The position numbers and the translations under genes are program-made. The notes below the pieces were generated by a model. That model was not told the DNA's origin and made no database searches. It saw nothing but the letters and a program-made list of their open reading frames with translations. From Corynebacterium falsenii (GTDB lineage Bacteria > Actinomycetota > Actinomycetes > Mycobacteriales > Mycobacteriaceae), in contig NZ_CP083646.1 in NCBI RefSeq assembly GCF_020099275.1, forward strand, positions 186,001 to 250,000: 64,000 nucleotides of DNA. Direction: 5' to 3'. Position 1 is the first letter of the stretch. Each line of letters begins with the position of its first letter. This document shows, one piece after another, positions 1 to 64,000 of this stretch.

Positions 1-477
1 GCCGCCGAAGAACGTGGTGATGCCGTTGGAGAGCCCCTCCTCGGCCTGCTGCGGGGTGATGTAGTGGATGTGAGTGTCCACGCCACCCGCGGTGACGATC
101 CGGTGTTGCCCCGCGATCACCTCCGTGCCGGGGCCGATGAGCATGTCCACGCCATCTTGGGTGTGGGGGTTTCCCGCTTTTCCGACGCCAGCAATGCGGC
201 CATCCTTAATCCCCACATCGGCCTTGATGATGCCCAGGATCGGGTCGGCCACGATGGCTCCGACGATGACGGTATCCAGTGGATCGGTTGCCGTTGGGTC
301 CTGGGCCATGCCGTCGCGCACGGCCTTGCCGCCGCCGTAGACGGACTCATCGCCGACAGTGCCCGCAGAAAGGTCCTTCTCGATGCGGATGCGCAGGTTC
401 GTATCCGCCAACTGCACGAGGTCGCCGGTGGCGGGGCCGTAGATGTCCGCGTATCGGCGGCGATCAACGCTGCTCAT
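1..477 (-). CDS. ureC: Urease alpha subunit, 5' part only
   Basis: This is the N-terminal 159 residues of the catalytic urease subunit, which hydrolyses urea to ammonia and carbamate at a dinickel centre in the cytoplasm; the gene runs off the left edge. I read it from an ATG at 477 on the minus strand, 8 bases after the ureB stop. Seen: the opening [19 protein letters not shown], the [10 protein letters not shown] stretch, and the nickel-binding HIH pair at residues 136-138 in VDTHIHYI, all typical of UreC. It is the last visible gene of a ureA / extra gene / ureB / ureC operon. The family is about 570 residues, so roughly 400 residues and any accessory genes lie outside the window. Confidence 0.96.
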
Positions 478-485
478 GGTGGCCG

Positions 486-869
486 TTACTCCTGTTCTTC
501 GTTCGCGGTGAGGAAGTAGTCCAGCTTCTCGAGCGCTGCCTGCTTCACCTCGGGGTCATCGAGTTCGCCGTTGACGAGGTTGGCGAACCCGTAGAGAGTG
601 CGTGTCCCGCCGAAGTCCACGAGCTCAACGTCGCGCTCGTCGCCGGGCTCGAAGCGGATGGCCAGGCCCGCGGGGATGTTGAGGTGCATGCCCCACGCCT
701 GCTCCCGGGGGAAGTCCAGCGCCGGGTTGGCCTCGAAGAAGTGGTAGTGCGAGCCCACCTGCACGGCACGGTCGCCCGTGTTTGCCACCGTGACGGTGGT
801 GGTGCGCCGGCCCGGGTTGAGCTCGATGCTTCCTTCTTGCGTGATGTACGGGGAGTATCCGCCTGACAT
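486..869 (-). CDS. ureB: Urease beta subunit
   Basis: Small structural subunit of urease (127 residues) that packs with UreA and UreC in the trimeric repeat of the enzyme. Seen: an N-terminal IELNPGR segment, the [16 protein letters not shown] core that is the family hallmark, and an [16 protein letters not shown] block; the last 25 residues are an acidic tail that is longer than in minimal UreB proteins. ureC starts 8 bases downstream. Upstream, instead of directly following ureA as usual, it is separated from it by an additional His-rich gene (894-1667). Confidence 0.95.
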
Positions 870-893
870 GAGTTGTCCTAATCCTTCGTCCGG

Positions 894-1667
894 CTAGTGA
901 TGGTGGTGGGAGTGCTGATGATGACTGTGGCCGTGGGTGTGCGAGTGGCCGTGGTCTTCATCGCCGTGGGAGTGCGCAAACCCCTGCTCGTGATCAGCCA
1001 GCAGCGCAGCGGCGATGCCGTCATCGCCGTGGTGGAGCATGTGCTCCGCCGTCTCCGCCGCCAGTCTCACCGCAGTGCGCAGCGCCCCGGGTGAAAACAA
1101 CGCCTGCTGGTCTCCCCCGGCCACACCGAAATCTGCCCGTACCACTGCCACCGAATCGCAGTCCAGGCGGGCGAGGCGATCTCGGGTGGTGTCCAGCGTG
1201 GGCCACGTCCCATCGAAAGCCACCTCGACCGACACCTGTTCGGAATAGTGCTGGGCAAGGCGGAGGCGTCGAACCAATTCGGCATCAGCGAAAGGATCAA
1301 CGGCCTGCGACAGGAAAATCACCCCATCCACCTGCGACGCGAGGGAGCGAATGTGCTTACGGTACTGGGCGATCGTGTACGTGTCGTTGACCACCGGGCC
1401 GGCGATGCACACCGAACTGCCCGGGTTCTGGTCGCGGAACCAGCGCAACGCCTGTGCCGCCTGGGTGATGGACGTCAGATCTCGGCCGGTACTCATCGGC
1501 ACCACGGTCACCGCCGTCGCCGGGGACGTGGCGCGGAGTACGTCCTCCAGCTCGCGGCCGGTCGTGGCGATCGGCAGTTCGAGGAGCGCGGAGAGTTTCT
1601 GCGGCTCGGGGACTTCCGGACCCGCGTGGAGAATGATGGTGTGGGATTTATCCGTGGATGCTGTCAT
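894..1667 (-). CDS. CbiX/CfbA-like chelatase-family protein with His-rich tail
   Basis: 257 residues, not a standard urease gene although it sits between ureA and ureB in the same direction with gaps of 18 and 24 bases, so it is almost certainly co-transcribed. The body (residues 1-220) resembles the sirohydrochlorin chelatase superfamily: a start like TIILHAGPE, VVPMSTGRDL near residue 57, and two alpha/beta repeats. The end is a metal-binding tail with 15 histidines in the last 32 residues (HGHSHTHGHSHHQHSHHHH). Known for the family: CfbA inserts nickel into sirohydrochlorin, and His tails bind nickel in UreE, HypB and SlyD. Inferred: a nickel store or chaperone for urease. The family call is tentative; the His tail is certain. 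Confidence 0.6.
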   Translation of the reverse strand: MTASTDKSHTIILHAGPEVPEPQKLSALLELPIATTGRELEDVLRATSPATAVTVVPMSTGRDLTSITQAAQALRWFRDQNPGSSVCIAGPVVNDTYTIAQYRKHIRSLASQVDGVIFLSQAVDPFADAELVRRLRLAQHYSEQVSVEVAFDGTWPTLDTTRDRLARLDCDSVAVVRADFGVAGGDQQALFSPGALRTAVRLAAETAEHMLHHGDDGIAAALLADHEQGFAHSHGDEDHGHSHTHGHSHHQHSHHHH

Positions 1668-1685
1668 TGATCTTGTCGCACCCGT

Positions 1686-1991
1686 CTACTCGCCAATGGG
1701 GTCGTGCACGCTGACCAGCTTCGTGCCATCGGGGAACGTGGCCTCCACCTGCACCAAGCTCAGGCGCTCGCGCACGCCGGGCATCACATCGTCCGGCCCC
1801 AGCACCTGGGTGCCGATCTCCATGACCTCCGCGACGGTCTTGCCGTCACGGGCGGCCTCGATGCAGGCCTCGCTGACGATGGCCGTGGCCTCTGGGACGT
1901 TGAGCTGTAACCCCCGGTCCTTCCGGCGGCGGCTGACTTCCGCCATGGTGAAGATGTAGAGCTTGTCGAGCTCCCGTGGGGTTAGGGACAT
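1686..1991 (-). CDS. ureA: Urease gamma subunit
   Basis: 101-residue gamma subunit of urease, full length for the family. Seen: [22 protein letters not shown] at the start, the [20 protein letters not shown] helix, and the [31 protein letters not shown] end that is diagnostic. It is the first structural gene of the operon. The start is preceded by an excellent ribosome binding site (GGAGGAGACG before ATG). Upstream is a purine-rich leader on the coding strand (repeats of AAAGCAGAC / AAAAGCAAAC, about 2005-2040). Confidence 0.96.
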
Positions 1992-2186
1992 CGTCTCCTC
2001 CGTCTGCTTCTGGCTGCTTTTGTTTGCTTTTGTCTGCTTTGGTCCGCGCGCGATGGCCAGCGCACGAGCGCATCCCCGAGGCGGGGTGACCGTGGCGTGG
2101 CGTCGAATATGGATACCAGCTTAGAAGCCAAGCGGCCGTGAAGTGTTACGGGCAGATGAAATCCCCGGCGGCCCACCCCTGGGCGC
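1992..2186 (-). promoter_or_regulatory. Urease operon upstream region
   Basis: Non-coding stretch before ureA. On the ureA strand it carries a short degenerate A/G-rich repeat (2005-2042) directly before the Shine-Dalgarno, and a candidate AT-rich promoter element around 2107-2118. A near-copy of the dispersed motif (CGTGGCGTCG, 2096-2105, followed by AATAT) lies here. No convincing nickel- or nitrogen-regulator site was identified. Confidence 0.3.
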
Positions 2187-2238
2187 AAAAAGCGCAGCGC
2201 GACACCAACCGTGGACATTACCCACGGGGTGCCGCGCT
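2187..2238 (-). terminator. Rho-independent terminator of the sdh operon
   Basis: On the minus strand an 11-bp stem with one mismatch (2196-2206 with 2228-2238) encloses an inner GTGG/CCAC stem, and five T residues follow within GCGCTTTTTGCGC (2187-2191 on the plus strand as A). It lies 70 bases after the stop of the last sdh-cluster gene and just before the urease leader, so it separates the two minus-strand operons. Confidence 0.7.
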
Positions 2239-2307
2239 ACGCGGTGGAGGTTACCTACTGCAGCTACCTACAGCTATGCCGGTCGGCAGAGTCTGATCCC
2301 AGCAGAG

Positions 2308-2628
2308 TTACTGGATGCGACCAGAGCGCTTCACGTAAGCGCGGTAGTTGCTGCGGCCAGCGTGAATCAGGCCAATTGCGGTAGCAACGACCACAACCAC
2401 GCCGATGATGCCGCCGATCATGATTTCGAAGCCGTACTCCTGGGTGTCATCCATCCAGGTCTCCAGGCCAAAGATCACGATGCCCAGGCCGAAGATTGCA
2501 AGAAGCCACAGGCCCATGCCAACCCAGGTAGACGTGCGGTGCAGCGAGGAGTGCGGGGAGTCCAAGCTAGAGGGAACGTAACCCTCCTTGTAGGACTTCT
2601 CCATGTAGAGATCCTCGGAAATAGCCAT
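2308..2628 (-). CDS. Small two-TM membrane protein of the sdh cluster
   Basis: 106 residues with two hydrophobic segments (about residues 34-57 and 70-90) and a basic C-terminal end (NYRAYVKRSGRIQ). No enzymatic motif. It follows sdhB on the same strand by 120 bases and precedes a strong terminator, so it is probably the last gene of the succinate dehydrogenase transcript. A membrane protein gene in this position is also found downstream of sdhB in C. glutamicum, so it is a conserved companion of unknown role, perhaps in assembly of the complex. The start has an AGGGAAAG-type ribosome binding site. Confidence 0.75.
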   Translation of the reverse strand: MAISEDLYMEKSYKEGYVPSSLDSPHSSLHRTSTWVGMGLWLLAIFGLGIVIFGLETWMDDTQEYGFEIMIGGIIGVVVVVATAIGLIHAGRSNYRAYVKRSGRIQ

Positions 2629-2748
2629 GCTCTTTCCCTACTTTCCGTTTAACCGATATAGCTGTTGTAGCAGTTGTCGCTGGTGAAGCCGGTGCCACAG
2701 CTGCATCTGTGGCGAACCACGGCGATGCAACTGTTGATGCAACCGATC

Positions 2749-3498
2749 TTAGTCGTCCTTACCGCGGAAAGCGGCACGGGTCCGTTCCTTGGTGATGGCT
2801 GCCACGGCCGTCAGCGGGATGCCGGCGGGGCAGACATCGGCGCACTCGCCGAACAGCGAGCAGGAACCGAAGGTGGTCTCGATCTCGTCCACCATCTTGC
2901 GGGCGCGGCGGCCACGCTCTTCCCGACCCGTCGGGGACAGGGTGAGGTGAACCAGCTTGGCGCCGGTGAACAGGTGGGCAGCACCGTTCGGGCAGGCTGC
3001 CACACAGGCACCACAGCCGATGCAGGCTGCGTGATCCAGGGCCTTCTCAGCGTCGGAGTGGTTGACCAGCAGGGAGTCGGCATCCGGAGCGGTGCCGGCC
3101 ATGATGGACACGAAGCCACCCTTTTCCATGACGCGGTCCAGAGCAGAGCGGTCCACGATCATGTCCTTGACCACGGGGTACGCGGCAGAGCGCAGCGGCT
3201 CCAGCTTGATGGTGTCGCCATCGTTGAAGGACAGCAGGCGCTGCTGGCAGGCCGGCTTGTTCTTGTCCGGGCCGTGCGGGCGGTCGTTGACCATGAGGCC
3301 ACAGGTACCGCAGATACCCTCGCGGCAGTCGGAGGCGAAGTGGAACGGCTCCTTGCCAGCTTCAACGTACTTGTTGTTGACGTGGTCGAGCAGCTCCAGG
3401 ATGGACATCTGCTGTTCGGCGTCGTCGACATCGACAGACTCGAAGTGGCCTTCGGCATTCGGGCCCGCCTGACGCCAGATTTCAAGATGCAGTTTCAT
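2749..3498 (-). CDS. sdhB: Succinate dehydrogenase iron-sulfur subunit
   Basis: 249-residue electron-transfer subunit linking the SdhA flavin to SdhC. Start chosen at MKLHLEIW because its ATG overlaps the sdhA stop (TAATG), giving translational coupling; a longer reading frame upstream lies entirely inside sdhA. Seen: 2Fe-2S ligands C58, C63, C66, C84 (CREGICGTCG); 4Fe-4S ligands C159, C162, C165 with C169 (CIGCGACVAACP); third cluster ligands C213, C219, C223 (GSCSLFGECADVCP). All ligands for the clusters are present. Membrane-peripheral on the cytoplasmic face. Confidence 0.96.
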   Translation of the reverse strand: MKLHLEIWRQAGPNAEGHFESVDVDDAEQQMSILELLDHVNNKYVEAGKEPFHFASDCREGICGTCGLMVNDRPHGPDKNKPACQQRLLSFNDGDTIKLEPLRSAAYPVVKDMIVDRSALDRVMEKGGFVSIMAGTAPDADSLLVNHSDAEKALDHAACIGCGACVAACPNGAAHLFTGAKLVHLTLSPTGREERGRRARKMVDEIETTFGSCSLFGECADVCPAGIPLTAVAAITKERTRAAFRGKDD

Positions 3499-5531
3499 TA
3501 CTTGTAATTCCTTGTCATCAGCGGGATTCGGTCGAAGTACAGGGGCTCTGAGTGGCGAACGAACTTGTTCTCGCCAGCAGGCTCCCACGCGGAGACGAAG
3601 CACCAGTTGTCGTCGTCACGTGCGGCTTCGCCGTCCTCGGAGAGGTGGTCATCGCGGTAGTGGGCACCACAGGACTCGTCGCGGTCGAGGGCATCCACGC
3701 ACATGAGCTCGCCGAGATCCAGGTAGTCGGCCACGCGGGTTGCGTACTCCAGAACCTGGTTCATCTCGTCGGGGTTGCCGGGGATGTTGACGTTGGCCCA
3801 GAAGTCCTTGCGCAGCGCGCGGATCTTCTCGATGCCGTCCTTCATGTCCTCGACGTTGCGGGCCACGCCGCAGGAGAAGTACAGGATCTCGCCGAGCTGG
3901 CGGTGGTAGTACTCCGGGCCGTGCGGGTTGTCGCCCTTGATGTTCATGATCCGCTCGATGCGCGCCTTGGCGCGCTCGAGAGCTTCCTTGGCTGCCGGGG
4001 AGTCGGCATCCGGGATCGGGTCGCCGAGCAGCGGTGCCAGGTAGTTCGGGATCGTGAAGGGCAGGGTGAACCAGCCTTCCACGGAGGAGGACAGCAGGGA
4101 GTTAGCACCCAGGCGGTTGGCGCCGTGGTACATCCATGCAGCCTCACCGGAGCAGAACAGACCCTGGATGGACGTCATCTCATTGAAGTCGGTCCACAGG
4201 CCACCCATGGTGTAGTGGCAGGTCGGTGCAATGCGCATCGGGGTCTCGTAGGCGTTCTCACCGATGGCCTCTTCGTACATCTGGATGAGGTTGGAGTAAC
4301 GCTCACGGATGGTGTCCTTGCCCAGGCGCTTGATCGCATCGCCCAGGTCGAGGTACACCGAGTTCTTCTTCGGCCCGACGCCATAGCCAGCGTTGATCTG
4401 CTGTGCATTTGCTCGGGATGCAATATCGCGAGGCACCAGGTTGCCGAAGGCGGGGTAGCGACGCTCCAGGAAGTAATCGCGCTCGTCTTCCGGGATGTCG
4501 TTCGGGGCGCGGTCGTCGCCCTTCTTCTTCGGGGTCCAGATGCGGCCGTCGTTACGCAGCGACTCGGACATGAGGATGGTCTTGGACTGCCAGTCCGAGT
4601 TAACCGGAAGGCCGGTCGGGTGGAACTGCACGAAGGACGGGCTAGCCATGTAGGCGCCGAGCTCGTAGGCACGCATGAGAGCGGAGGCGTTGGAATTCTT
4701 TGCCAGCGTGGACATGTGGTACACGTTGCCGTAACCACCGGTGGCCAGCACGGTTGCGTGGCCGGTGTGAGCGGTCAGCTCACCGGTGATGAGGTTGCGC
4801 ATGATGACACCCTCACACTTGCCGTCCTTCACGATGAGGTCGACCAAGTCGTTGTGGGTGAAGATCTCCACGTTGCCTGCGCCGATCTGGCGGTACAGGG
4901 CGGAGGTGGTGGCCAGCTGCAGCTGCTGACCCGTTTGTCCACGGGTGTAGTAGGTGCGGGAGACCTGCACACCACCGAAGGAACGGGTTGCCAGGGTGCC
5001 GCCGTACTCACGGGAGAACGGAGCGCCGATGGCGTTCATGTGGTCGATGACCTTGGGGGACTCCATGGCCAGGCGCCAGCAGTCGTTCTCGCGGCAGCGG
5101 TAGTCGCCACCCTTGACGGTGTCCTTGGCGTGCAGGTAGGTGGAGTCGTTATCCAGCTTCTTTGCGCGGGAGGAGTTCACACCACCCTGCGCGGCGATGG
5201 AGTGCGCGCGGCGAGGGGAATCGTGGTAGGTGAACACCTTAACGTCGTAGCCCAGCTCGCCGAGGGCGGCTGCGGCTGCGCCACCGGCCAGGCCGGTGCC
5301 GACGATGAGGATGCGGAACTTCTTGCGGTTCAGCGGCGACACCATACCGAAGTGTTCCTTCGCGTACTGCCACTGCTTGTCTTGGCTCACGGCGTGCGGA
5401 GCATTGTCCTTAAGAACATTGCCGACCTGGACGCCCTCAACAGAGGACTGAGGTGCGGTGAATTCCGCAACGGCCTTGTCGTAGTCGAAGTCCGCGGTCT
5501 GGTTGTGCGGGTGGTTGGTAACTTCGCTCAT
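3498..5531 (-). CDS. sdhA: Succinate dehydrogenase flavoprotein subunit
   Basis: 677-residue catalytic subunit oxidising succinate to fumarate. Seen: the FAD dinucleotide fold (VGTGLAGGAAAAALGELGY, residues 77-95), the covalent-flavin histidine H110 in HSIAAQGGVNSS, the substrate-site FHPTGLP block, and the PTCHYTMGGLWTD segment. Longer than the proteobacterial enzyme (about 590), as in other corynebacteria. It is 34 bases after sdhC and overlaps sdhB by one base, confirming a tight operon. A 676-residue open frame on the opposite strand is a codon-bias shadow. Confidence 0.97.
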   Translation of the reverse strand: MSEVTNHPHNQTADFDYDKAVAEFTAPQSSVEGVQVGNVLKDNAPHAVSQDKQWQYAKEHFGMVSPLNRKKFRILIVGTGLAGGAAAAALGELGYDVKVFTYHDSPRRAHSIAAQGGVNSSRAKKLDNDSTYLHAKDTVKGGDYRCRENDCWRLAMESPKVIDHMNAIGAPFSREYGGTLATRSFGGVQVSRTYYTRGQTGQQLQLATTSALYRQIGAGNVEIFTHNDLVDLIVKDGKCEGVIMRNLITGELTAHTGHATVLATGGYGNVYHMSTLAKNSNASALMRAYELGAYMASPSFVQFHPTGLPVNSDWQSKTILMSESLRNDGRIWTPKKKGDDRAPNDIPEDERDYFLERRYPAFGNLVPRDIASRANAQQINAGYGVGPKKNSVYLDLGDAIKRLGKDTIRERYSNLIQMYEEAIGENAYETPMRIAPTCHYTMGGLWTDFNEMTSIQGLFCSGEAAWMYHGANRLGANSLLSSSVEGWFTLPFTIPNYLAPLLGDPIPDADSPAAKEALERAKARIERIMNIKGDNPHGPEYYHRQLGEILYFSCGVARNVEDMKDGIEKIRALRKDFWANVNIPGNPDEMNQVLEYATRVADYLDLGELMCVDALDRDESCGAHYRDDHLSEDGEAARDDDNWCFVSAWEPAGENKFVRHSEPLYFDRIPLMTRNYK

Positions 5532-5565
5532 TTAACTCTCTTCTCCTTCAATCAGAACCGCGGCG

Positions 5566-6354
5566 CTAGTGCCCCATCGTAGGGACAAAGGCAGTCTGAT
5601 CAACCAGACCGAACATCACAGCCAGCGGGATGGAGATGTTGCCGATCATCACGATGGCTGGCAGCAGGTAGGACACCCACAGCATGACCTGGCGCCAGCG
5701 GTGGCCCGTGATACCCAAGTCAGAGGATGCGGTCCAGATGCCGTGGGACAGGTGCATAAACAGGATCAGCATGGCCAGGATGTAGAAGATGGCCACGCCC
5801 GGACGCTCGAAGGAAGCAACGAGGTTCTGGTAAGCAGCGTGGTTGCCGTCCACGGGGCTCTGGAAGTCTGCGGACGCTGCGGGCTGCACGCCCAAGGTGA
5901 GGTCCAGCAGGTGGAAGATGATGAACAGCAGCAGAACGATACCGGTGACGATCATGGACCGTGCGGTGAAGGTGTTCCAGCTGCTCACCATGTTCTTGCG
6001 GCGGAACTTGCCACGAGACTGGTGACCGCGCCCGGTCAGGGCGAATGCGCACCATACGTGGAGAACCAGGGCCACCAGCAGAACAATGCGGGCGATCCAC
6101 AGGAAGGACTCGTGAGGCAGAAGCGGGTAGCCAAATTCGCGCAGGAAGTCGGCGTAAGTGTTGAAGCTTTCGGCTCCCATGTAAACCTTCAGGTTTCCAA
6201 CCATGTGAACCAGGACAAAGAGCGCGAAGATGATGCCCGTGATGGCCATCGTCAGCTTCATTGCCCATGATGGGAAGCCCGGCTTTTCGCGCAGGCCCTT
6301 AGTCTTTATTTTTCCGTGGACAATTGCGTCCCGGTCGTCATATTTAACAGTCAT
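5566..6354 (-). CDS. sdhC: Succinate dehydrogenase cytochrome b subunit
   Basis: 262-residue membrane anchor with five hydrophobic helices (about residues 31-54, 85-108, 132-152, 184-206, 220-246), the di-haem, menaquinone-reducing type seen in Gram-positive bacteria. Histidines inside the helices (LVHMVGN, LVLHVWC, IIFHLLD, FMHLSHG) are the expected haem ligands. First gene of sdhCAB, with a clear Shine-Dalgarno (CTGGAGGTGCC before ATG). The only SDH anchor gene visible, as expected for this class in which one subunit replaces SdhC plus SdhD. Confidence 0.95.
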   Translation of the reverse strand: MTVKYDDRDAIVHGKIKTKGLREKPGFPSWAMKLTMAITGIIFALFVLVHMVGNLKVYMGAESFNTYADFLREFGYPLLPHESFLWIARIVLLVALVLHVWCAFALTGRGHQSRGKFRRKNMVSSWNTFTARSMIVTGIVLLLFIIFHLLDLTLGVQPAASADFQSPVDGNHAAYQNLVASFERPGVAIFYILAMLILFMHLSHGIWTASSDLGITGHRWRQVMLWVSYLLPAIVMIGNISIPLAVMFGLVDQTAFVPTMGH

Positions 6355-6388
6355 GGCACCTCCAGTGTCACAAATACCTTAAATCGCA

Positions 6389-6451
6389 TGACCCTTTTTG
6401 GACTACTTATCAAGGATTATCGTGACCCTTTAGCACCCCGTTAAGGGGGTG
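6389..6451 (-). promoter_or_regulatory. sdhC upstream control region (direct repeat and RamA-like box)
   Basis: Between GH65 and sdhC. Two copies of TGACCCTTT (6389-6397 and 6423-6431) are spaced 34 bases start to start, and a symmetric CACCCC/GGGGTG pair with a 6-base spacer lies at 6434-6451. RamA of C. glutamicum is known to bind C4-5/G4-6 stretches and to activate sdhC, so the symmetric pair is a candidate RamA site; the direct repeat is unassigned. The hairpin lacks a T tract on the minus strand, so I do not call it the GH65 terminator. Confidence 0.35.
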
Positions 6452-6504
6452 TGTTTTCACAGGTGCCAGTTGGAAGTGGGAAACCGCGCCGATTCGCGCT
6501 GTTT

Positions 6505-9345
6505 TTAGATCCGGCGGAACGACGACCCTAGGGGTCCTGCGGCGCGTGACCGCGCCGAGTCAGTGGCGTTGCCATCGCGGGTGTTGTCGACGCCTTCGGT
6601 CTTGCGGCCATCCGCAGCATCTGCTGCGTCCGATGCGTCTGCCGCGCTAGCCGCAGCGCTATCAGCACTCTCAGCACTGTCAGCGCTATCCTTCGCCTCC
6701 GGCTCCGACTCAGGCGCTGCAGCCTGAATTCCGTGCCGCGTGGCTTCAGCGCTGTCAGCGCTGTCGTCGAGGACGGTGTCACCGGTCACGATCACCGGCT
6801 CTTCACCCACGATGACCTCGTGACCCATGACCCAGATGGGGCCAACGCGGTGATCGCCGTGAACCACCTTCAGTTCCACCTCGCCCGGTCGAACCTGGAC
6901 CTCCAGCCGCACGCCGAACAGGGTGATGTAGTACGTCAGTGAGTCCCAGCCCACGGGCAGGCGTGGGTCGATCGAGAACTGGCCGAAATGATCACGGAAT
7001 CCACCGAATCCACTCGTCAGTGCGCCCCATGCACCACCACAGGAGGCGATGTGAACGCCGTCGCTGGTGTTGTGGTGCAGGTCGCACAGGTCCACGAACA
7101 GACCGCGGTAGAAGAAGTCCTCGGCCTTGCGCTGATAGCCGAGCTCTGCGGCCATGATCGACTGCACCACCGCAGACAGGGTGGAATCACCGGTGGTGAG
7201 GATGTCGTAGTAGTTGTAGTCGGCACGCTTGACGTCCTGGTCGAACTTCTGGCCCTGCAAGTACAGTGCCAGCACGACGTCTGCCTGCTTGAGGATCTGG
7301 TACCGGTAGATCGTCAGCGGGTGGTAGTGCAGCAACAGCGGGCGCTTCGGCCCCACAGCCGGGTCATCCATGTCCCAGACTTTGCGGTGAAGGAACTGAT
7401 CGTCCTGCGGATTCACTCCGAGCTTGTCGTTGAAGGGCACGTACATGCACTCGGCGGCCTTGCGCCAGCGCTCCAGCTCCTCGTCGGTGAGGCTATAGTT
7501 CTTCACCAATTCGGCGTAGGCCTGCGGCCGCTCGCGGCTCATCTCCCGCACCACGGCCTCGGCAACCTCCAGGTTGTACTGGGCCATCACGTTTGTGTAC
7601 AGGTTGTTGTTCACCACGGTGGTGTACTCGTCCGGGCCGGTCACGGAGTGGATCTCAAAGCGATCCTCATCGTGGTTGAAAAAGCCCAGAGACATCCAGA
7701 AGCGGGCGGTTTCCACCAGCAGGTGGATGCCCTGCTCCAGCAGGAAGTCCACGTCTCCCGTGGCGTAGACGTACTTCATCAGCGCGAACGTGATGTCTGC
7801 GTCGATGTGGTACTGCGCCGTGCCCGCCGCGTAGTACGCGGAGGATTCCTGGCCGTTGATCGTTCGCCACGGGAACAGCGCACCATCGTGCGAGAGCTCC
7901 AACGCGCGCTGCCGTGCCGCGGGCAGCATGTCGAAGCGGAACCGCAGGGCGTTCCGCGCGAACGTGGGGTTGGTGTAACACAGGAACGGCATCACGTAGA
8001 TCTCCGTGTCCCAGAAGTAGTGCCCACCGTATCCGGAGCCGGTCATGCCCTTAGCCGGCACACCCTGCGTCTCGGCGCGGGCGGATGCCTGTACGAGCTG
8101 GAAGATGTTCCAGCGCGTGGCCTGCTGGATCTCGGGCTGGCCGCCAATGCGCACGTCGGAGCGCTCCCAGAAGCGGGCCAGCCACTCCCCCTGGTTCTTC
8201 ACCAGGTTTTCGAAGCCCACGGACTTTGCGCGGTTGATGGTGCGGGCGCAGCGGAAGGCCAGCTCGCGCGGCGCGACGTGGCGCGAGGAGTGGTAGCTGA
8301 GGAACTTCTCCAGGCGCAGCTTCATGCCCTTGCGGCCGTTGAGGTGGTACGTCACCCGTGCCACATCGTCCTCCACCTCGGTGGTGACTTCCACGCCGGT
8401 GTCCACGTCAGTGTCGTCTGCATCCTTCGGGTTATCGACTTCGAGGACGTGATCCATCGATGCCGTAACCGTCATACCGGAGTGGTTGACCTGGTAACCC
8501 AAAGTGGCGCGTTCCGGCTCCGGGGTGGACTGGTACTTCGGGATGAGCACTCGCTCCTGGAACTGCTCGCCCTTGCGAGGGTCGAACTCCTCGCCCGCGT
8601 TGGAGTTGTTGTCTGGGAACTCGCCCTCGCCGTCCTGGCGGTTGAGCAGCTGAGACGAGATCACCACGGCCGCGGGGGCGTCGAGCAGCTCGACCTCCAA
8701 CGACAGGATCGCCAGGTGGCGCTCCTGGAAGCTCACCATGCGCTCGCTGGTCACCCGCACACGCTTGCCGCCGGGGGTTCGCCAGATCATGTGCCGACGC
8801 AGCACTCCCTCGCGGAAGTCGATGCTGCGGCGGTAGTCAGTGACCTCCGCGTTGCCGAGGCGCAGCGGTTCGTCATCGATGTAGAGGCGCATGGCCTTGC
8901 CATCGGGGGCGGAGATGATCGATTGGCCTTCCCGGGCTAGGCCGTACGCGTCCTCGGCGTGCTGAATGTCCCACGTCTCGTGCAGGCCGTTGATGTACGT
9001 GCCGTGCGTCTTCGAGTCACGCCCCTCAGCGGGGTTGGCACGCATGCCGAGATAGCCGTTGGACAGCGCAAACAGTGTCTCGGACACGCCGAGGTCCACC
9101 ACGTTCGGCTTCGTCTCGATCCATGCCCATTCGTCCACGGGGTTGATGTCTCGGTCGATGGAGGCCTTGTAATCGAACGCGGAGTGCTTAGAATCCGCGC
9201 GGTATCCCTGGGCGAAGAGGTCCCCGCCGTCAATGGGGCGGCGGAAATCCTCCGTCTCGCCCGTACGCCGAGCAGCGAGGAACTTCTTCAGCTGTTCCTC
9301 CGATGCCTTTTCGGAAGCCTTCGCGGAAGCCTTGGAGCCCATCAT
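6505..9345 (-). CDS. Glycoside hydrolase family 65 disaccharide phosphorylase
   Basis: 946 residues, matching the GH65 phosphorylases that split maltose, trehalose or kojibiose with phosphate to give beta-glucose 1-phosphate plus glucose. Seen: N-terminal beta-sandwich domain (about 70-350), then the (alpha/alpha)6 barrel with GGHYFWDTEIY (441-450) and the general acid E573 in TGPDEYTT. Partnered with pgmB 70 bases upstream, the classic pair that turns the product into glucose 6-phosphate. Substrate cannot be told from sequence alone. Odd: a C-terminal tail of about 90 residues rich in Asp, Ser and Ala (repeats like DSADSAESADSA) not needed for catalysis. Two adjacent ATGs exist; the second (9342) is better spaced from GGAGGA. 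Confidence 0.88.
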   Translation of the reverse strand: MMGSKASAKASEKASEEQLKKFLAARRTGETEDFRRPIDGGDLFAQGYRADSKHSAFDYKASIDRDINPVDEWAWIETKPNVVDLGVSETLFALSNGYLGMRANPAEGRDSKTHGTYINGLHETWDIQHAEDAYGLAREGQSIISAPDGKAMRLYIDDEPLRLGNAEVTDYRRSIDFREGVLRRHMIWRTPGGKRVRVTSERMVSFQERHLAILSLEVELLDAPAAVVISSQLLNRQDGEGEFPDNNSNAGEEFDPRKGEQFQERVLIPKYQSTPEPERATLGYQVNHSGMTVTASMDHVLEVDNPKDADDTDVDTGVEVTTEVEDDVARVTYHLNGRKGMKLRLEKFLSYHSSRHVAPRELAFRCARTINRAKSVGFENLVKNQGEWLARFWERSDVRIGGQPEIQQATRWNIFQLVQASARAETQGVPAKGMTGSGYGGHYFWDTEIYVMPFLCYTNPTFARNALRFRFDMLPAARQRALELSHDGALFPWRTINGQESSAYYAAGTAQYHIDADITFALMKYVYATGDVDFLLEQGIHLLVETARFWMSLGFFNHDEDRFEIHSVTGPDEYTTVVNNNLYTNVMAQYNLEVAEAVVREMSRERPQAYAELVKNYSLTDEELERWRKAAECMYVPFNDKLGVNPQDDQFLHRKVWDMDDPAVGPKRPLLLHYHPLTIYRYQILKQADVVLALYLQGQKFDQDVKRADYNYYDILTTGDSTLSAVVQSIMAAELGYQRKAEDFFYRGLFVDLCDLHHNTSDGVHIASCGGAWGALTSGFGGFRDHFGQFSIDPRLPVGWDSLTYYITLFGVRLEVQVRPGEVELKVVHGDHRVGPIWVMGHEVIVGEEPVIVTGDTVLDDSADSAEATRHGIQAAAPESEPEAKDSADSAESADSAAASAADASDAADAADGRKTEGVDNTRDGNATDSARSRAAGPLGSSFRRI

Positions 9346-9415
9346 TCCTCCAGATCGTGAACGTTCTCAATAGATACCGGGTGATTATTCCACGCCGGGT
9401 TCTAGGGTGCAGCTT

Positions 9416-10168
9416 CTACCCCAGCAGCTCCGCCAAGTCCTGAACCACCACGTCCGCGCCGTGGTCGAGCAACGCTTGCTTGCCCGCCCCGCGATCCACG
9501 CCGATGACAAGGCCGAAGTGTCCGGCGCGTCCACTGGCGACACCGCTGGTGGCATCTTCCAGCACCACGGCCTTGTCCACTGGCACGCCCAGCTTCTTCG
9601 CACCGTACTCGTACGTATCGGGGGCGGGTTTTCCGGGAAGCTTTTCCTCCGACGCCACCACGCCGTCCACAATGACCTCAAAACGATCGAGGAGTCCCGC
9701 CGCCTCAAGGACCTGCCGGGCGTTCTTGGAGGATGAGACGATGGCGATGTGGGGCACATGCTCGCCGTCAGCGCCGCGGTCACGGATCGCATCGAGCAGC
9801 TGCACCGATCCTTCGTAAGCGTCCACTCCTTCGGCCACCAGGGCAAGGAAGTCCTCGTTTTTCCGCGTGCCCAATCCATGGACGGTGTCCTCCGTAGCGG
9901 CGTCGGAGTCCGAACCAAGCGGGAGCGAAATGCCGCGAGAGTCGAGGAGAGCCTGGATGCCTTCATCCCTGCGGCGGCCGTCGAGGAAGTCGAAATAATC
10001 CTGTTCGGTGTAGGGGCGGGCGCCTCGGCTGTCGAGGAAGGCGCTGAACATGCGGGCCCATGCCTGGCGGTGGAGCTTCGCGGTGGGGGTGATGACGCCG
10101 TCGAGGTCGAAGAGGAGGGCCTCGTAGGAGTAGATGTCCACGGGCGTGCTGGGGGTGTCGTTGGTCAT
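9416..10168 (-). CDS. pgmB: Beta-phosphoglucomutase (HAD family)
   Basis: 250 residues. Converts beta-glucose 1-phosphate to glucose 6-phosphate through an aspartyl phosphate. Seen: catalytic pair D21 and D23 in LLFDLDGVIT, cap region with LHRQAWARMF and a DGRRRDEG segment, motif II IVSSSKN, the EEKLPGKPAPDTYEYGAKKLG stretch and the VLEDATSGV metal site. Directly upstream of the GH65 phosphorylase on the same strand, which supports beta-anomer specificity. A copy of the dispersed motif (CGACGCCACC at 9650-9659 with TTTTCCTC before it) lies within the gene. Confidence 0.9.
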   Translation of the reverse strand: MTNDTPSTPVDIYSYEALLFDLDGVITPTAKLHRQAWARMFSAFLDSRGARPYTEQDYFDFLDGRRRDEGIQALLDSRGISLPLGSDSDAATEDTVHGLGTRKNEDFLALVAEGVDAYEGSVQLLDAIRDRGADGEHVPHIAIVSSSKNARQVLEAAGLLDRFEVIVDGVVASEEKLPGKPAPDTYEYGAKKLGVPVDKAVVLEDATSGVASGRAGHFGLVIGVDRGAGKQALLDHGADVVVQDLAELLG

Positions 10169-10365
10169 CGGTGATTGTGTCCTAACGCGGTGGAGTGCGG
10201 GGCTGGTTGCGGTACGTCATTTCATCCTAATGATCTGGCTGGGATGTGCAGCGGCAGCGGCTGCGCGGGCGGTGGCGGCCAGCAGAGAACGCCTTAGTGT
10301 TTCCGGTTGGTAACAATCCAGCAAATCAATTGCGGTGCAGCGCAATGGGGTGATACATCTGAGAT

Positions 10366-11070
10366 ATGACGACACAATCGAGGACACAGCTGACTCATGA
10401 GGCTCCCCACGCACCACAGCGCCAGGGATTCTCGCGACGCCACCTCCGCCAGGCCGCTCTGGTTCCGCTGATGGTTGGTGGACTGTTCCTCGCCGCCTGC
10501 GACGGGGGCGCAGACGGCAGCAATATGGATCACAACGCCAACAAGGCCGAACCCAGCAACGCGAACGTGGAATCAACGGCGTCTGCCACCGCGAAGGATG
10601 CGAACGCTGCAACGGACTCTGCAGGTAGCGGCGCACAGCCCTCTGCCCCCGCGCCACATCCCACCGTGGGCAATGCCCCGGCAACCGCGGGCAACGCAGG
10701 AATGAGCGACGCTTCCCAGCCCGGCGGTGCGCCGCGCATGGAAGATCACCCCGCTGGGTTGCAGCCAGGCCAGGCCGTGGTCGCTCATGGGCAGGCCGCC
10801 ACAATGTGCCGAATGGGCAACGGGTTCGGCGTGGGCTTCATCGTGGCCGGGCAGGGAACTCCGTGCGGTGTCGCGGATGCCACCGCTGGCGCACTGTTCC
10901 ACGGCCATGCGCCGAGCGAGAACGTGCGGAGCTTCGTTCCCGTGACCGTCACCCTTCCCGCTGATACGCCGGGTGGGGCCGATTCCATGCGGTGCGAGGC
11001 TATCGCCGGAGATGGAATCCGCTGCGCTGGTGTGAACAACCCGGCCGAGCACACGGTGTACCTGTACTAG
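10366..11070 (+). CDS. Secreted lipoprotein, unknown function
   Basis: 234 residues. N-terminal export signal with twin arginine (SRRHLRQAALVPLMVGG) followed by a lipobox LFLAAC with the acylated cysteine at residue 45, so exported and lipid-anchored, possibly by Tat. Residues 46-120 are low-complexity (Asn, Ala, Ser, Pro). The folded part begins around residue 125 and contains three cysteines (TMCRMGNG, TPCGVAD, MRCEA and IRCAG, the pairs likely disulfides). I do not recognise a family. Stands alone on the plus strand between minus-strand genes. Confidence 0.7.
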   Translation: MTTQSRTQLTHEAPHAPQRQGFSRRHLRQAALVPLMVGGLFLAACDGGADGSNMDHNANKAEPSNANVESTASATAKDANAATDSAGSGAQPSAPAPHPTVGNAPATAGNAGMSDASQPGGAPRMEDHPAGLQPGQAVVAHGQAATMCRMGNGFGVGFIVAGQGTPCGVADATAGALFHGHAPSENVRSFVPVTVTLPADTPGGADSMRCEAIAGDGIRCAGVNNPAEHTVYLY

Positions 11071-11073
11071 GCA

Positions 11074-11095
11074 CCCGGCACCCGCGGTAGCCGGG
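11074..11095. terminator. Possible hairpin between convergent genes
   Basis: CCCGGC (11074-11079) pairs with GCCGGG (11090-11095) across a 10-base loop in the 39-base gap between the convergent lipoprotein and OYE genes. No T tract follows on either strand, so function as a terminator is uncertain. Confidence 0.3.
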
Positions 11096-11109
11096 GCTGG
11101 GGTCAGCGC

Positions 11110-12228
11110 TTAGGCCTCGTGGAATGGGTAATCCGTGTACCCCTTGGCGCCCCTGGAGTAGAAGGTGGATTGATCGGGTTCGTTGAGCTCCCAATCATTT
11201 TCCCAGCGCTCGGCGAGATCCGGGTTAGCAATAAGCATGCGACCCACGGCGACCGCGTCTGCCCATCCCGAATCGACGAGGCGCTCAGCTTCGTCCTTCT
11301 GCGTGAAGGAGCTAAAGCCCGAGTTGAGGATGAACGCGCCCGTGGACTTGGCCTTCAAGAAGGCCAGCAACTCGCTGATTTCGCCGTCGGTCGGATCCTC
11401 AGCGGCTTCCCTGTGCAGAACGGAGACGTAGCCGAAGTTCAGGTCGGACAGGCTATCGAGCAGGGCACCGTAGGTGGCCAGCACGTCCTCGCGGTCCTCT
11501 TCGAGCACGCCCTGGATGTTGTGTTCCGGGGAGATCCGCAGCCCGACGCGCTCGGCGCCGATCTCGTTGGCGACCGCGCGGACAACGTCGCCGGTCAGGC
11601 GAGCACGGTTGGCCGGGCTGCCACCGTAGTTGTCCTCGCGAGTGTTGGAGACGGGGCTGAGGAATTCGTGGAGCAGGTAGCCGTTGGCGCTGTGGATTTC
11701 TACGCCGTCTACGCCGGCATCCACGGCACGGCGGGCAGCGGCAACGAACTCTTGAATGATGCGAGGAAGCTCGTTAGTCCGGAGGGCGCGCGGGATGGGT
11801 GCCTCCGACTTGCCGTTGAAATCGCGAACGGGCACGCCCGGAGCGATGGCCGACGGAGCCTCGGGTTGCGCGCCGCGGAGGAGCCCCGGGGAGCACATCC
11901 GGCCGCCGTGCATAAGTTGCATAAACAGGGTACCTCCGCGCTCGTGAACAGCATCCGCCACCTCGCGCCAGGCGTTCTGGTGTTCGTCGTTGACCATCCC
12001 GGCCTGGCCGGGGAAGGCACGGTTGGTGAACGCGGTGAAGGTGCCCTCGGTGACCACAATGCCTGCGGAGGCTCGCTGGGAGTAATACTCCCGGTGAAGC
12101 TCGGTGGGCGTGCCATTTTCGCCGGCGCGCTGGCGGGTCAGCGCGGCCATGGTGATGCGGTTAGAGATGGTTGAGCCGTTGTGCGCGGCGGGGAACTCAA
12201 GTGCTTCGTACAGCTTGGAAGTGGACAT
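11110..12228 (-). CDS. NADH:flavin oxidoreductase / old yellow enzyme family
   Basis: 372 residues, an FMN TIM barrel of the alkene reductase (OYE / NemA) type that reduces activated C=C bonds using NAD(P)H. Seen: SNRITMAALTRQRAG near the start, FMQLMHGGR, the substrate-binding region EIHSANGYLLHEFLSP (His and Asn in the HxxN arrangement), NRARLTGDVVRAV, and VAVGRMLIANPDLAERW phosphate-binding end. Start at MSTSKLYE (ATG at 12228) chosen over an upstream codon because homologues begin here and AGGAATAGGA precedes it. Physiological substrate unknown; such enzymes often act in electrophile or nitro-compound detoxification. Confidence 0.9.
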   Translation of the reverse strand: MSTSKLYEALEFPAAHNGSTISNRITMAALTRQRAGENGTPTELHREYYSQRASAGIVVTEGTFTAFTNRAFPGQAGMVNDEHQNAWREVADAVHERGGTLFMQLMHGGRMCSPGLLRGAQPEAPSAIAPGVPVRDFNGKSEAPIPRALRTNELPRIIQEFVAAARRAVDAGVDGVEIHSANGYLLHEFLSPVSNTREDNYGGSPANRARLTGDVVRAVANEIGAERVGLRISPEHNIQGVLEEDREDVLATYGALLDSLSDLNFGYVSVLHREAAEDPTDGEISELLAFLKAKSTGAFILNSGFSSFTQKDEAERLVDSGWADAVAVGRMLIANPDLAERWENDWELNEPDQSTFYSRGAKGYTDYPFHEA

Positions 12229-12335
12229 GGCAGCCAATCCTATTCCTGTTGCTGCCGTCCTCGCCACGCCCCGGCCGCCCATGCGCGTTCGCTGAGGACG
12301 ATGCCGGGGCTCAGGGGTAGAACAACGCTATCGCG

Positions 12336-14558
12336 CTAGGCGATGTTGTTCTTCTCCTTGAACTCACGACGACGAGCATGCAGGATCGGCTCCGTGTAAC
12401 CAGAAGGCTGCTGCTCACCCTTCAGGATCAGGTCCTTAGCGGCCTGGAAAGCAACAGACTCATCGTAATTCGGAGCCATGTTGCGGTAAGCCGCATCACC
12501 CTCATTCTGCGCATCAACCTTCTTGGCCATACGCTCCAAAGCCTCGATGACCTGCTCCTCGGAAATCACACCGTGCTTTAGCCAGTTGGCCAGCAACTGG
12601 GAGGAAATACGCAGCGTCGCACGGTCCTCCATCAGATCGATGTCGTGAATATCCGGCACCTTCGAGCAACCAACGCCCTGCTCAACCCAGCGCACCACGT
12701 AACCCAGGATGGACTGGCAGTTGTTATCCAGCTCCTCCTTGATCTCATCCTCAGACCAGGTGGCATTACCCTCACCGAACTTCGCACCGGCCACCGGCAC
12801 AGTCAGGATCTTGCCCAAGGTATCGCGGCGACCCTCGGTACGCAGCTTCTCCTGCACCTCGAAAACATCCACATCGTGGTAGTGCGTAGCGTGCAAAGTT
12901 GCACCCGTCGGCGACGGAACCCACGCAGTCGACGCGCCCTGCTTGGGCTGGTTGATCTTCTGCTCCAGCATCTCAGCCATCAGCTCAGTCATGGCCCACA
13001 TGCCCTTACCGATCTGAGCCTTACCGGGCAGACCGTGTGCCAAACCAGCATCAACGTTGTTGTCCTCGTAGGCCAGCATCCAGTCACTGGTCTTCATCTC
13101 ACCCTTACGGATCATCGGGCCAGCAACCATCGAAGTGTGGATCTCATCACCAGTGCGATCCAGGAAGCCAGTGTTGATGAAGGCAACACGATCCTTCACA
13201 GCCGCGATGCAAGCATCCAGGTTGGCAGTGGTGCGACGCTCCTCATCCATCACACCGACCTTCAGGGTGTACCGATCCAAACCGAGCAGGTCCTCGATGG
13301 CGGCGAACAGATCATTGGTGAAAGCCACCTCCTCCGGACCGTGCTGCTTCGGCTTCACGATGTAGATCGAACCAGTACGAGAATTACGACGCTCGTTATC
13401 TTCCGCCAGGCCAGGGATAGCCGCGGCAGAAGTGATCACACCATCCATGATGCCCTCGAAGATCTCCTCACCATCCTTATCCAGGATCGCGGGATTCTGC
13501 ATAAGGTGACCAACGTTACGCACGAACAGCAGGGAACGACCATGCAAACGCAGCTCCTCGCCCTCGCGGGAGGTGAAGATGCGGTCCTTGTTGAGCTCAC
13601 GGGTGAAGGTCTTGCCGCCCTTGGAGACTTCCTCGGTCAGCTCGCCGGTGTTCAGACCCAACCAGTTGTGGTAGCCGAGGGTCTTATCGGTGGCGTCGAC
13701 GGCAGCCACGGAATCCTCGAAGTCCATGATGGTGGAGACAGCGGACTCCAGGAAGACGTCCTTCACGCCCGCCTTGTCGGTCTTGCCGATGGGGGACTCG
13801 GGGTCAATCTGGATGTCGATGTACAGGCCATTGTGGCGCAGCAGGATGTTGGTCGGATCAGCCTTGTCACCGGCGTAACCCACGTACACCTCGGGCTCAC
13901 GCAGGTGAACGTCCTGGCCGTCGATCTCAGCGGTGAACTGGCCGGACTCCACGGAGTACTTGGTCACGTCCACGTGGGAACCGGACTCCAGCGGCACGGC
14001 GCGGTCGAGGAACTTGCGGGACCACTCGATGACCTTATCGCCGCGGACCTTGTTGTAGCCCTTGCCCTTTTCCTGGCCGTTTTCCTCAGAGATGGCGTTG
14101 GTGCCGTACAGGGCGTCGTACAGGCTGCCCCAGCGAGCGTTGGATGCGTTGATGGCGAAGCGGGCATTGAGCACCGGCACCACCAGCTGGGGGCCGGCAG
14201 TTTCTGCGATTTCGGAGTCGATGTTGGCGGTGGAGATCTCGAAGTCGCCGGGCTCCTCAACGAGGTAGCCGATCTCCTTCAGGAATGCGGTGTACTCGTC
14301 CGGATCCTGGGCGCCGGTGTGATCGGCGTACCACTGATCCATCTTCTTCTGCAGGTCTTCACGCTTTGCCAGCAGCTCGCGGTTGCGCGGAGTGAACTCC
14401 TCCACGATCTTGCCGAAGCCGTCCCAGAACTTCTTCTGCTCCTCCTCCGAGCCCTTGCCGATGCGAGGAAGTACCTCGTTGTTGACAAAGTCATACAGAG
14501 TTGTGGCGACCTGAAGGCCGCCCGCAGAGATTCGTTCCGTCTGCTGGGTCTGGGTCAT
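12336..14558 (-). CDS. aceB: Malate synthase G
   Basis: 740 residues. Condenses glyoxylate and acetyl-CoA to malate, second step of the glyoxylate bypass. The length and the sequence ([17 protein letters not shown], the [13 protein letters not shown] block, [42 protein letters not shown]) are those of the large G isoform. Divergent from aceA across a 559-base control region, the arrangement known in C. glutamicum where both respond to RamA, RamB and GlxR. The coding strand has highly biased codons, as for a strongly expressed gene. Confidence 0.97.
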
Positions 14559-14609
14559 GGTGACTCCTCATTCTCAGATTGCGTATGGAGTTTCTACTAT
14601 CCAAAGATA

Positions 14610-14625
14610 GGTGACCGCGCTCACG
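14610..14625. promoter_or_regulatory. Candidate GlxR (cAMP receptor) site upstream of aceB
   Basis: GTGA-N6-TCAC (14611-14624, within GGTGACCGCGCTCACG) matches the symmetric core of the CRP/GlxR consensus TGTGA-N6-TCACA, missing only the outermost bases. It lies about 52 bases upstream of the aceB start. GlxR control of aceB is established in C. glutamicum; the adenylate cyclase at 43.5 kb would supply its ligand. Confidence 0.5.
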
Positions 14626-14660
14626 ATCGGCACCCCTTTGGACGTGCGCAACATTTTCAT

Positions 14661-14850
14661 CACCCCCACCCCTGGGGAATCCCAAAGATCTGCGGACACG
14701 TTTCCTTGTTCCTACTCCACAAGCCGCGCTGTGGTGCATTGTCCTATAAACCCAGTTAGAGACGTAGATCACGCGGGCTGGTGGCGTCGAACGAGAAAAA
14801 TTTCACGAGTGGGATCTTCACAAAGTTTACAAAAATGGGCTACACCCCCA
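14661..14850. promoter_or_regulatory. aceB/aceA intergenic operators (RamA- and RamB-like)
   Basis: C/G stretches of the RamA type occur at 14661-14679 (ACCCCC, ACCCC, TGGGGA in a row) and 14844-14850 (ACCCCCA). A RamB-like element TTCACAAAGTTTA (14817-14829) matches 10 of 13 positions of the reverse of the published RamB motif. The same gap carries an inverted copy of the dispersed motif (GGTGGCGTCG, 14780-14789, followed by AACGAGAAAAATTT). The assignments come from motif matching and synteny and are not proven. Confidence 0.4.
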
Positions 14851-14875
14851 CACATAAATAACTGCTACACCGCCA

Positions 14876-14903
14876 TTGACGGGCAATTTTGTGTTGGTAG
14901 TGT
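14876..14903 (+). promoter_or_regulatory. Candidate aceA promoter
   Basis: TTGACG (14876-14881) and TAGTGT (14898-14903) are separated by 16 bases, an acceptable sigma-A arrangement for corynebacteria (-10 with TA and final T). It would give a leader of a little over 200 bases before the aceA ATG. Confidence 0.35.
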
Positions 14904-15117
14904 GATAGTTAGCGACTTTGGCCGCGGGCTTCACCGCAGTGAAAATCCTCAAACGGCTCGCCATCGGTGAGCACAAGCGGACATTCACTCCAAGTCCCAC
15001 ACGACCCTCGTCGTGCCCCTATCCGTGGGTGGATCACTCATGCACGAGACCGTCCAGCCACAACTAACGGGGCATTCGAGACAAGAGTCTTCGACTAAAG
15101 AAAGAAGTGAACACCAC

Positions 15118-16413
15118 ATGTCAAACGTTGGTAAGGCACGTACCGCAGCAGAGATCCAGAAGGATTGGGACGAGAACCCCCGCTGGCAGCACGTCAAGCG
15201 CGACTACACCGCTGAGCAGGTCGAGAAGCTGCAGGGCACCGTTGTCGAGGAGCACACCCTCGCTCGCCGCGGCGCTGAAATCCTCTGGGAAGCCATCAAC
15301 AAGGGCGACGACTCCTACATCAACGCCCTCGGCGCTCTGACCGGTAACCAGGCTGTGCAGCAGGTCCGCGCAGGCCTGAAGGCTGTGTACCTGTCCGGTT
15401 GGCAGGTCGCAGGTGACGCCAACCTCTCCGGCCACACCTACCCCGACCAGTCCCTGTACCCCGCCAACTCCGTCCCCAACGTTGTGCAGCGCATCAACAA
15501 CGCTCTGATGCGTGCCGATGAGATCGCTCGCGTTGAGGGCGACACCTCCGTTGACAACTGGGTCGTTCCGATCGTTGCCGACGGCGAGGCTGGCTTCGGC
15601 GGTGCTCTGAACGTCTACGAGCTGCAGAAGGCCATGATCAAGGCCGGCGCCGCTGGTACCCACTGGGAGGACCAGCTCGCTTCCGAGAAGAAGTGTGGCC
15701 ACCTGGGCGGCAAGGTGCTGATCCCCACCCAGCAGCACATCCGCACCCTGAACGCTGCCCGCCTGGCAGCTGACGTTGCCAACACCCCCACCCTGGTTGT
15801 GGCACGTACCGACGCCGAGGCCGCTACCCTGCTGACCTCCGACGTTGACGATCGCGACAAGCCGTTCCTGACCGGCGGCCGCACCTCCGAGGGCTTCTAC
15901 AACGTGCAGAACGGCATCGAGCCCTGCATCGCCCGCGCCAAGGCATACGCTCCCTACGCAGACCTGATCTGGATGGAGACCGGTACCCCGGACCTGGAGC
16001 TGGCCAAGAAGTTCGCCGAGGCTGTTCGCTCCGAGTACCCGGACCAGCTGCTGGCTTACAACTGCTCCCCGTCCTTCAACTGGTCCGCTCACCTGGACGA
16101 CGACACCATCGCCAAGTTCCAGAACGAGCTCGGCGCCATGGGCTTCAAGTTCCAGTTCATCACCCTGGCTGGCTTCCACGCCCTCAACTACTCCATGTTC
16201 GACCTGGCTTACGGCTACGCCCGCAACCAGATGTCCGCCTTCGTGGACCTGCAGAACCGCGAGTTCAAGGCAGCCGAGGAGCGCGGCTTCACCGCTGTGA
16301 AGCACCAGCGCGAGGTTGGCGCCGGCTACTTCGACTCCATCGCCACCACCGTGGACCCGAACTCCTCCACCACCGCACTGAAGGGCTCCACCGAGGAAGG
16401 CCAGTTCCACTAG
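15118..16413 (+). CDS. aceA: Isocitrate lyase
   Basis: 431 residues. Cleaves isocitrate to glyoxylate and succinate, entry to the glyoxylate bypass; the succinate goes to the SDH encoded nearby. Seen: start [19 protein letters not shown], the catalytic signature [11 protein letters not shown] with C193, SWQ-type [12 protein letters not shown], and [11 protein letters not shown]. Start chosen at MSNVGK because corynebacterial AceA proteins begin there and AGAAGTG precedes it; the upstream in-frame 35 codons are leader. Strongly biased codon use (almost all GCC/GCT, AAG, AAC) indicates high expression. Followed by a perfect 17-bp terminator hairpin. Confidence 0.97.
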
Positions 16414-16480
16414 GCCATCCCCGCAGCGCTGACCAGCTTCCCGAGCTTCCTCGGGGCTGATCACAGTGCCAGATAGGGCG

Positions 16481-16520
16481 AAATAGGGCGGCTCATGCAC
16501 ACGCATGAGCCGCCCTATTT
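16481..16520 (+). terminator. aceA terminator, perfect 17-bp stem
   Basis: AAATAGGGCGGCTCATG (16481-16497) is exactly complementary to 16504-16520 with a six-base loop; the 3' arm ends in ATTT. It starts 67 bases after the aceA stop. Stem symmetry would let it act in both directions. Confidence 0.8.
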
Positions 16521-16540
16521 CTGTGTCCTTCTAAAGCTTG

Positions 16541-16608
16541 CTGTGGCTTTCTGTGGCTTTCTGTGGCTTTCTGTGGCTTTCTGTGGCTTTCTGTGGCTTT
16601 CTGTGGCG
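16541..16608. repeat. Decamer tandem repeat (CTGTGGCTTT)n
   Basis: Six perfect contiguous copies of CTGTGGCTTT begin at 16541, 16551, 16561, 16571, 16581 and 16591, followed by a partial seventh (CTGTGGCG). It lies between two hairpins in the gap between convergent aceA and the mmpL gene. The period is not a multiple of three and it lies outside genes, so copy number can vary freely by replication slippage. Confidence 0.95.
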
Positions 16609-16617
16609 CAACACCCC

Positions 16618-16662
16618 GAAGCGCACTCTGCGGAGCGCGCTTCTTTATTGCTTTTAATCTTT
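16618..16662 (+). terminator. Second hairpin with T-rich tail after aceA
   Basis: GAAGCGC-A-CTC (16618-16628) pairs with GAG-C-GCGCTTC (16633-16643) with one internal mismatch and a four-base loop. On the plus strand it is followed by TTTATTGCTTTTAATCTTTTT, giving a second rho-independent terminator that would stop read-through from aceA into the convergent gene. Confidence 0.6.
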
Positions 16663-18729
16663 TTAATCTTTTTTATTTCGGCTCACCGAGCCAGGCCACC
16701 AGAACTTCTCACCCAGCAACTGGACCACCGACGGGATGAGCAGCGTGCGGACGATCAAGGTGTCCAGCAGCACGCCGACGAAGATCACCACGCCAAGCTG
16801 CGCCAACACCACCAGCGGGAGCACACCCAGCGCAGCGAACACCGCGGCCAAGAGGATACCCGCCGAGGTGATCACGCCACCCGTGGAGGTCAGCGCGCGC
16901 AGCACGCCTTCCTTTGTGCCCACCCGCCGCGCTTCCTCGCGCGTTCGAGTGATGAGGAAGATGGTGTAATCCACGCCCAAGGCCACGAGGAAGACGAATG
17001 CATACAGCGGAGTCGTGTCCGCGAAGGCCTTGAACCCAAACACGCCCGTGGAGATCCACCAACCGATGCCCAGTGCGGAGATGTTCGTCAGCAGCACCGT
17101 GGCCACCATGATCAACGGCGCCAGCAGCGAGCGCAGCAGCACGGCCAGCGCCACGAACACCAGTCCCAACACCAGCGGGAAGATCACCAGGCGGTCATGC
17201 GCCGAGGATGTTTCCGCATCGATGAGCTGAGCATCCTGCCCACCCACGTAGGTATCGCGGATCACCTGGCCACCGGGCATATTGCCGTCCTTGCCCTCAC
17301 CCGCAAAGATGTGCCGCAGCTCCTCCACACTCAGACCGGACACACGCATGCTCGTCCACGTGCCGCCAGCGGCACCATCGATCTCGCCGTTCGGCACGGT
17401 AATCTGCTGGCCCTCGTTGACGGCGCTCTGCACCGCGCGCTCAGACAGCCCGTTATCCCGCAGCGCCGTCTCCACCTGCTTCGGGTTGAGCGTCATCACC
17501 GTAGCCGGCGTGGCATCCTGGTCCGGGAATGCTTGCTCCAGCAGCGGAGCGGTAGCGATGGACTCCGGGGTATCAATGAACTGATCAGATTGGTTCAAGC
17601 CCGTGCGCATCTGCGTGGCACCAATGCAGGCCAGGCCCAACACCAGCAAGGACACAATCGTGATCGGCAGCGGCTTCGCCTTCACGAAGCCACCAATGCG
17701 ATCCCAGAACTTGTGCTCCACGGCGGTGCCGACCTGTGGGCGTCGAGGCCAGAAAATCCACCGGCCGAACAGCACCATGGCACCGGGAAGGACAAACGCA
17801 CCGAAGAACAGCGCCACCAACACACCCACGACGGCGGCCAAGCCCAGGCCGCGAGTGGTCGGCACGGCAGATAGCAGCAGGCAGGCCACGCCGAGCACCA
17901 CGGTGGAGGCAGAGGCGGTGATCGTCTTCACCGTCGGCCACCACGCCGCAGCCATGGCAGCGAAACGGCTGTCATGTTCATGCAGCTCATCGCGATAACG
18001 ACTGATGAGCAGCAACGCGTAGTTCGTGCCCGCGCCGAAGACCAGCACGGACAAGATGCCGGAGGTGGACTCGTTCCACGGCACGTCCACCGCGCTCAAC
18101 ACGTACGTGAACAGCACCGCCGCCAAACGGTCAGCAAGCGCGATGACCAGCAGGGGGATTAGCCACAACACCGGCGAGCGGTACGTGATGATGAGTAGCA
18201 CCGCCACGATGATGGCCGTCACGCTGAGCAGCAGGAAATTGGCATTCTTGAACACATTCGCCAGATCGGCCTGGACAGCCGCCGGACCCGTGACCTTCGC
18301 GACGATGCCCTCCGGCAAGCCCTCGTTGGCCTTCTCCCGCAGCTCAGTGACCTTCTCCGCGTTCTGTGTGGAGGAATCGGACGTGATGTTGATGAAACTC
18401 AGCGCCGCCGTGCCCTGGTCGTTCGGGATCAGCGGGCCGCCGAGCTGCTTGGCCTTGTCGCGCAGCATTCCCAAGTTCTGGCCCACGGCCTTGGCTTGCG
18501 GGCTGTCCGCGCCATCGGGGGCGGTGAACAGCACGAGGGCACTATCGGCGGCCGGGTCCTCGCTGCGCTGCTGCAGCTGGGCGACCACGGTGGATTCCGC
18601 GCCGTCGGGGAGGGTGGCAGTCTGATCCTTGGGCTGGGCCATAGGGCCCATCCCGATGAGTGCTCCGGCCAGGAGGATGAGCGCAAGCGTCACCCATCTA
18701 CTCAACTTGGCTGCTTTTTCTGTGCGCAT
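16663..18729 (-). CDS. MmpL-family RND membrane transporter
   Basis: 688 residues with the MMPL fold: one N-terminal helix (14-33), a large extracytoplasmic loop, five helices (about 165-320), a second loop, then a second helical bundle near the C-terminus. Seen: TYRSPVLWLIPLLVIALAD and the GVDYTIFLITRTREEAR motif typical of MmpL proteins, plus the GAGTNYALLLISRYRDEL half-repeat. Such proteins export lipids (for example trehalose mycolates) or hydrophobic drugs in mycolate bacteria. Start at MRTEKAAKL (18729) fits GAGGGG upstream and the first helix; an open frame extends 79 codons further without features. Divergent from ramB. Substrate not deducible. Confidence 0.88.
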   Translation of the reverse strand: MRTEKAAKLSRWVTLALILLAGALIGMGPMAQPKDQTATLPDGAESTVVAQLQQRSEDPAADSALVLFTAPDGADSPQAKAVGQNLGMLRDKAKQLGGPLIPNDQGTAALSFINITSDSSTQNAEKVTELREKANEGLPEGIVAKVTGPAAVQADLANVFKNANFLLLSVTAIIVAVLLIITYRSPVLWLIPLLVIALADRLAAVLFTYVLSAVDVPWNESTSGILSVLVFGAGTNYALLLISRYRDELHEHDSRFAAMAAAWWPTVKTITASASTVVLGVACLLLSAVPTTRGLGLAAVVGVLVALFFGAFVLPGAMVLFGRWIFWPRRPQVGTAVEHKFWDRIGGFVKAKPLPITIVSLLVLGLACIGATQMRTGLNQSDQFIDTPESIATAPLLEQAFPDQDATPATVMTLNPKQVETALRDNGLSERAVQSAVNEGQQITVPNGEIDGAAGGTWTSMRVSGLSVEELRHIFAGEGKDGNMPGGQVIRDTYVGGQDAQLIDAETSSAHDRLVIFPLVLGLVFVALAVLLRSLLAPLIMVATVLLTNISALGIGWWISTGVFGFKAFADTTPLYAFVFLVALGVDYTIFLITRTREEARRVGTKEGVLRALTSTGGVITSAGILLAAVFAALGVLPLVVLAQLGVVIFVGVLLDTLIVRTLLIPSVVQLLGEKFWWPGSVSRNKKD

Positions 18730-18960
18730 AGGTGGCCCCTCGGTGTCTTCTGTGGTTGTGGTGGTCGGTGGCGGTCGGTTGCGGTCAGCGGTAATCGGTG
18801 TTGGTTGTGGTGTGTGGCGACTGTTCAACGGTGTTCGGCCACGTGAATCTGTGCCCAGCACAACGGTCGGCGGATGGTGAGTCCTGAGGCAAACGTGTGG
18901 TGACCCTGAGCGTTCTTCACAAAAACGATAACCCGAAGCACACAGATCGGTGAAACTAGT

Positions 18961-18974
18961 TAGCATTGCACAGT
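18961..18974 (+). promoter_or_regulatory. Candidate leaderless promoter of ramB
   Basis: TAGCAT (18961-18966) sits so that transcription starting 7-9 bases downstream would begin at or next to the ATG at 18975, and no Shine-Dalgarno is visible. This layout fits a leaderless mRNA, common in corynebacteria. The rest of the 245-base gap to mmpL shows only G/T-rich degenerate repeats on the mmpL leader side. Confidence 0.35.
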
Positions 18975-20447
18975 ATGGGAATGGAAGGAAAGGATCGCCC
19001 CTTCGTGGGTTCGCGGCTGCGGCAACTGCGCCACGAACGCGGCATTTCCCAAGCTCGGCTCGCTGAGGTACTGGGATTATCCGCGTCCTACGTCAACCAG
19101 ATCGAACACGATGGGCGCCCGCTGACGGTCTCGGTGCTCAAGAAGATCACCAACACTTTCGGGGTTGATCCCACCTTCTTCGCGGACCAGGATTCCACCC
19201 GCCTACTGGCGGAGGTGCAGGATGTCACGCTCGATTCCGAGCTGCTGTCCGAACCCGTGGATGTCACCGAATTGGCGGAGTTGGTGAAGAACCACCCCAC
19301 CCTCGCCCGCGCGTTCGTGGACATGCACTCGCGCTATCGCAACATCTCGGACAAGCTCTCCCTGCTCACCGAGGAGCGCATGCAGGGTTCGGCGATCATG
19401 TCCATCACCCCGCGCGGCGAGATCTTCGGCCGCGCGTCCGGCCCCGAAGCCTTTTCCATGCCGCACGAGGAAGTCCGCGACTACTTCTACGCCCGCCAGA
19501 ACTACGTGGATGTCCTCGACGTCCAGGCCGAGCACGTAGCCGCCGAGCTAGCAATCGGCACCCAGCAGATCCACCACACCGAACAGATCATCGGCGAGCA
19601 CCTCGCCAACGCCCACGGCGTGACTGTGCAGTATTCCCGCGACCTCGGCGACACGCAGCACCGCTTCGATGTGCAGGCCAAAACCCTCTACGTGTCCTCG
19701 AAGATGCGCCCGGGGCAGATCGCGTTCCGCATGGCCACGGAGCTGGCTTATCTCGAGGCCGGCGACACCATCGATTCCCTCGTGGAGCTCGGCCACTTCC
19801 AGTCTGACGAGACGAAGGCCCTGGCCTCCCGCGGCCTCGCCACGTATTGGGCCGCCGCGCTGCTCCTCCCCTACGAACAGTTCCACGCCTCGGCGGAAAA
19901 TTCCCGCTATGACCTGGAGTTTCTCATGCGCGAGTACGGCGTGGGGTACGAAACCGTCTGCCATCGCCTCTCCACCCTGCAGCGGCCGAGCCTGCGTGGC
20001 GTTCCGTGGACGTTCGTGCGCGTGGACCGGGCGGGCAACATGTCCAAGCGTCAGTCCGCATCGGGCCTGCACCTTTCCAACTCCGGTGGCACGTGCCCGC
20101 TGTGGAATGTGTACGAGACGTTCAGCTACCCCGGCAAAATCATGCGCCAGATCGCGGAGATGCCCGATGGGCGCACGTACCTGTGGATCGCCCGCACCGT
20201 CAATCACCACCGCGCGGCGTGGGGCCAGCCGGGCAAGATGTTCGCCATCGGACTGGGCTGCGAGCTGCGGCATGCCTCCCGCACGGTGTATTCCGACGGT
20301 CTGGATATCGCGGATACGTCGGCGGCCGTGCCCATCGGTTCCGGTTGCCGCTTGTGCCCTCGCGCGCAGTGCCCGCAGCGCGCCTTCCCGGCGATCCACC
20401 GCCCGTTGAGCATTGATCCGCACCGGTCGACGGTGTCGCCGTACTAG
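18975..20447 (+). CDS. ramB: RamB-type regulator of acetate metabolism
   Basis: 490 residues. N-terminal XRE helix-turn-helix (about residues 10-65: GSRLRQLRHERGISQARLAEVLGLSASYVNQIE), a central ImmA/IrrE-like domain and a cysteine-bearing C-terminal region (CRLCPRAQCPQRAFP). This architecture is that of RamB, known in C. glutamicum as the repressor of aceA, aceB, pta-ack and other acetate genes. Here it lies within a few kb of its probable targets aceA/aceB and of sdhCAB and lpd. Two in-frame ATGs (18975, 18981) are possible starts; I chose the first. MmpL is divergent upstream. Confidence 0.93.
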   Translation: MGMEGKDRPFVGSRLRQLRHERGISQARLAEVLGLSASYVNQIEHDGRPLTVSVLKKITNTFGVDPTFFADQDSTRLLAEVQDVTLDSELLSEPVDVTELAELVKNHPTLARAFVDMHSRYRNISDKLSLLTEERMQGSAIMSITPRGEIFGRASGPEAFSMPHEEVRDYFYARQNYVDVLDVQAEHVAAELAIGTQQIHHTEQIIGEHLANAHGVTVQYSRDLGDTQHRFDVQAKTLYVSSKMRPGQIAFRMATELAYLEAGDTIDSLVELGHFQSDETKALASRGLATYWAAALLLPYEQFHASAENSRYDLEFLMREYGVGYETVCHRLSTLQRPSLRGVPWTFVRVDRAGNMSKRQSASGLHLSNSGGTCPLWNVYETFSYPGKIMRQIAEMPDGRTYLWIARTVNHHRAAWGQPGKMFAIGLGCELRHASRTVYSDGLDIADTSAAVPIGSGCRLCPRAQCPQRAFPAIHRPLSIDPHRSTVSPY

Positions 20448-20475
20448 ATCGTCCGTCGCAGGTTTCTTGTTTTTT

Positions 20476-20485
20476 CGACGCCACC
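20476..20485 (+). repeat. Dispersed motif, clean example
   Basis: CGACGCCACC preceded by a run of six T residues, in the 42-base gap between ramB and the convergent membrane-protein gene. Other exact copies with a T- or pyrimidine-rich lead: plus strand 9650, 23139, 34766, 48969, 50894, 57606; minus strand 14780, 42847, 62679. One-mismatch copies: 45335 and 61419 (plus), 2096 and 49052 (minus). Positions are the first base of the ten-base core on the plus strand. Confidence 0.8.
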
Positions 20486-20489
20486 AGGC

Positions 20490-21542
20490 CTAAGACTCGT
20501 CGAACAGACCCGTGATCTGTCGGCGCCGCAATTCGCGGCGGTTGTACGTGGCTTCGCGCACCGATTCGTCGGTGTCGAAGCTGGAACCCAGCGCGCCGCC
20601 GAGGGTTCCCAGCGAGGCCGAGAACCAGGCGAGCTTGAGGTAATCAATGAAGCTGATGTGGGCATGGACTTTGTTTTCGAAGAACTGGATGGGAACCACC
20701 GCCCCGGAGACCAGCAGCATCGTGAGAAACAGCAGCGCATACACGCCTGTGGCGGAGATCAGCACGGTTGCCGCGGTGGCCAGGTTGTCCATCCGGGCGC
20801 GCCACGCGGCCACGCTATCCAGGCTCTTCTTGTACGAGCGGCTGTTCCACAGACCGTTTTTGTAGATGAGCCAGAAGGTCAGCAGGCTGATGGACAGGAC
20901 GGTGATCATGACCTGCCGCCACGTGGCGATGAGGTACGACATTTCCCACACGGAGCCGTAGAAGATGCCGAACCCACCGGTGGCCACGCCCGTGGCGAGG
21001 CAGCTGGAGAGGACCTTAACGAGCTGGCCAGGGCGGTTCGCCCGCGTCATTCCCAGCAGCAGGCGCAGTGTGCGCCCCCGGCCTTCGAGAACTCGGGTGG
21101 TGTCGGCTTCAACATCGCCACCCTCGATGTCTTCCACGCCGCGTTCTTTGGTTCCTGCCCCTGCGGACTTGCCGCACACGAGGCGGGACATTTCTTGGCG
21201 CAGCCCGTCTTTGGCGCGCAGGAAGCCGAAGGCGGGGAGGCACAGCATGGTGGCGCGCCCGCACTCCACGGTTTGGGAGATGACGGGTCGCCGGGTGGTT
21301 AGGGGCAGGTCGGTGACGTACACCAGTCTGTCCCAACCGTAGTCGCGGAGGATGCCCGCAGCGCTGTCGGCGAGGCGCACGCTTCCGCTGTCATCCATGG
21401 GCAGCGTTCCGGTGCGGAATTCAATGCTGGGGGTTTCGCCGGATATGTGATGTTCGGCGGCCTTCTCCAGGTCCGGGAGAAGGGATCGCACCCGTGCTTC
21501 TGGCAGTCCGCGGTCTGCCAGAAGACCAATCTTCTCAGGCAA
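20490..21542 (-). CDS. Conserved membrane protein downstream of lpd
   Basis: 350 residues. Residues 1-165 are soluble, with an alternating alpha/beta pattern (KIGLLADRGLPEARV, DRLVYVTDLPLT, MLCLPAFGFL); the second half has four hydrophobic segments (about 176-196, 208-226, 257-280, 302-325). No motif I can assign. It follows lpd by 60 bases on the same strand, probably one transcript, and a membrane protein gene next to lpd near ramB is also found in C. glutamicum. Reads from a TTG at 21542, preceded by AGAGAGA. Ends in a 42-base gap with convergent ramB that contains a copy of the dispersed motif. Confidence 0.65.
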   Translation of the reverse strand: MPEKIGLLADRGLPEARVRSLLPDLEKAAEHHISGETPSIEFRTGTLPMDDSGSVRLADSAAGILRDYGWDRLVYVTDLPLTTRRPVISQTVECGRATMLCLPAFGFLRAKDGLRQEMSRLVCGKSAGAGTKERGVEDIEGGDVEADTTRVLEGRGRTLRLLLGMTRANRPGQLVKVLSSCLATGVATGGFGIFYGSVWEMSYLIATWRQVMITVLSISLLTFWLIYKNGLWNSRSYKKSLDSVAAWRARMDNLATAATVLISATGVYALLFLTMLLVSGAVVPIQFFENKVHAHISFIDYLKLAWFSASLGTLGGALGSSFDTDESVREATYNRRELRRRQITGLFDES

Positions 21543-21602
21543 CGGTGTCTCTCTTGTCGCGCTACTAACGTCAGGCGGCGGTGCGGATCGCCTTCAACCT
21601 TT

Positions 21603-23030
21603 TTACAGGTTGATCATGTGTCCGCCGATGCCTTCCGCGGCTTCCTTCATTGCCTCGGAGAGCGTCGGGTGGGTGTGCACGTTACGTCCGATTTCCTCAG
21701 CAGTGAGGTCGAAGCGCTGCGCGAGAGTCAGCTCCGGCAGCAGTTCGGAGACGTCCGGGCCCACCATGTGTCCGCCCAGCAGTTCACCATACTCGGCGTC
21801 CGCCACGAGCTTGACGAAGCCCACCGCGTGGCCGAGACCCTGGGCCTTGCCGTTGGCGGAGTACGGGAAGGTGGCGACCTTCACCTCGCGGCCTTCCTCT
21901 TCTGCCTTCTTCTTGGCGGCTTCCTCGGTGTAGCCGAAGCTGGCCACCTGCGGGGAGCAGAAGGTTGCGCGGGGCATCATCATGTAGTCGCCCAGCAGCT
22001 CGGTTTCGGCACCGGCGATGACCTCAGCGGCCACCACGCCCTGTGCCTCGGCCACGTGGGCGAGCTGCAGCTTCGCGGTCACGTCACCGATGGCGTAGAT
22101 GTGATCCACGTTGGTACGCATCTCGTCGTCAATGTCGATGGCTCCGCGCTCGGTCAGCTTCACGCCGGTCTTGTCCAGGCCGAAGCCTTCCACGCGCGGG
22201 GCGAAACCGATGGAAACCATCACGCGGTCTGCCTTGAGGGTTTCGTTCTTCTTGCCGTCGGCGGACTCGATGTCCACCTCCACGCCCTTGCCCTCGCCGA
22301 GGTCGCGAACCTCGGTGGTCTTGTGACCGAGCTTGAGCTTCACACCCAGCTTCTTGTACTGCTTGGCGATTTCCTTGGAGACGTCCTTGTCCTCGTTGGG
22401 CAGAACGCGGTCCATGAACTCGACCACAGTGACGTCCACGCCGAAGTTGGACAGCACGTAGGCAAACTCCATGCCGATGGCGCCGGCACCGATGATGACC
22501 ATGGAGTCCGGCTTGTTTTCGTCGAGGATCTGCTCTTCGTAGGAGACGATGTTGCCACCGATCTCCACGCCAGGCAGCGACTTCACCACGGAGCCGGTGG
22601 CGATGATGCAGTTGTCGAAGGTGAGGGTCTTACCTTCGTCGTCGCCGTCCGTGATCTCCAGGGTGTGGTCATCGACGAAGGTGCCGAGGCCGTTGATCTC
22701 CTGAATCTTGTTCTTCTTCATCAGGTAGTGCACGCCCTTGACGATCCCCTCGGAGACCTTGCGGGAGCGCTGGTGCGCCACGCCGAAGTCCATGGAGATG
22801 TTGTCACCGGTGATGCCGTAGAACTTGGCTTCCTTGGTGATGGTGTGTGCCAGTTCCGCGTTGCGGATCAGCGCCTTGGACGGGATGCAGCCCACGTTGA
22901 GGCACACGCCGCCCCAGTACTGCTTTTCCACAACTGCTACTTTGAGGCCCAGCTGAGCAGCGCGAATTGCCGCCACATATCCGCCGGGGCCTGCTCCGAG
23001 TACTACGAGGTCATAATTTTCTTTAGCCAC
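21603..23030 (-). CDS. lpd: Dihydrolipoamide dehydrogenase
   Basis: 475 residues. E3 flavoenzyme that reoxidises dihydrolipoamide for pyruvate and 2-oxoglutarate dehydrogenase complexes. Seen: FAD fold [18 protein letters not shown], the redox disulfide in [18 protein letters not shown]-binding [19 protein letters not shown], the YAIGDV FAD segment and the C-terminal catalytic HTHPTLSEA. Start chosen at GTG 23030 ([10 protein letters not shown]) because family members begin two to five residues before the YDxVVLG strand; a TTG three codons upstream is an alternative. A copy of the dispersed motif lies 110 bases upstream. Confidence 0.95.
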
Positions 23031-23259
23031 AGTGTCCAAGGATACGTGTTTCTGGCTGGTTTTTCTTCCCCCGTGGTAACTATTCGCTCTCCCCCGCGCG
23101 GGCGTTCCTCATTTATTGCGTTTATTGCGTTGTTATCTCGACGCCACCCCACGCCTCCCCAACCCTCACACCTCCGATCGGAGTTCCCAGAGGGAGAGCC
23201 GCTCGGGGCTGCGCGGTTCAGGTGGCGGGTGGCGAAGCGGACCATCTGAAGCGGACGAT

Positions 23260-23376
23260 CTACTGCGGGAGGATCGTGCTGAGGTAGTAGCCCACCGTGG
23301 AGGCCACGGTGAGGATGGCGTGGCTGGCGGAGCCCAGAGCATAGGTGAGGGCGAGGATGATGGAATCTGGAGACAT
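23260..23376 (-). CDS. 38-residue hydrophobic peptide
   Basis: A short gene starting at ATG 23376 with a good ribosome binding site (GAAAGG, 7 bases before). The product is one hydrophobic, small-residue-rich stretch (MSPDSIILALTYALGSASH then AILTVASTVGYYLSTILPQ) with no charged residue after D4 and no signal peptide. It is divergent from the mycoloyltransferase gene. Corynebacterial cell-wall channel formers (PorA, PorH types) are similarly tiny, signal-less and can carry mycolate, but they are poorly conserved and I see no direct match. A real small membrane protein is likely; the role is open. Confidence 0.5.
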   Translation of the reverse strand: MSPDSIILALTYALGSASHAILTVASTVGYYLSTILPQ

Positions 23377-23430
23377 GAGGGGCCTTTCTAGAGTGAAGGT
23401 CGAGGAAAAATTGCTGTGATGCCTAGGCAG

Positions 23431-23479
23431 TACAGTATGCGACACTGTATTGTCTGCAAGGAATACTACTGTGACACAG
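23431..23479. promoter_or_regulatory. Paired palindromes in the divergent cmt promoter region
   Basis: TACAGT-N7-ACTGTA (23431-23449) and CTGTGACACAG (23469-23479) are perfect inverted repeats 19 bases apart in the gap between the 38-residue peptide gene and the mycoloyltransferase. They look like operator half-site pairs. Neither matches the GlxR, McbR or LexA consensus. Confidence 0.4.
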
Positions 23480-23539
23480 CGATACGTGTGGTGTGCAGTA
23501 GCGACGTTTTGAGATCACCCCTCACGAGAAAGCTATTCC

Positions 23540-24763
23540 ATGAAAAAAGGTGTCATCCGGGCAGTTGCAGCTACCCTGGCCGCCCTCGCTCCCGCAGTAG
23601 CGACCGTGGCCGTCTCCCCCGCGGCGCAGGCTGAACCGGGTCAGGCTGACCAGGCGGTAACCCCCGCTACGATCCACTTCGGCAAGACCCCGAACCTCGA
23701 CCCGAATAAGGCGTCGTGGCGCTTCGCGTTGGGTCAGTACCAGCAGGCTGGTTTCGACAACATCGAAGAGGCCTACGCTTACTCACCGTCCATGGACCGA
23801 TACGTGCCGCTGGTCGTCATCCGTCCGCTGGATAAGGCCAAGCGAGCCAATGCTCCCACGCTGTACCTCCTCAATGGTGCAGACGGCGGCGAGGGCGGCG
23901 CGAACTGGCTCATGCAGACCGACGTTGTCGAGTACCTCGGTGGCTTGGACGATCCCTCCAAGAGCCTGCGTGCTAAGGCTGGCCTGCGAGATCCTTCCCC
24001 GGGCATCGGCGCCAACATCGTCATCCCCATGTCCGGTGCGTTTTCCTACTACTCCGACTGGGTGAACGAGGCCCCGCAGCTGGGTGGCAAGCAGATGTGG
24101 GAGACCTTCCTCACTAAGGAACTCCCCGCTCCGCTGGAATCTGCTCTGGGTTCCAACGGCAAGCGTGCCCTGGCGGGCATGTCGATGTCCGGCACTACCT
24201 CCCTGCTCTACGCCGAGCACAACCCCGGCTTCTACAATGCGCTCGGCTCGTTCTCTGGGTGCGCTGCCACCACCACCGGTGCTGCACCGTTGTTCGTGAA
24301 CATCACGCTCAACCGCGCGAACTCCAACATGAACGAGATGTGGGGCGGCCCGCAGTCCGAGGTGGCTCGCTACAACGATGCCCTCATCAACGCGGACAAG
24401 CTGCGTGACACGGAAAACATCTACGTGTCCAATGGTTCCGGTTGGCCCGGTGAGCACGACCTTCCCTCCGACCCGCGCGTGGATGGCAACCTGCTGACCT
24501 CCGCCCGAGTCATGGTGGAAGGTGGTGCCATCGAAACCGCCACGAACACGTGCACCCACGATCTGGAAGCCAAGACTCGGGCTCTGGACATCCCCGTGAC
24601 GTACAACTTCCGCCCCCAGGGCACCCACCAGTGGGGTTACTGGCAGGATGACCTGCGCGACTTCTGGCCTATCGTCACCAAGGGCCTCGGCACCAACGTG
24701 CCGCGCCCTGCCGAGCCGCACTCTCAGCCGGCCACCGGCAACATCTTCGGCTCGCAGCAGTAG
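23540..24763 (+). CDS. Corynomycoloyl transferase (antigen 85 family)
   Basis: 407 residues. Secreted alpha/beta hydrolase that transfers corynomycolate between trehalose monomycolate and arabinogalactan, trehalose or proteins. Seen: Sec signal (MKKGVIRAVAATLAALAPAVA, cleavage after AQA near residue 31), a TLYLLNGADGGEGGANW substrate loop, nucleophile S215 in GMSMSG, and a late catalytic histidine in GTHQWGYW. Two cysteines (SGCAAT, NTCTHD) may bond. Single-domain, without the LGFP repeats of Cop1/PS1. Adjacent to the tiny hydrophobic peptide gene and upstream of envelope glycan genes. Confidence 0.92.
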   Translation: MKKGVIRAVAATLAALAPAVATVAVSPAAQAEPGQADQAVTPATIHFGKTPNLDPNKASWRFALGQYQQAGFDNIEEAYAYSPSMDRYVPLVVIRPLDKAKRANAPTLYLLNGADGGEGGANWLMQTDVVEYLGGLDDPSKSLRAKAGLRDPSPGIGANIVIPMSGAFSYYSDWVNEAPQLGGKQMWETFLTKELPAPLESALGSNGKRALAGMSMSGTTSLLYAEHNPGFYNALGSFSGCAATTTGAAPLFVNITLNRANSNMNEMWGGPQSEVARYNDALINADKLRDTENIYVSNGSGWPGEHDLPSDPRVDGNLLTSARVMVEGGAIETATNTCTHDLEAKTRALDIPVTYNFRPQGTHQWGYWQDDLRDFWPIVTKGLGTNVPRPAEPHSQPATGNIFGSQQ

Positions 24764-24841
24764 CCACCCCGCAGCTAGCCACCCGCCAGCCCTCGGTTCT
24801 CATTTGGGTGCCCGGGGCTGCCAGCGGGTAGGGTGCCTTGT

Positions 24842-26362
24842 GTGACTTTTCCCCGCCCTTGCCGCAGTACACCCATCGATGGCGCTATCGATTCCTACAC
24901 CGGAATCGCCTACAACCTGGGCTTTCACGTACTGCATTACGATTTGGATCTCGACTACAACGTTGAGCCCAATCATCTGAAGGCAACTGCCACCATCTCG
25001 GTGGAAAATTACCTCCCCCTGAAAACCCTCACGCTCGACTTGGCGAATAACCTCGCTGTCAACCGCGTGAGCATCACCGGTTACGGGGAGGCCAGTCTCG
25101 CGGATACCCTCACGATCCGCCGTTTCCGCCACTCTGGCAACAAACTCACCATCACTTTCCGCGAGGAAATCCCCGCCGATCTCACCTTTGACGTGCGGAT
25201 TTCCTACGCCGGCTATCCCCGCCCGCTGCGCTCCAAGTGGGGCGAGGTCGGCTGGGAGGAGACGGACACCGGCTCGGTCGTCGCCGGCCAACTCAACGGC
25301 GCACCCAGCTGGTTCCCCTGCGACGACACCCCGGACGAGAAGGCCACGTACCGCATCGCCATCACCGCACACCGCGATGTCACTGCGGTGGCCACGGGCC
25401 TGCTGACCTCCACGACGTCCTCTGGCAACACCATCACCCGCGTCTTCGAGGTCGATTACCCCATGGCCACCTATTTGGCGGCTGTGTATGTGGGACCGTA
25501 TGAGCGTCGAGAATGGCCGAAGGCCCAGGTGGGGCGCAAGGAGGTACCGGTCATCGGGTGGGTGCCTGTCGGCGACGCCCACGCCAAGCGCGTCCGGGAC
25601 AACATCGATCGGGACTTCAAGGATCAAACCGCCATGGTGGAGGCCTTTTCCGAGATGTTCGGCCCCTACCCCTTCCCCGAGTATTCCGTGGTGGTCACCA
25701 ACGAGGTGATGGAGATTCCGCTGGAGGCGCAAGCGCTGTCCATGTTCGGCAGCAACCACGCCAACGGTCGGGGCACCTGGGAACGCCTCATCGCCCACGA
25801 GTTGTCGCACCAGTGGTTCGGCAACTCTGTGGGACTGGTGGAATGGCGAGACATCTGGCTCAATGAGGGCTTCGCCTGCTACGCGGAATGGCTGTGGTTC
25901 GAGCGCTCCCGCGGCATCCCAGCGGCCACACATGCCCGCTCGCACTACGATGTGCTGCGCATCAAGCCGCAAGACCTCGTGCTCGCCGAGCCGGGTGGGC
26001 AAGAAATGTTCGATGACCGCGTGTACAAGCGCGGCGCACTGACCGTGCACGCGCTGCGCTGTTTGCTGGGCGATGCGGCGTTTTTCGAGCTGCTCCACAC
26101 ATGGACGTCCACGTTCCGGATGGGGTTGGTGGAAACGCGCGACCTGGAGAACCTGGTTCAACACATCACCCAGGCGCTGCCACATGTGAGCAGCGCGGAT
26201 GTCACGGCCCTGTTCGACGCATGGGTCCGGGGAGCTGAGCTACCCGAATTCCCTGTGCCGGCAGCAGGTGCGGCAGACGCAGCGGGCGCAGCGGGCGCTA
26301 TCCCCACCGCCGCTCTGCCGGCCGGACCCAACGCCCCCGACGTCGACGCAGGAGGGCGCTGA
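24842..26362 (+). CDS. M1-family metallopeptidase
   Basis: 506 residues, zinc aminopeptidase of the gluzincin type. Seen: N-terminal beta domain (25-210), then HELSHQWFGNSVG with zinc ligands H319, H323 and catalytic E320, and the third ligand E342 in NEGFACYAEW. No signal peptide or membrane anchor is evident, so cytosolic. Shorter than PepN (about 860), lacking the large C-terminal helical domain. C-terminal 45 residues are Ala/Pro/Gly-rich. Start GTG at 24842 chosen for spacing to GGTAGGG; GTG at 24833 is an alternative. Only 3 bases separate it from the flippase gene, so the two are coupled. Confidence 0.85.
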   Translation: MTFPRPCRSTPIDGAIDSYTGIAYNLGFHVLHYDLDLDYNVEPNHLKATATISVENYLPLKTLTLDLANNLAVNRVSITGYGEASLADTLTIRRFRHSGNKLTITFREEIPADLTFDVRISYAGYPRPLRSKWGEVGWEETDTGSVVAGQLNGAPSWFPCDDTPDEKATYRIAITAHRDVTAVATGLLTSTTSSGNTITRVFEVDYPMATYLAAVYVGPYERREWPKAQVGRKEVPVIGWVPVGDAHAKRVRDNIDRDFKDQTAMVEAFSEMFGPYPFPEYSVVVTNEVMEIPLEAQALSMFGSNHANGRGTWERLIAHELSHQWFGNSVGLVEWRDIWLNEGFACYAEWLWFERSRGIPAATHARSHYDVLRIKPQDLVLAEPGGQEMFDDRVYKRGALTVHALRCLLGDAAFFELLHTWTSTFRMGLVETRDLENLVQHITQALPHVSSADVTALFDAWVRGAELPEFPVPAAGAADAAGAAGAIPTAALPAGPNAPDVDAGGR

Positions 26363-26365
26363 CCC

Positions 26366-27667
26366 ATGCGCGCGATGACCTACGCCACCGTATTCGTGGC
26401 CGCCGCCGGTTACCTGGTGATCTGGGTAGCCTCGAAGGCTTTGCCGAAGGCGGGCTACGAAGACTTCATGGTGTACTGGTCCATGTTCTTCGCGCTCACG
26501 GGCGTGCTCGATGGCCTCATGCAGGAGACCGCCCGCGCCGTCACGACCCGGCGCGAACTCGGCGGCCCGGCCGTTCCCCACACCCGCACCGCCGCGCCGT
26601 TCCGGATCAGCGCGATCGTCGCTGCGGTCATCGCCATCATCATGGCCGCCACCGGCCCGCTGTGGGTGGATCAGATCGTGCCGAGCATGCCGGGCTGGGG
26701 CGTCGGACTCATGGCCATTGGCCTGGCGAGTTACACCTTCCAGGCGGTGGTGTGCGGACTGCTCTCCGCAGCGAATGCGTGGGGTGTGTTCGCGTGGCTC
26801 ATCGCCATCGATTCCGGCGTGCGCCTCGTCCTCGCCGCCGTGGCGTGGGCGGTAGGCTGGCACGTCCTGGCCTTCCTTATCGTCACCGTCCTCGGTGCGC
26901 TCACATGGTTGTTCATCCTCCTGGTCAGCGGCCAGGCCCGCGAGCTGCTCCCCGAACGCGCGGACGTGGCTACCAACGCGTTTCTCAGCCGCGCTGGCAA
27001 GGCCATGATCGCCGCTGGCGCCAACGCCATTCTCATCACCGGCTTCACGGTGCTCCTGCGCTACACGTCGGCCTCGGATGTTCCGCCCGGTGCTCTCGCC
27101 GCCACCATCACCGCGGTCACGCTCACGCGTGCGCCCATCCTCGTTCCCCTGCAACGCTTCCAACCTGCGCTGATCGTGCACTTCACGAAGCATCGCAACC
27201 ACGTCCTCCGCGCCGCAGCCCTGCCGATTGGCGCGGTCGCGGGTGTGGCGGTTGTCGGTGGCCTGGCCGCATGGGCCATCGCCGCACCGCTCATGGGAAT
27301 CTTTTTCGACGCCGACCTCATCGCTCCCCCCGCAACCCTCGGGTTGCTCACGGTGGCCTCGGGTGCCACGGCCATCCTCATGATCAGCGGTTCCGCAGCG
27401 CTCGCTGCAGACCGGCACAATCTCTACACGACAGGGTGGCTGGTGGCCACAGCGGTGACCATCGGCATTCTTACCATCAACGCCTCCGCCGATACCCGCG
27501 CCATCCTGGCGCTGGGCATCGGGCCGCTGGTCGGCGCCGTCGTACAGCTCGGGCTCCTCTCGTTCCTGCCCACCCCGGATTATGCTGGCACTGGATCCGA
27601 CAGGTCCGACAGGCTCGATAGGCCCGACACCCCCGCAGACACCACGTCCTTCCCTGATAAGGTCTAG
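26366..27667 (+). CDS. Polysaccharide flippase-like membrane protein (Rv3630-like)
   Basis: 433 residues with about twelve hydrophobic segments and no large soluble domain, resembling the MATE/MOP exporters that flip lipid-linked sugars. M. tuberculosis Rv3630 holds the same position before the PpgS gene Rv3631 and the small membrane protein Rv3632, and I infer the same role here: moving the polyprenyl-phosphate-linked amino sugar across the membrane. The C-terminal tail (SDRSDRLDRPDTPADT) is polar and low-complexity. Followed after 11 bases by a GT2 gene. Confidence 0.75.
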   Translation: MRAMTYATVFVAAAGYLVIWVASKALPKAGYEDFMVYWSMFFALTGVLDGLMQETARAVTTRRELGGPAVPHTRTAAPFRISAIVAAVIAIIMAATGPLWVDQIVPSMPGWGVGLMAIGLASYTFQAVVCGLLSAANAWGVFAWLIAIDSGVRLVLAAVAWAVGWHVLAFLIVTVLGALTWLFILLVSGQARELLPERADVATNAFLSRAGKAMIAAGANAILITGFTVLLRYTSASDVPPGALAATITAVTLTRAPILVPLQRFQPALIVHFTKHRNHVLRAAALPIGAVAGVAVVGGLAAWAIAAPLMGIFFDADLIAPPATLGLLTVASGATAILMISGSAALAADRHNLYTTGWLVATAVTIGILTINASADTRAILALGIGPLVGAVVQLGLLSFLPTPDYAGTGSDRSDRLDRPDTPADTTSFPDKV

Positions 27668-27678
27668 CCTCTTTCACC

Positions 27679-28587
27679 ATGACTTCCCAGCCCTCCCATT
27701 CTTCCCATGATGCGCCACCGGCCGACTCTGTGGACGTTCTCATGACCGTCTACCACCGCATCGACCCCAGCGACCTCACGTGGGCTTTGGCCAGCATCCA
27801 CCAGCAAACCCTCCAACCAGCACACACCGTGATCGTCCTCGACGGCCCGGTGGGTGAGAAGCTTCGGGGTGTCGTCGAGCAGTACAAGAAGCTGCATGAC
27901 ACGACCGTGATCGTGGAGTTGCCAGAGAATCAGGGCAGCGCCATCGCATCGAACGCGGGGCTGGAACACTGCGCGAGCACCTGGGTGGCGCGGCTGGACG
28001 CCGACGATATCGCGCGCCCCGACCGGCTGGAAAAACAGCTCGATTACCTGCGCGAACACCCGGAGATCGACGCACTGGGAACCGCGTTGGCGGAGTTCAC
28101 CGACCACGACCTACCGGTCGCCGCGCCGGGAGACTTCACGGTGGATCTCGGAGCGGTAGCAACGATAGCCCACTCCACCCGGGCGCTGCCGGAGACAAAC
28201 GAGGAGATCCACAAGGCGGTGGCCTGGAATTCCCCGATCAATCACCCCGCCTCCATCCTGCGCACCAGCGCGCTGCGCGAACTCGGCGGCTACCGGCACG
28301 TACCATTCATGGAGGACTACGACCTCTGGGCGCGGTTGGTGGCCGGTGGCTACACGCTGCATAACCTGCCGGAAGGGCTCACCTACTTCCGCACGTCGGA
28401 GGCAATGTTCGACCGCCGGACGGGCACAGACATGTGGCGCGCAGAGAAGCAGATGCAGGCCAACCTGTTTCATTACGGGCTGATTAGCCGACCACGGGCT
28501 ATATTTAACCTGTTATTCCGTAGTCTGTACCGATCTCTGCCGCGCCCCATGCTGCGGTTGGTCTATCGCGTACTATTCCAGCGCTGA
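27679..28587 (+). CDS. Family 2 glycosyltransferase
   Basis: 302 residues, inverting GT-A fold. Seen: start of the fold VDVLMTVYHRIDPSDLTWALASI, nucleotide-binding loop VVEL-PENQGSAIASNAG, metal-binding DADDIARPDRLEKQ, and an acceptor-site segment GGYRHVPFMEDYDLWARLVAGGY. A C-terminal amphipathic basic segment (RSLYRSLPRPMLRLVYRVLF) probably binds membrane. Cytosolic-face enzyme using a nucleotide sugar; donor and acceptor not predictable. It is inserted between the flippase and the PpgS-like gene. Confidence 0.85.
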   Translation: MTSQPSHSSHDAPPADSVDVLMTVYHRIDPSDLTWALASIHQQTLQPAHTVIVLDGPVGEKLRGVVEQYKKLHDTTVIVELPENQGSAIASNAGLEHCASTWVARLDADDIARPDRLEKQLDYLREHPEIDALGTALAEFTDHDLPVAAPGDFTVDLGAVATIAHSTRALPETNEEIHKAVAWNSPINHPASILRTSALRELGGYRHVPFMEDYDLWARLVAGGYTLHNLPEGLTYFRTSEAMFDRRTGTDMWRAEKQMQANLFHYGLISRPRAIFNLLFRSLYRSLPRPMLRLVYRVLFQR

Positions 28588-28645
28588 CTTTTCGTCCGTT
28601 TCGTTCAGGCAGTGCAGACGATTTCGAGGAGAGCACAAGCCGGCT

Positions 28646-29458
28646 ATGGCACACCCTCACACTTCCGCCAGCGACGTTGCACCGCGCAACGATCGCAGCG
28701 CTGGCGGCTCTAGCAGCGCTGGAAGCCCTAGCGGCTCGAGCGCTCGTGACTCGGTCGACAGCAGGGACAATAAGGACAACCGGGACGTCTGGCTGATCAT
28801 CCCCTGCTACAACGAAGGCACTGTCATCGGGGATGTGATCCGCAACGCCCTGCGCACCTTCCCCAACATCGTGGCCGTCAATGACGGCTCGGCTGACGAC
28901 TCCGCCGAGCAGATCCACGCCGCTGGTGCACACCTAGTCAATCACCCCGTGAACTTGGGGCAGGGCGCTGCCCTGCAGACAGGTGTGGAATACGCCCGCA
29001 GCCAGCCGGGAGCCCAGTACTTCGTCACTTTCGACGCCGACGGCCAGCACCAAGTCAAGGACGTGCTCACGATGCTGGGACGGATGCGCACCGAAGAGGT
29101 GGACATCATCACGGGTACCCGTTTCGGCGGGCAGGACAACTCGCAGGTTCCGTGGCTCAAGCGCCTCGTGCTGCAGACCGTGGTGCTGCTCTCCCCGAAG
29201 ACTCGGAAGCTCGGGCTGTCCGACGCCCACAACGGCCTGCGCGTGTTCAACAAGCGCGTGGCCGATGAGTTGAACCTGCGGATGAACGGCATGAGCCACG
29301 CCAGCGAGTTCGTAACCCTCATGGCAACCAAGGGTTGGCGCGTGAGCGAGGAGCCCGTGGACATTCTCTACACCGAATACTCCATGTCCAAGGGCCAAAG
29401 CCTGCTCAACGGTGTGAACATCCTGGCCGACGGATTCGTTGCGAGGAAGCTGCCATGA
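28646..29458 (+). CDS. Polyprenyl-phosphate glycosyltransferase (PpgS-like)
   Basis: 270 residues. After a 47-residue Ser/Asp-rich N-terminus comes a DPM1-type GT2 domain: WLIIPCYNEGTVIGDVI, VVAVNDGSADDS, FVTFDADGQHQVKDV and an acceptor helix with SDAHNGLRVFNK. M. tuberculosis PpgS (Rv3631) makes polyprenyl-phospho-N-acetylgalactosamine for the galactosamine substituent of arabinogalactan, and its partner Rv3632 follows it. The same partner follows here with ATGA overlap, so I infer a PpgS orthologue; a polyprenyl-phosphate mannose or glucose synthase is the alternative. Confidence 0.75.
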   Translation: MAHPHTSASDVAPRNDRSAGGSSSAGSPSGSSARDSVDSRDNKDNRDVWLIIPCYNEGTVIGDVIRNALRTFPNIVAVNDGSADDSAEQIHAAGAHLVNHPVNLGQGAALQTGVEYARSQPGAQYFVTFDADGQHQVKDVLTMLGRMRTEEVDIITGTRFGGQDNSQVPWLKRLVLQTVVLLSPKTRKLGLSDAHNGLRVFNKRVADELNLRMNGMSHASEFVTLMATKGWRVSEEPVDILYTEYSMSKGQSLLNGVNILADGFVARKLP

Positions 29459-29892
29459 CCGGAACCACCATGCTCATCCAAACCCTGCTGCTGCTGGCAG
29501 TACTGGGGTTGGCCCTCTATTTCCTCTCCAACCGCAAGAAGGCTCGCGCCAAGGCGGGCGTGAAGATCGGCTTCGTGCTGTTCATCATCCTCTCGGTGTG
29601 GACGGTGCTGCGGCCGGACGATCTCACAGTGGTCGCGCGCTGGCTCGGCGTATCCCGTGGCACGGACTTGCTGCTGTACATGCTGGTGGTGGGGTTTGTG
29701 TTCACCACGATGTCCACGTACATGCGCCTGCGTGAGCAGGAGCTGCGGTACGCCCGCTTGGCGCGCGCTATTGCACTGCAGAATGCGGTGCCGCCGGAGC
29801 AGAACACAGCACAGCAGAACACAGCACAGCCGGACAATGATAGTGATTCCGCTAGTGTGGAGTCTTCCCCCTCTCCGCACGACAATCGGTAA
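29455..29892 (+). CDS. DUF2304 small membrane protein (Rv3632-like)
   Basis: 145 residues with three hydrophobic segments (about 3-22, 37-52, 68-85), then a charged helix MRLREQELRYARLARAIALQ and a Gln/Asn/Ser-rich tail. Start ATG at 29455 overlaps the stop of the PpgS-like gene (ATGA), so they are coupled. DUF2304 proteins accompany DPM1-type GT2 enzymes, and Rv3632 is reported to enhance PpgS activity. Tail contains a duplicated QNTAQ. Likely a membrane partner of the preceding enzyme. Confidence 0.8.
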   Translation: MTGTTMLIQTLLLLAVLGLALYFLSNRKKARAKAGVKIGFVLFIILSVWTVLRPDDLTVVARWLGVSRGTDLLLYMLVVGFVFTTMSTYMRLREQELRYARLARAIALQNAVPPEQNTAQQNTAQPDNDSDSASVESSPSPHDNR

Positions 29893-29989
29893 CACTAGGT
29901 GAGCGTCCACTACGGTCGCCCCGAGCCCGGCCCTAGGTCCGATCCGAAGTCCGATCCGAGGTCACAGAGAGACAAGTAGAGAAAGGTAG

Positions 29990-30907
<918 letters not shown>

Positions 30908-30937
30908 GGCTATCTGCCACTGGGCTCACGGACCGCG

Positions 30938-32149
30938 CTAGGCCTCGGCAGGGGCGGGGATGAACTTCTTCGACGTGATCGTAACGACCACCAAGGCCAG
31001 AGCGGCCATGACGGCGCCGAAGCCGAGCATGATCGGGTAGGTGAACCACTCGCTCAGGCGGGTGAGGATCATCGGGAAGAAGAAGCCGATGTAGGTGAAG
31101 GCGTAGAACACTGCGGTCAGACCGCCGAGGTCATCGGGGCCTGCGATGCGTTGCACCTCCGTGAGGCCGGTGATGAGGCAAATGCCGTAGGCGGTGCCGA
31201 GCAGAACTGCGACCACGATGGTGCCCGCGATGGATCCGACCTTGGCCGTCCACGCTGCGATGATCATGCCGATGATCACGATGACCAGGCCTACCTGCTG
31301 GGCACGGGAGTTGTTGGGCCGGATGTACCAGTGGGATACCTGTTGGATGGAGAATCCGAGCGCCAGCGCCAGGGCGGTGACGAGAGCGGAGAACGCAATC
31401 GGCGTCGAAGACTCAGACTGAGCCAGGCTGGGCATGATCGCGTAGGCCACGCCCGCACAACCAAAGACCCAGGGGGCAATGGGAAGCACGGCGAAGATGA
31501 ACCGCGGGTTCCACATCGACGGCACACGCAGGTCAGTCCAGAACGATCCGCGCACTTTGAGGTGAGCAGACTGGCGCGTTTCGGGGATGCGGGAGAGACC
31601 CACGAGCGCGGCGATGGACAGGAGGATGTGGACGATGTACGTGATCTGGCCGGGAGCGGGCAGCCACTGGGCGAGCACTCCTGCCAGTCCTGCGCCCGCA
31701 CCGAAACCGAAGGTGAGGGACATGGTGGCGCGCTTGGCGCCGGAGTTTGGCTTGGCTGTGGGGTCGAAGTGAGTGGTGGACAGTTCCTTGATCCACGAGC
31801 CACCTGCGGTCATAGCCATGCCGATGGATAGGCCGGAGAGGACGCGCCCGATGAAGATGAGGGGCTCGTTGGTTTCGCCCAGGGCGATGAGGATACTGCC
31901 CACGAGGCCGACGACCGGTGCGGGGAGCATCACCACGCGGCGGCCGTAGCGGTCGGAAAGCGGGCCGGAGAGCAACAGGGCAACTGCGATGCCTGCTGCG
32001 TAGCACGCCAGGAGGGCATCCACGAACACGCGGCTGAACACGTGTTCTTGGCGGTAAAACACCATCATGGGGGTGAACTCGTTGCCTCCCCATGCCACGG
32101 CGAGCACGGCAAAAGCTACGAGTTTCCATGCATTTTTATTCCTTGGCAT
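30938..32149 (-). CDS. Major facilitator superfamily transporter
   Basis: 403 residues, twelve hydrophobic segments. Seen: the MFS loop motif between helices 2 and 3 (GPLSDRYGRRVVMLP) and RVLSGLSIGMAMTAGGSW in the first half. The opening residues (NAWKLVAFAVLAVAWGGNEFTPM) are like those of actinobacterial MFS exporters of unknown substrate. Start ATG at 32149 chosen over an upstream TTG. Divergent from the acyl-CoA oxidase-like gene; convergent with the GalE gene 30 bases away. Confidence 0.85.
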   Translation of the reverse strand: MPRNKNAWKLVAFAVLAVAWGGNEFTPMMVFYRQEHVFSRVFVDALLACYAAGIAVALLLSGPLSDRYGRRVVMLPAPVVGLVGSILIALGETNEPLIFIGRVLSGLSIGMAMTAGGSWIKELSTTHFDPTAKPNSGAKRATMSLTFGFGAGAGLAGVLAQWLPAPGQITYIVHILLSIAALVGLSRIPETRQSAHLKVRGSFWTDLRVPSMWNPRFIFAVLPIAPWVFGCAGVAYAIMPSLAQSESSTPIAFSALVTALALALGFSIQQVSHWYIRPNNSRAQQVGLVIVIIGMIIAAWTAKVGSIAGTIVVAVLLGTAYGICLITGLTEVQRIAGPDDLGGLTAVFYAFTYIGFFFPMILTRLSEWFTYPIMLGFGAVMAALALVVVTITSKKFIPAPAEA

Positions 32150-32368
32150 AGTCACCAAGTGTATGCCTGTAGGTGGTGTGCGCGGTGGCGCGGGTCACGT
32201 TTATCGGATTCCGGGCGGCGCAGGAGCGGGATGGGACCGGCACTGATGGAGCCTCCAGTTCAGCTTTGTCACAGTTAGCTGAGAGTTACCTATGTCCCCT
32301 AGACAAAAGACATGAATTTATTATTAAAATTGTGCAGCACAGATCACAATTGAAGGTAAGGTTAAGTT

Positions 32369-34630
32369 ATGTCACATAACACCACTTCTGGGAACGATGC
32401 ACTCCAGCCCGAGGGCAACGCCACTAGCCCTGCTGCGGAAGATCCGCAGAACTCCGCTGGAAGCTCCACCGAGAACCCCATGCGTGGAGAAAACAGCGGT
32501 GAAGACCGCAGTGAAGAACGCGGAGACGACCGCAGACACGACAAGGGAGAAAACTCCACCCGACGCTTCTCGATCCGCCGCGCGAAGGATGCCCCCGCAA
32601 CACTCAACGCCGCACCGGACGAGCTAGTAGCCGCCCACGTGACCGAGGATCTGAAGTCCGTCCTCGATGGCGAGTTCGTCGATGCTCGCAGCCGCATGCG
32701 CGAGCTGCTGGCCACGGGTAATTTCATCCCCCGCCCCGACTTCGACCTGGAGGAAGCTCGGGCGCACACCACCGATCAGCTCAGCAAGGTACTGGAAACC
32801 GGCCTGCCCCATGCCGCATTCCGCAAGGATCAGGGCGGCACGGGCGACACGGGCTACTGCCTGACCTCCATCGAGATGCTGGGGCACTCTGACTTGGGGC
32901 TCATGGTGAAGTCCGGCGTGCAATGGGGCCTGTTCGGCGGCGCTGTGGGCAACCTCGGTTCCGAGCGGCACGAGCAGATGGTCAAGGATCTCATCAACCT
33001 CGACGCCCTGGGCTGCTTCGCCATGACGGAGCGCGGTCACGGTTCCGATGTGCAAAACCTCGAAACCACAGCCACCTACGATCCGGAGACCCAGGAGTTC
33101 ATCATCAACTCCCCCACGGCCTCGTCGGAGAAGTGGTACATCGGCAACGCCGCCCGCGATGGTCGCTGGGCTGCGGTGTTCGCGCAGCTGTTCGTTCCCG
33201 GGGACGAGGAATCGAAGGGTGTGCACTGCCTGCTGGTTCGCATCCGCGAGGACGACGGTTCCGCCGTTGAGGGTGTCCACCTCGGAGATCATGGCTACAA
33301 GGGCGGGCTTAAAGGCGTCGACAACGGAACGCTGAGCTTCAACAACGTCCGCATCCCGCGTGAGGGCCTGCTCAACCGCTTCGCCGATGTCGATGAGCAG
33401 GGCAACTACTCCTCCGATATCGACAACCCGAACCGCCGCTTCTTCACCATGCTGGGCGCGCTCGTGCGCGGTCGCGTGACCGTGGGAGCGGCTGCAGGCG
33501 CTGCCGCCCGCACCGCGCTGGATATCGGCGCCACGTACGCGAACCTGCGCCGCCAGTTCGCACCGGATGATTCCCTGCCGGAGAAGCGGCTCATCGAGCA
33601 CCGCTGGCACCGCCTGCGCCTCATCCCGCGAATCGCCCGCAGCTATGGCCTACAGTTCGCCACGAACCACCTGATCTCCCGCGTGCACGAGCTCGATCAG
33701 CTGGGCCTGAACCCGGCCGTGTTCACCAAGGAGCAGCAGGCCGACCAGCGTGAGGTCGAGGCCCACGCCGCCGCACTGAAGGCTGCGAACACTGCCCACG
33801 CCACCGACACCATTCAGGACATGCGCGAAGCCTGCGGCGGCGCCGGGTACATGGCGGAGAACTTGCTCACCACACTCAAGGCCGATTCGGATGTGTTCAC
33901 CACCTTCGAGGGCGACAACGTGGTGATGATGCAGCTCGCCGCCAAGGAGCTCATGACCGGCTTCGCCAAGGAGCTCGGCGGCCTCAAGCCGATGGAGATG
34001 GTCCGCTTCGGCCTGGATAGCTTCGGTACCCTGCTGCGCCGCCGCACCGCCGCCGATGCAATTCTGCAGAACCTCGTGGATACATTCAGCGACAGCGATG
34101 ACGCATCCCTGTTCGACCCTGCCTACCAGCTCGAGCTGCTCACTGAGCGCGAGGATCGCATGATGTTGTCGCTCGCTCGCCGCCTACGCGCGGCTCGCAA
34201 GCTGGGTGTGGAGGAAGCAGCCAAGGTCGTGGACAAGGCCCAGGACCACCTGCTCGCTGTGGGTTGGGCGCACGTGGATCGCATCATCTTCGAGGCCTTC
34301 GTGGATGCCGAATCCCGCCTGGAGTCGGAGGAAGGGAGCCAGGTTCTGGAGCAGATCCGCGACGTCTTCTTCCTCAGCTGCATCGTAGATAACGCCTCGT
34401 GGTACTTGGAACAGAACCTGCTTTCCGGCACGCGCACGAAGGCTGCCCGCGCGGCGCTCAACGATCTGTGCGATTCGCTGGGTCCATGGTCGCAGGTGCT
34501 AGTGGATGCGTTCGGCATCCCGAGCACGATCACGAATGTCACGATGATGGAGTCCTACGAGGACATGACCCCCAAGTGGGTCTCTGACCCTTCCGCGTCT
34601 GAGCAAGCACGCTCCGAGGCGCAGCGGTAG
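32369..34630 (+). CDS. Acyl-CoA oxidase-like / acyl-CoA dehydrogenase flavoprotein
   Basis: 753 residues, far longer than ordinary acyl-CoA dehydrogenases (about 390). After a charged low-complexity N-terminus (1-80) comes a sequence of the acyl-CoA oxidase type: MTERGHGSDVQNLETTATYD, FIINSPTASSEKWYIGNAA, HLGDHGYKGGLKGVDNGTL, MREACGGAGYM, then FEGDNVVMMQLAAKELM with the likely catalytic glutamate, and a long helical C-terminal domain (530-740). Oxidises acyl-CoA to 2-enoyl-CoA with FAD, with oxygen or an electron carrier as acceptor. Start ATG has AAGGTAAGG upstream. Strong terminator follows. Confidence 0.85.
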   Translation: MSHNTTSGNDALQPEGNATSPAAEDPQNSAGSSTENPMRGENSGEDRSEERGDDRRHDKGENSTRRFSIRRAKDAPATLNAAPDELVAAHVTEDLKSVLDGEFVDARSRMRELLATGNFIPRPDFDLEEARAHTTDQLSKVLETGLPHAAFRKDQGGTGDTGYCLTSIEMLGHSDLGLMVKSGVQWGLFGGAVGNLGSERHEQMVKDLINLDALGCFAMTERGHGSDVQNLETTATYDPETQEFIINSPTASSEKWYIGNAARDGRWAAVFAQLFVPGDEESKGVHCLLVRIREDDGSAVEGVHLGDHGYKGGLKGVDNGTLSFNNVRIPREGLLNRFADVDEQGNYSSDIDNPNRRFFTMLGALVRGRVTVGAAAGAAARTALDIGATYANLRRQFAPDDSLPEKRLIEHRWHRLRLIPRIARSYGLQFATNHLISRVHELDQLGLNPAVFTKEQQADQREVEAHAAALKAANTAHATDTIQDMREACGGAGYMAENLLTTLKADSDVFTTFEGDNVVMMQLAAKELMTGFAKELGGLKPMEMVRFGLDSFGTLLRRRTAADAILQNLVDTFSDSDDASLFDPAYQLELLTEREDRMMLSLARRLRAARKLGVEEAAKVVDKAQDHLLAVGWAHVDRIIFEAFVDAESRLESEEGSQVLEQIRDVFFLSCIVDNASWYLEQNLLSGTRTKAARAALNDLCDSLGPWSQVLVDAFGIPSTITNVTMMESYEDMTPKWVSDPSASEQARSEAQR

Positions 34631-34656
34631 GAGTTTTCGAGACGATACGCCTTCTC

Positions 34657-34697
34657 ACGCAGTCCCATCCAGTTCTTCTCACTGGATGGGACTGCGT
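34657..34697 (+). terminator. Terminator, perfect 17-bp stem
   Basis: ACGCAGTCCCATCCAGT (34657-34673) pairs exactly with 34681-34697 across a seven-base loop, followed by ATAATTTCTTC. It ends the acyl-CoA oxidase-like transcript 27 bases after the stop and isolates the kinase gene downstream. Confidence 0.8.
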
Positions 34698-34803
34698 ATA
34701 ATTTCTTCAGTACTTATGGTGGCGATGACCAGGAACCTTCGGCTCTGGTTAGTCTTTCTTTATTCCGACGCCACCACGGAGCCATTCGTAGACAGGCCAT
34801 ATC

Positions 34804-36072
34804 GTGGATTCTCAGGGTATTACGGCGGACAGGCCGCGCTCGGCGTCTCCCGCTCGCCGACCCCGCGTGGGGGCTGACCTGTGGGTTCTCGTCGCCAGCC
34901 TCGTGGTTGTGGCACTCAACTTCCTGCTGGAGCCACAAGAGGTTCGCTTGTTCACGATCCTCATGGGGTTGGCGCTGTCGATTTTGCTCGCCGCTGCGGT
35001 GAAGTTCCCCCGCATCGCAGCACCGCTGTTCATCGCTGCCTTGGGATTCGCGACCATTCATTCGTCGAGCGAGTTCGCAGCTTTTACGTTCATGGTTCCC
35101 GTCTTCTGCGGGATCATCGCTTACTCAGGCCGCATTTGGTTAACGGTGATGTGCACAGTCTTGCTCGGCGCCTGGGGAGTCCTAGACCCTTCCGCAAAAA
35201 CGCTAACGGACTCGGTCGCATCTGCCGATCTCATGGCAGCAATTATCTGGACTGGGTTTCTTTGTGTGGCCGACGCATTGGGGTGGTTCTTAGGGCATAA
35301 GGATCGGCAACGCAGAGATCTCACCGAGGAATGGCGCCGTGAGCTCGAGACGAAGCAAAGCCAGCTCGCGGAATCTCTACATGACAACGTGGCTTCATCA
35401 CTTACTTCCGTCGTCATGAAGTCCGAAACTCTCGGCCTTCAGATCGACGCACTGCGCAAGCAGCAAGCGAAAATAGTTGAGCCCACTGCTCGAGAGAATG
35501 ACATTGAGATTCTGCATTTACGCGAATCCCTTGAGTTCATCGCTGAAGAAGGACGCACAGCGATGACTCAACTACGAGAGCTACTCAATGCTCTCACCAC
35601 CACCGACTGGCAAAAACCGGGCAACCCTGCGCTTCGCCCAGCGGAGTCACTCGAGCAGGCAATTCGTCTTCTCAAGAATCACGGCTTCACCGTGCAATTC
35701 CGCGACGAGGCACGGGCCACCAGCTTGTCATCCCGAGAATTCGCAGCTCTCTTGCCAGATGGCAACCAGCAGCGCATGCTCACTCAGCGAGCATTGTTCG
35801 AGGGTTCAACGAACATCCTCAAGTATGCAAAGCCCGGTTCCACCGTGGAATTCGCCATTCGCAGCAGCAGGCGGCGAGTGACCTTGTACATTCGGAACCT
35901 ATGCAAAACTGCCGAAGAATTGCCCGCGAAACGAAAGACGATCATGTCATCAGGTTTGGGGCTCGAGAGCTTGACTCAGTGGGCAAAACGCACGAAGGGA
36001 TCCGCGCGTGGTCACGTCGTCGAGTCTCCGGCAGGGCCTCTATGGTCGCTTGACATCGAGATCCAGCGCTAG
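34804..36072 (+). CDS. Sensor histidine kinase, NarX/DesK-like
   Basis: 422 residues. Residues 24-165 hold five or six membrane helices with no sizeable external domain, so the sensor is the membrane part itself. The kinase core has a HisKA_3-like box with H193 (AESLHDNVASSLTSV), an N-box in ALFEGSTNILKYAKPG and a G-box in MSSGLGLESLTQWA. This form pairs with LuxR-type response regulators, one of which lies 319 bases downstream, after a small secreted-peptide gene. GTG start at 34804. Codon use is less biased and more AT-rich than in the neighbours. A copy of the dispersed motif lies 30-40 bases upstream. Confidence 0.88.
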   Translation: MDSQGITADRPRSASPARRPRVGADLWVLVASLVVVALNFLLEPQEVRLFTILMGLALSILLAAAVKFPRIAAPLFIAALGFATIHSSSEFAAFTFMVPVFCGIIAYSGRIWLTVMCTVLLGAWGVLDPSAKTLTDSVASADLMAAIIWTGFLCVADALGWFLGHKDRQRRDLTEEWRRELETKQSQLAESLHDNVASSLTSVVMKSETLGLQIDALRKQQAKIVEPTARENDIEILHLRESLEFIAEEGRTAMTQLRELLNALTTTDWQKPGNPALRPAESLEQAIRLLKNHGFTVQFRDEARATSLSSREFAALLPDGNQQRMLTQRALFEGSTNILKYAKPGSTVEFAIRSSRRRVTLYIRNLCKTAEELPAKRKTIMSSGLGLESLTQWAKRTKGSARGHVVESPAGPLWSLDIEIQR

Positions 36073-36084
36073 GTTCCTGTGATG

Positions 36085-36159
36085 CCCGCCACATGAGATG
36101 CAAATATAAGTACCTGACTCTAGACTATCTTTTGTATATAGCTTCTTATTCGTAGGGAG
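36085..36159 (+). promoter_or_regulatory. AT-rich putative promoter of the secreted-peptide gene
   Basis: The 99-base gap between the kinase and the peptide gene is the most AT-rich stretch nearby, with a TATATA at 36135-36140 and AGGGAGA (36153-36159) as ribosome binding site 12 bases before the ATG. An own promoter would let the peptide be made in excess over the kinase. No clear -35. Confidence 0.35.
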
Positions 36160-36171
36160 AACACAGCTATC

Positions 36172-36363
36172 ATGTCATTCAAGAACAATCGCTTCGCAAA
36201 GGCCGCTGTCGCAGCGGGGGCCGGCATCGTCATGATGCTCGGCGGTACCGGAATCGCAGCCGCACAACCCGCACCGACCACCCAGAAAATTCAGTACACC
36301 CCCTACGAGGCTCCGTACATGATCTTCAGCTGCCGCGTCCACCCTGAAATGGTGTGGTGCTAA
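36172..36363 (+). CDS. Small secreted peptide with two cysteines
   Basis: 63 residues. Positively charged start (MSFKNNRFAK), hydrophobic core (AAVAAGAGIVMMLGG) and cleavage site after AAA (29-31) predict export by Sec. The mature part is 32 residues, QPAPTTQKIQYTPYEAP followed by YMIFSCRVHPEMVWC, with cysteines at 54 and 63; the second is the very last residue, so a disulfide would make a ten-residue ring at the C-terminus. It lies between a kinase and its response regulator (27 bases before the latter). No family recognised. Candidate extracellular signal or ligand of the kinase. Confidence 0.75.
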   Translation: MSFKNNRFAKAAVAAGAGIVMMLGGTGIAAAQPAPTTQKIQYTPYEAPYMIFSCRVHPEMVWC

Positions 36364-36390
36364 CTTGCCTTGAGGACGTAGGCTAGGCCT

Positions 36391-37071
36391 ATGAACACCT
36401 CCCCCATCCGCACTTTGTTAGTGGATGATGATGCCGCCGTGCTGACCGCACTGCGGCATTATTTTGCTGTCAGTGACACCATTCAAATTGTCGGCGAGGA
36501 AGAAAACGGTCGCGCCGCCCTCCAGCGCATCAGCGCAGACCCAGCTGCCATCGACGTCGTGCTGGCCGATATCCACATGCCAGAGATGGGTGGCCTGGAA
36601 CTGCTCCAGAACATCCAGCACCTGTCGCACGTCCCCGCCTTTGTCGCCATGACAAGCATGGATACAGACGAAACCATGCTCGAGATCCTGAGCCACGGCG
36701 GCAGCGGCTACATCATCAAAAACTCTCGCCCCCAGCGCTTCATCGCCGCGGTCGAAGACGCAGTTAACGGTGGCACGGCCGTGTCCCCCGAGTGCCTTTC
36801 CCGCCTACTGGACTACATCCCTCCGGTCGACGCAGCAGAGGACGGTCGCGGAAGTTGGTCGAAAACTCGAGCCACATCTCCGGCACAACTCACCGACGGC
36901 GAGAAGGCCGTGCTTCGACTTATCGTTCAAGGGCTGTCCAATAAGGAAATAGCGCTGGAGTCCAGGTATGCAGAATCGACCGTCAAAAAGCACGTATCGT
37001 CTCTGATGCAAAAATTTGATGCCTCATCGCGATTAAAACTAGCCACGGCTGCTATTCGAGCAGGCTGGTAA
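36391..37071 (+). CDS. LuxR/NarL-type response regulator
   Basis: 226 residues. Receiver domain 1-125 with acidic pocket DDD (12-14), phosphorylation site D60 (VVLADIHMPEMGG) and the conserved Lys in IIKNSRP; a linker; then a GerE/LuxR helix-turn-helix (about 166-222: LTDGEKAVLRLIVQGLSNKEIA and ESTVKKHVSSLMQKF). Cognate of the kinase at 34.8 kb, with the peptide gene between them. Ribosome binding site GAGGACGTAGG. Target genes unknown; the peptide gene and its AT-rich upstream region are the first to test. Confidence 0.92.
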   Translation: MNTSPIRTLLVDDDAAVLTALRHYFAVSDTIQIVGEEENGRAALQRISADPAAIDVVLADIHMPEMGGLELLQNIQHLSHVPAFVAMTSMDTDETMLEILSHGGSGYIIKNSRPQRFIAAVEDAVNGGTAVSPECLSRLLDYIPPVDAAEDGRGSWSKTRATSPAQLTDGEKAVLRLIVQGLSNKEIALESRYAESTVKKHVSSLMQKFDASSRLKLATAAIRAGW

Positions 37072-37236
37072 AACGGTATATTTTTGCAATTCTGCAGCCC
37101 CTGAGCTGGGTGAATGCCTATTAAGATACTGTGCAGAATGCACCAGAATGGTGCCAGCCCCGGCGCGATAGCAATAAACGGTATTAGCATGGGTTGGGTA
37201 AAGAACTTACGCGACGAGAAAGTTCGGACTACCACT

Positions 37237-38778
37237 ATGCAACTGCCACAGAAAATCGCTGCCGTAGCGGCCGCAGCTACCGCTGGGCTCGCTGCTCGCG
37301 ACCTCACCCAGAAGAAACACTCCATCCTCCGCAACTACCCAGTTGCCGGTCACCTGCGCTACGCCATGGAGACCATCCGGCCGGAGATTCGTCAGTACTT
37401 CATCGAGGGCGATGGCGAAGGCCGCCCCTTCGACCGCACCACCCGCTCAATGATCTACCAGCGCGCCAAGGGCCTCGGCTCCGCCACCGCGTTTGGCACC
37501 GAGTCGGACATGGACAAGTTCGGCTACGAAACGCTGGCGCACTCAGCATTCCCGCTGGATCACATCGACATTCCTTTCCGCGCCACCATCGGCGGCCCGG
37601 ACTGCAAGAAGCCCTACGATATCTCTCGCTACAACATCAGCGACATGAGCTTCGGCGCCCTCTCCGCCAACGCTGTGATGGCCATGAACAAGGGCGCAGC
37701 CCTCGGTGGCTTCGCACAGAGCACGGGCGAGGGTGGCCTCACGCAGTACCACCTGCGCTATGGCGGCGACGTCATCTGGCAGCTCGGCTCCGGCTACTTC
37801 TCCGCACGCACCAAAGACGGACACTTGGACCGCGGCCTGTTCAAGGAGAAGTCGCAGATCGACAACGTCAAGATGATCACCATCAAGATCTCCCAGGGCG
37901 CCAAGCCCGGCATTGGTGGCGAGCTTCCGGCATCGAAGATCAGCGCTGAAATCGCCGAGATCCGCGGCGTTCCCCGTGGTCAGGACTGCATCAGCCCCGC
38001 ATCCCACAAGGAATTCTCCACCCCCACCGAGCTCATCGAGTTCATCGCGGAGCTCCGCGAGCTCTCCGGCGGAAAGCCGATCGGCTTCAAGCTGTGCGTG
38101 GGCAACCACACCGACATTTTGGCTATTTGCAAGGCCATCCTCGCCGTCGGCACCGGACCGGACTACATCATCGTCGATGGTGCAGAAGGCGGCACCGGCG
38201 CAGCGCCCGTGGAGTTCGAGGACCGCGTGGGCATGCGCCTCACCGATGGCCTCATGGCTGTACACAACGCTTTGGTGGGCACCGGCCTGCGCGACAAGAT
38301 CGCCCTCGGCGCTTCCGGCAAGATCACGGGCGGCAACGACATCGTTCGCCGCTTGATCCAGGGCGCGGACATCACCCTGGCCGCCCGCCCCATGATGATG
38401 GCCGCCGGCTGCATCCAGGCGCGAGTCTGCAACACCGGTAAGTGCCCCGTGGGCGTGGCCACCCAGAGCCAGTGGCGCCAGCGCGCTCTGGATGTGGATG
38501 AAAAGGCCATCCGCGTGCGCAACTACCACGATGCCACCGCCAAGGAGGCCGAAAACCTCATGGCTGCCATGGGTGTTGACCACCCATCCAAGCTGGCTCC
38601 GCACATGCTGCGCAAGGTGATCAGCGCTACCGAGACCAAAACCTACCTCGACCTGTTCACCTGGCTCTCCGACGGCGAGCTGCTTGAGGAGCCGAAGGGC
38701 GTGTGGGCCGAGTACTGGAAGCAGGCCAGCGCGGACAACTTCGAGCCGTCTACCCGAGGAACCCGCACGCGGATCTAA
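37237..38778 (+). CDS. FMN-binding glutamate synthase-domain protein
   Basis: 513 residues. Contains the synthase (FMN/Fe-S) domain of the glutamate synthase large subunit but no glutaminase domain. Seen: a hydrophobic N-terminal segment (MQLPQKIAAVAAAATAGLAA), RPEIRQYFIEGD, GALSANAVMAMNKGAALGGF, the GEGGLTQYHL loop, KPGIGGELPASK, DGAEGGTGAAP and the cluster motif CIQARVCNTGKCPVGVATQ. Typical of stand-alone GltS-domain proteins of unsettled function. Start at MQLPQ chosen since homologous segments begin near here; ATG at 37189 is an alternative. Followed by a terminator. Confidence 0.8.
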   Translation: MQLPQKIAAVAAAATAGLAARDLTQKKHSILRNYPVAGHLRYAMETIRPEIRQYFIEGDGEGRPFDRTTRSMIYQRAKGLGSATAFGTESDMDKFGYETLAHSAFPLDHIDIPFRATIGGPDCKKPYDISRYNISDMSFGALSANAVMAMNKGAALGGFAQSTGEGGLTQYHLRYGGDVIWQLGSGYFSARTKDGHLDRGLFKEKSQIDNVKMITIKISQGAKPGIGGELPASKISAEIAEIRGVPRGQDCISPASHKEFSTPTELIEFIAELRELSGGKPIGFKLCVGNHTDILAICKAILAVGTGPDYIIVDGAEGGTGAAPVEFEDRVGMRLTDGLMAVHNALVGTGLRDKIALGASGKITGGNDIVRRLIQGADITLAARPMMMAAGCIQARVCNTGKCPVGVATQSQWRQRALDVDEKAIRVRNYHDATAKEAENLMAAMGVDHPSKLAPHMLRKVISATETKTYLDLFTWLSDGELLEEPKGVWAEYWKQASADNFEPSTRGTRTRI

Positions 38779-39133
38779 CCGCTGATCGCGCTACGGATCC
38801 CATTACCACCCGTGGGAATTAGTGGGAATCGGTAGGTCGCGGTATCCGCGCGTTGATAGGTAGCTTGAGAAGCTTGAGCCAATCCATCATCGGAAACCTA
38901 TCAACACTGACCAAAAGGGGTCGCAGCATCTGCTGCGGCCCCTTTACTCAGCTTCCGTATAAGGTACGCTTATCAATGCTCCTCATCAGCATCACGTCTC
39001 CATCCGAATTGTTTCGCAGCTTTTCGGAACACCCTTAATTCGTCCACTCGCATTCGTGTCCCTCAATCACGCTGCAACACCGGCCGGATCAGGACCTACT
39101 GGAAGACGTGCCTACCTTTAGGACGACGTTCAC
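38779..39133. other. Gene-free gap with terminator and GT1 promoter
   Basis: 355 bases. It holds a direct repeat GTGGGAAT (38812-38819 and 38822-38829), the terminator listed separately, and near its end TACCTT (about 39112-39117) and AGGACGA as likely -10 and ribosome binding site of the glycosyltransferase. No gene recognised. Confidence 0.5.
38914..38945 (+). terminator. Terminator hairpin
   Basis: AAAGGGGTCGCAGCA and TGCTGCGGCCCCTTT pair along 15 positions with a single G-T wobble, leaving almost no loop beyond TC (some terminal pairs must open). T-rich end CCCTTTACT. About 135 bases after the glutamate-synthase-domain gene. Confidence 0.65.
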
Positions 39134-40423
39134 ATGTCAACAATCGCAGTGATGACATCCCCTGCCAAGGGGCATCTCTATCCCCTCGTGGATACCCTCA
39201 TCAAACTCCGCTCACGCGGCCACTCCATCGTGGTGAAAACACTCTCCAGCGAAACGCAGACACTCGAAGATCTCGGTTTCACGGCAATCCCGCTCAGCGA
39301 CACTCTCAACGACGCCCAGCTCGACGACTGGCAAGCCACCAACTCCATCGGGGCGCTCAACGCGGTGCTTCGCCAGCTCGTCAGCCGTATGCCTCATGAT
39401 TTCCGCGAGCTCACCAGCCTCATCGCGGAAACACAACCGGACATGGTCATGGTGGATTTCACGACCTTTGGCGGCCAGATCGCGGCGGAAGCCTCCGGCC
39501 TTCCGTGGGCACTCTGGAGCCCCACCTTCCTGCCGCTCAACCTTCCCGACGACCCGCCATTCGGCATGGGCCTCAAGCGTTCCACCGGTACGACCGGCGC
39601 ACTGCGCGACAAGGCACTGCGCCGCGTTCTCACGCACCTGTGGGATCGCTTCAGCATCAGAGACGTCAACGCGCTGCGCACCACACACGGGCTGGAACCT
39701 CTCCGGCACACCACGGACCTGCTCCAGCGCCCGCCCGCCATCATCAACTTCACCGCCGAGCCCCTCGAATATTCGAGGAAACAGTGGCCAGACAATGTTC
39801 ACCTCGTCGGCCCCGGCACCTGGTCACCACCCGTCAGCGACTCGGACGTGCTCCGCGACGTCACCGATCCCATCGCGCTGGTCACCTGCTCCACCGAGTT
39901 CCAAGACGATGCCGAGCTGGGACAAGTCGCCATCGACGCCTTGGAAGGCACTGGCCTGCATACCGTCGTAACCACCGGCGCCCTGGACCCGCTGACTTTC
40001 CGCCCGAAATCCCAGGCGACAGTCGTGGATTTCCTGTCTCACGATGCCATCCTGGACCGCTGTGCTGTCGTGATCTGCCACGGCGGAATGGGCATCACCC
40101 AGAAAGCTCTGGTCAAGGGCATTCCGATCGTGGTTGTGCCCTTCGGACGGGATCAACGAGAAGTGGCCGAACGGGTTCGGCACTGCCGCGCAGGTGAAGT
40201 GCTCTCCCCCACCAAGCTCACCGCCTCCGCTTTGCACTCCAAAGTCACCGCAGCCATGGCGCTGAAATCCCGCACCGCCGCAGTGGCTCGGCAGCTCGCC
40301 CGCGCCGGTGGTGCAGAGCGTGCCGCTGACATCATCGAAAGCCAACTCGCGCATCGGACCACCAGCCGGGCCACCAGCCAACGCGCCAGCAAGACCACCG
40401 CAGTGCAGGCGGTGATCTCATGA
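39134..40423 (+). CDS. Family 1 (UGT/MGT-like) glycosyltransferase
   Basis: 429 residues, GT-B fold. Seen: N-terminal acceptor domain start STIAVMTSPAKGHLYPLVDTL and the C-terminal donor-site signature VVICHGGMGITQKALVKGIPIVVVPFGRDQ, as in glycosyltransferases acting on lipids, sterols or macrolides. No signal peptide; cytosolic. C-terminal 25 residues are Thr/Ser/Arg-rich. Its stop overlaps the start of the GH5 gene (ATGA), so a sugar-adding and a sugar-removing enzyme are made together. Acceptor unknown; a lipid is likely given the partner. Confidence 0.8.
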   Translation: MSTIAVMTSPAKGHLYPLVDTLIKLRSRGHSIVVKTLSSETQTLEDLGFTAIPLSDTLNDAQLDDWQATNSIGALNAVLRQLVSRMPHDFRELTSLIAETQPDMVMVDFTTFGGQIAAEASGLPWALWSPTFLPLNLPDDPPFGMGLKRSTGTTGALRDKALRRVLTHLWDRFSIRDVNALRTTHGLEPLRHTTDLLQRPPAIINFTAEPLEYSRKQWPDNVHLVGPGTWSPPVSDSDVLRDVTDPIALVTCSTEFQDDAELGQVAIDALEGTGLHTVVTTGALDPLTFRPKSQATVVDFLSHDAILDRCAVVICHGGMGITQKALVKGIPIVVVPFGRDQREVAERVRHCRAGEVLSPTKLTASALHSKVTAAMALKSRTAAVARQLARAGGAERAADIIESQLAHRTTSRATSQRASKTTAVQAVIS

Positions 40424-41979
40424 GCCGCTCCCGTCTCACCAGCCGCTTCACCAGCCTTCTCGCAAGCTTCTGCGCCATCGCCCTCACGGTCGGAGCCACC
40501 GCCGGGGTCACCGCAGTCGCAGCACCCGCCTCCACCACCGAGGTCTCACGCCCGGCAACGGCCAACCGATGGATCGTCGACCCGCAAGGTCGAGCCGTGA
40601 TCTATCACGGCGAAAACGTGGTGGCCAAGAAGCCGCCCTACACGCCAGGCTCTATCGGCTTCGGCGCAGACGATATCGCCTTCCTCAAGGAACAGGGCTA
40701 CAACGCCGTTCGCCTCGGCATCATTTGGGAAGCCGTGGAGCCCACGCCGGGCCACTACGACGACCACTACCTGGACACCATTGAGGACACCGTCCGCCAG
40801 CTCTCACGCGCCGGCATCGAAACTCTGCTGGAAGTGCACCAAGATGCCTGGTCCAGCAAGTACGGTGGCGAGGGTGCACCGGAGTGGGCCAGCATCGACG
40901 ACAACTTCCCCGCCATCCCAGGCGGGCTCATCGCCGCCCAGTTCAGCCCGGCCGTCTACCAAGCGGTCGGCAACTTCTTCAACAACGCCCCGGGCCCGGA
41001 CGGCGTGGGCATCCGCACGCATTACGTCACCATGTGGGGGCACGTAGCACGGCGCTTCGCCTCGGTTCCGGGGATCATCGGCTACAGTCCCATTAACGAG
41101 CCCACGCCGGGGTGGACTTTCCTCCTCTGCCAGGCAGATCTGTGCCCACCCCAGGTCACGGACAAGTTGCGCACCCTCAATGCCGAGGTTGCGGGCGCGA
41201 TTCGGGCGTCGGACAAAAAGACGAGCATCTGGCCGATGGCCTACATCACCTCGGCGCTGGGCGCGCACCCCAACATGGGCCCGCCGGTGGATCCCAACGA
41301 GGTCTACCCGTTCAACTCCTATTCGTTCCTGTGCAATATCGGCCTCGACCTGCCCGGTTTCGTCTGCGACCCTCAGGAACGGCTCAACGCGCAACGCTCG
41401 CGTGAGTACGCCGAGAAGTGGAACATCCCGTTTGCCATGACCGAATTTGGCGCCATCGGTAACCCGGGGGTGCTGCGCACGCAAAGCTCTATCGCCGACG
41501 CCAACATGATCAGCTGGTTCCACTGGAGCTATGGCGGACCGGATCATACGACCTCAGCGCCCTCGCCCGAGGATCAGGCCATTGTGATCGACCCGCATCA
41601 GGCGCCGGCTGGGGTGAATGTGAACTGGGATAACCTGCGCGACATTCAGCGGGCGTACCCGCAAGCGATCGCCGGCACGCCGCTGCGGTGGGGCACGGAC
41701 GACCGCGGGACGTTCGCTCTGACGTGGAGCTCAGAACGGCCCGCGCGCGATGGGGTATTCCCGGCTGGCTCCCGCAGCGTGGTGCGGATTCCGCCGACTG
41801 CGTTCCCGGGCGGGTACACGGTGCGGGTGACGAATGGCAGGGTGGTATCTGCGGATAACGCCGCTGAGCTGGTCATTGAGAGTGGTGGGCAGGACCCAGT
41901 CTCTGTGATCGTGACGCCGCGGGAGCCGGTGTATCGACCAACGCTGCTGACCTCGTCCGATCCTGCGGGAACCAGGTGA
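40420..41979 (+). CDS. Secreted GH5 endoglycoceramidase-like hydrolase
   Basis: 519 residues. Sec signal (cleavage after VAA near residue 35), then a GH5 TIM barrel: GENVVAKKPPYTP, YNAVRLGIIWEAVEPTPG, EVHQDAWSSKYGG, the acid/base glutamate in IGYSPINEPTPG and the nucleophile glutamate in FAMTEFGAIGNP, followed by a C-terminal beta domain (about 430-510). Motifs fit endoglycoceramidases, which release the whole glycan from glycosphingolipids. No second anchor, so secreted or wall-associated. In a skin or mucosal Corynebacterium this could harvest host glycolipids, or act on its own glycolipids; this is inference. Confidence 0.82.
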   Translation: MSRSRLTSRFTSLLASFCAIALTVGATAGVTAVAAPASTTEVSRPATANRWIVDPQGRAVIYHGENVVAKKPPYTPGSIGFGADDIAFLKEQGYNAVRLGIIWEAVEPTPGHYDDHYLDTIEDTVRQLSRAGIETLLEVHQDAWSSKYGGEGAPEWASIDDNFPAIPGGLIAAQFSPAVYQAVGNFFNNAPGPDGVGIRTHYVTMWGHVARRFASVPGIIGYSPINEPTPGWTFLLCQADLCPPQVTDKLRTLNAEVAGAIRASDKKTSIWPMAYITSALGAHPNMGPPVDPNEVYPFNSYSFLCNIGLDLPGFVCDPQERLNAQRSREYAEKWNIPFAMTEFGAIGNPGVLRTQSSIADANMISWFHWSYGGPDHTTSAPSPEDQAIVIDPHQAPAGVNVNWDNLRDIQRAYPQAIAGTPLRWGTDDRGTFALTWSSERPARDGVFPAGSRSVVRIPPTAFPGGYTVRVTNGRVVSADNAAELVIESGGQDPVSVIVTPREPVYRPTLLTSSDPAGTR

Positions 41980-41982
41980 ACG

Positions 41983-42028
41983 GGTAAAGCCACCTTCTCA
42001 AGTTTCGAGAAAGTGGCTTTTACCTGAT
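41983..42028 (+). terminator. Terminator between GH5 gene and tRNA-Thr
   Basis: GGTAAA-GCCAC-CTTCTC pairs with GAGAAA-GTGGC-TTTTACC across a short loop, with one bulge and one mismatch; both arms give U-rich 3' ends, so it can serve the GH5 gene on the plus strand and the tRNA on the minus strand. Confidence 0.7.
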
Positions 42029-42035
42029 GTTTTGC

Positions 42036-42111
42036 TGGAGCCGCTTGCGAGAATCGAACTCGCGACCTTTTCATTACGAGTGAAACGCTCTGCCGACTGA
42101 GCTAAAGCGGC
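42036..42111 (-). tRNA. tRNA-Thr (anticodon CGT)
   Basis: On the minus strand the sequence starts GCCGCTTTAGCTCAGTCGGCAG and ends in an encoded CCA (42036-42038). The 7-bp acceptor stem (GCCGCTT/AAGCGGC), D arm GCTC...GAGC, anticodon stem TTTCA/TGAAA with loop CTCGTAA, and T arm GCGAG-TTCGATT-CTCGC all pair. Anticodon CGT reads ACG (Thr). A candidate -10 TAGGAT lies about 45 bases upstream. In C. glutamicum a tRNA-Thr also lies beside holB. Confidence 0.95.
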
Positions 42112-42198
42112 GCGTAGCAACACCGCCGTGAGAAGCGGATGTTGTACGAAGCGTTATCCTAGTGCACCACCAGCCCCGGCACCAAAACAGGCCTGCAA

Positions 42199-43422
42199 CT
42201 AGACAACGCCACAGCATTCCCGCAGGCGCCCGGCCATCGCGTCCAACGCTACCTCCGGCTTCACGTTATATCCCAGCACCTCGCGGCACTCACTGACCGC
42301 ATCGATGCACCGCACCAACGCCTCGCCGGAATTGCGGCGCGCCAACTCCCGAGACGTCGCAGCCATATCCGGGTGTTGGTAGCCACCGATCGGCGCCCCA
42401 TCGTCATCCACCGCGCCCACAGCCTGCATCATCGCATCCCGGTACAGACCCGCCACATCGATGAGCGCCAGATCCAGGGCATCGCGTGTTTGGCGGGTAC
42501 GGCGATTCTTCTGCTCCTTCTCCAGCTCCTTCATCTGGCCAGAAGCACCGCGCTGCGCCTTCGCCGCGCCGCGTCCCTTCGCGCCCACGCCCAGGCTGTT
42601 TTCCAGCTCCGCCTTTTCGCGCTGCTCATCGGCCTCAAGGGCACTCGCGGCCTCCTCCGTGGCCTTCTTCACCAGCTCGGAGGTGAACAGGAACAACCTG
42701 CCCGACTCGTACACCATCTGCGGAAGTTTCAGGGCAGTCGCTCGCTTGGCACGGGCACGCTCCTCCCGCGCCAGATGCCGCGCCCTGCCGATGTGTCCGC
42801 CGGAGACACTGGCGGCCCATTGAGCTTGTTCATCGGTGAGCCCTAGGGTGGCGTCGGACAAAAGAACATCCTTAACCGCAGCCACACCAGGAGTGGGCAC
42901 ATAGACGTGGCGGCACCGCGACCGCAGCGTGATCGAAATGTCCTGCGGATCGGTCGACGGCGCGCAGAGCAGGAACACCGTGCGCGGCGGCGGCTCCTCC
43001 ACCGACTTCAACAAGGCGTTCGCGGCACCGTCCGAAAGCCGGTCAGCGTCCTCGACAACGACCACACGCCAGCGCGCCACGGTCGGCATATTCGCAGCCT
43101 CCCGCACGACCTCGCGGATGTCATCGACAGCGAGGACCACACCCGACGTCGACACCCACAAAATATCCGGATGTGTGCCCGCGTCCGCCGAACGGCACTG
43201 CTCGCAACGACCGCACCCACCATGCGGGCACACCAACGCCGTGGCAAAAACCTTCGCGGCGATCGAGCGCCCCGAACCCGGCGGGCCCGTAAACAACCAC
43301 GAGTGCGTCATCGACTGCAGATCCGTCACCGCACGGCGCAACGGCACGCGCACGGCAGGCGACGTGATCCGCGCGAATACGCCCTCCGGCGCCGAAAGAT
43401 CCTGAGTCTCACTCACACCCAC
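42199..43422 (-). CDS. holB: DNA polymerase III delta-prime subunit
   Basis: 407 residues. Clamp-loader subunit. Seen: Walker A GPPGSGRS with the usual Lys replaced by Arg (delta-prime is not an ATPase), the zinc site CPHGGCGRCEQC, WRVVVVEDADRLSDGAANALLKSVEEPPPRTVFLL and the sensor 1-like TLRSRCRHV. The C-terminal half contains an Arg/Glu/Lys-rich helical insertion (about 270-310). Paired divergently with the adenylate cyclase, as Rv3644c with Rv3645. Contains an inverted copy of the dispersed motif at 42847-42856. Confidence 0.93.
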   Translation of the reverse strand: MGVSETQDLSAPEGVFARITSPAVRVPLRRAVTDLQSMTHSWLFTGPPGSGRSIAAKVFATALVCPHGGCGRCEQCRSADAGTHPDILWVSTSGVVLAVDDIREVVREAANMPTVARWRVVVVEDADRLSDGAANALLKSVEEPPPRTVFLLCAPSTDPQDISITLRSRCRHVYVPTPGVAAVKDVLLSDATLGLTDEQAQWAASVSGGHIGRARHLAREERARAKRATALKLPQMVYESGRLFLFTSELVKKATEEAASALEADEQREKAELENSLGVGAKGRGAAKAQRGASGQMKELEKEQKNRRTRQTRDALDLALIDVAGLYRDAMMQAVGAVDDDGAPIGGYQHPDMAATSRELARRNSGEALVRCIDAVSECREVLGYNVKPEVALDAMAGRLRECCGVV

Positions 43423-43513
43423 AGTCTAGACAACAGATGGGACACCGGATACGACACCGGATGGGATAACCGATGCGACAACTAAACCACCAACGTTCGA
43501 TAGTCTGGAGGGC

Positions 43514-45175
43514 ATGAAACAATTGCTGCGCTACCTCTCGTGGGCCTGGGGAACCTCCTGGCCCCTGTACGCAGCGACGGTCCTCACCACCAACGTCATG
43601 GGCGCGTTGGCGGTCGCAACGTTCCTCCGCTTCCTCATCCCCCTCCCGGAAGCCAAGGAACTGACCAGCCTCAACACCACCACTGCGACCCTCTACGTGG
43701 CATACTTCGCCTTCGCCGTGGTCGCGGGCATTGCGATGACACTGTATTTCTTCGCACCGGTGCTGCGCTGGCAACGCAACCCCAAGGCCTACGACCCGAA
43801 CATGGTGCGGGACCTGGTGCTGCGCATTCCCCTGCTGCAGACCGTGACCGGGGCAATCCTGTGGGGCATCGGCGTGATCGTGTTTACCGTGGTGGCGCTG
43901 CAATACTCCACCCGGTGGGGCGTGACCGTGGCGGTCTGCGCCGTGCTCGGCGGCCTGATGGTGGGGCTCATGACGTACATGGAAGCCGAGCGGCTCGTGC
44001 GCCCCGTCGCGGCCCGCGCGTTGGCGAAGGGCGCACCGGATCATTCGCGCCTATCGCCGCTGTCGCACCGGCTGATGACCACGTGGGCGCTGACCTCGGC
44101 GGTGCCGGTGCTGGGCATGGTGCTGATGATGCTCGCCGCGGTGGTGGGGTACTTCCCGGACGACAGCAACCAGGTCATGCCCGCTCTGTTAGCGCTGGCG
44201 CTGACCACGCTGGTGACAGGCTTCTCCGGCACGCAGCTATTCTCCATGGCGGTGGCGGATCCCATCCGCGAGCTGCAATACGCCATCAACCGCGTGCGAC
44301 GGGGCGAAGTAAACACGGACGTGCGGATCTACGACTCCTCCGAGATCGGCGTGCTGCAGGCAGGCTTCAACGAGATGATGCGCGGATTGCAGCAGCGCCA
44401 GCAAGTCTCTGACCTGTTCGGGCGCTACGTGGGCACCGAGGTGGCGCGCCGAGCGCTGGAGGAAAAGCCCGAGCTAGGCGGCGAAACCCGGCATGTGGCC
44501 GTACTGTTCGTGGACGTGATTGGGTCCACCGGATTTGCCACGGAACGCGACCCGGAATACGTGGTCAAGGCGCTCAACGAGTTCTTCGACCGCGTGGTGG
44601 AAGTGGTGCACGCCAACAAGGGCATCATCAACAAGTTCGAGGGCGACGCAGCGCTGGCCGTCTTCGGCGCACCTATGCCGTTGGATGATGTGGCCGGCCA
44701 CGCCTTGGCTGCCGCGCGGCAGTTGAAGGCGAAGCTGCAGGGCCTGGAGTTCGTGGCCGGCGTGGGTGTGGCCGCTGGGTCCGTGGTGGCCGGGCACATC
44801 GGCGCGAAGGATCGCTTCGAGTACACCGTGATCGGTGACGCCGTGAATCAGGCAGCGCGCCTCACGGATCTGGCGAAGCAGACGCCCGGCCAGGTGCTCA
44901 CGAGCGCCGCCACGCTGCGGGCCGCGAACGAGGCGGAGCAGCGCCGGTGGACGCTGATGAAGTCCGTGGAGCTGCGCGGTCGGCGTGAGATGACGCAACT
45001 CGCGCGGCCGATTCGCCCCACGTTGGCGGACCGCGATGCCGCGCAGCGGGGGGCTGGCGGTTCCGCTGGTGGTTCGGGTGCGGGCGGCTCGGGCAGTGCA
45101 GGTCCCACCTCGACCGGCCCCTTCGGCGACGGCCACGACAGCGTGATGGACACCAAGGAGCCCCCTCGCGGCTAG
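43514..45175 (+). CDS. cyaB: Membrane class III adenylate cyclase
   Basis: 553 residues. Six membrane helices (1-265), a HAMP linker (VADPIRELQYAINRVRRGEV, about 262-315), then a class III cyclase domain: metal-binding AVLFVDVIGSTGF, KFEGDAALAVFGAP, AGVGVAAGSVVAGHIG and YTVIGDAVNQAARL. It makes cAMP, the ligand of GlxR, which links it to the candidate GlxR site at aceB. C-terminal 40 residues are Gly/Ser-rich. Orthologous position to Rv3645 and C. glutamicum cyaB next to holB. Confidence 0.93.
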   Translation: MKQLLRYLSWAWGTSWPLYAATVLTTNVMGALAVATFLRFLIPLPEAKELTSLNTTTATLYVAYFAFAVVAGIAMTLYFFAPVLRWQRNPKAYDPNMVRDLVLRIPLLQTVTGAILWGIGVIVFTVVALQYSTRWGVTVAVCAVLGGLMVGLMTYMEAERLVRPVAARALAKGAPDHSRLSPLSHRLMTTWALTSAVPVLGMVLMMLAAVVGYFPDDSNQVMPALLALALTTLVTGFSGTQLFSMAVADPIRELQYAINRVRRGEVNTDVRIYDSSEIGVLQAGFNEMMRGLQQRQQVSDLFGRYVGTEVARRALEEKPELGGETRHVAVLFVDVIGSTGFATERDPEYVVKALNEFFDRVVEVVHANKGIINKFEGDAALAVFGAPMPLDDVAGHALAAARQLKAKLQGLEFVAGVGVAAGSVVAGHIGAKDRFEYTVIGDAVNQAARLTDLAKQTPGQVLTSAATLRAANEAEQRRWTLMKSVELRGRREMTQLARPIRPTLADRDAAQRGAGGSAGGSGAGGSGSAGPTSTGPFGDGHDSVMDTKEPPRG

Positions 45176-45260
45176 CTTTCGCCGTGCAAACCTCTTGCGC
45201 TGCCGCTATCTTGAACTTGTCTGCTGTACGCGGCAGCGTCGAGAATTCAAGGGGGTTTTC

Positions 45261-46022
45261 TTGGGGATTACACGTCTGACCAGCGGTGTTCTCGCTGCTC
45301 TATTGTCCGTTTGTTTGGTTGGTTGCTCTATATTCGACGCCAACACGCGGCCGCCAGCCACCACCAAACTTTCGGTATCCACAGCCAACGACTCACAGGC
45401 CGGAGCTGTGGATAACCCTGACAAACCGGTGGTGACGGACGACGGCCGTATGCTACAACCACAGGGGCACGAGGGAATCTGGTTCGAGACTGAGCCGGAC
45501 GACCCGTGGGGGAAATACGTTTGGCGGTCGCAGAAGTTTGTGGGGGATCCGTTGGAATTGCCAGTGCTGGGGGAAAGCGCGGAGTTCGGCGCGGGCTTGA
45601 AGGGCCTGCCCGATTACTGTGCGCCAGAGGTCGAACGCAGGCTGGCCTCCATCGATCTTGTAGCTGAGAGCACTCAGGAGGGATTGGGAAGGAGAATGTG
45701 CGTCTTCACCCATACCCCTGAAGACATAGGTAAGGACAACTACTTCAGCTATGCCGTTTGGTACTCCAATTCTTGGCCACTGCATTCGCCCGACAAGGTG
45801 ATTTCCGAAATAGAGAATTTTGGCATTCCAGAAGTCTTTTCGATTCCCGGCACAGGTCTTCCGCGGGACTGCGTAGCGATGATCAAAAGTAAAGGTACGC
45901 CGGTTATTTACGCATCTCAGATCGAAGCAACGATGGAGCCAGAGCTGCGAACCGCTTGCTTGCGTGCAGCCTACTCACGACAAGTATTTGTAAACATAAC
46001 AGGAAATTCGGGGGAAAAATGA
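45261..46022 (+). CDS. Lipoprotein, unknown function
   Basis: 253 residues from a TTG start at 45261, chosen because AAGGGGG lies 5 bases upstream and the signal peptide then begins properly (LGITRLTSGVLAALLSV). Lipobox CLVGCS with acylated Cys around residue 25. Mature part: flexible Thr/Ser/Asp stretch, then a domain with GHEGIWFETEPDDPWGKYVW and four cysteines (DYCAPE, RMCVFT, RDCVAM, TACLRA), likely two disulfides. No family recognised. Overlaps the next gene by ATGA; the pair appears to be a unit. The 3' half is more AT-rich than its surroundings. Confidence 0.65.
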   Translation: MGITRLTSGVLAALLSVCLVGCSIFDANTRPPATTKLSVSTANDSQAGAVDNPDKPVVTDDGRMLQPQGHEGIWFETEPDDPWGKYVWRSQKFVGDPLELPVLGESAEFGAGLKGLPDYCAPEVERRLASIDLVAESTQEGLGRRMCVFTHTPEDIGKDNYFSYAVWYSNSWPLHSPDKVISEIENFGIPEVFSIPGTGLPRDCVAMIKSKGTPVIYASQIEATMEPELRTACLRAAYSRQVFVNITGNSGEK

Positions 46023-47764
46023 TTCGATTCGAAATTGAAGATTTAATGGCTACCATCCAGAAGCTCCACCTGGCATTAGTTCAAAGCACTTGGTTAAATG
46101 TTGACAATATTCCACAGATTCCGACGTACACGGGTTCGCCTGCTGTGAACTTGGCGTTCGGTGTTCACCAGAGCCTGTGGGCCTCGCAGCCAGGGTGCGG
46201 TCTGAAGGCCTGTGAATATTTGGGCAAGAACATCGGATGGGTCACCGATCACCTCCGGCAACAGACGGATTGTTTGGATGATCAGGAACGGGATAACCAG
46301 CACAGCTTTGATTCCATCAACTCCGACGCGCCACGGTGCGAAGACCTCAGCACAATGATGGCCGATACCCGCCCGCAAGACACCATCCATAATTTCCTGT
46401 ACACCGACCCGGTCACCGCCGCCGAAGCGACGATGCCGCTGCAAGCACTGATCGCCGCGTTCAGTACCGACGATGCCGCACCGCTGGCCATATCCAACGA
46501 CTGGGCGAAAGTATCCACCCGATTATCGTCGATCATGGATCAGCTCGATGCCGCCGGTCGCCAACTCAGCGCCACGACCATAGGCACATCATTCGACATG
46601 GCACGAGAGGCCATCGACTCCGTGGTCCGCACCGGCCGCATCGTCGCGGCTAATGCCCAGATCATGTCCGCCACCGTCGCTCAATTCCCCACCATCCGTA
46701 CGGCCAACCTCGCGGCCTTACATGCCATTGAAGCCTCCACCGCGACCATCACCGACCCCGCGGCGAAACTGGCTGCGGAACAATCCGCCGTCGCCACGTT
46801 CGTCTCCACTCAGCTGCAGCCCTCCCTTGAGCTCGTTCGCCCACCGATTATGAACCTGGGGGTGCCGATCGTTGGCCACACCGGTGGGGGAGTGTTGACC
46901 ACTTCCACCGTGGGGCAGGGTTCCACGGTCACGCCGGTCAGTCAGATCACGGGTCTGACCACCACGGCCGCCAGCACCGCTACCCATGCGTTCGGGCAGG
47001 CCGCGGATGCCGCGGCCGGGTCGGCTGGTCGGGGTAATGACGCGGCGGTGGCGGCCTCGGCGTCCCAACCCGCCCCGGCTGCGAGCACCCCTCAAGCGCC
47101 GTCGGTGGCGGGTGCTGCGCCGACGGCACCGGCGGCATCCGGTGGACTGTCACAGCCGACTCCCTCCCCGGTGGTGTCTCCGCAGTCTGCTGGTGGTCTG
47201 ATGGCACCTGCGTCTGCCGGTGGGGTGGGGGCCACCGGTGGTGGTGTGGCTTCCCGGCCTGGGGTGGTGACCGATGGTGGTGGTCGGGCTTCGGGTCAGC
47301 GGTCTGCCTCGTCGCCTGCGCTGTCGTTTGGTGGGCAGGGTGTATCTCGTGGTGGTGTGGGGCAGCGGTTGCCGCAGTTGCCGCAGCATGCGCGTCAGGC
47401 GGTGATGGCGCGGGAAGTCTCCCGGCAGATGGCTCAGCGCTTCAGCACCGGCACCGGTGCTGGTACTGGTCTTGGTATCGGCTCTGGTCCTGGTGTGGGT
47501 GCCGGTGTTGGTGGTGGTTCTGCTGCGGGTGCTGTTGGTCAGCGGGGTGGTTTTGGTCGGGCGTCTGCCGCTTCGGGCTTTGGTACCGGCGGTGTAGGTG
47601 CTGCTGGGTTCGGTGCCGGTGCCGGTGCTGGTGGTCGGGCGGCGTCGCGGTCTGGTGGTGGTCGGTCGGCGGCTGGGTTTAAGTTCGGCCCGGAGGATCG
47701 GGCGTATTTCACCCGGTTGTTGATGGGTAAGTCCGCCAAGACGGTGCGCAAGGTCATCCGGTAA
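46019..47764 (+). CDS. Large Gly/Ala-rich protein with helical N-terminus
   Basis: 581 residues. Start ATG 46019 overlaps the lipoprotein stop, with GGGGGAAAA before it. Residues 1-290 are mainly helical (EDLMATIQKLHLALVQSTW, KVSTRLSSIMDQLDAAGRQL, MAREAIDSVVRTGRIVAANA). Residues 320-560 are extremely rich in Gly, Ala, Ser and Pro. The end is a compact basic block (FGPEDRAYFTRLLMGKSAKTVRKVIR). No signal peptide. The helical-then-glycine-rich layout recalls PPE and EspB-type type VII substrates but I see no WxG or YxxxD/E that would prove it. Coupled to a lipoprotein. Function unknown. Confidence 0.6.
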   Translation: MIRFEIEDLMATIQKLHLALVQSTWLNVDNIPQIPTYTGSPAVNLAFGVHQSLWASQPGCGLKACEYLGKNIGWVTDHLRQQTDCLDDQERDNQHSFDSINSDAPRCEDLSTMMADTRPQDTIHNFLYTDPVTAAEATMPLQALIAAFSTDDAAPLAISNDWAKVSTRLSSIMDQLDAAGRQLSATTIGTSFDMAREAIDSVVRTGRIVAANAQIMSATVAQFPTIRTANLAALHAIEASTATITDPAAKLAAEQSAVATFVSTQLQPSLELVRPPIMNLGVPIVGHTGGGVLTTSTVGQGSTVTPVSQITGLTTTAASTATHAFGQAADAAAGSAGRGNDAAVAASASQPAPAASTPQAPSVAGAAPTAPAASGGLSQPTPSPVVSPQSAGGLMAPASAGGVGATGGGVASRPGVVTDGGGRASGQRSASSPALSFGGQGVSRGGVGQRLPQLPQHARQAVMAREVSRQMAQRFSTGTGAGTGLGIGSGPGVGAGVGGGSAAGAVGQRGGFGRASAASGFGTGGVGAAGFGAGAGAGGRAASRSGGGRSAAGFKFGPEDRAYFTRLLMGKSAKTVRKVIR

Positions 47765-47771
47765 CCAACCC

Positions 47772-48932
47772 CTACAGGCTCCGGGCGATCAGCTCCTTCA
47801 TGATCTCGTTCGTCCCGCCGTAGATCCGCTGCACACGCGCATCCGCGTACGCCCGCGCGATCGGGTATTCCAGCATGAAGCCATACCCGCCAAACAGCTG
47901 CAAACAGCGGTCGATGATCTGACCCTGTTTGTCCGTCGCCAGCAGCTTTGCCATCGACGCCCGAGCCGGATCCAACCGCCCCGCCACCAGCTCCTGGATG
48001 CACAGATCCACCAGCGTTCGCACGGCCAGCGCCTCGCTCACGCATTCCGCCAGCTCAAATCGCGTGTTTTGGAAGTCCAGCAGCCGCTGCCCGAAGGCCG
48101 TGCGGTCCTTTGTGTACTGGATCGTCTCGCGCAACGCCGCCTCAATCGCGCCGATGCTGCCCACGGCGATGCCCAGCCGCTCCTGCCCCAGCTGTTGCAT
48201 GAGCTGCACAAAGCCCTGCCCCTCAACCTCGCCGAGCAGGTTTTCCTTCGGCACGCGCACATCCTCGAAGAACAGTTCCCGCGTGTCCTGCCCGCGCAAC
48301 CCCAGCTTGTCCAGCACGCGCCCGCGGCTGAAGCCCTCGCGCTCGGCCTCCACGATCATGAGGCTGATGCCCTTCGCACCCTTCACCTCGTTTCCGCCGG
48401 TCCGCGCCACCACGAGGATCACGTCCGCGTGCGTGCCGTTAGTGATGAAGGTCTTAGAACCGTTGATCACGTAGTCGTCGCCGTCACGCACCGCAGTGGT
48501 CTTGATGTTCTGCAGGTCAGAGCCCGTTCCCGGCTCGGTCATCGCGATCGCGAACACGATCTCACCCGTCGCCGCCTTCGGTAGGTACTTCTGCTTCTGT
48601 TCCTCGGTGCCGTAGTGCACGAAGTACGGGGCCACGATGCCGCTGTGGATCGTGTTTCCCCAGCTCGAGTCGAAAATCCGCGCCTGCTCCTCCATCACCA
48701 CGGCTTCATGCGCGAACGTGCCGCCGCCCCCGCCGTACTCCTCGGGGATGCCGAGGCACAGCAGGCCCGCGTCGCCCGCCTTGTTCCAAAACTCGCGGTC
48801 CACTGCGTGCTCTTTCAGCCAACGCTCCTGGTTCGGCAGCGCCTCACGCTCGAAAAACGCGCGGGCATGTTCCCGCAGACTGTCCAATTCCTCGTTCATC
48901 CAAGGCGAACGGTGGTCATCTAGTGCGCTCAT
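47772..48932 (-). CDS. Acyl-CoA dehydrogenase
   Basis: 386 residues, standard length. Seen: substrate/FAD motif FAIAMTEPGTGSDLQNIKT, VINGSKTFITNG, LGLRGQDTRELFFEDVRVP, and the C-terminal QLFGGYGFMLEYPIARAYADAR with YGGTNEIMKELIAR. Catalyses alpha,beta-oxidation of an acyl-CoA with electron transfer to ETF. Start MSALDDH (48932) fits the ribosome binding site; an upstream extension of 16 codons is unlikely. In the same direction as the class III CoA-transferase 60 bases upstream, so probably one catabolic transcript. The gap between them contains the dispersed motif at 48969-48978. Confidence 0.9.
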   Translation of the reverse strand: MSALDDHRSPWMNEELDSLREHARAFFEREALPNQERWLKEHAVDREFWNKAGDAGLLCLGIPEEYGGGGGTFAHEAVVMEEQARIFDSSWGNTIHSGIVAPYFVHYGTEEQKQKYLPKAATGEIVFAIAMTEPGTGSDLQNIKTTAVRDGDDYVINGSKTFITNGTHADVILVVARTGGNEVKGAKGISLMIVEAEREGFSRGRVLDKLGLRGQDTRELFFEDVRVPKENLLGEVEGQGFVQLMQQLGQERLGIAVGSIGAIEAALRETIQYTKDRTAFGQRLLDFQNTRFELAECVSEALAVRTLVDLCIQELVAGRLDPARASMAKLLATDKQGQIIDRCLQLFGGYGFMLEYPIARAYADARVQRIYGGTNEIMKELIARSL

Positions 48933-48992
48933 GGGTGTTCTCTTTTCCGTGTGTAGTTTTCTTCTTCTCGACGCCACCACGCGCCCACGCCC

Positions 48993-49934
48993 CTACCCCT
49001 CCCCAGGGTCTGGCGCGTGAGGTCCTTCGCGGACGGCGGCGAGGGGAAGGTTGTGGCGTCGAGCAAAAACCTCCCACTCCGAGGCGGTTTTGGTGGCAAG
49101 TATGCGCTGGAATTCTTCCCGGTCGCCGGAGATGCCGAGGAGCTCGAGGCCGTCGGCGAGGAAGTGGGGCTCCAGCAGGGCCACGGCCACCCAGCCTTCG
49201 CGGGCGGGGTACAGGCCGTACTGCGGGATGCCGCCGCCGAGGAGTCCATCGTTGCTGGTCAGGCCGTGCCGCGCGGGGCCGCCGAAGTGCTCGGCCATGT
49301 CGGCGAGAGCGACTTCGCGGTAGCTGCCGGAACCGGTGTGGGTGCGGTCCAGGAGCGCGGCGAGGCCCTCGGACACCGCGCGCTCCGAACCGGCCATGTC
49401 CGCGACGGGGATGCGGGGCATGTGCGGTGGGTCGAGGGTGCCCGCGTGGGCCTGGTACGTGAGGTCGTGGCCGGCCATCGCGGCGCGGTCGCCGGAGTGG
49501 CCGACGATGGCAACCTGGCTGAGCTGCGGAAAATCGGCGTGGAGTTGCTCCCAGCCAAGGCCGAGGCGTTCGAGCGCGGCGGGTCGGTGAGAGGTCAGCA
49601 GCAGGTCGGCCTGGGCGAGGAGGTCGCGCAGTTCCGCGGCCCCGTCCTCTGATTTGAGGTCGATAGTGCAGACGTGCTGACCTGCGATGAGCTCGCCGTA
49701 GTAGGCGCGGCAGTAATGCTCCATCAGGTCGCCGCTGGGTGGCTCGACCTTGGTGACGTGCATGCCGAGCTCGGCGAACCGGCGCGCGGCGAGGGGGCCT
49801 GGCAGGTTCGTGGCGATGCTGACCACGCGGTGTGGGGTGACGTGCGCACTAGGCGCGTCTATGTACGCGGTCGCGGGCGGAACCGCGGGCACGCTGAGGG
49901 CTTCCGAATCGGACGACACTGCCTTTGTCTCCAC
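48993..49934 (-). CDS. Class III CoA-transferase (CaiB/BaiF), short
   Basis: 313 residues. Seen: VVSIATNLPGPLAARRFAELGMHVTKVEPPSGD, TIDLKSEDGAAELRDLLAQADLLLTSHRPAALERLGLGW and a C-terminal GWVAVALLEPHFLADGLELLG region, as in formyl-CoA transferase and alpha-methylacyl-CoA racemase. Usual length is 360-400, so the C-terminal helix region is reduced; the truncated-looking end overlaps an inverted near-copy of the dispersed motif (49052-49061). The catalytic Asp expected after the N-terminal domain is not obvious to me. GTG start. Likely forms a CoA ester for the dehydrogenase downstream. Confidence 0.75.
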   Translation of the reverse strand: METKAVSSDSEALSVPAVPPATAYIDAPSAHVTPHRVVSIATNLPGPLAARRFAELGMHVTKVEPPSGDLMEHYCRAYYGELIAGQHVCTIDLKSEDGAAELRDLLAQADLLLTSHRPAALERLGLGWEQLHADFPQLSQVAIVGHSGDRAAMAGHDLTYQAHAGTLDPPHMPRIPVADMAGSERAVSEGLAALLDRTHTGSGSYREVALADMAEHFGGPARHGLTSNDGLLGGGIPQYGLYPAREGWVAVALLEPHFLADGLELLGISGDREEFQRILATKTASEWEVFARRHNLPLAAVREGPHAPDPGEG

Positions 49935-50095
49935 GTCTAGTAACTAATGCTGGGTGGTACTGGGTAGCGCTGGGTATCGCTGGTGCCGCGTTTAGATAGT
50001 TTTGCACGGCAACTTTTCCTGACCGTAACATCACCGGAGACTTGCCGAGGTGGAATTCTAAAAACCTCCACACCCGAAGGCTAAAGGCAGATGGG

Positions 50096-50112
50096 CCGAC
50101 TGGCGGCGTCGG
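50096..50112 (-). terminator. Short hairpin after metQ
   Basis: CCGAC-TGGCGGC-GTCGG lies 2 bases after the metQ stop; a T5 run follows only about 35 bases further on the minus strand. Weak terminator candidate. Confidence 0.35.
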
Positions 50113-50114
50113 AG

Positions 50115-51062
50115 TTAGTTCTGCTCCTTCATCTTCTTCTCCGTGTCCTGGAGCACCTCATTGAGCTCGGGACCACTCATGCGCACCGGGACCGCAGTGC
50201 CGTTTGTTTCCTCAGCCAAGCCCTTCTGCACCGGCTCACTGTGCCACACCTCAACCAGCTTCTGCAGCTTCGGGTCATCCTTGCGATCTTCGGTCGTCAC
50301 GAAGCCATTGATGTATGGCTTAGACTCCGGCGAGTTTGGATCATCGTGGAAAATCACGGACTTGGGGTCGATCCCCGCGCGGGTCAGGAACGTGTTGTTA
50401 ATGACCGCGGGCTTACCGTCGAGGTAAGACATAGACGTCTGAGCAGCATCAACCGGAACAACCTTGACCTTGGACGCTGACTCATCAATGTCTGCAGGGG
50501 TAGGCACCAAAATGTTGTTGTCCTTCAGCTTAAGCAGGCCAGCCTGAGACAGAACGTGAATCGCTCGACCCTGGTTGGTCACATCATTAGGGATCGCCAC
50601 TTCACCAGCCTTGGCGACCGAATCTAGGTCATTGCGCCCCTTGTAGTACACACCGAGGGTGTAGATCTGGGTAGCGCCGATGGGCACGAGGTTCGACCCA
50701 CTGCCGGTGTTTTGCTGCGCGAGAAACAGCATGTGCTGGAAATTGTTTACGTCGATAGAGCCATCCAGCAACGCCTGGTTAGGCGTGTTGTAGTCGCTGA
50801 AGCTCACGACCTCCACGGGGAAATCAAGCTTCTTTACTTCTTCCTTGAATGCTTCCCACTGCTTCTGTTCTGGCTCGGTTGCACCAATTTTTACGACGCC
50901 ACCATCATCACTCCCCTGCCCACATGCCGCGATGGAGAGTCCCGTCGCCGCTACCATCGCGGCCGCCAGCACCTTCTTGCGACCGTTGGCACGTGTGCCG
51001 GAGGCTGGCTTTGTAGCAGATGAGTCGTGAGTTGCCGAGTGGCGTCCGAAAAAGCGCTTCAC
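50115..51062 (-). CDS. metQ: Methionine ABC transporter substrate-binding lipoprotein
   Basis: 315 residues from GTG 51062, which has GGGAGA 7 bases before it; codons further upstream belong to the operator region. Signal peptide with lipobox SIAAC, then the NlpA/MetQ fold: VVKIGATEPEQKQWEAFKEE, NQALLDGSIDVNNFQHMLFL, GEVAIPNDVTNQGRAIHVLSQAGLL, KPAVINNTFLTRAGID and VEVWHSEPVQKGLAEE. Binds methionine outside the membrane for MetNI import. metN and metI are not adjacent, so it is an orphan or the rest is elsewhere. McbR-like operators upstream suggest repression when sulfur metabolites are ample. Confidence 0.9.
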   Translation of the reverse strand: MKRFFGRHSATHDSSATKPASGTRANGRKKVLAAAMVAATGLSIAACGQGSDDGGVVKIGATEPEQKQWEAFKEEVKKLDFPVEVVSFSDYNTPNQALLDGSIDVNNFQHMLFLAQQNTGSGSNLVPIGATQIYTLGVYYKGRNDLDSVAKAGEVAIPNDVTNQGRAIHVLSQAGLLKLKDNNILVPTPADIDESASKVKVVPVDAAQTSMSYLDGKPAVINNTFLTRAGIDPKSVIFHDDPNSPESKPYINGFVTTEDRKDDPKLQKLVEVWHSEPVQKGLAEETNGTAVPVRMSGPELNEVLQDTEKKMKEQN

Positions 51063-51080
51063 TGTGAAGTCTCCCAAAAC

Positions 51081-51132
51081 TAGACCGAGCTGTTCATTTT
51101 GTAGAAAACTACCCCACGGACAGCTCGGTCTA
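51081..51132 (-). promoter_or_regulatory. Paired inverted McbR-like operators upstream of metQ
   Basis: TAGACCGAGCTGT (51081-51093) is repeated inverted and perfect as ACAGCTCGGTCTA (51120-51132). Each arm fits half or more of the known McbR operator TAGAC-N6-GTCTA: TAGAC-CGAGCT-GTTCA and CGGAC-AGCTCG-GTCTA. McbR represses methionine and cysteine genes in C. glutamicum, metQ among its reported targets. The arms could also form a 13-bp RNA stem with a 26-base loop in the metQ leader. Confidence 0.6.
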
Positions 51133-51466
51133 CAAATGCGAGGGTGCACCCAGGCTGCACTATTCTTGCCATGAGCAACCTGCCCGAACGTGGACCCCTG
51201 CCTCCTGGCCCATCCCTATCTCCCTTGTCGCTGGAGCGATCGCCACCACAATCACCACCCCGATCACCACCTCAGAGCAGGTCGCAGGGGCTGCAGATGC
51301 GACAATGTTGTGTTTTGTGCCTTTTGGAAAATCGCGACCTGGAGTTTTAGAAATCCACAATGCACAAACCACGGCATTCGTACACCGCAGCCACGGACCT
51401 AGGCACCAACCTAGCCGCAAACCTGGCCCACGAACCTAGGCACCCAGGCGAGCAGGTCGCCCTGGG
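51133..51466. other. Non-coding gap between metQ and topA, possible gene remnant
   Basis: About 330 bases without a convincing gene. A plus-strand ATG at 51171 opens a Pro/Ser-rich frame (MSNLPERGPLPPGPSLSPL) that ends at 51349, while another plus-strand frame over 51210-51300 reads as a plausible membrane segment (PISLVAGAIATTITTPITT). This could be a small frameshifted membrane-protein gene, or chance. No terminator for topA is obvious. Confidence 0.3.
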
Positions 51467-54400
51467 CTAGCTCTTCTTTGCAGCCTTCCGCGTCGCACCG
51501 CGCTTGACCGTGCGGGTCGTGGCGTTGCGGGCAGCGGCCGAGCTCTTCGCAGCCTTCTTAGCACCGGACTTCTTCGCCGCCTTGGTGCCAGACTTCTTCC
51601 CGGCCTTCTTGCCAGACTTCTTCGCGCCACCAGCGCCCTCGGCAGCCTCCTTCGCCCGGCGCTCCGACAGGAGCTCGTTGGCACGCGCGTCCGTCATCGT
51701 CTCCGGCGTATCGCCCTTGCGCAGCGACGCATTCGTCGTGCCGTCCGTGACATACGCCCCGAAGCGGCCGTCCTTCACGCTCATCGGCTTGCCGGAGACG
51801 TCATTGTCGCCCAGCTGCTTCAGCGGCGGCTGCGCCGCAGCCCGCCCGCGACGCTTTGGCTCAGCGTAAATCCGCCGCGCCTCGTCAAGCGTGATGTCGA
51901 AGATCTGCTGCTCATTCGCCAGCGACCGCGAGTCGTTGCCCTTCTTCAGGTACGGCCCGTACCGGCCATTTTGCGCAGTGATGACCTCGCCGTCTGACGG
52001 ATCCACACCCACCTCACGCGGCAGGCTCATGAGCTTCAGCGCCTCGTCCAAGGTCACCGTCGCCGGCTCCATGTCGCTGAACAGGCTAGCCGTCTTCGGC
52101 TTCAGCGTGGCCTCCACGATCTCCTTGACGCGCTTGGCCTTCTGGTTCTGCGCCGTCTTGGTTTCGCGACTGAGTGGCTTCTTGCCCTCGGCCTCGCGCT
52201 CCTTGTCCTGCTCGTCGCGCTCGGCCTCCCACTGCTTCTCGGCCTTCGCGGCCACGGTGGCCTCTTCGTCCTCGCCCAGCAGTTCGGTCACGTACGGTCC
52301 GTAGCGCCCCTCGCGCGCCACGATCGTGCGGCCATTGTCAGGGTTGACGCCCAACTCTCGCCCCGTCTGCGGTGTCGCAAAGAGCTTTTCGGCAACCTCC
52401 AACGTCAGTTCGTCGGGGGTCATCGATTCGGGCAGGTTGGCACGCTGGACTTCCGGCTCCGTGCCCTCCGGGGAGCCAGCGGGAACCGGCTTGACCCGCT
52501 CGAGGTACGGCCCATAGCGCCCGACACGCACGACGATGGGCACCCCGTTGGCGTCGTCGAAAAGATGGAGTGAGTTCACGCGGCGTGCGTCGATCTGCTC
52601 CAGGTTGTCGCCCACGATGTGCTTCAGCCCGCCCATCCGCGGGATAGCCGCCGAGGGGGATTCGGGCCGGGACGTGTCACCGAAGTAGAAGCCCTGCAGC
52701 CAGTTTTCGCGGTCCTCACGGCCTGCTGCGATGGCATCGAGTTCGTCTTCCATCGCGGAGGTGAAGTCGTAGTCCACGAGGGAACCGAAGTTCTCCTCCA
52801 GCAACCCGACCACGGCAAACGCCACCCACGAAGGCACCAGCGCATTGCCGCGCGGCAGCACGTAGCCGCGGTCCTGGATGGTGCGGATGATCGAGGCGTA
52901 TGTGGACGGACGGCCGATGCCGAGCTCCTCCATGCGCTTGACCAGGCTCGCTTCGGTGTAGCGGGCCGGCGGGTTGGTGGTGTGACCGTCGGCGCTGACC
53001 TCGGTGGCGCGAAGCTCGTCGCCGGGGGTGAGCTGCGGCAGGCGCTTCTCAGCATTGTCGGCGACATTGCGGCCGTCCGCAGTTTCGGAGACCTCCACGT
53101 AGGCCTTGAGGAAGCCGGGGAAGGTGATGGTGCGACCGGTGGCGGTGAACTCGGTGGTCTCGCCCGTCGACGCCTCACCAGTGACAGTGACCTTCATGGA
53201 CATGCCCTTGGCATCAGCCATCTGCGAGGCCACGGTGCGCTGCCAAATCAGCTCGTAGAGCTTGTACTCCTCCGCGTCGAGGCGGCCGGAGAGCTGCCCC
53301 GGGGTGGCGAAGGTTTCGCCGGCGGGGCGGATAGCCTCGTGGGCCTCCTGGGAGTTCTTGACCTTGCGGGAGTACTGGCGGGGTGCGTCGGCCACGTACT
53401 TATCGCCATAGAGCTCGCGGGCTTGAGCGCGGGCGGCATCGATGCCGGACTTGGACAGCGTGGTCGAGTCCGTACGCATATAGGTGATGTGGCCGTTTTC
53501 GTACAGGCGCTGGGCGATGCGCATCGTGCGCTCCGAGGTGAAGCGCAGCTTGCGGCCGGCCTCCTGCTGCAGCGTGGAGGTCATGAACGGTGGGTAGGGG
53601 CGGCGCGTGTAGGGCTTGTCCTCCACCGAGCTGACCAGCATCTCCGCACCCTCGAGGCCCTTGGCCAGGGCCTGGGCGCGCTGCTGATCGAGCACCAGGA
53701 CGGATTCCTTGGAACCCTGGGAGGACTTGCTGGCCTTGAGCTTGCCGTCATCGCCGAAGTCCCGACCCTGTGCCACGCGCTGGCCATCAACGGTGGCCAG
53801 GCGAGCCTCGAAGGAACGGGGGTTCTGGCTGGCCGCATCGGCGGCGCTGCCAGCGCTACCGGATCCACCGCTGGTGAGGGCCGAGATCGCTGAGTCGCTG
53901 AGCTGCATCTGTGCCTGCAGGTCCCAGTACTCGGCTGCCACAAACTTCATGCGCTCGCGCTCGCGTTCCACGATCACGCGGGTCGCCACGGACTGCACGC
54001 GGCCGGCGGACAGGCGCGGCATGACCTTCTTCCACAGCACCGGGGACACCTCGTAGCCGTACAGGCGGTCCAGCACGCGGCGGGCCTCTTGGGCGTCAAC
54101 AAGGTCCGTGTCGAGCTCGCGGGTGTTGTTCGCGGCTTCGAGGATGGCAGGCTTCGTGATCTCGTGGAACACCATGCGGCGCACCGGCACCTTGGGCTTG
54201 AGAACCTCCAGGAGGTGCCACGCAATGGCCTCGCCCTCGCGGTCGGGGTCTGTGGCCAGGTAGAGCTCGTCTACCTGCTTGAGCTTGGCTTTGAGGTCGG
54301 AGACCTTCTTTTTCTTGTCCGGGCTGACCACGTAGAGGGGTTCGAAGCCCTTGTCTACGTTCACGCCCAACCGAGCCCAAGGCTCCTTCTTGTACTTTGC

Positions 54401-54547
54401 CGGAACATCGGCCGCACCGCGGGGAAGATCGCGGATGTGCCCCACGGAGGCCTCCACGATGTAATCCGACCCCAGGTAAGGGGCGATCTTTTGAGCCTTC
54501 GTTCCAGACTCCACAATCACCAGGCGCTTGACGCCATCACTAGCCAT
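51467..54547 (-). CDS. topA: DNA topoisomerase I
   Basis: 1026 residues, type IA. Seen: TOPRIM domain at the N-terminus (KRLVIVESGTKAQKIAPYLG, LATDPDREGEAIAWHLLEVL), the active-site tyrosine in HITYMRTDSTTLSKSG, GIGRPSTYASIIRTIQDRGY, then the four actinobacterial C-terminal repeats marked by GRYGPY / GRFGAY (about 690-925) in place of zinc fingers, and a Lys/Ala-rich basic tail (about 965-1026) as in mycobacterial TopA. Relaxes negative supercoils. Same position as Rv3646c, beside cspA. Confidence 0.97.
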   Translation of the reverse strand: MASDGVKRLVIVESGTKAQKIAPYLGSDYIVEASVGHIRDLPRGAADVPAKYKKEPWARLGVNVDKGFEPLYVVSPDKKKKVSDLKAKLKQVDELYLATDPDREGEAIAWHLLEVLKPKVPVRRMVFHEITKPAILEAANNTRELDTDLVDAQEARRVLDRLYGYEVSPVLWKKVMPRLSAGRVQSVATRVIVERERERMKFVAAEYWDLQAQMQLSDSAISALTSGGSGSAGSAADAASQNPRSFEARLATVDGQRVAQGRDFGDDGKLKASKSSQGSKESVLVLDQQRAQALAKGLEGAEMLVSSVEDKPYTRRPYPPFMTSTLQQEAGRKLRFTSERTMRIAQRLYENGHITYMRTDSTTLSKSGIDAARAQARELYGDKYVADAPRQYSRKVKNSQEAHEAIRPAGETFATPGQLSGRLDAEEYKLYELIWQRTVASQMADAKGMSMKVTVTGEASTGETTEFTATGRTITFPGFLKAYVEVSETADGRNVADNAEKRLPQLTPGDELRATEVSADGHTTNPPARYTEASLVKRMEELGIGRPSTYASIIRTIQDRGYVLPRGNALVPSWVAFAVVGLLEENFGSLVDYDFTSAMEDELDAIAAGREDRENWLQGFYFGDTSRPESPSAAIPRMGGLKHIVGDNLEQIDARRVNSLHLFDDANGVPIVVRVGRYGPYLERVKPVPAGSPEGTEPEVQRANLPESMTPDELTLEVAEKLFATPQTGRELGVNPDNGRTIVAREGRYGPYVTELLGEDEEATVAAKAEKQWEAERDEQDKEREAEGKKPLSRETKTAQNQKAKRVKEIVEATLKPKTASLFSDMEPATVTLDEALKLMSLPREVGVDPSDGEVITAQNGRYGPYLKKGNDSRSLANEQQIFDITLDEARRIYAEPKRRGRAAAQPPLKQLGDNDVSGKPMSVKDGRFGAYVTDGTTNASLRKGDTPETMTDARANELLSERRAKEAAEGAGGAKKSGKKAGKKSGTKAAKKSGAKKAAKSSAAARNATTRTVKRGATRKAAKKS

Positions 54548-54766
54548 TGGGCTTGATCACACTTCCTTAGTTCGGTTTATTCCTTATATATAGTGCGCTT
54601 CCCCGCGAACCTTTACATGCTTTTCTAGGTGAGCCTACCGACTTTTTCCAAAAAGGGGGTCACCTTCAGCAACACTAATGCCCCCGAGCGACAGTCCGCC
54701 TCACCAAGAAGTGAAGCAGAACCGCCGCGCGGGGGCACCGGTGGTTATATGCGAAGTAAGAACGTC

Positions 54767-54970
54767 TTACAGGGCGGTAACGTTCTGAGCCTGCGGGCCC
54801 TTAGCGCCCTCGCCGACCTCGAACTCGACCTGCTGGTTCTCCTCGAGGGTACGGAAGCCGTTGCCCTGGATCTCGGAGTAGTGAACGAAAACGTCCGCAG
54901 AGCCGTCCTCCGGAGCAATGAAGCCGAAGCCCTTCTCAGCGTTGAACCACTTGACGGTTCCCTGTGCCAT
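54767..54970 (-). CDS. cspA: Cold shock protein
   Basis: 67 residues, single cold-shock domain. Seen: RNP1 [11 protein letters not shown] and RNP2 VFVHYSEI, start [17 protein letters not shown] chaperone binding single-stranded nucleic acid. Lies between topA and the helicase as Rv3648c does. The leader upstream contains two hairpins. Very biased codons. Confidence 0.97.
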
Positions 54971-55033
54971 GTTAAAACCTAACTGTATGTGAAACGATCA
55001 GCATCCACCTAGCCACAATCAACTTCTGTGAGC

Positions 55034-55079
55034 CGTTCGTGGTGAACGCTGCCGCCCAACGTACTTACATGTTGGGCGG
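55034..55079 (-). promoter_or_regulatory. Structured leader of cspA
   Basis: Two stem-loops lie 64-110 bases upstream of the cspA ATG: CGTTC-GTGGT-GAACG (about 55034-55048) and the perfect nine-pair CCGCCCAAC / GTTGGGCGG (55052-55060 with 55071-55079, ten-base loop). Long folded leaders are usual for cold-shock genes; whether both are transcribed is unknown. Confidence 0.4.
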
Positions 55080-55254
55080 AAATTGGGTGAAAAAACCTAC
55101 ACACCCTGTACAACTGCAGCTTTCGCCCCACAAGTAACAGGCAGTATTCTTCGACCTGCTGACCAGTGTGCCACGAAACACTATTAATTAGTACCCGGGA
55201 GGCAAAGTTTTTTTGCCCACCCCCTAATGGGTTTAGAATGGCGACCGAATAATC

Positions 55255-57630
55255 ATGACTCAATCCAGCTTCGGCCAGGAAATTCTGGACCAGATCACCG
55301 GCTTCTTCCCGCGGTCCACCCTGACCCACATCCGGCACGTCCCCGCACAGTCCAGCACCCCTGTGAGCTGGCCTGATTGGGCAGATGCCGACCTGCTGGC
55401 TTACCTCGCCGACCGTGGAATAACACAGCCGTGGTCGCATCAGGCCGAGACGGCGGAGCGTGCGTGGTCGGGTGGAGATGTGATTTGTGCGACCGGAACG
55501 GCGTCGGGAAAAAGTTTGGGCTATCAGCTGCCCATCCTGAGCCACTTGGCCGCCAACTCGACGGCGACTGCCCTCTACATCAGCCCCACGAAAGCGCTCG
55601 CGCAGGACCAGAAAGCCAGCCTGGCGGCGATGTGTTCGGGAGCGGCGAGTCTGGCCGACGTGCTCGTGGCCAGCTACGACGGCGACACCCCACCCGAGGC
55701 GCGCCGCACGATCCGCGAGAGCGCGCGGATTGTCATCACCAACCCCGACATGCTGCACGCCAGCATCCTAGGCAACCCCGGCGCGTGGACACGGCTGCTG
55801 AAAACCCTGCGCTACCTAGTCATTGACGAATGCCACGTGTACCGCGGCGTGTTCGGCGCGCACGTGTCGATGGTGCTGCGCAGGCTGCTGCGGCTGGCGA
55901 GCAACGACGTCACCGTGATCATGGCCAGCGCCACCAGCGTGGATCCGGCCGCCCACGCGCGGCGTCTCACCGGGCGCACGGACATCCTGGCCGTCACCGA
56001 CGACGGCGCCCCGACCGGCCAGCGCACCATCGCGCTTTGGGAGCCGGGATTCCTGCCCGATACGCAGGGTGAACACGATGCGCCAGTGCGCCGCGCGGCG
56101 AACAGCGAGGCGGCGGACATCATGGGGCACATCATCGCCACGGGTGCGCGGACGCTCACGTTCGTGCGCTCCCGGCGCGGCGCGGAGATGGTGGCGATCA
56201 ACGCGGCGGAAAAGCTGGCGCAACTAGGGCGCAGCCAGGACGCGGTGCGGGTGGCGGCCTACCGCGCGGGGTACACGCCGGAGGACCGCCGGGAGCTGGA
56301 GCGGCGACTGGACAACGGCGAGCTACTGGGCGTGGCTGCGACGAATGCACTGGAGCTCGGCATTGACGTCGGCGGTCTTGATGCTGTGGTGACCAGCGGT
56401 TTCCCGGGCACGATCGCGAGCTTCCGGCAGCAGGCGGGGCGCGCGGGTCGGCGCGGGCAGGGTGCTGTGGTGGTGCTCGTCGGCGCGGATGATCCGATGG
56501 ATACGTACCTGGTGCACCACCCGGAAGCGCTGCTGGATCGGCCGGTGGAGAATACGGTGTTCGACCCTACGAATCCCTATGTGCTGGCGGATCACCTGCT
56601 GTGCGCGGCGGCGGAGAAGCCGCTGACGGACGCGGAGATCGCGGCGTGGGCTGGCGGCGCAACGGACACGGCAGACGCGGAGGGCGCTACCGATGCCGCC
56701 GCGAATGTGCAGCGTGTGGTGGATTATTTGCTTCGCCGCGGCGATCTCAAGCGTCGGCCCCGCGGCATCTTCGCGGATCTGCGCCGCGCCAAGGAGGTCC
56801 ACGGGCAGGTTGCGCTGCGCGGTGGCGCGGCGGAGCACGTGGCGATCGTGGAGCAGGAAACCGGCCGCATGCTGGGCACTGTCGATGCCACGCGCGCTAC
56901 GTCCGACGTCCACACGGGCGCCGTGTACGTGCACCAGGGCGAAACGTTCATCGTGGACGAGCTCAACCTCGCCGACAACGTGGCCTGGGTTCACCAGGCC
57001 TATCCGGAATACTCCACCAGCGCGGTGCGCACCACGGACATTGAGCTTTTGCGCACCCGCCAGACCGTCAAGATCACGGATGGCGTGTGGCTCGCGGATG
57101 TCGACGTGCGCGTGAGCCACCAGGTCACGGGCTACCGCAAGCGCCTGCCCAGTGGCGAGATCTTGGAGACTGTCCCCCTCGACGTGCCGCCTGATGAGCT
57201 GCGCACCCGCGCCGTGGCGTACACGGTGGAACCGGATGTGCTGCTTGACCTGGGCTTGCCGGAGCCCACGTGGCCGGGCTCGCTACACGCTGCGGAGCAT
57301 GCCGCCATCGGTTTGTTGCCGCTGCTGGCCACGTGCGATCGGTGGGACATCGGTGGCGTGTCCACCGTGGAGCACCCGGACACGGGCCTGCCGACCGTGT
57401 TCGTCTACGACGGCTACGCCGGCGGCGCGGGCTTTTCCGAGCAAGGTTTCGCGCGCTTCGCCGAGTGGATGCGCGCCACCGCGGACGCCGTGGGGTCGTG
57501 CGGCTGCGATTCCGGCTGCCCTTCCTGCGTGCAGTCCCCGAAGTGCGGCAACGGCAACGATCCTCTCTTCAAAACGGGTGCGCTGGAATTGCTCTCCTTT
57601 TTGTCCGACGCCACCTCCGGCGATTCTTAA
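55255..57630 (+). CDS. DECH-box helicase with DUF1998/MZB domain
   Basis: 791 residues, superfamily 2 helicase of the Lhr/YprA type. Seen: Walker A CATGTASGKSLGYQLP, TALYISPTKALAQDQ, VIITNPDMLHASIL, Walker B VIDECHVYRGVFG, SATSVDP, then helicase domain 2 (TNALELGIDVGGLDAVV, GRAGRRGQGAV) and a C-terminal four-cysteine zinc module (SCGCDSGCPSCVQSPKCGNG). MrfA-like enzymes of this class act in mitomycin-type DNA damage repair. In actinobacteria it marks the start of the Tad neighbourhood (as Rv3649). The dispersed motif (57606-57615) overlaps its last codons. Confidence 0.92.
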   Translation: MTQSSFGQEILDQITGFFPRSTLTHIRHVPAQSSTPVSWPDWADADLLAYLADRGITQPWSHQAETAERAWSGGDVICATGTASGKSLGYQLPILSHLAANSTATALYISPTKALAQDQKASLAAMCSGAASLADVLVASYDGDTPPEARRTIRESARIVITNPDMLHASILGNPGAWTRLLKTLRYLVIDECHVYRGVFGAHVSMVLRRLLRLASNDVTVIMASATSVDPAAHARRLTGRTDILAVTDDGAPTGQRTIALWEPGFLPDTQGEHDAPVRRAANSEAADIMGHIIATGARTLTFVRSRRGAEMVAINAAEKLAQLGRSQDAVRVAAYRAGYTPEDRRELERRLDNGELLGVAATNALELGIDVGGLDAVVTSGFPGTIASFRQQAGRAGRRGQGAVVVLVGADDPMDTYLVHHPEALLDRPVENTVFDPTNPYVLADHLLCAAAEKPLTDAEIAAWAGGATDTADAEGATDAAANVQRVVDYLLRRGDLKRRPRGIFADLRRAKEVHGQVALRGGAAEHVAIVEQETGRMLGTVDATRATSDVHTGAVYVHQGETFIVDELNLADNVAWVHQAYPEYSTSAVRTTDIELLRTRQTVKITDGVWLADVDVRVSHQVTGYRKRLPSGEILETVPLDVPPDELRTRAVAYTVEPDVLLDLGLPEPTWPGSLHAAEHAAIGLLPLLATCDRWDIGGVSTVEHPDTGLPTVFVYDGYAGGAGFSEQGFARFAEWMRATADAVGSCGCDSGCPSCVQSPKCGNGNDPLFKTGALELLSFLSDATSGDS

Positions 57631-57696
57631 AACCTGCCGCCATCGGGGTGCGGCGGGGCATTCACAATATGCAGACGGTTCACTAATGTTGTTTTC

Positions 57697-57897
57697 ATGG
57701 CAAATGCGAACACCACCGAGGGGCCAGCCGAACATAAGTTGACCACGAATCCCCAGGCCCTAGCTTCTTCCCCAGAGGCTTCTCATCCTCTAGACAATGC
57801 CTCCAATCGCTCAGGTTCGGCACACGATGCCGAGCTCACGGCACGCCAAGCCGCCGATGAGCTAACAGCCCTGACGGAGGAACTGAATCTCTACTAG
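57697..57897 (+). CDS. Small hydrophilic protein
   Basis: 66 residues. First half Asn/Thr/Ser/Pro-rich, second half an acidic helix (DAELTARQAADELTALTEELN) ending in LY. No Shine-Dalgarno, but TAATGT at 57684-57689 is placed for a leaderless transcript starting at the ATG. Lies between the helicase and the convergent tad genes. No recognised family; a real gene is likely but not certain. Confidence 0.5.
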   Translation: MANANTTEGPAEHKLTTNPQALASSPEASHPLDNASNRSGSAHDAELTARQAADELTALTEELNLY

Positions 57898-57955
57898 GAC
57901 TAAGTTGGCAAGGATCGACCAGTAGCGGGCTCTCACGGACCCTAGCTAGGGATGA

Positions 57956-58264
57956 TCAGCCTGCATCAACAGCAGTTTCGGCGGCTGCGGTGGCGCTGCG
58001 GGCAGAGGTTGCCACCGTAACGGTGACCCGGTCGCCCGCAACCTCGCAGCTCTCGAGCGTGGTGCCGTTTGCTTGGGCAAAAGTGCCCGCCGCCGCGCAG
58101 GGATCACCGTCCCCGGTAGCGTTGATGGCTGCTGCTGATAGGGCGGTGAGGTCTGCAGCGTTCACGGCTCGAACGTGCTCTCCCAACAGAGCCATGCTCG
58201 CGACGATGAACGCGCCAAGAGACAGAATCGCAAGAGTCGCACTCACTGCGTAGGTTGTGCTCAC
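57956..58264 (-). CDS. TadE-like pseudopilin (Rv3654c type)
   Basis: 102 residues. N-terminal hydrophobic helix (ATLAILSLGAFIVASMALLG) followed by HVRAVNAADLTALSAAAIN and a small domain with two cysteines (GDPCAAAG, LESCEV). This is the helicase-neighbourhood TadE-like family, last gene of the locus. It overlaps the preceding TadE gene by four bases (ATGA). A minor pilin or secreted component of the Tad system; the exact role is unknown. Confidence 0.8.
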   Translation of the reverse strand: MSTTYAVSATLAILSLGAFIVASMALLGEHVRAVNAADLTALSAAAINATGDGDPCAAAGTFAQANGTTLESCEVAGDRVTVTVATSARSATAAAETAVDAG

Positions 58265-58560
58265 GGTTCTGCCACCACCACAGCCTCAGCATGGACATCG
58301 AACAGTGGAGCCGGGGCTGTCACCCTGACGGTGACGGAGTTGACCCCAGCATGCACCGTGGGGCTGATGTCCACCACAGCATCGGGATCTTTGGCGTGAG
58401 CCAGCGCCTGGCCGTCGGCCCCCATCGCCTCAGCTCGGGCAACATCCCGAGCCAGTGACTGAGTAGCCGAAGCAGTGGCCATGGTGCCGAACCCCGCAAG
58501 GAGTCCTCCTACGACCACCGTTAAGGCGGACATGACGATAGCCCCTTCCACTGTGTTCAT
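58261..58560 (-). CDS. tadE: TadE-family pseudopilin
   Basis: 99 residues. Begins with the TadE-type motif (MNTVEGAIVMSALTVVVGGLLAGFG) with a Glu at position 5 of the mature-like segment, then a short soluble domain. Corresponds to Rv3655c. Ribosome binding site AAAGGAGAG. Minor pilin thought to help initiate or anchor the Flp fibre. Confidence 0.75.
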   Translation of the reverse strand: MNTVEGAIVMSALTVVVGGLLAGFGTMATASATQSLARDVARAEAMGADGQALAHAKDPDAVVDISPTVHAGVNSVTVRVTAPAPLFDVHAEAVVVAEP

Positions 58561-58644
58561 GATGTGCTCTCCTTTCTTGTTATCGCCGTGAACGCTCGAT
58601 CAGCAGTCTTTCCCAAAGACTGACGCGCAACCAGGCTGCGAGTG

Positions 58645-58977
58645 TTAGCCCTGCTTAAGGGCTCGCTCGAAAATCTGGGACAGTGCCTGCTCAACGGTGT
58701 CCGAGGTCACCACGGTGTAGAGCAACGCGCCCAGCGCGGCCGCCGCGACACATCCGAGGGCGTACTCGATGGTGCTCATTCCCTCTTCGTCATCCCAGTG
58801 CTTGCGGGCGGCACCAACGAAGGCATCCCACTGGCGTTCGATGAAGTTTCGGTCGCTGCACACGCACAGGTCTTGTGCGGGGCAGTCGAGTAATGCATCC
58901 TCGGTGTGTGCCGGCATCGGCTCCGCAACATCGATCGAGGGGGTGTTGGAAACAGCGGTCGTGGTCGTAGTGGTCAT
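58645..58977 (-). CDS. flp: Flp-type pilin (DUF4244)
   Basis: 110 residues. Start ATG at 58977 fits AAAGGACG. A long N-terminal leader (1-67, with DCPAQDLCVCSD cysteines) ends at EEGMSTIEYALG, the class IV pilin signal with the conserved Glu at position 5 of the mature pilin; then a single hydrophobic helix (CVAAAALGALLYTVVT) and a short tail, giving a mature pilin of about 45 residues. Leader is unusually long for Flp. Corresponds to Rv3656c. A perfect hairpin lies just before its ribosome binding site. Confidence 0.85.
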   Translation of the reverse strand: MTTTTTTAVSNTPSIDVAEPMPAHTEDALLDCPAQDLCVCSDRNFIERQWDAFVGAARKHWDDEEGMSTIEYALGCVAAAALGALLYTVVTSDTVEQALSQIFERALKQG

Positions 58978-58999
58978 GGTGATCGTCCTTTCGGATTGG

Positions 59000-59021
59000 G
59001 CATGCCCATCGGTGGGCATGC
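59000..59021 (-). promoter_or_regulatory. Perfect hairpin in the flp leader
   Basis: GCATGCCCA (59000-59008) and TGGGCATGC (59013-59021) form a nine-pair stem with a TCGG loop, ending about 10 bases before the flp Shine-Dalgarno and 23 bases before the ATG. No T tract follows, so not a simple terminator; an mRNA-stabilising or processing structure for high pilin output, or an operator, are possible. Confidence 0.5.
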
Positions 59022-59097
59022 GCGTGATGTGTTGTCGTTGAATTGTGTTGGTTCGTACAGCGCACGATCAGCCCCTCTAGGCCGCACATCGTGCACC

Positions 59098-60147
59098 TCA
59101 CAGCCCCGCCAGGCCGATGGCCAACGGCACCAGTCCCACGAGGACGAATGCGGGGAGGAAACACAAGGTCAGCGGGGCCGCCAGCGCGATGAGCACCCGC
59201 TCCGCCCCGGCGGTGGATTGATCAGCCGCGAGCCGTCTGAGACGCTCTGCTTGATCTCTCATCCCCTCTGCTAACGCAGCTCCCGACCTGGCATGATGCG
59301 CCGCCTGCCGCGCCACCGGCCCGTAAAACGGGTCGGAACTTACGGCATCCCAGGCAGCGCTATCCGCACCCAGGCGAAGCAGCGCTGTTTCCTTGTTATC
59401 CCCCACCCCTGTGGCCCACGCGAGAACTAGGGGCATCCCCGACGTCAATGCAGCCGCAACGACATCGAGATTGCGGGCGGCCGTCAAGGGGCCGTGGCCC
59501 GGCCCGGCGCGTCCGCCCACTCCGCCGAGAACAGTTATGGTGAGCCTCTCCGCCCACAATGCACCCGCGCAGATCAGTACCACTCCGGCTGTGCTGAGCA
59601 TCAAGCCCAGGCCGTTCGCCGTAAGAAACCGCAGCGTGCCGAACCCCATCGTTTGCCCCAGGGCAACCGCCCCGCACGGCAAAGCCAGCAGCACAACCAC
59701 TGTCAGCCGGGCTCCCGCCATCGCCGATTGCGATCGGGAGATGTGGGCCAGTTGGGCGTCGAGATCAACAACGTATGAACGCGTAAGGCCGGACAACCCC
59801 ACGCCGTGAGTGTGGCTGATCGACCAGAGCCGAAACAGGTGGCCGAGCTCGGGCACGCTTGGTCGCTCACTGCCCGCATCACCAACCACATCGGCACCCA
59901 TGCGCACCGCCGCCGAGCGGGTCCGCAAGGCTGTGCCAACCTGGGCATCACCCGCGACATCCGCCGCCCGCGCCAGAGCGGCCAGCGGCAGCGACCCCGC
60001 CGCAAGTTCCCGGGAGATGAAGTCCACGCTGTCACGCACATGCGCCACGCGGGTGCGGTCCCTGTGCATGTCCCGGGCATGCCGCACCACAACCGAGACG
60101 GTCAGCCCAACGATGGCCACCAACGCGCACCACACTGCGGCAATCAT
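59098..60147 (-). CDS. TadB-TadC fused inner-membrane platform protein
   Basis: 349 residues. First half: two N-terminal/flanking hydrophobic segments and a T2SSF-like cytosolic domain ending in the TadB signature (ALARAADVAG, LSGLTRSYVVDLDAQLAHI, then RLTVVVLLALPCGAVALGQTMG). Second half: two more helices and a TadC-like domain (AALAEGMRDQAERLRRLA, ERVLIALAAPLTLCFLPAF). In M. tuberculosis these are separate genes (Rv3658c, Rv3657c); here one open frame covers both with no internal stop. Overlaps tadA by ATGA. Anchors the ATPase to the pilus base. Confidence 0.75.
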   Translation of the reverse strand: MIAAVWCALVAIVGLTVSVVVRHARDMHRDRTRVAHVRDSVDFISRELAAGSLPLAALARAADVAGDAQVGTALRTRSAAVRMGADVVGDAGSERPSVPELGHLFRLWSISHTHGVGLSGLTRSYVVDLDAQLAHISRSQSAMAGARLTVVVLLALPCGAVALGQTMGFGTLRFLTANGLGLMLSTAGVVLICAGALWAERLTITVLGGVGGRAGPGHGPLTAARNLDVVAAALTSGMPLVLAWATGVGDNKETALLRLGADSAAWDAVSSDPFYGPVARQAAHHARSGAALAEGMRDQAERLRRLAADQSTAGAERVLIALAAPLTLCFLPAFVLVGLVPLAIGLAGL

Positions 60148-61376
60148 GCAGCACCCGCCTCACCCACGCCGGGAAGTCCGTGGCAAAACTCCTGCCACCC
60201 CGCTTTGGGGCGGCCGTTCCACACTTCGCGGATCGCCAGATCCTCACCACGCCGGTCGAGCGTGGCCAGGTGCGTAACGCGCCGCCCACCATCCGTCTTC
60301 ACCACATGAACGAGCACGTCAATCCCGTCAGCGGCCTGCCTCCTCAACGACGCCAACGGCATCCCGCCCATCGCCGCCAACGCCTCCAACCGCCCCGGTA
60401 CCGCATGCGGACTGTTCGCGTGGATCGTCCCGGCACTACCCGCGTGCCCGGTGTTGAGCGCGACGAGGAGGTCGGCCACCTCCGCGCCGCGGATCTCCCC
60501 GACCACGATGCGATCGGGGCGCATCCGCAGGCTCTGCCTCACCAGGTAGCGCATGGAAATCTCCCCGGCCCCCTCCGCGTTGCCCCGGCGCGTGCTCATG
60601 GCCACCACGTGCGGATGCTCGATGAGCAGCTCTGGGGTGTCCTCAATCACCACGGTTCGCTCGTCCGGCCCCACCTCAGCCATGAGTGCAGCCAGCAGCG
60701 TGGTCTTACCCGCGCCCGTCCCGCCGCTAATGACCACGTTGCGCCGACCGCGTACCACGCCCCGCAGCACGCTAGTCATCTGAGCGCTCATCATGCCGGT
60801 TTTCCGCAGGTCATCCAGGGTGGTGAAACTCTTGCTGAGCGCGCGCAGGCTCACGCACGCTGCCCCTGCCGCGGGAGGCGCCAGCACGGCGTGGACGCGC
60901 ACGGCCCCGGCGCACACGCCCGGCGGCAGGTTGATGAGCACGCCGTCTGCGCACGGTTGGGCGTCGTCGAGCCGCTGCCCGCATGCCATGGCCAGCCGCA
61001 CCGCAATGGACCTGGCCGCATCGGCGGCAATCGGCGCGCACGGGTAGCGGGTCATGCCGCTGCCGGCATCGCACCACACACTGCCATCGCCGTTGAGCAC
61101 CACGTCCGTCACACGCGGATCCATTAGCGGCTCGGCCAGCGCCCCCAGCCCGGACAGTTCCTGCTGGACGTGCACCACCGCATCAACCGTCGCCGCGCCT
61201 CGCAAACTTGCCGAGATCGCCTGCTCATCCGGCGCGACGATGCCCTGTTCAGCCAGCTCGTTGCGCACAAAATCAACCACCGCCGCCCGATCGTCGAGGT
61301 CCGGCAGCGCCCGCTCCCGTTCCGCCGCCAGCTGCTTACCGGCCCACGCGCCCAGCAACGCACGTTTCCCCCGCAT
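60144..61376 (-). CDS. tadA: Tad secretion ATPase
   Basis: 410 residues from ATG 61376, chosen for the strong AGGGGTGAG site; an extension of 17 codons upstream overlaps ssd. Seen: N-terminal all-beta region, DPRVTDVVLNGDGSVW, Walker A VISGGTGAGKTTLL, Asp box VVIEDTPELLI, Walker B-like RPDRIVVGEIRGAEVADLLVALNTGH with the His box AGSAGTIHANSP. Powers pilin assembly on the cytoplasmic face. Corresponds to Rv3659c. Confidence 0.93.
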   Translation of the reverse strand: MRGKRALLGAWAGKQLAAERERALPDLDDRAAVVDFVRNELAEQGIVAPDEQAISASLRGAATVDAVVHVQQELSGLGALAEPLMDPRVTDVVLNGDGSVWCDAGSGMTRYPCAPIAADAARSIAVRLAMACGQRLDDAQPCADGVLINLPPGVCAGAVRVHAVLAPPAAGAACVSLRALSKSFTTLDDLRKTGMMSAQMTSVLRGVVRGRRNVVISGGTGAGKTTLLAALMAEVGPDERTVVIEDTPELLIEHPHVVAMSTRRGNAEGAGEISMRYLVRQSLRMRPDRIVVGEIRGAEVADLLVALNTGHAGSAGTIHANSPHAVPGRLEALAAMGGMPLASLRRQAADGIDVLVHVVKTDGGRRVTHLATLDRRGEDLAIREVWNGRPKAGWQEFCHGLPGVGEAGAA

Positions 61377-61426
61377 GCTCACCCCTACCCTGTCTGTGCT
61401 GATCTCTTCTTTTCGTCTCGACGCCA

Positions 61427-62611
61427 CTAGCCCGCCCGCGCCACCGTATAGCTCGAAAGCACGTCAGTGATCAGCTCCGCACGGGCGTTATCGAAGGCCT
61501 TTATCACTGTGGCGGCCGCTGGATGCCCGTTGCGATGGGTGGAGGTGAGCCAGTGAGAGACTTGACCGGTCTCGACGGCTTGTAGGCAGTGTCGATCTTC
61601 GGGGATGCGCGCTGCGGGGCGGATCGCCAACATGGTTGCGGCCAGGTTTACCGTGGTGGTGCTACCGGGGATGTCCCGAACAACGACCACCGGCTCGGTA
61701 CGCCCATCTGCAGCGATCCGCGCGATGCGGTCACGCGCCGCCACGATGCTCGGCACGGTGAGGGGAACCATCATGACGTGCAGGTCGATCTCCCGGCCGA
61801 GCTCCCCCAGCTCGTCGGGAAGGCTGCGCCCGCAGTCCATCACCGTGGCTGGTCGCTGCGTGCCTCGCAGTACCGATGCAACGCGTCCACCCCAACCGGG
61901 CATGCTGCCAGAGGAATCTCGGGAGCTCGCCGTAACATCCCGGCTCGCCGCGAGGACGGGGATGCCGGCACCGTCCACGTCACAAAGCTGGGGAGTGTTC
62001 GCCGCGACGTCCTCCCAGGTGGCATCCTCCGGGAGGTCACCCAACCGCCATCCGGGCTGGTTTTCCAGCCCGTACACCACGTCCACGCCGGCGGAGTCTC
62101 GGTCGGCGTCGACTACCAACACCGGTGTTCCCTGGGCATGGAGATAGTGGGCGATGCTGGCGGCAAACAAGCTGGTTCCCGCGCCTCCCACGGCACCCGT
62201 GACGGCGATGAGTGGGCGATCATCAGCACCGATGCGTTCAGCGAGGGTGAGTGCACCTCCGTCATCTAGCGACGGGGTGCAGGTATCCACTCGGATCACG
62301 GTGAGGTTGGGGTGTTTGTCCCAGGGGGTTGCGTGGTCAGCGACGAGATACCCGATGGTCCGGCACGCTGATCCTGCTTCGGCGGGCGGTTCCATCTCGT
62401 CCGTCACCGGCACGAGAATGCGCCCGGTCACGGCAACAACCATGCGGACTTCTTGCATCCATGCCGGATCGGCCACGTTGACGAACACGGGCATGAGCGC
62501 CGATGTGGCCGCGGCCCCACGAGATGCGCGCGGCTTGTGTGAAGTGCGTGGGCTGTGTGAGGTGCGTGTGGAGCGTGAAGTGTGTGGAGAGCGCGAAGTC
62601 CGTCGTGTCAT
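61427..62611 (-). CDS. ssd: Septum-site-determining / CpaE-like protein
   Basis: 394 residues. N-terminal 33 residues are an Arg/Ser/Thr/His repeat (RTSRSPHTSRSTRTSHSPR). Residues 40-120 form a degenerate receiver-like domain; residues 130-380 a MinD/ParA-like ATPase fold with a deviant P-loop (AVTGAVGGAGTSLFAA, lacking the usual Lys at the end), VLVVDADRDSAGVDVV and VMMVPLTVPS. Corresponds to Rv3660c (Ssd), which affects septation, and to CpaE pilus-localisation proteins. First gene of the tad operon. Stop lies next to a near-copy of the dispersed motif (61419-61428). Confidence 0.87.
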   Translation of the reverse strand: MTRRTSRSPHTSRSTRTSHSPRTSHKPRASRGAAATSALMPVFVNVADPAWMQEVRMVVAVTGRILVPVTDEMEPPAEAGSACRTIGYLVADHATPWDKHPNLTVIRVDTCTPSLDDGGALTLAERIGADDRPLIAVTGAVGGAGTSLFAASIAHYLHAQGTPVLVVDADRDSAGVDVVYGLENQPGWRLGDLPEDATWEDVAANTPQLCDVDGAGIPVLAASRDVTASSRDSSGSMPGWGGRVASVLRGTQRPATVMDCGRSLPDELGELGREIDLHVMMVPLTVPSIVAARDRIARIAADGRTEPVVVVRDIPGSTTTVNLAATMLAIRPAARIPEDRHCLQAVETGQVSHWLTSTHRNGHPAAATVIKAFDNARAELITDVLSSYTVARAG

Positions 62612-62730
62612 GCCCCAGACTTTCCCAGCGGGCCGGGGAGACTAGCCAGCCCCGGCGTGCTGGTGTGTGGATAAGTGGGGTGGCGTCGAGAAAAAGAGGG
62701 AGCCACCCCTGTGGATAAGTAGCCAAAATT

Positions 62731-63576
62731 GTGACTGGAGTGACAAATGTGACAGAAGATAATACGCTTGATTCCGTGACACCTCGGCGCGCATCCTCGA
62801 CGATTCTCGCGGTGTTCGACCTCGACAAGACGATCATCGACACATCCGCATCCCTGGCCTACCGACGGCCCATGGCTCAACGCGGCCTGATCAGCACCGG
62901 GGAAGTCCTCAAGATGCTCACGCTGCTCGGCAATTACATGCTCAGCGCGCACACCGAGGAAAGCATGGTCGCCACGAAAGATGCGCTGACCAGCATCATC
63001 AAAGGTCGCGATTCTGCGGCGCTACGCAGCGTGGCCCAAGATGCCCTCACGGAGGTCATCACGCCGTTTATCTATGCGGAGGCGCGCGAGCTGCTGGATT
63101 GGCACAAAGCCCAGGGCCACCACATTGCAATTGTCACGGCATCGGCTTCGATCATGGTGGAACCGATTGCCGCAGAACTCGAGGTCGATCACCTCATCGC
63201 CACCGAACTCGAAGAGATCGACGGCACACTCACCGGCGAGGTGCTGCACTTCAACAAGGGCACAGCCAAGACCGACCGCATCAAGGAGCTAGCGGACCAG
63301 CAAGGCTACGACCTCGCCGAAAGCTACGCCTACTCCGATTCCGCCACCGACGTACCGATGCTCGAACTCGCCGGACACCCCACCGCCGTCAATCCCGACC
63401 GGACGCTGCGCAAGCTCGCGCAAGAACGCGGCTGGGAGATTAAGAACTTCAGCCGGCCCGAACCACTGTTCCCCCAAAGCGCGGTGCTGGTGGGAGCCGG
63501 CGCAACGCTCGCGCTGCTCGGCGCGGCGGCGACCGGACTGGCGATGTGGCTCAAGAGCAAAGACGATAACGCCTAG
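62731..63576 (+). CDS. HAD-IB phosphatase, SerB-like, membrane-anchored
   Basis: 281 residues. Seen: motif I FDLDKTIIDTSASLAYRR, motif II VTASASIMVEPIAAEL, a Lys in FNKGTAKTDRIK, motif III YAYSDSATDVPMLELAG. A C-terminal hydrophobic helix (SAVLVGAGATLALLGAAATGLAMWL) followed by Lys suggests a tail anchor. Corresponds to Rv3661 next to ssd. Substrate unknown: phosphoserine is possible, as is a phospholipid-type substrate for membrane-bound HAD-IB enzymes. Start uncertain (several GTGs between 62731 and 62752; none with a good ribosome binding site). Confidence 0.83.
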   Translation: MTGVTNVTEDNTLDSVTPRRASSTILAVFDLDKTIIDTSASLAYRRPMAQRGLISTGEVLKMLTLLGNYMLSAHTEESMVATKDALTSIIKGRDSAALRSVAQDALTEVITPFIYAEARELLDWHKAQGHHIAIVTASASIMVEPIAAELEVDHLIATELEEIDGTLTGEVLHFNKGTAKTDRIKELADQQGYDLAESYAYSDSATDVPMLELAGHPTAVNPDRTLRKLAQERGWEIKNFSRPEPLFPQSAVLVGAGATLALLGAAATGLAMWLKSKDDNA

Positions 63577-63590
63577 CCCAACATAGGGCT
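63575..63590. terminator. Hairpin between convergent genes
   Basis: AGCCC-AACATA-GGGCT overlaps the stop of the phosphatase gene and is followed by GCTTAGCCC, a partial duplicate (TAGCCCAAC(A/T)TAG occurs twice in 63574-63606). Short stem, weak T tract; low-strength terminator candidate for both convergent genes. Confidence 0.35.
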
Positions 63591-63602
63591 GCTTAGCCCA
63601 AC

Positions 63603-64000
63603 TTAGCCCTGCTTCGCGTCGGCGATGGACTTCGCCTCCAACGTTCCTTCCGCCAGGCCCGTCGCGTGGAACACGATCCACTCCGCCACGGCATCGGGCG
63701 CACCGGACGCGAACCCTTCCGCCTTCTCCGCATACTCCGCTCGGTGGCGATTCCACCACACCTCCGGCACGCCAAGGCCACGCGGATCCAAACCAGTAGA
63801 AATCGTGGCCAAGCGCGAACACGCGCGGGCGGTGACCCCGTTGGCGTCGGCGAAAGGCTGCAACGTGAGCAGCTCGCCGTGGATCACGGCGGAGAGCACC
63901 ACTGCATTAACCTTCGTGCCGCCGGTAATGAAATTGCCGAGCAGCTGCAATCGCCCATCCGTGGCCCGCTTCGGCCGACCGGGCACGAGGAACTCAGCAG
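63603..64000 (-). CDS. Fic-family protein with degenerate active site, partial
   Basis: The C-terminal 131 residues are visible; the reading frame stays open to the right edge (…AEFLVPGRPKRATDG). Seen: AVIHGELLTLQPFADANGVTAR, which lines up with the Fic signature HPFx(D/E)GNGRxxR but has Gln for the catalytic His and Val-Thr for Gly-Arg. The mycobacterial fic-annotated protein Rv3641c sits in the same neighbourhood. AMPylation is therefore doubtful; a pseudoenzyme or binding role is more likely. Confidence is moderate because only part is visible. Confidence 0.6.
   Translation of the reverse strand, partial: AEFLVPGRPKRATDGRLQLLGNFITGGTKVNAVVLSAVIHGELLTLQPFADANGVTARACSRLATISTGLDPRGLGVPEVWWNRHRAEYAEKAEGFASGAPDAVAEWIVFHATGLAEGTLEAKSIADAKQG

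Follow-up and report, generated by a model that had tools for sequence, protein, structure and literature searches.

A T-led motif dispersed through the window

The window, a 64-kb stretch of the Corynebacterium falsenii chromosome analysed as a whole, contains a Tad/Flp pilus locus comprising a TadE-like protein of the Rv3654c family, a DUF4244 protein, a T2SSF protein and the TadA ATPase, together with TadE Rv3655c-type and CpaE/TadZ-like matches that each fell under their own curated cut-off. Across the window runs a dispersed motif, the core CGACGCCACC led by a T-rich tract (Table 1). An earlier note, made from the sequence alone, had described about ten exact copies; all ten were recovered in place and on the same strands, as were the four near copies at 45335 (CGACGCCAAC), 61419 (CGACGCCACT), 49052(-) (CGACGCCACA) and 2096(-) (CGACGCCACG), but the total was too low. 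The window holds 13 exact cores, whereas dinucleotide shuffles average 0.48 and none of 100 of them reached 13; the three that had been missed (10435+, 13689- and 30256+) have 3, 2 and 3 T, respectively, in their 9-nt leads. The two TTATCCACA sites that flank the 62679(-) copy are DnaA-box-like.

Table 1 Motif copies and the pilus locus in the window
Feature	Position	Strand	Context
T-led exact CGACGCCACC	9641..9659	+	within CDS 9416-10168(-)
T-led exact copy	14780..14798	-	intergenic
T-led exact copy	20467..20485	+	intergenic; genes converge on the gap
T-led exact copy	23130..23148	+	intergenic
T-led exact copy	34757..34775	+	intergenic
T-led exact copy	42847..42865	-	within DNA polymerase III delta' (holB) gene
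T-led exact copy	48960..48978	+	intergenic
T-led exact copy	50885..50903	+	within CDS 50115-51062(-), NlpA-type lipoprotein gene
T-led exact copy	57597..57615	+	final codons of CDS 55255-57630(+), DEAH-box helicase adjoining the Tad locus
T-led exact copy	62679..62697	-	intergenic, upstream of the Tad locus, flanked by two TTATCCACA
Near copy CGACGCCAAC	45326..45344	+	intergenic, 160 bp past histidine-kinase gene
Near copy CGACGCCACT	61410..61428	+	at tadZ/tadA junction
Near copy CGACGCCACA	49052..49070	-	in CDS 48993-49934(-)
Near copy CGACGCCACG	2096..2114	-	intergenic
T-led CGACGCCGAC	27298..27316	+	in coding gene
Tad/Flp pilus locus	57956..62611	-	candidate pilus for DNA uptake

Excess over codon bias and placement of copies

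Our main sample consisted of 20 stretches of the same C. falsenii chromosome, 464 kb in all. T-led CGACGCCAC[C/A] occurred there 56 times, against a mean of 1.9 (maximum 6) in codon-preserving shuffles, and exact cores 64 times against 10.5. T-poor cores (at most two T) within coding sequences were near chance (13 versus 8.1 in shuffles, maximum 15), and CGACGCCACA was the most frequent T-led single-base variant. Genome-wide, TCGACGCCACC had 96 + 119 copies, compared with 2 + 3 for a control with the letters of the pattern reversed. On the 464-kb sample the motif withstood the proposed refutation by codon bias; it is real, and its range is broader than first described. The estimate that chance would give well under one exact ten-mer per window proved optimistic, because the shuffles yield 10.5 cores in 464 kb, although the excess itself stands.

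The earlier count of six intergenic copies among the ten listed was reproduced with independent gene calls. That proportion is a local fluctuation, and the suggested preference for gaps is weak: only 12 of the 64 exact cores (the other 52 lie in coding sequences) and 12 of the 56 T-led copies are intergenic in the 464-kb sample, where intergenic bases make up 9.6%. This is an enrichment of about twofold, with the majority of copies still within genes and neither gene strand preferred. T-led CGACGCCAC[C/A] was missing from 4 of the 20 stretches; the stretch containing the origin is only one of these four, and absence near the origin was dropped as a clue.

Gain and loss of copies by substitution

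Of 29 T-led sites in the window, 14 could be compared with orthologous positions in relatives; the other 15, including most of the intergenic ones, had no alignable ortholog. At the holB site (42850), GACGCC stands at the same position in 10 of 11 aligned relatives, with differing spelling. The CGACGCCGAC copy at 27308 is present in three of nine alignable relatives, all of the jeikeium complex, where it is spelled TTTTTTGACGCC, and the remaining six differ by gap-free substitutions. Conservation extended to 2/2 aligned relatives at 29033, 4/11 at 52550 and 4/9 at 55500, while none of the eight and ten relatives aligned at 31401 and 33314, respectively, had GACGCC. Five species carry a copy, variously spelled, at the spot beside TTATCCACA, and in four genomes (G180, G032, G240 and G093) TTATCCACA adjoins the copy in each genome's own spelling. 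T-led CGACGCCACC also lies near the end of the histidine-kinase gene at five loci of C. jeikeium or close relatives (L010-L013, L027). In the region of the window, point substitutions at conserved positions thus create and destroy copies.

A motif in most of the genus, with lineage-specific spellings

An unbiased scan of T-led 6-mers ranked GACGCC at the top in 10 of 12 stretch sets, and sister species carry this T-led core in lineage-specific spellings, or dialects. Most of the genus uses GCTTN[T/C]CGACGCC(CCC); a T-tract is followed by CGACGCCAC[C/A] in C. falsenii, by CGACGCCAAC in C. suicordis/dentalis and by TGACGCC in the C. jeikeium complex. These logos were built from 19-80 kb per genome, that of G111 from 4 sites and that of G066 from few. 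The genus form reached at least 10 times its control count in 164 of 242 Corynebacterium genomes, with a maximum of 963 copies; the survey totals were 26960 on the forward and 26743 on the reverse strand. Elsewhere in the order, 121 genomes representing 49 genera all stayed below this threshold, the highest count being 42 against a control of 5 (G331). The genus form was likewise in excess over codon-preserving shuffles, with 34 copies versus 4.6 in 140 kb of G018 and 31 versus 0.68 in 80 kb of G250, and motif density was about 80-320 per Mb.

The dialect groups form clades in a topA tree, which is a single gene tree: G204+G206+G099 (100/100), G180+G032 (100/100), G093+G240 (100/99), G010+G066 (97/86), G000+G111 (80/69) and all eleven T-led rows together (100/99). 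The dialects are thus congruent with this tree, one of the properties by which DUS and USS systems are judged. In the motif-poor genomes G070 and G085 (80 kb each) no related replacement motif was found, and motif searches in G063 and G163 gave weak leads (CTTGTCGATG, 9 versus 0.9, and CGGACGCC, 62 versus 23, respectively).

Competence genes and prophage regions

A ComEC family protein was found in 241 of the 242 Corynebacterium genomes and TadA was matched in 239 (232 over the curated cut-off); in the C. falsenii genome ComEA adjoins ComEC (L139). Excerpts of PMC4322843 describe transformation of Micrococcus luteus by way of Flp pili and ComEC; no report of natural transformation of these Corynebacterium species appeared among the matches listed in the openly accessible literature. 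Across the 242 genomes, neither ComEC nor TadA separated motif-rich from motif-poor species, and the motif-poor G063, G070, G071, G083, G084, G085, G157 and G163 retain both, a weak point of the uptake-signal reading. Joint loss of motif and competence genes is not strictly required, because uptake without sequence specificity occurs, as published excerpts describe.

Of 50 genomes searched, seven carry a match to a prophage portal gene, six of these matches lying above the cut-off. Within a fixed window of ±10 kb around the seven portal genes, picked after the site positions were known, there were 5 sites where 28.5 were expected, about sixfold fewer (Poisson P 8e-8), compared with 19 versus 23.5 expected in six control stretches; the whole 40-kb regions held 28 sites versus 57 expected. 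The motif is thus scarce around the portals, in line with scarcity in recently acquired DNA; such depletion is also expected for any motif adapted to the chromosome.

Alternative explanations

Dispersed sites for a chromosome-organising or nucleoid-associated protein, whose specificity drifted between lineages, would fit copies that lie on both strands across the chromosome at positions not departing from uniform (KS p 0.14), and as chromosome-adapted sites they would be depleted near prophage portals. We consider this unlikely: most copies lie in genes, where they occupy few of the possible codon frames, no restriction to ter or ori was seen among the sites along the chromosome, and repeated changes of specificity of a pleiotropic protein inside one genus would be unusual. 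Another DNA-level self mark, used for discrimination by a defence system or as a replication or segregation signal, would agree with the depletion near portals and with the lack of gene-strand preference (21 coding copies on the same and 23 on the opposite strand, n=44, in the 464-kb sample; 29 and 30 for genus-form sites, with 59 in coding sequences and 18 intergenic). Signals of the KOPS or matS type, however, are polar or ter-limited, whereas the sites here are chromosome-wide and of weak or absent polarity, and the literature matches listed include no system known to use a motif of this kind; a mark of this kind is very improbable.

A Chi-like recombination hotspot regulating a helicase-nuclease of the AdnAB/RecBCD type, slightly less likely than nucleoid-protein sites, would be in keeping with the G-rich reverse complement of the motif and with the hundreds of chromosomal copies typical of Chi. 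With dnaA at 415 kb on the C. falsenii contig, 48 of the 72 strongest sites point against the fork and 24 with it (p 0.006, or 0.02 with a later terminus), but the bias was not significant for the 56 sample sites (32/24) or for those of G018+G250 (36/29, with an assumed origin position), and plus-strand TCGACGCCACC differed little between arms (51 left, 45 right, by hand count). Moreover, about 15-20 positions including the T-tract are long for a Chi, and strong dialect change inside one genus speaks against it. Hardly credible is an origin in codon or protein-coding bias or in small mobile element remnants. In one frame GACGCCACC encodes Asp-Ala-Thr, and 15 of the 44 coding copies take that frame on the strand of the gene; the T-poor cores near chance would also suit coding bias; yet the excess survives codon-preserving shuffles, on which this explanation was discarded, 23 of the 44 coding copies are antisense to the gene, and further copies are intergenic. 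The miniature mobile element suggested in the earlier note would predict clean insertions opposite empty orthologous sites. The best-aligned coding sites lie instead in ungapped orthologous alignments that differ by point substitutions only, and for this reason the mobile-element reading was rejected, remnants included.

A candidate DNA uptake signal

We conclude, with a probability of roughly two in three, that the motif serves Corynebacterium as a DNA uptake signal sequence, analogous to DUS/USS. Among the roles listed in the earlier note, which had included an uptake signal, this one fits best. From the patterns above we infer both an effect of the motif on DNA uptake and the protein likely to read it. 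A surface receptor, most likely a Tad/Flp minor pilin or else ComEA, would bind motif-bearing double-stranded DNA, and pilus retraction would pull the bound DNA across the mycolate layer and the cell wall; ComEC would then pass a single strand into the cell, where RecA would recombine it. Motif-bearing DNA would be taken up and recombined more often, and this biased replacement would accumulate copies on both strands, inside and between genes. Were the specificity of the receptor to drift, the whole set of copies would follow, giving rise to dialects.

To our knowledge, self-DNA uptake tags have so far been known only from two Gram-negative families. We think it probable, if somewhat less so than the uptake function itself, that the Corynebacterium motif represents a third, independently evolved uptake-sequence system and the first outside those families. 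In it, most Corynebacterium species would mark their DNA with a word based on GACGCC, a receptor in the Tad/Flp pilus or ComEA would read it, and changes of dialect from CTTNTCGACGCC to T-tract CGACGCCACC, CGACGCCAAC and TGACGCC would act as barriers to interspecies gene exchange. If so, natural competence with kin recognition would exist in a large genus of Actinobacteria with skin commensals and opportunists among its members, and a genus not usually treated as competent would be transforming in nature. An uptake-sequence system would have arisen once more, this time on a different pilus, and the dialects would offer a ready means of tracking down the receptor and of predicting between which species DNA is exchanged.

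Comparison with known systems

Among the matches listed, covering titles and the starts of abstracts outside subscription papers and preprints, none described uptake sequences for Corynebacterium or for Actinobacteria; in excerpts of PMC5217627 the genus comes up solely in connection with CRISPR-related motif pairs of three genomes. Chi (RecBCD/AddAB) is similarly an abundant, dispersed chromosomal motif and shows a replication bias, as did one of our three site sets, but the bias in Corynebacterium is inconsistent, and the motif is longer, bipartite and split into dialects inside a genus. Pasteurellaceae USS have a fixed core with adjoining T-rich elements, which the Corynebacterium motif resembles in both respects and in its variant spellings; the core (AAGTGCGGT/ACAAGCGGT versus GACGCC), the order of T-tract and core, and the phylum differ.

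Excerpts of PMC3630211 describe two USS variants in Pasteurellaceae, Hin and Apl, inverted pairs of uptake sequences that act as terminators in Neisseria, and thousands of uptake-sequence copies in Neisseria and Pasteurellaceae, a density above that in Corynebacterium. The same excerpts report for Neisseriaceae DUS many copies in and between genes and dialects congruent with a core-genome tree. The Corynebacterium motif is likewise short, present in many copies, genic and intergenic, and divided into tree-congruent dialects; it differs in sequence and has far fewer copies, and its hosts are Actinobacteria whose outer layer consists of mycolates and whose pilus is of the Tad/Flp rather than the type IVa kind. 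The receptor is ComP in Neisseria, whereas in Corynebacterium the receptors named above are candidates for a presumed uptake. A term search of PMC4322843 returned no mention of an uptake sequence for M. luteus, and the Flp/Tad-dependent transformation described there shares the tad and comEA/comEC gene set with Corynebacterium.

An abundant motif of T-rich lead and core

All ten CGACGCCACC copies that the earlier note had placed in the window are present, and the full count is 13 (mean 0.48 and maximum 3 in 100 dinucleotide shuffles), the remaining three copies having no T-rich lead. Across the source genome G000, a 2,677,377-bp single-contig Corynebacterium chromosome of which the window covers positions 186001–250000, TCGACGCCACC occurs 215 times, against 5 for the backwards-read pattern, and YYYYYNYCGACGCCACC 72 times, against 1 for the control. 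The nearest named relatives of the sensor kinase encoded in the window (87–89% identity) belong to C. jeikeium strains, other Corynebacterium strains and Candidatus C. gallistercoris.

A count no higher than codon and dinucleotide bias would give, which the earlier note had named as refuting the motif, was not what a 464-kb sample showed. This sample (410 called genes, 90% coding) joined the window to twenty 20-kb stretches taken systematically, and we shuffled it by permuting synonymous codons inside each gene and shuffling dinucleotides between genes (n = 100). With a T-led core defined here as one having at least four T among the nine preceding bases, T-led CGACGCCAC[C/A] was found 44 times in genes, against 1.9 (maximum 6) after shuffling, and 12 times between genes, against 0. 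Cores with at most two T in the lead occurred at chance level (13 within genes, where shuffles gave 8.1 and never more than 15), indicating that the unit comprises lead and core together. Exact cores lay inside genes in 52 of 64 cases in the same sample. The 56 [T/C]CGACGCCACC sites profiled carry T or C across approximately ten bases before the core, with T peaking at six to seven positions ahead of it, and are followed most often by A and by C-rich sequence downstream. Among single-base core variants CGACGCCACA stands out, 12 of its 22 copies having at least five T in nine.

Dialects of a genus-wide motif

YYYNNNYCGACGCCACM is abundant in seven of 242 Corynebacterium genomes, the eighth-ranked having 22 copies. 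Some close relatives score low because the bases adjoining GACGCC differ: in 19–80-kb stretches around topA from eleven relatives, GACGCC headed an unbiased scan of 6-mers following a T-rich stretch in all but two of 12 sets, the exceptions being G066 and G136, and it headed the scan of G066 too when 160 kb of sequence was used. In a topA protein tree (30 genomes, one gene), all eleven T-led rows formed one clade (support 100/99), within which each dialect group was itself a clade.

Dialects around GACGCC, YYYNNNYCGACGCCACM copies and topA clade support
Genomes	YYYNNNYCGACGCCACM copies	Dialect	Support
G000 (source) and G111 (Ca. C. gallistercoris; dialect known from four sites only)	G000 190	G000: C before, ACC after	80/69 (weak)
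G240 (C. suicordis) and G093 (C. dentalis)	140 and 81	Mostly AAC after	100/99
G180 and G032	84 and 74	After it a free base, then mostly C	100/100
G010 and G066	100 and 58		97/86
G204, G206 and G099 (jeikeium complex, by nearness to C. jeikeium loci)		T (67–79%) replaces C before	100/100

Outside the T-led clade, codon-controlled 10-mer discovery returned the same core behind another lead, namely CTTCTCGACG in G018 (32 versus 4.3 in shuffles), CTTATCGACG in G136 (14 versus 1.4), CTTGTCGACG in G239 (10 versus 1.1) and GCTTATCGAC in G250 (18 versus 0.7). The form seen in the window is the dialect of a single clade, belonging to a motif spread across the genus. In the 242 genomes CTTNYCGACGCC has a median of 186.5 copies, against 8 for the control, and a maximum of 963 (G227); the copies total 26,960 in forward and 26,743 in reverse orientation. 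It reaches at least ten times the control in 164 genomes and stays below three times in 44, some of which (for example, G099, G204 and G206) have the T-led dialect instead. The extended genus form, from 77 sites in four genomes, reads GCTTN[T/C]CGACGCC then CCC. In the 76 sites with complete flanking sequence, the G in front stands at 89% and C at 59–61% in each of the three positions that follow. Of the 77 sites, 59 lie in genes, 29 oriented like the gene and 30 against it, and 18 in the intergenic 13% of bases. T-led GACGCC came fifth in G136 (20 of 218), and this intermediate genome, together with the shared CGACGCC core, suggests common descent of the two forms.

Among 121 genomes from 49 other genera of the order, CTTNYCGACGCC occurs 6–94 times per genome of 2.4–10.5 Mb, ranging from below the control to approximately eight times it and reaching at most about 14 per Mb. 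In counts uncorrected for codon use, it mildly exceeds the control in G331 (42 versus 5) and in certain further members of family f9. Words that may be additional dialects, or else motifs without relation to this one, were seen in G163 (L238–L241; CGGACGCC, 62 versus 23 in codon-preserving shuffles) and G063 (L234–L237; CTTGTCGATG, 9 versus 0.9). A repeated word around CAGAACGACGATCGCGA in G014 (L228–L229; about seven copies in 40 kb) is unlike the present motif.

Site turnover, orientation and prophage portals

Orthologs were compared for the 29 T-led GACGCC sites of the window, of which 15, including most intergenic ones, had no alignable ortholog. At site 27308, three jeikeium-complex genomes read TTTTTTGACGCC, against TTTTTCGACGCC in G000, and six other relatives use different codons, gap-free. 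Beside TTATCCACA, at a spot that in the window lies upstream of the Tad locus, G000, G180, G032, G240 and G093 each carry a copy in their own species' spelling, and the shared flank suggests that this spot is orthologous across relatives. TTATCCACA is DnaA-box-like, and the pilus locus may be under DnaA-linked control.

Coordinates of features in G000 (window positions unless marked chromosome)
Feature	Position	Relatives with GACGCC	Remark
Site	9651	1 of 3	Alignment poor
Site	27308	3 of 9
Site	29033	2 of 2
Site	31401	0 of 8
Site	33314	0 of 10
holB site	42850(-)	10 of 11	Absent in G136; three jeikeium-complex rows need a two-base alignment shift
Site	52550	4 of 11
Site	55500	4 of 9
Tandem repeat, nine copies of 10-bp TTTCTGTGGC	16518–16607		In gap between gene ending 16413 and gene 16663–18729(-)
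Imperfect 24-bp tandem repeat	51544–51625		Near topA 3' end
Tad/Flp pilus locus	57956–62611		Adjoined by DEAH-box helicase of 'helicase/secretion neighborhood'
Two TTATCCACA sites	62666–62674, 62710–62718		Flank motif copy upstream of Tad locus
dnaA	415,033 (chromosome)		parS sites adjoin
Origin stretch (L092)	402001–422000 (chromosome)		dnaA, three parS-like sites, three TGTAATTACA palindromes; rest of 464-kb sample without TGTAATTACA
ComEA and ComEC, together	1.19 Mb (chromosome)

A Chi site would be expected to show polarity, for which the evidence is weak but not nil, since a bias appears in the 72 strongest sites and is significant in neither of two other sets. Of the 72 sites, 48 oppose the replication fork and 24 follow it (p = 0.006); placing the terminus 100 kb later changes the split to 46/26 (p = 0.02). 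No significant fork bias was found in the 56 sample sites (32/24, p = 0.35) or in the sites of G018 and G250 with the origin assumed at position 0 (36/29, p = 0.46). By hand count, plus-strand TCGACGCCACC occurs 51 times on the left arm and 45 on the right.

A search of 50 motif-rich genomes for the phage portal family (PF04860) gave matches in seven, six of them over the cut-off. The 10-kb flanks on both sides of the portals, a span picked after the site positions were known, contained 5 CTTNYCGACGCC sites versus 28.5 predicted from genome densities (Poisson P = 8e-8). The full 40-kb portal regions held 28 versus 57 expected, and six control stretches from five of the same genomes 19 versus 23.5. 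In G018, whose portal scores under the family cut-off, sites do occur on the probable structural side; in G022 the co-directional gene block around the portal contains about four.

A candidate DNA uptake signal

Taken together, codon-controlled abundance, the lack of a gene-strand preference, dialects in step with the tree, differences by substitution, scarcity near prophage portals and the presence of com and pilus genes speak more for an uptake signal sequence than for a Chi, nucleoid-protein or mobile-element reading; the uptake step and its receptor we infer. The ComEC family is found in 241 of the 242 Corynebacterium genomes and TadA in 239 (232 over its cut-off), so that the presence of these genes does not explain the motif-poor species; in those, DNA uptake may be unspecific, a different motif may serve, or competence may have been lost in some other way. 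According to PMC4322843, transformation of M. luteus requires ComEC, Flp pili belong to its transformation apparatus, and the combination of tad with comEA/EC is frequent in Actinobacteria. A statement in PMC12616744 describes uptake signals as confined to Neisseriaceae and Pasteurellaceae, to which the Corynebacterium motif would be an addition.
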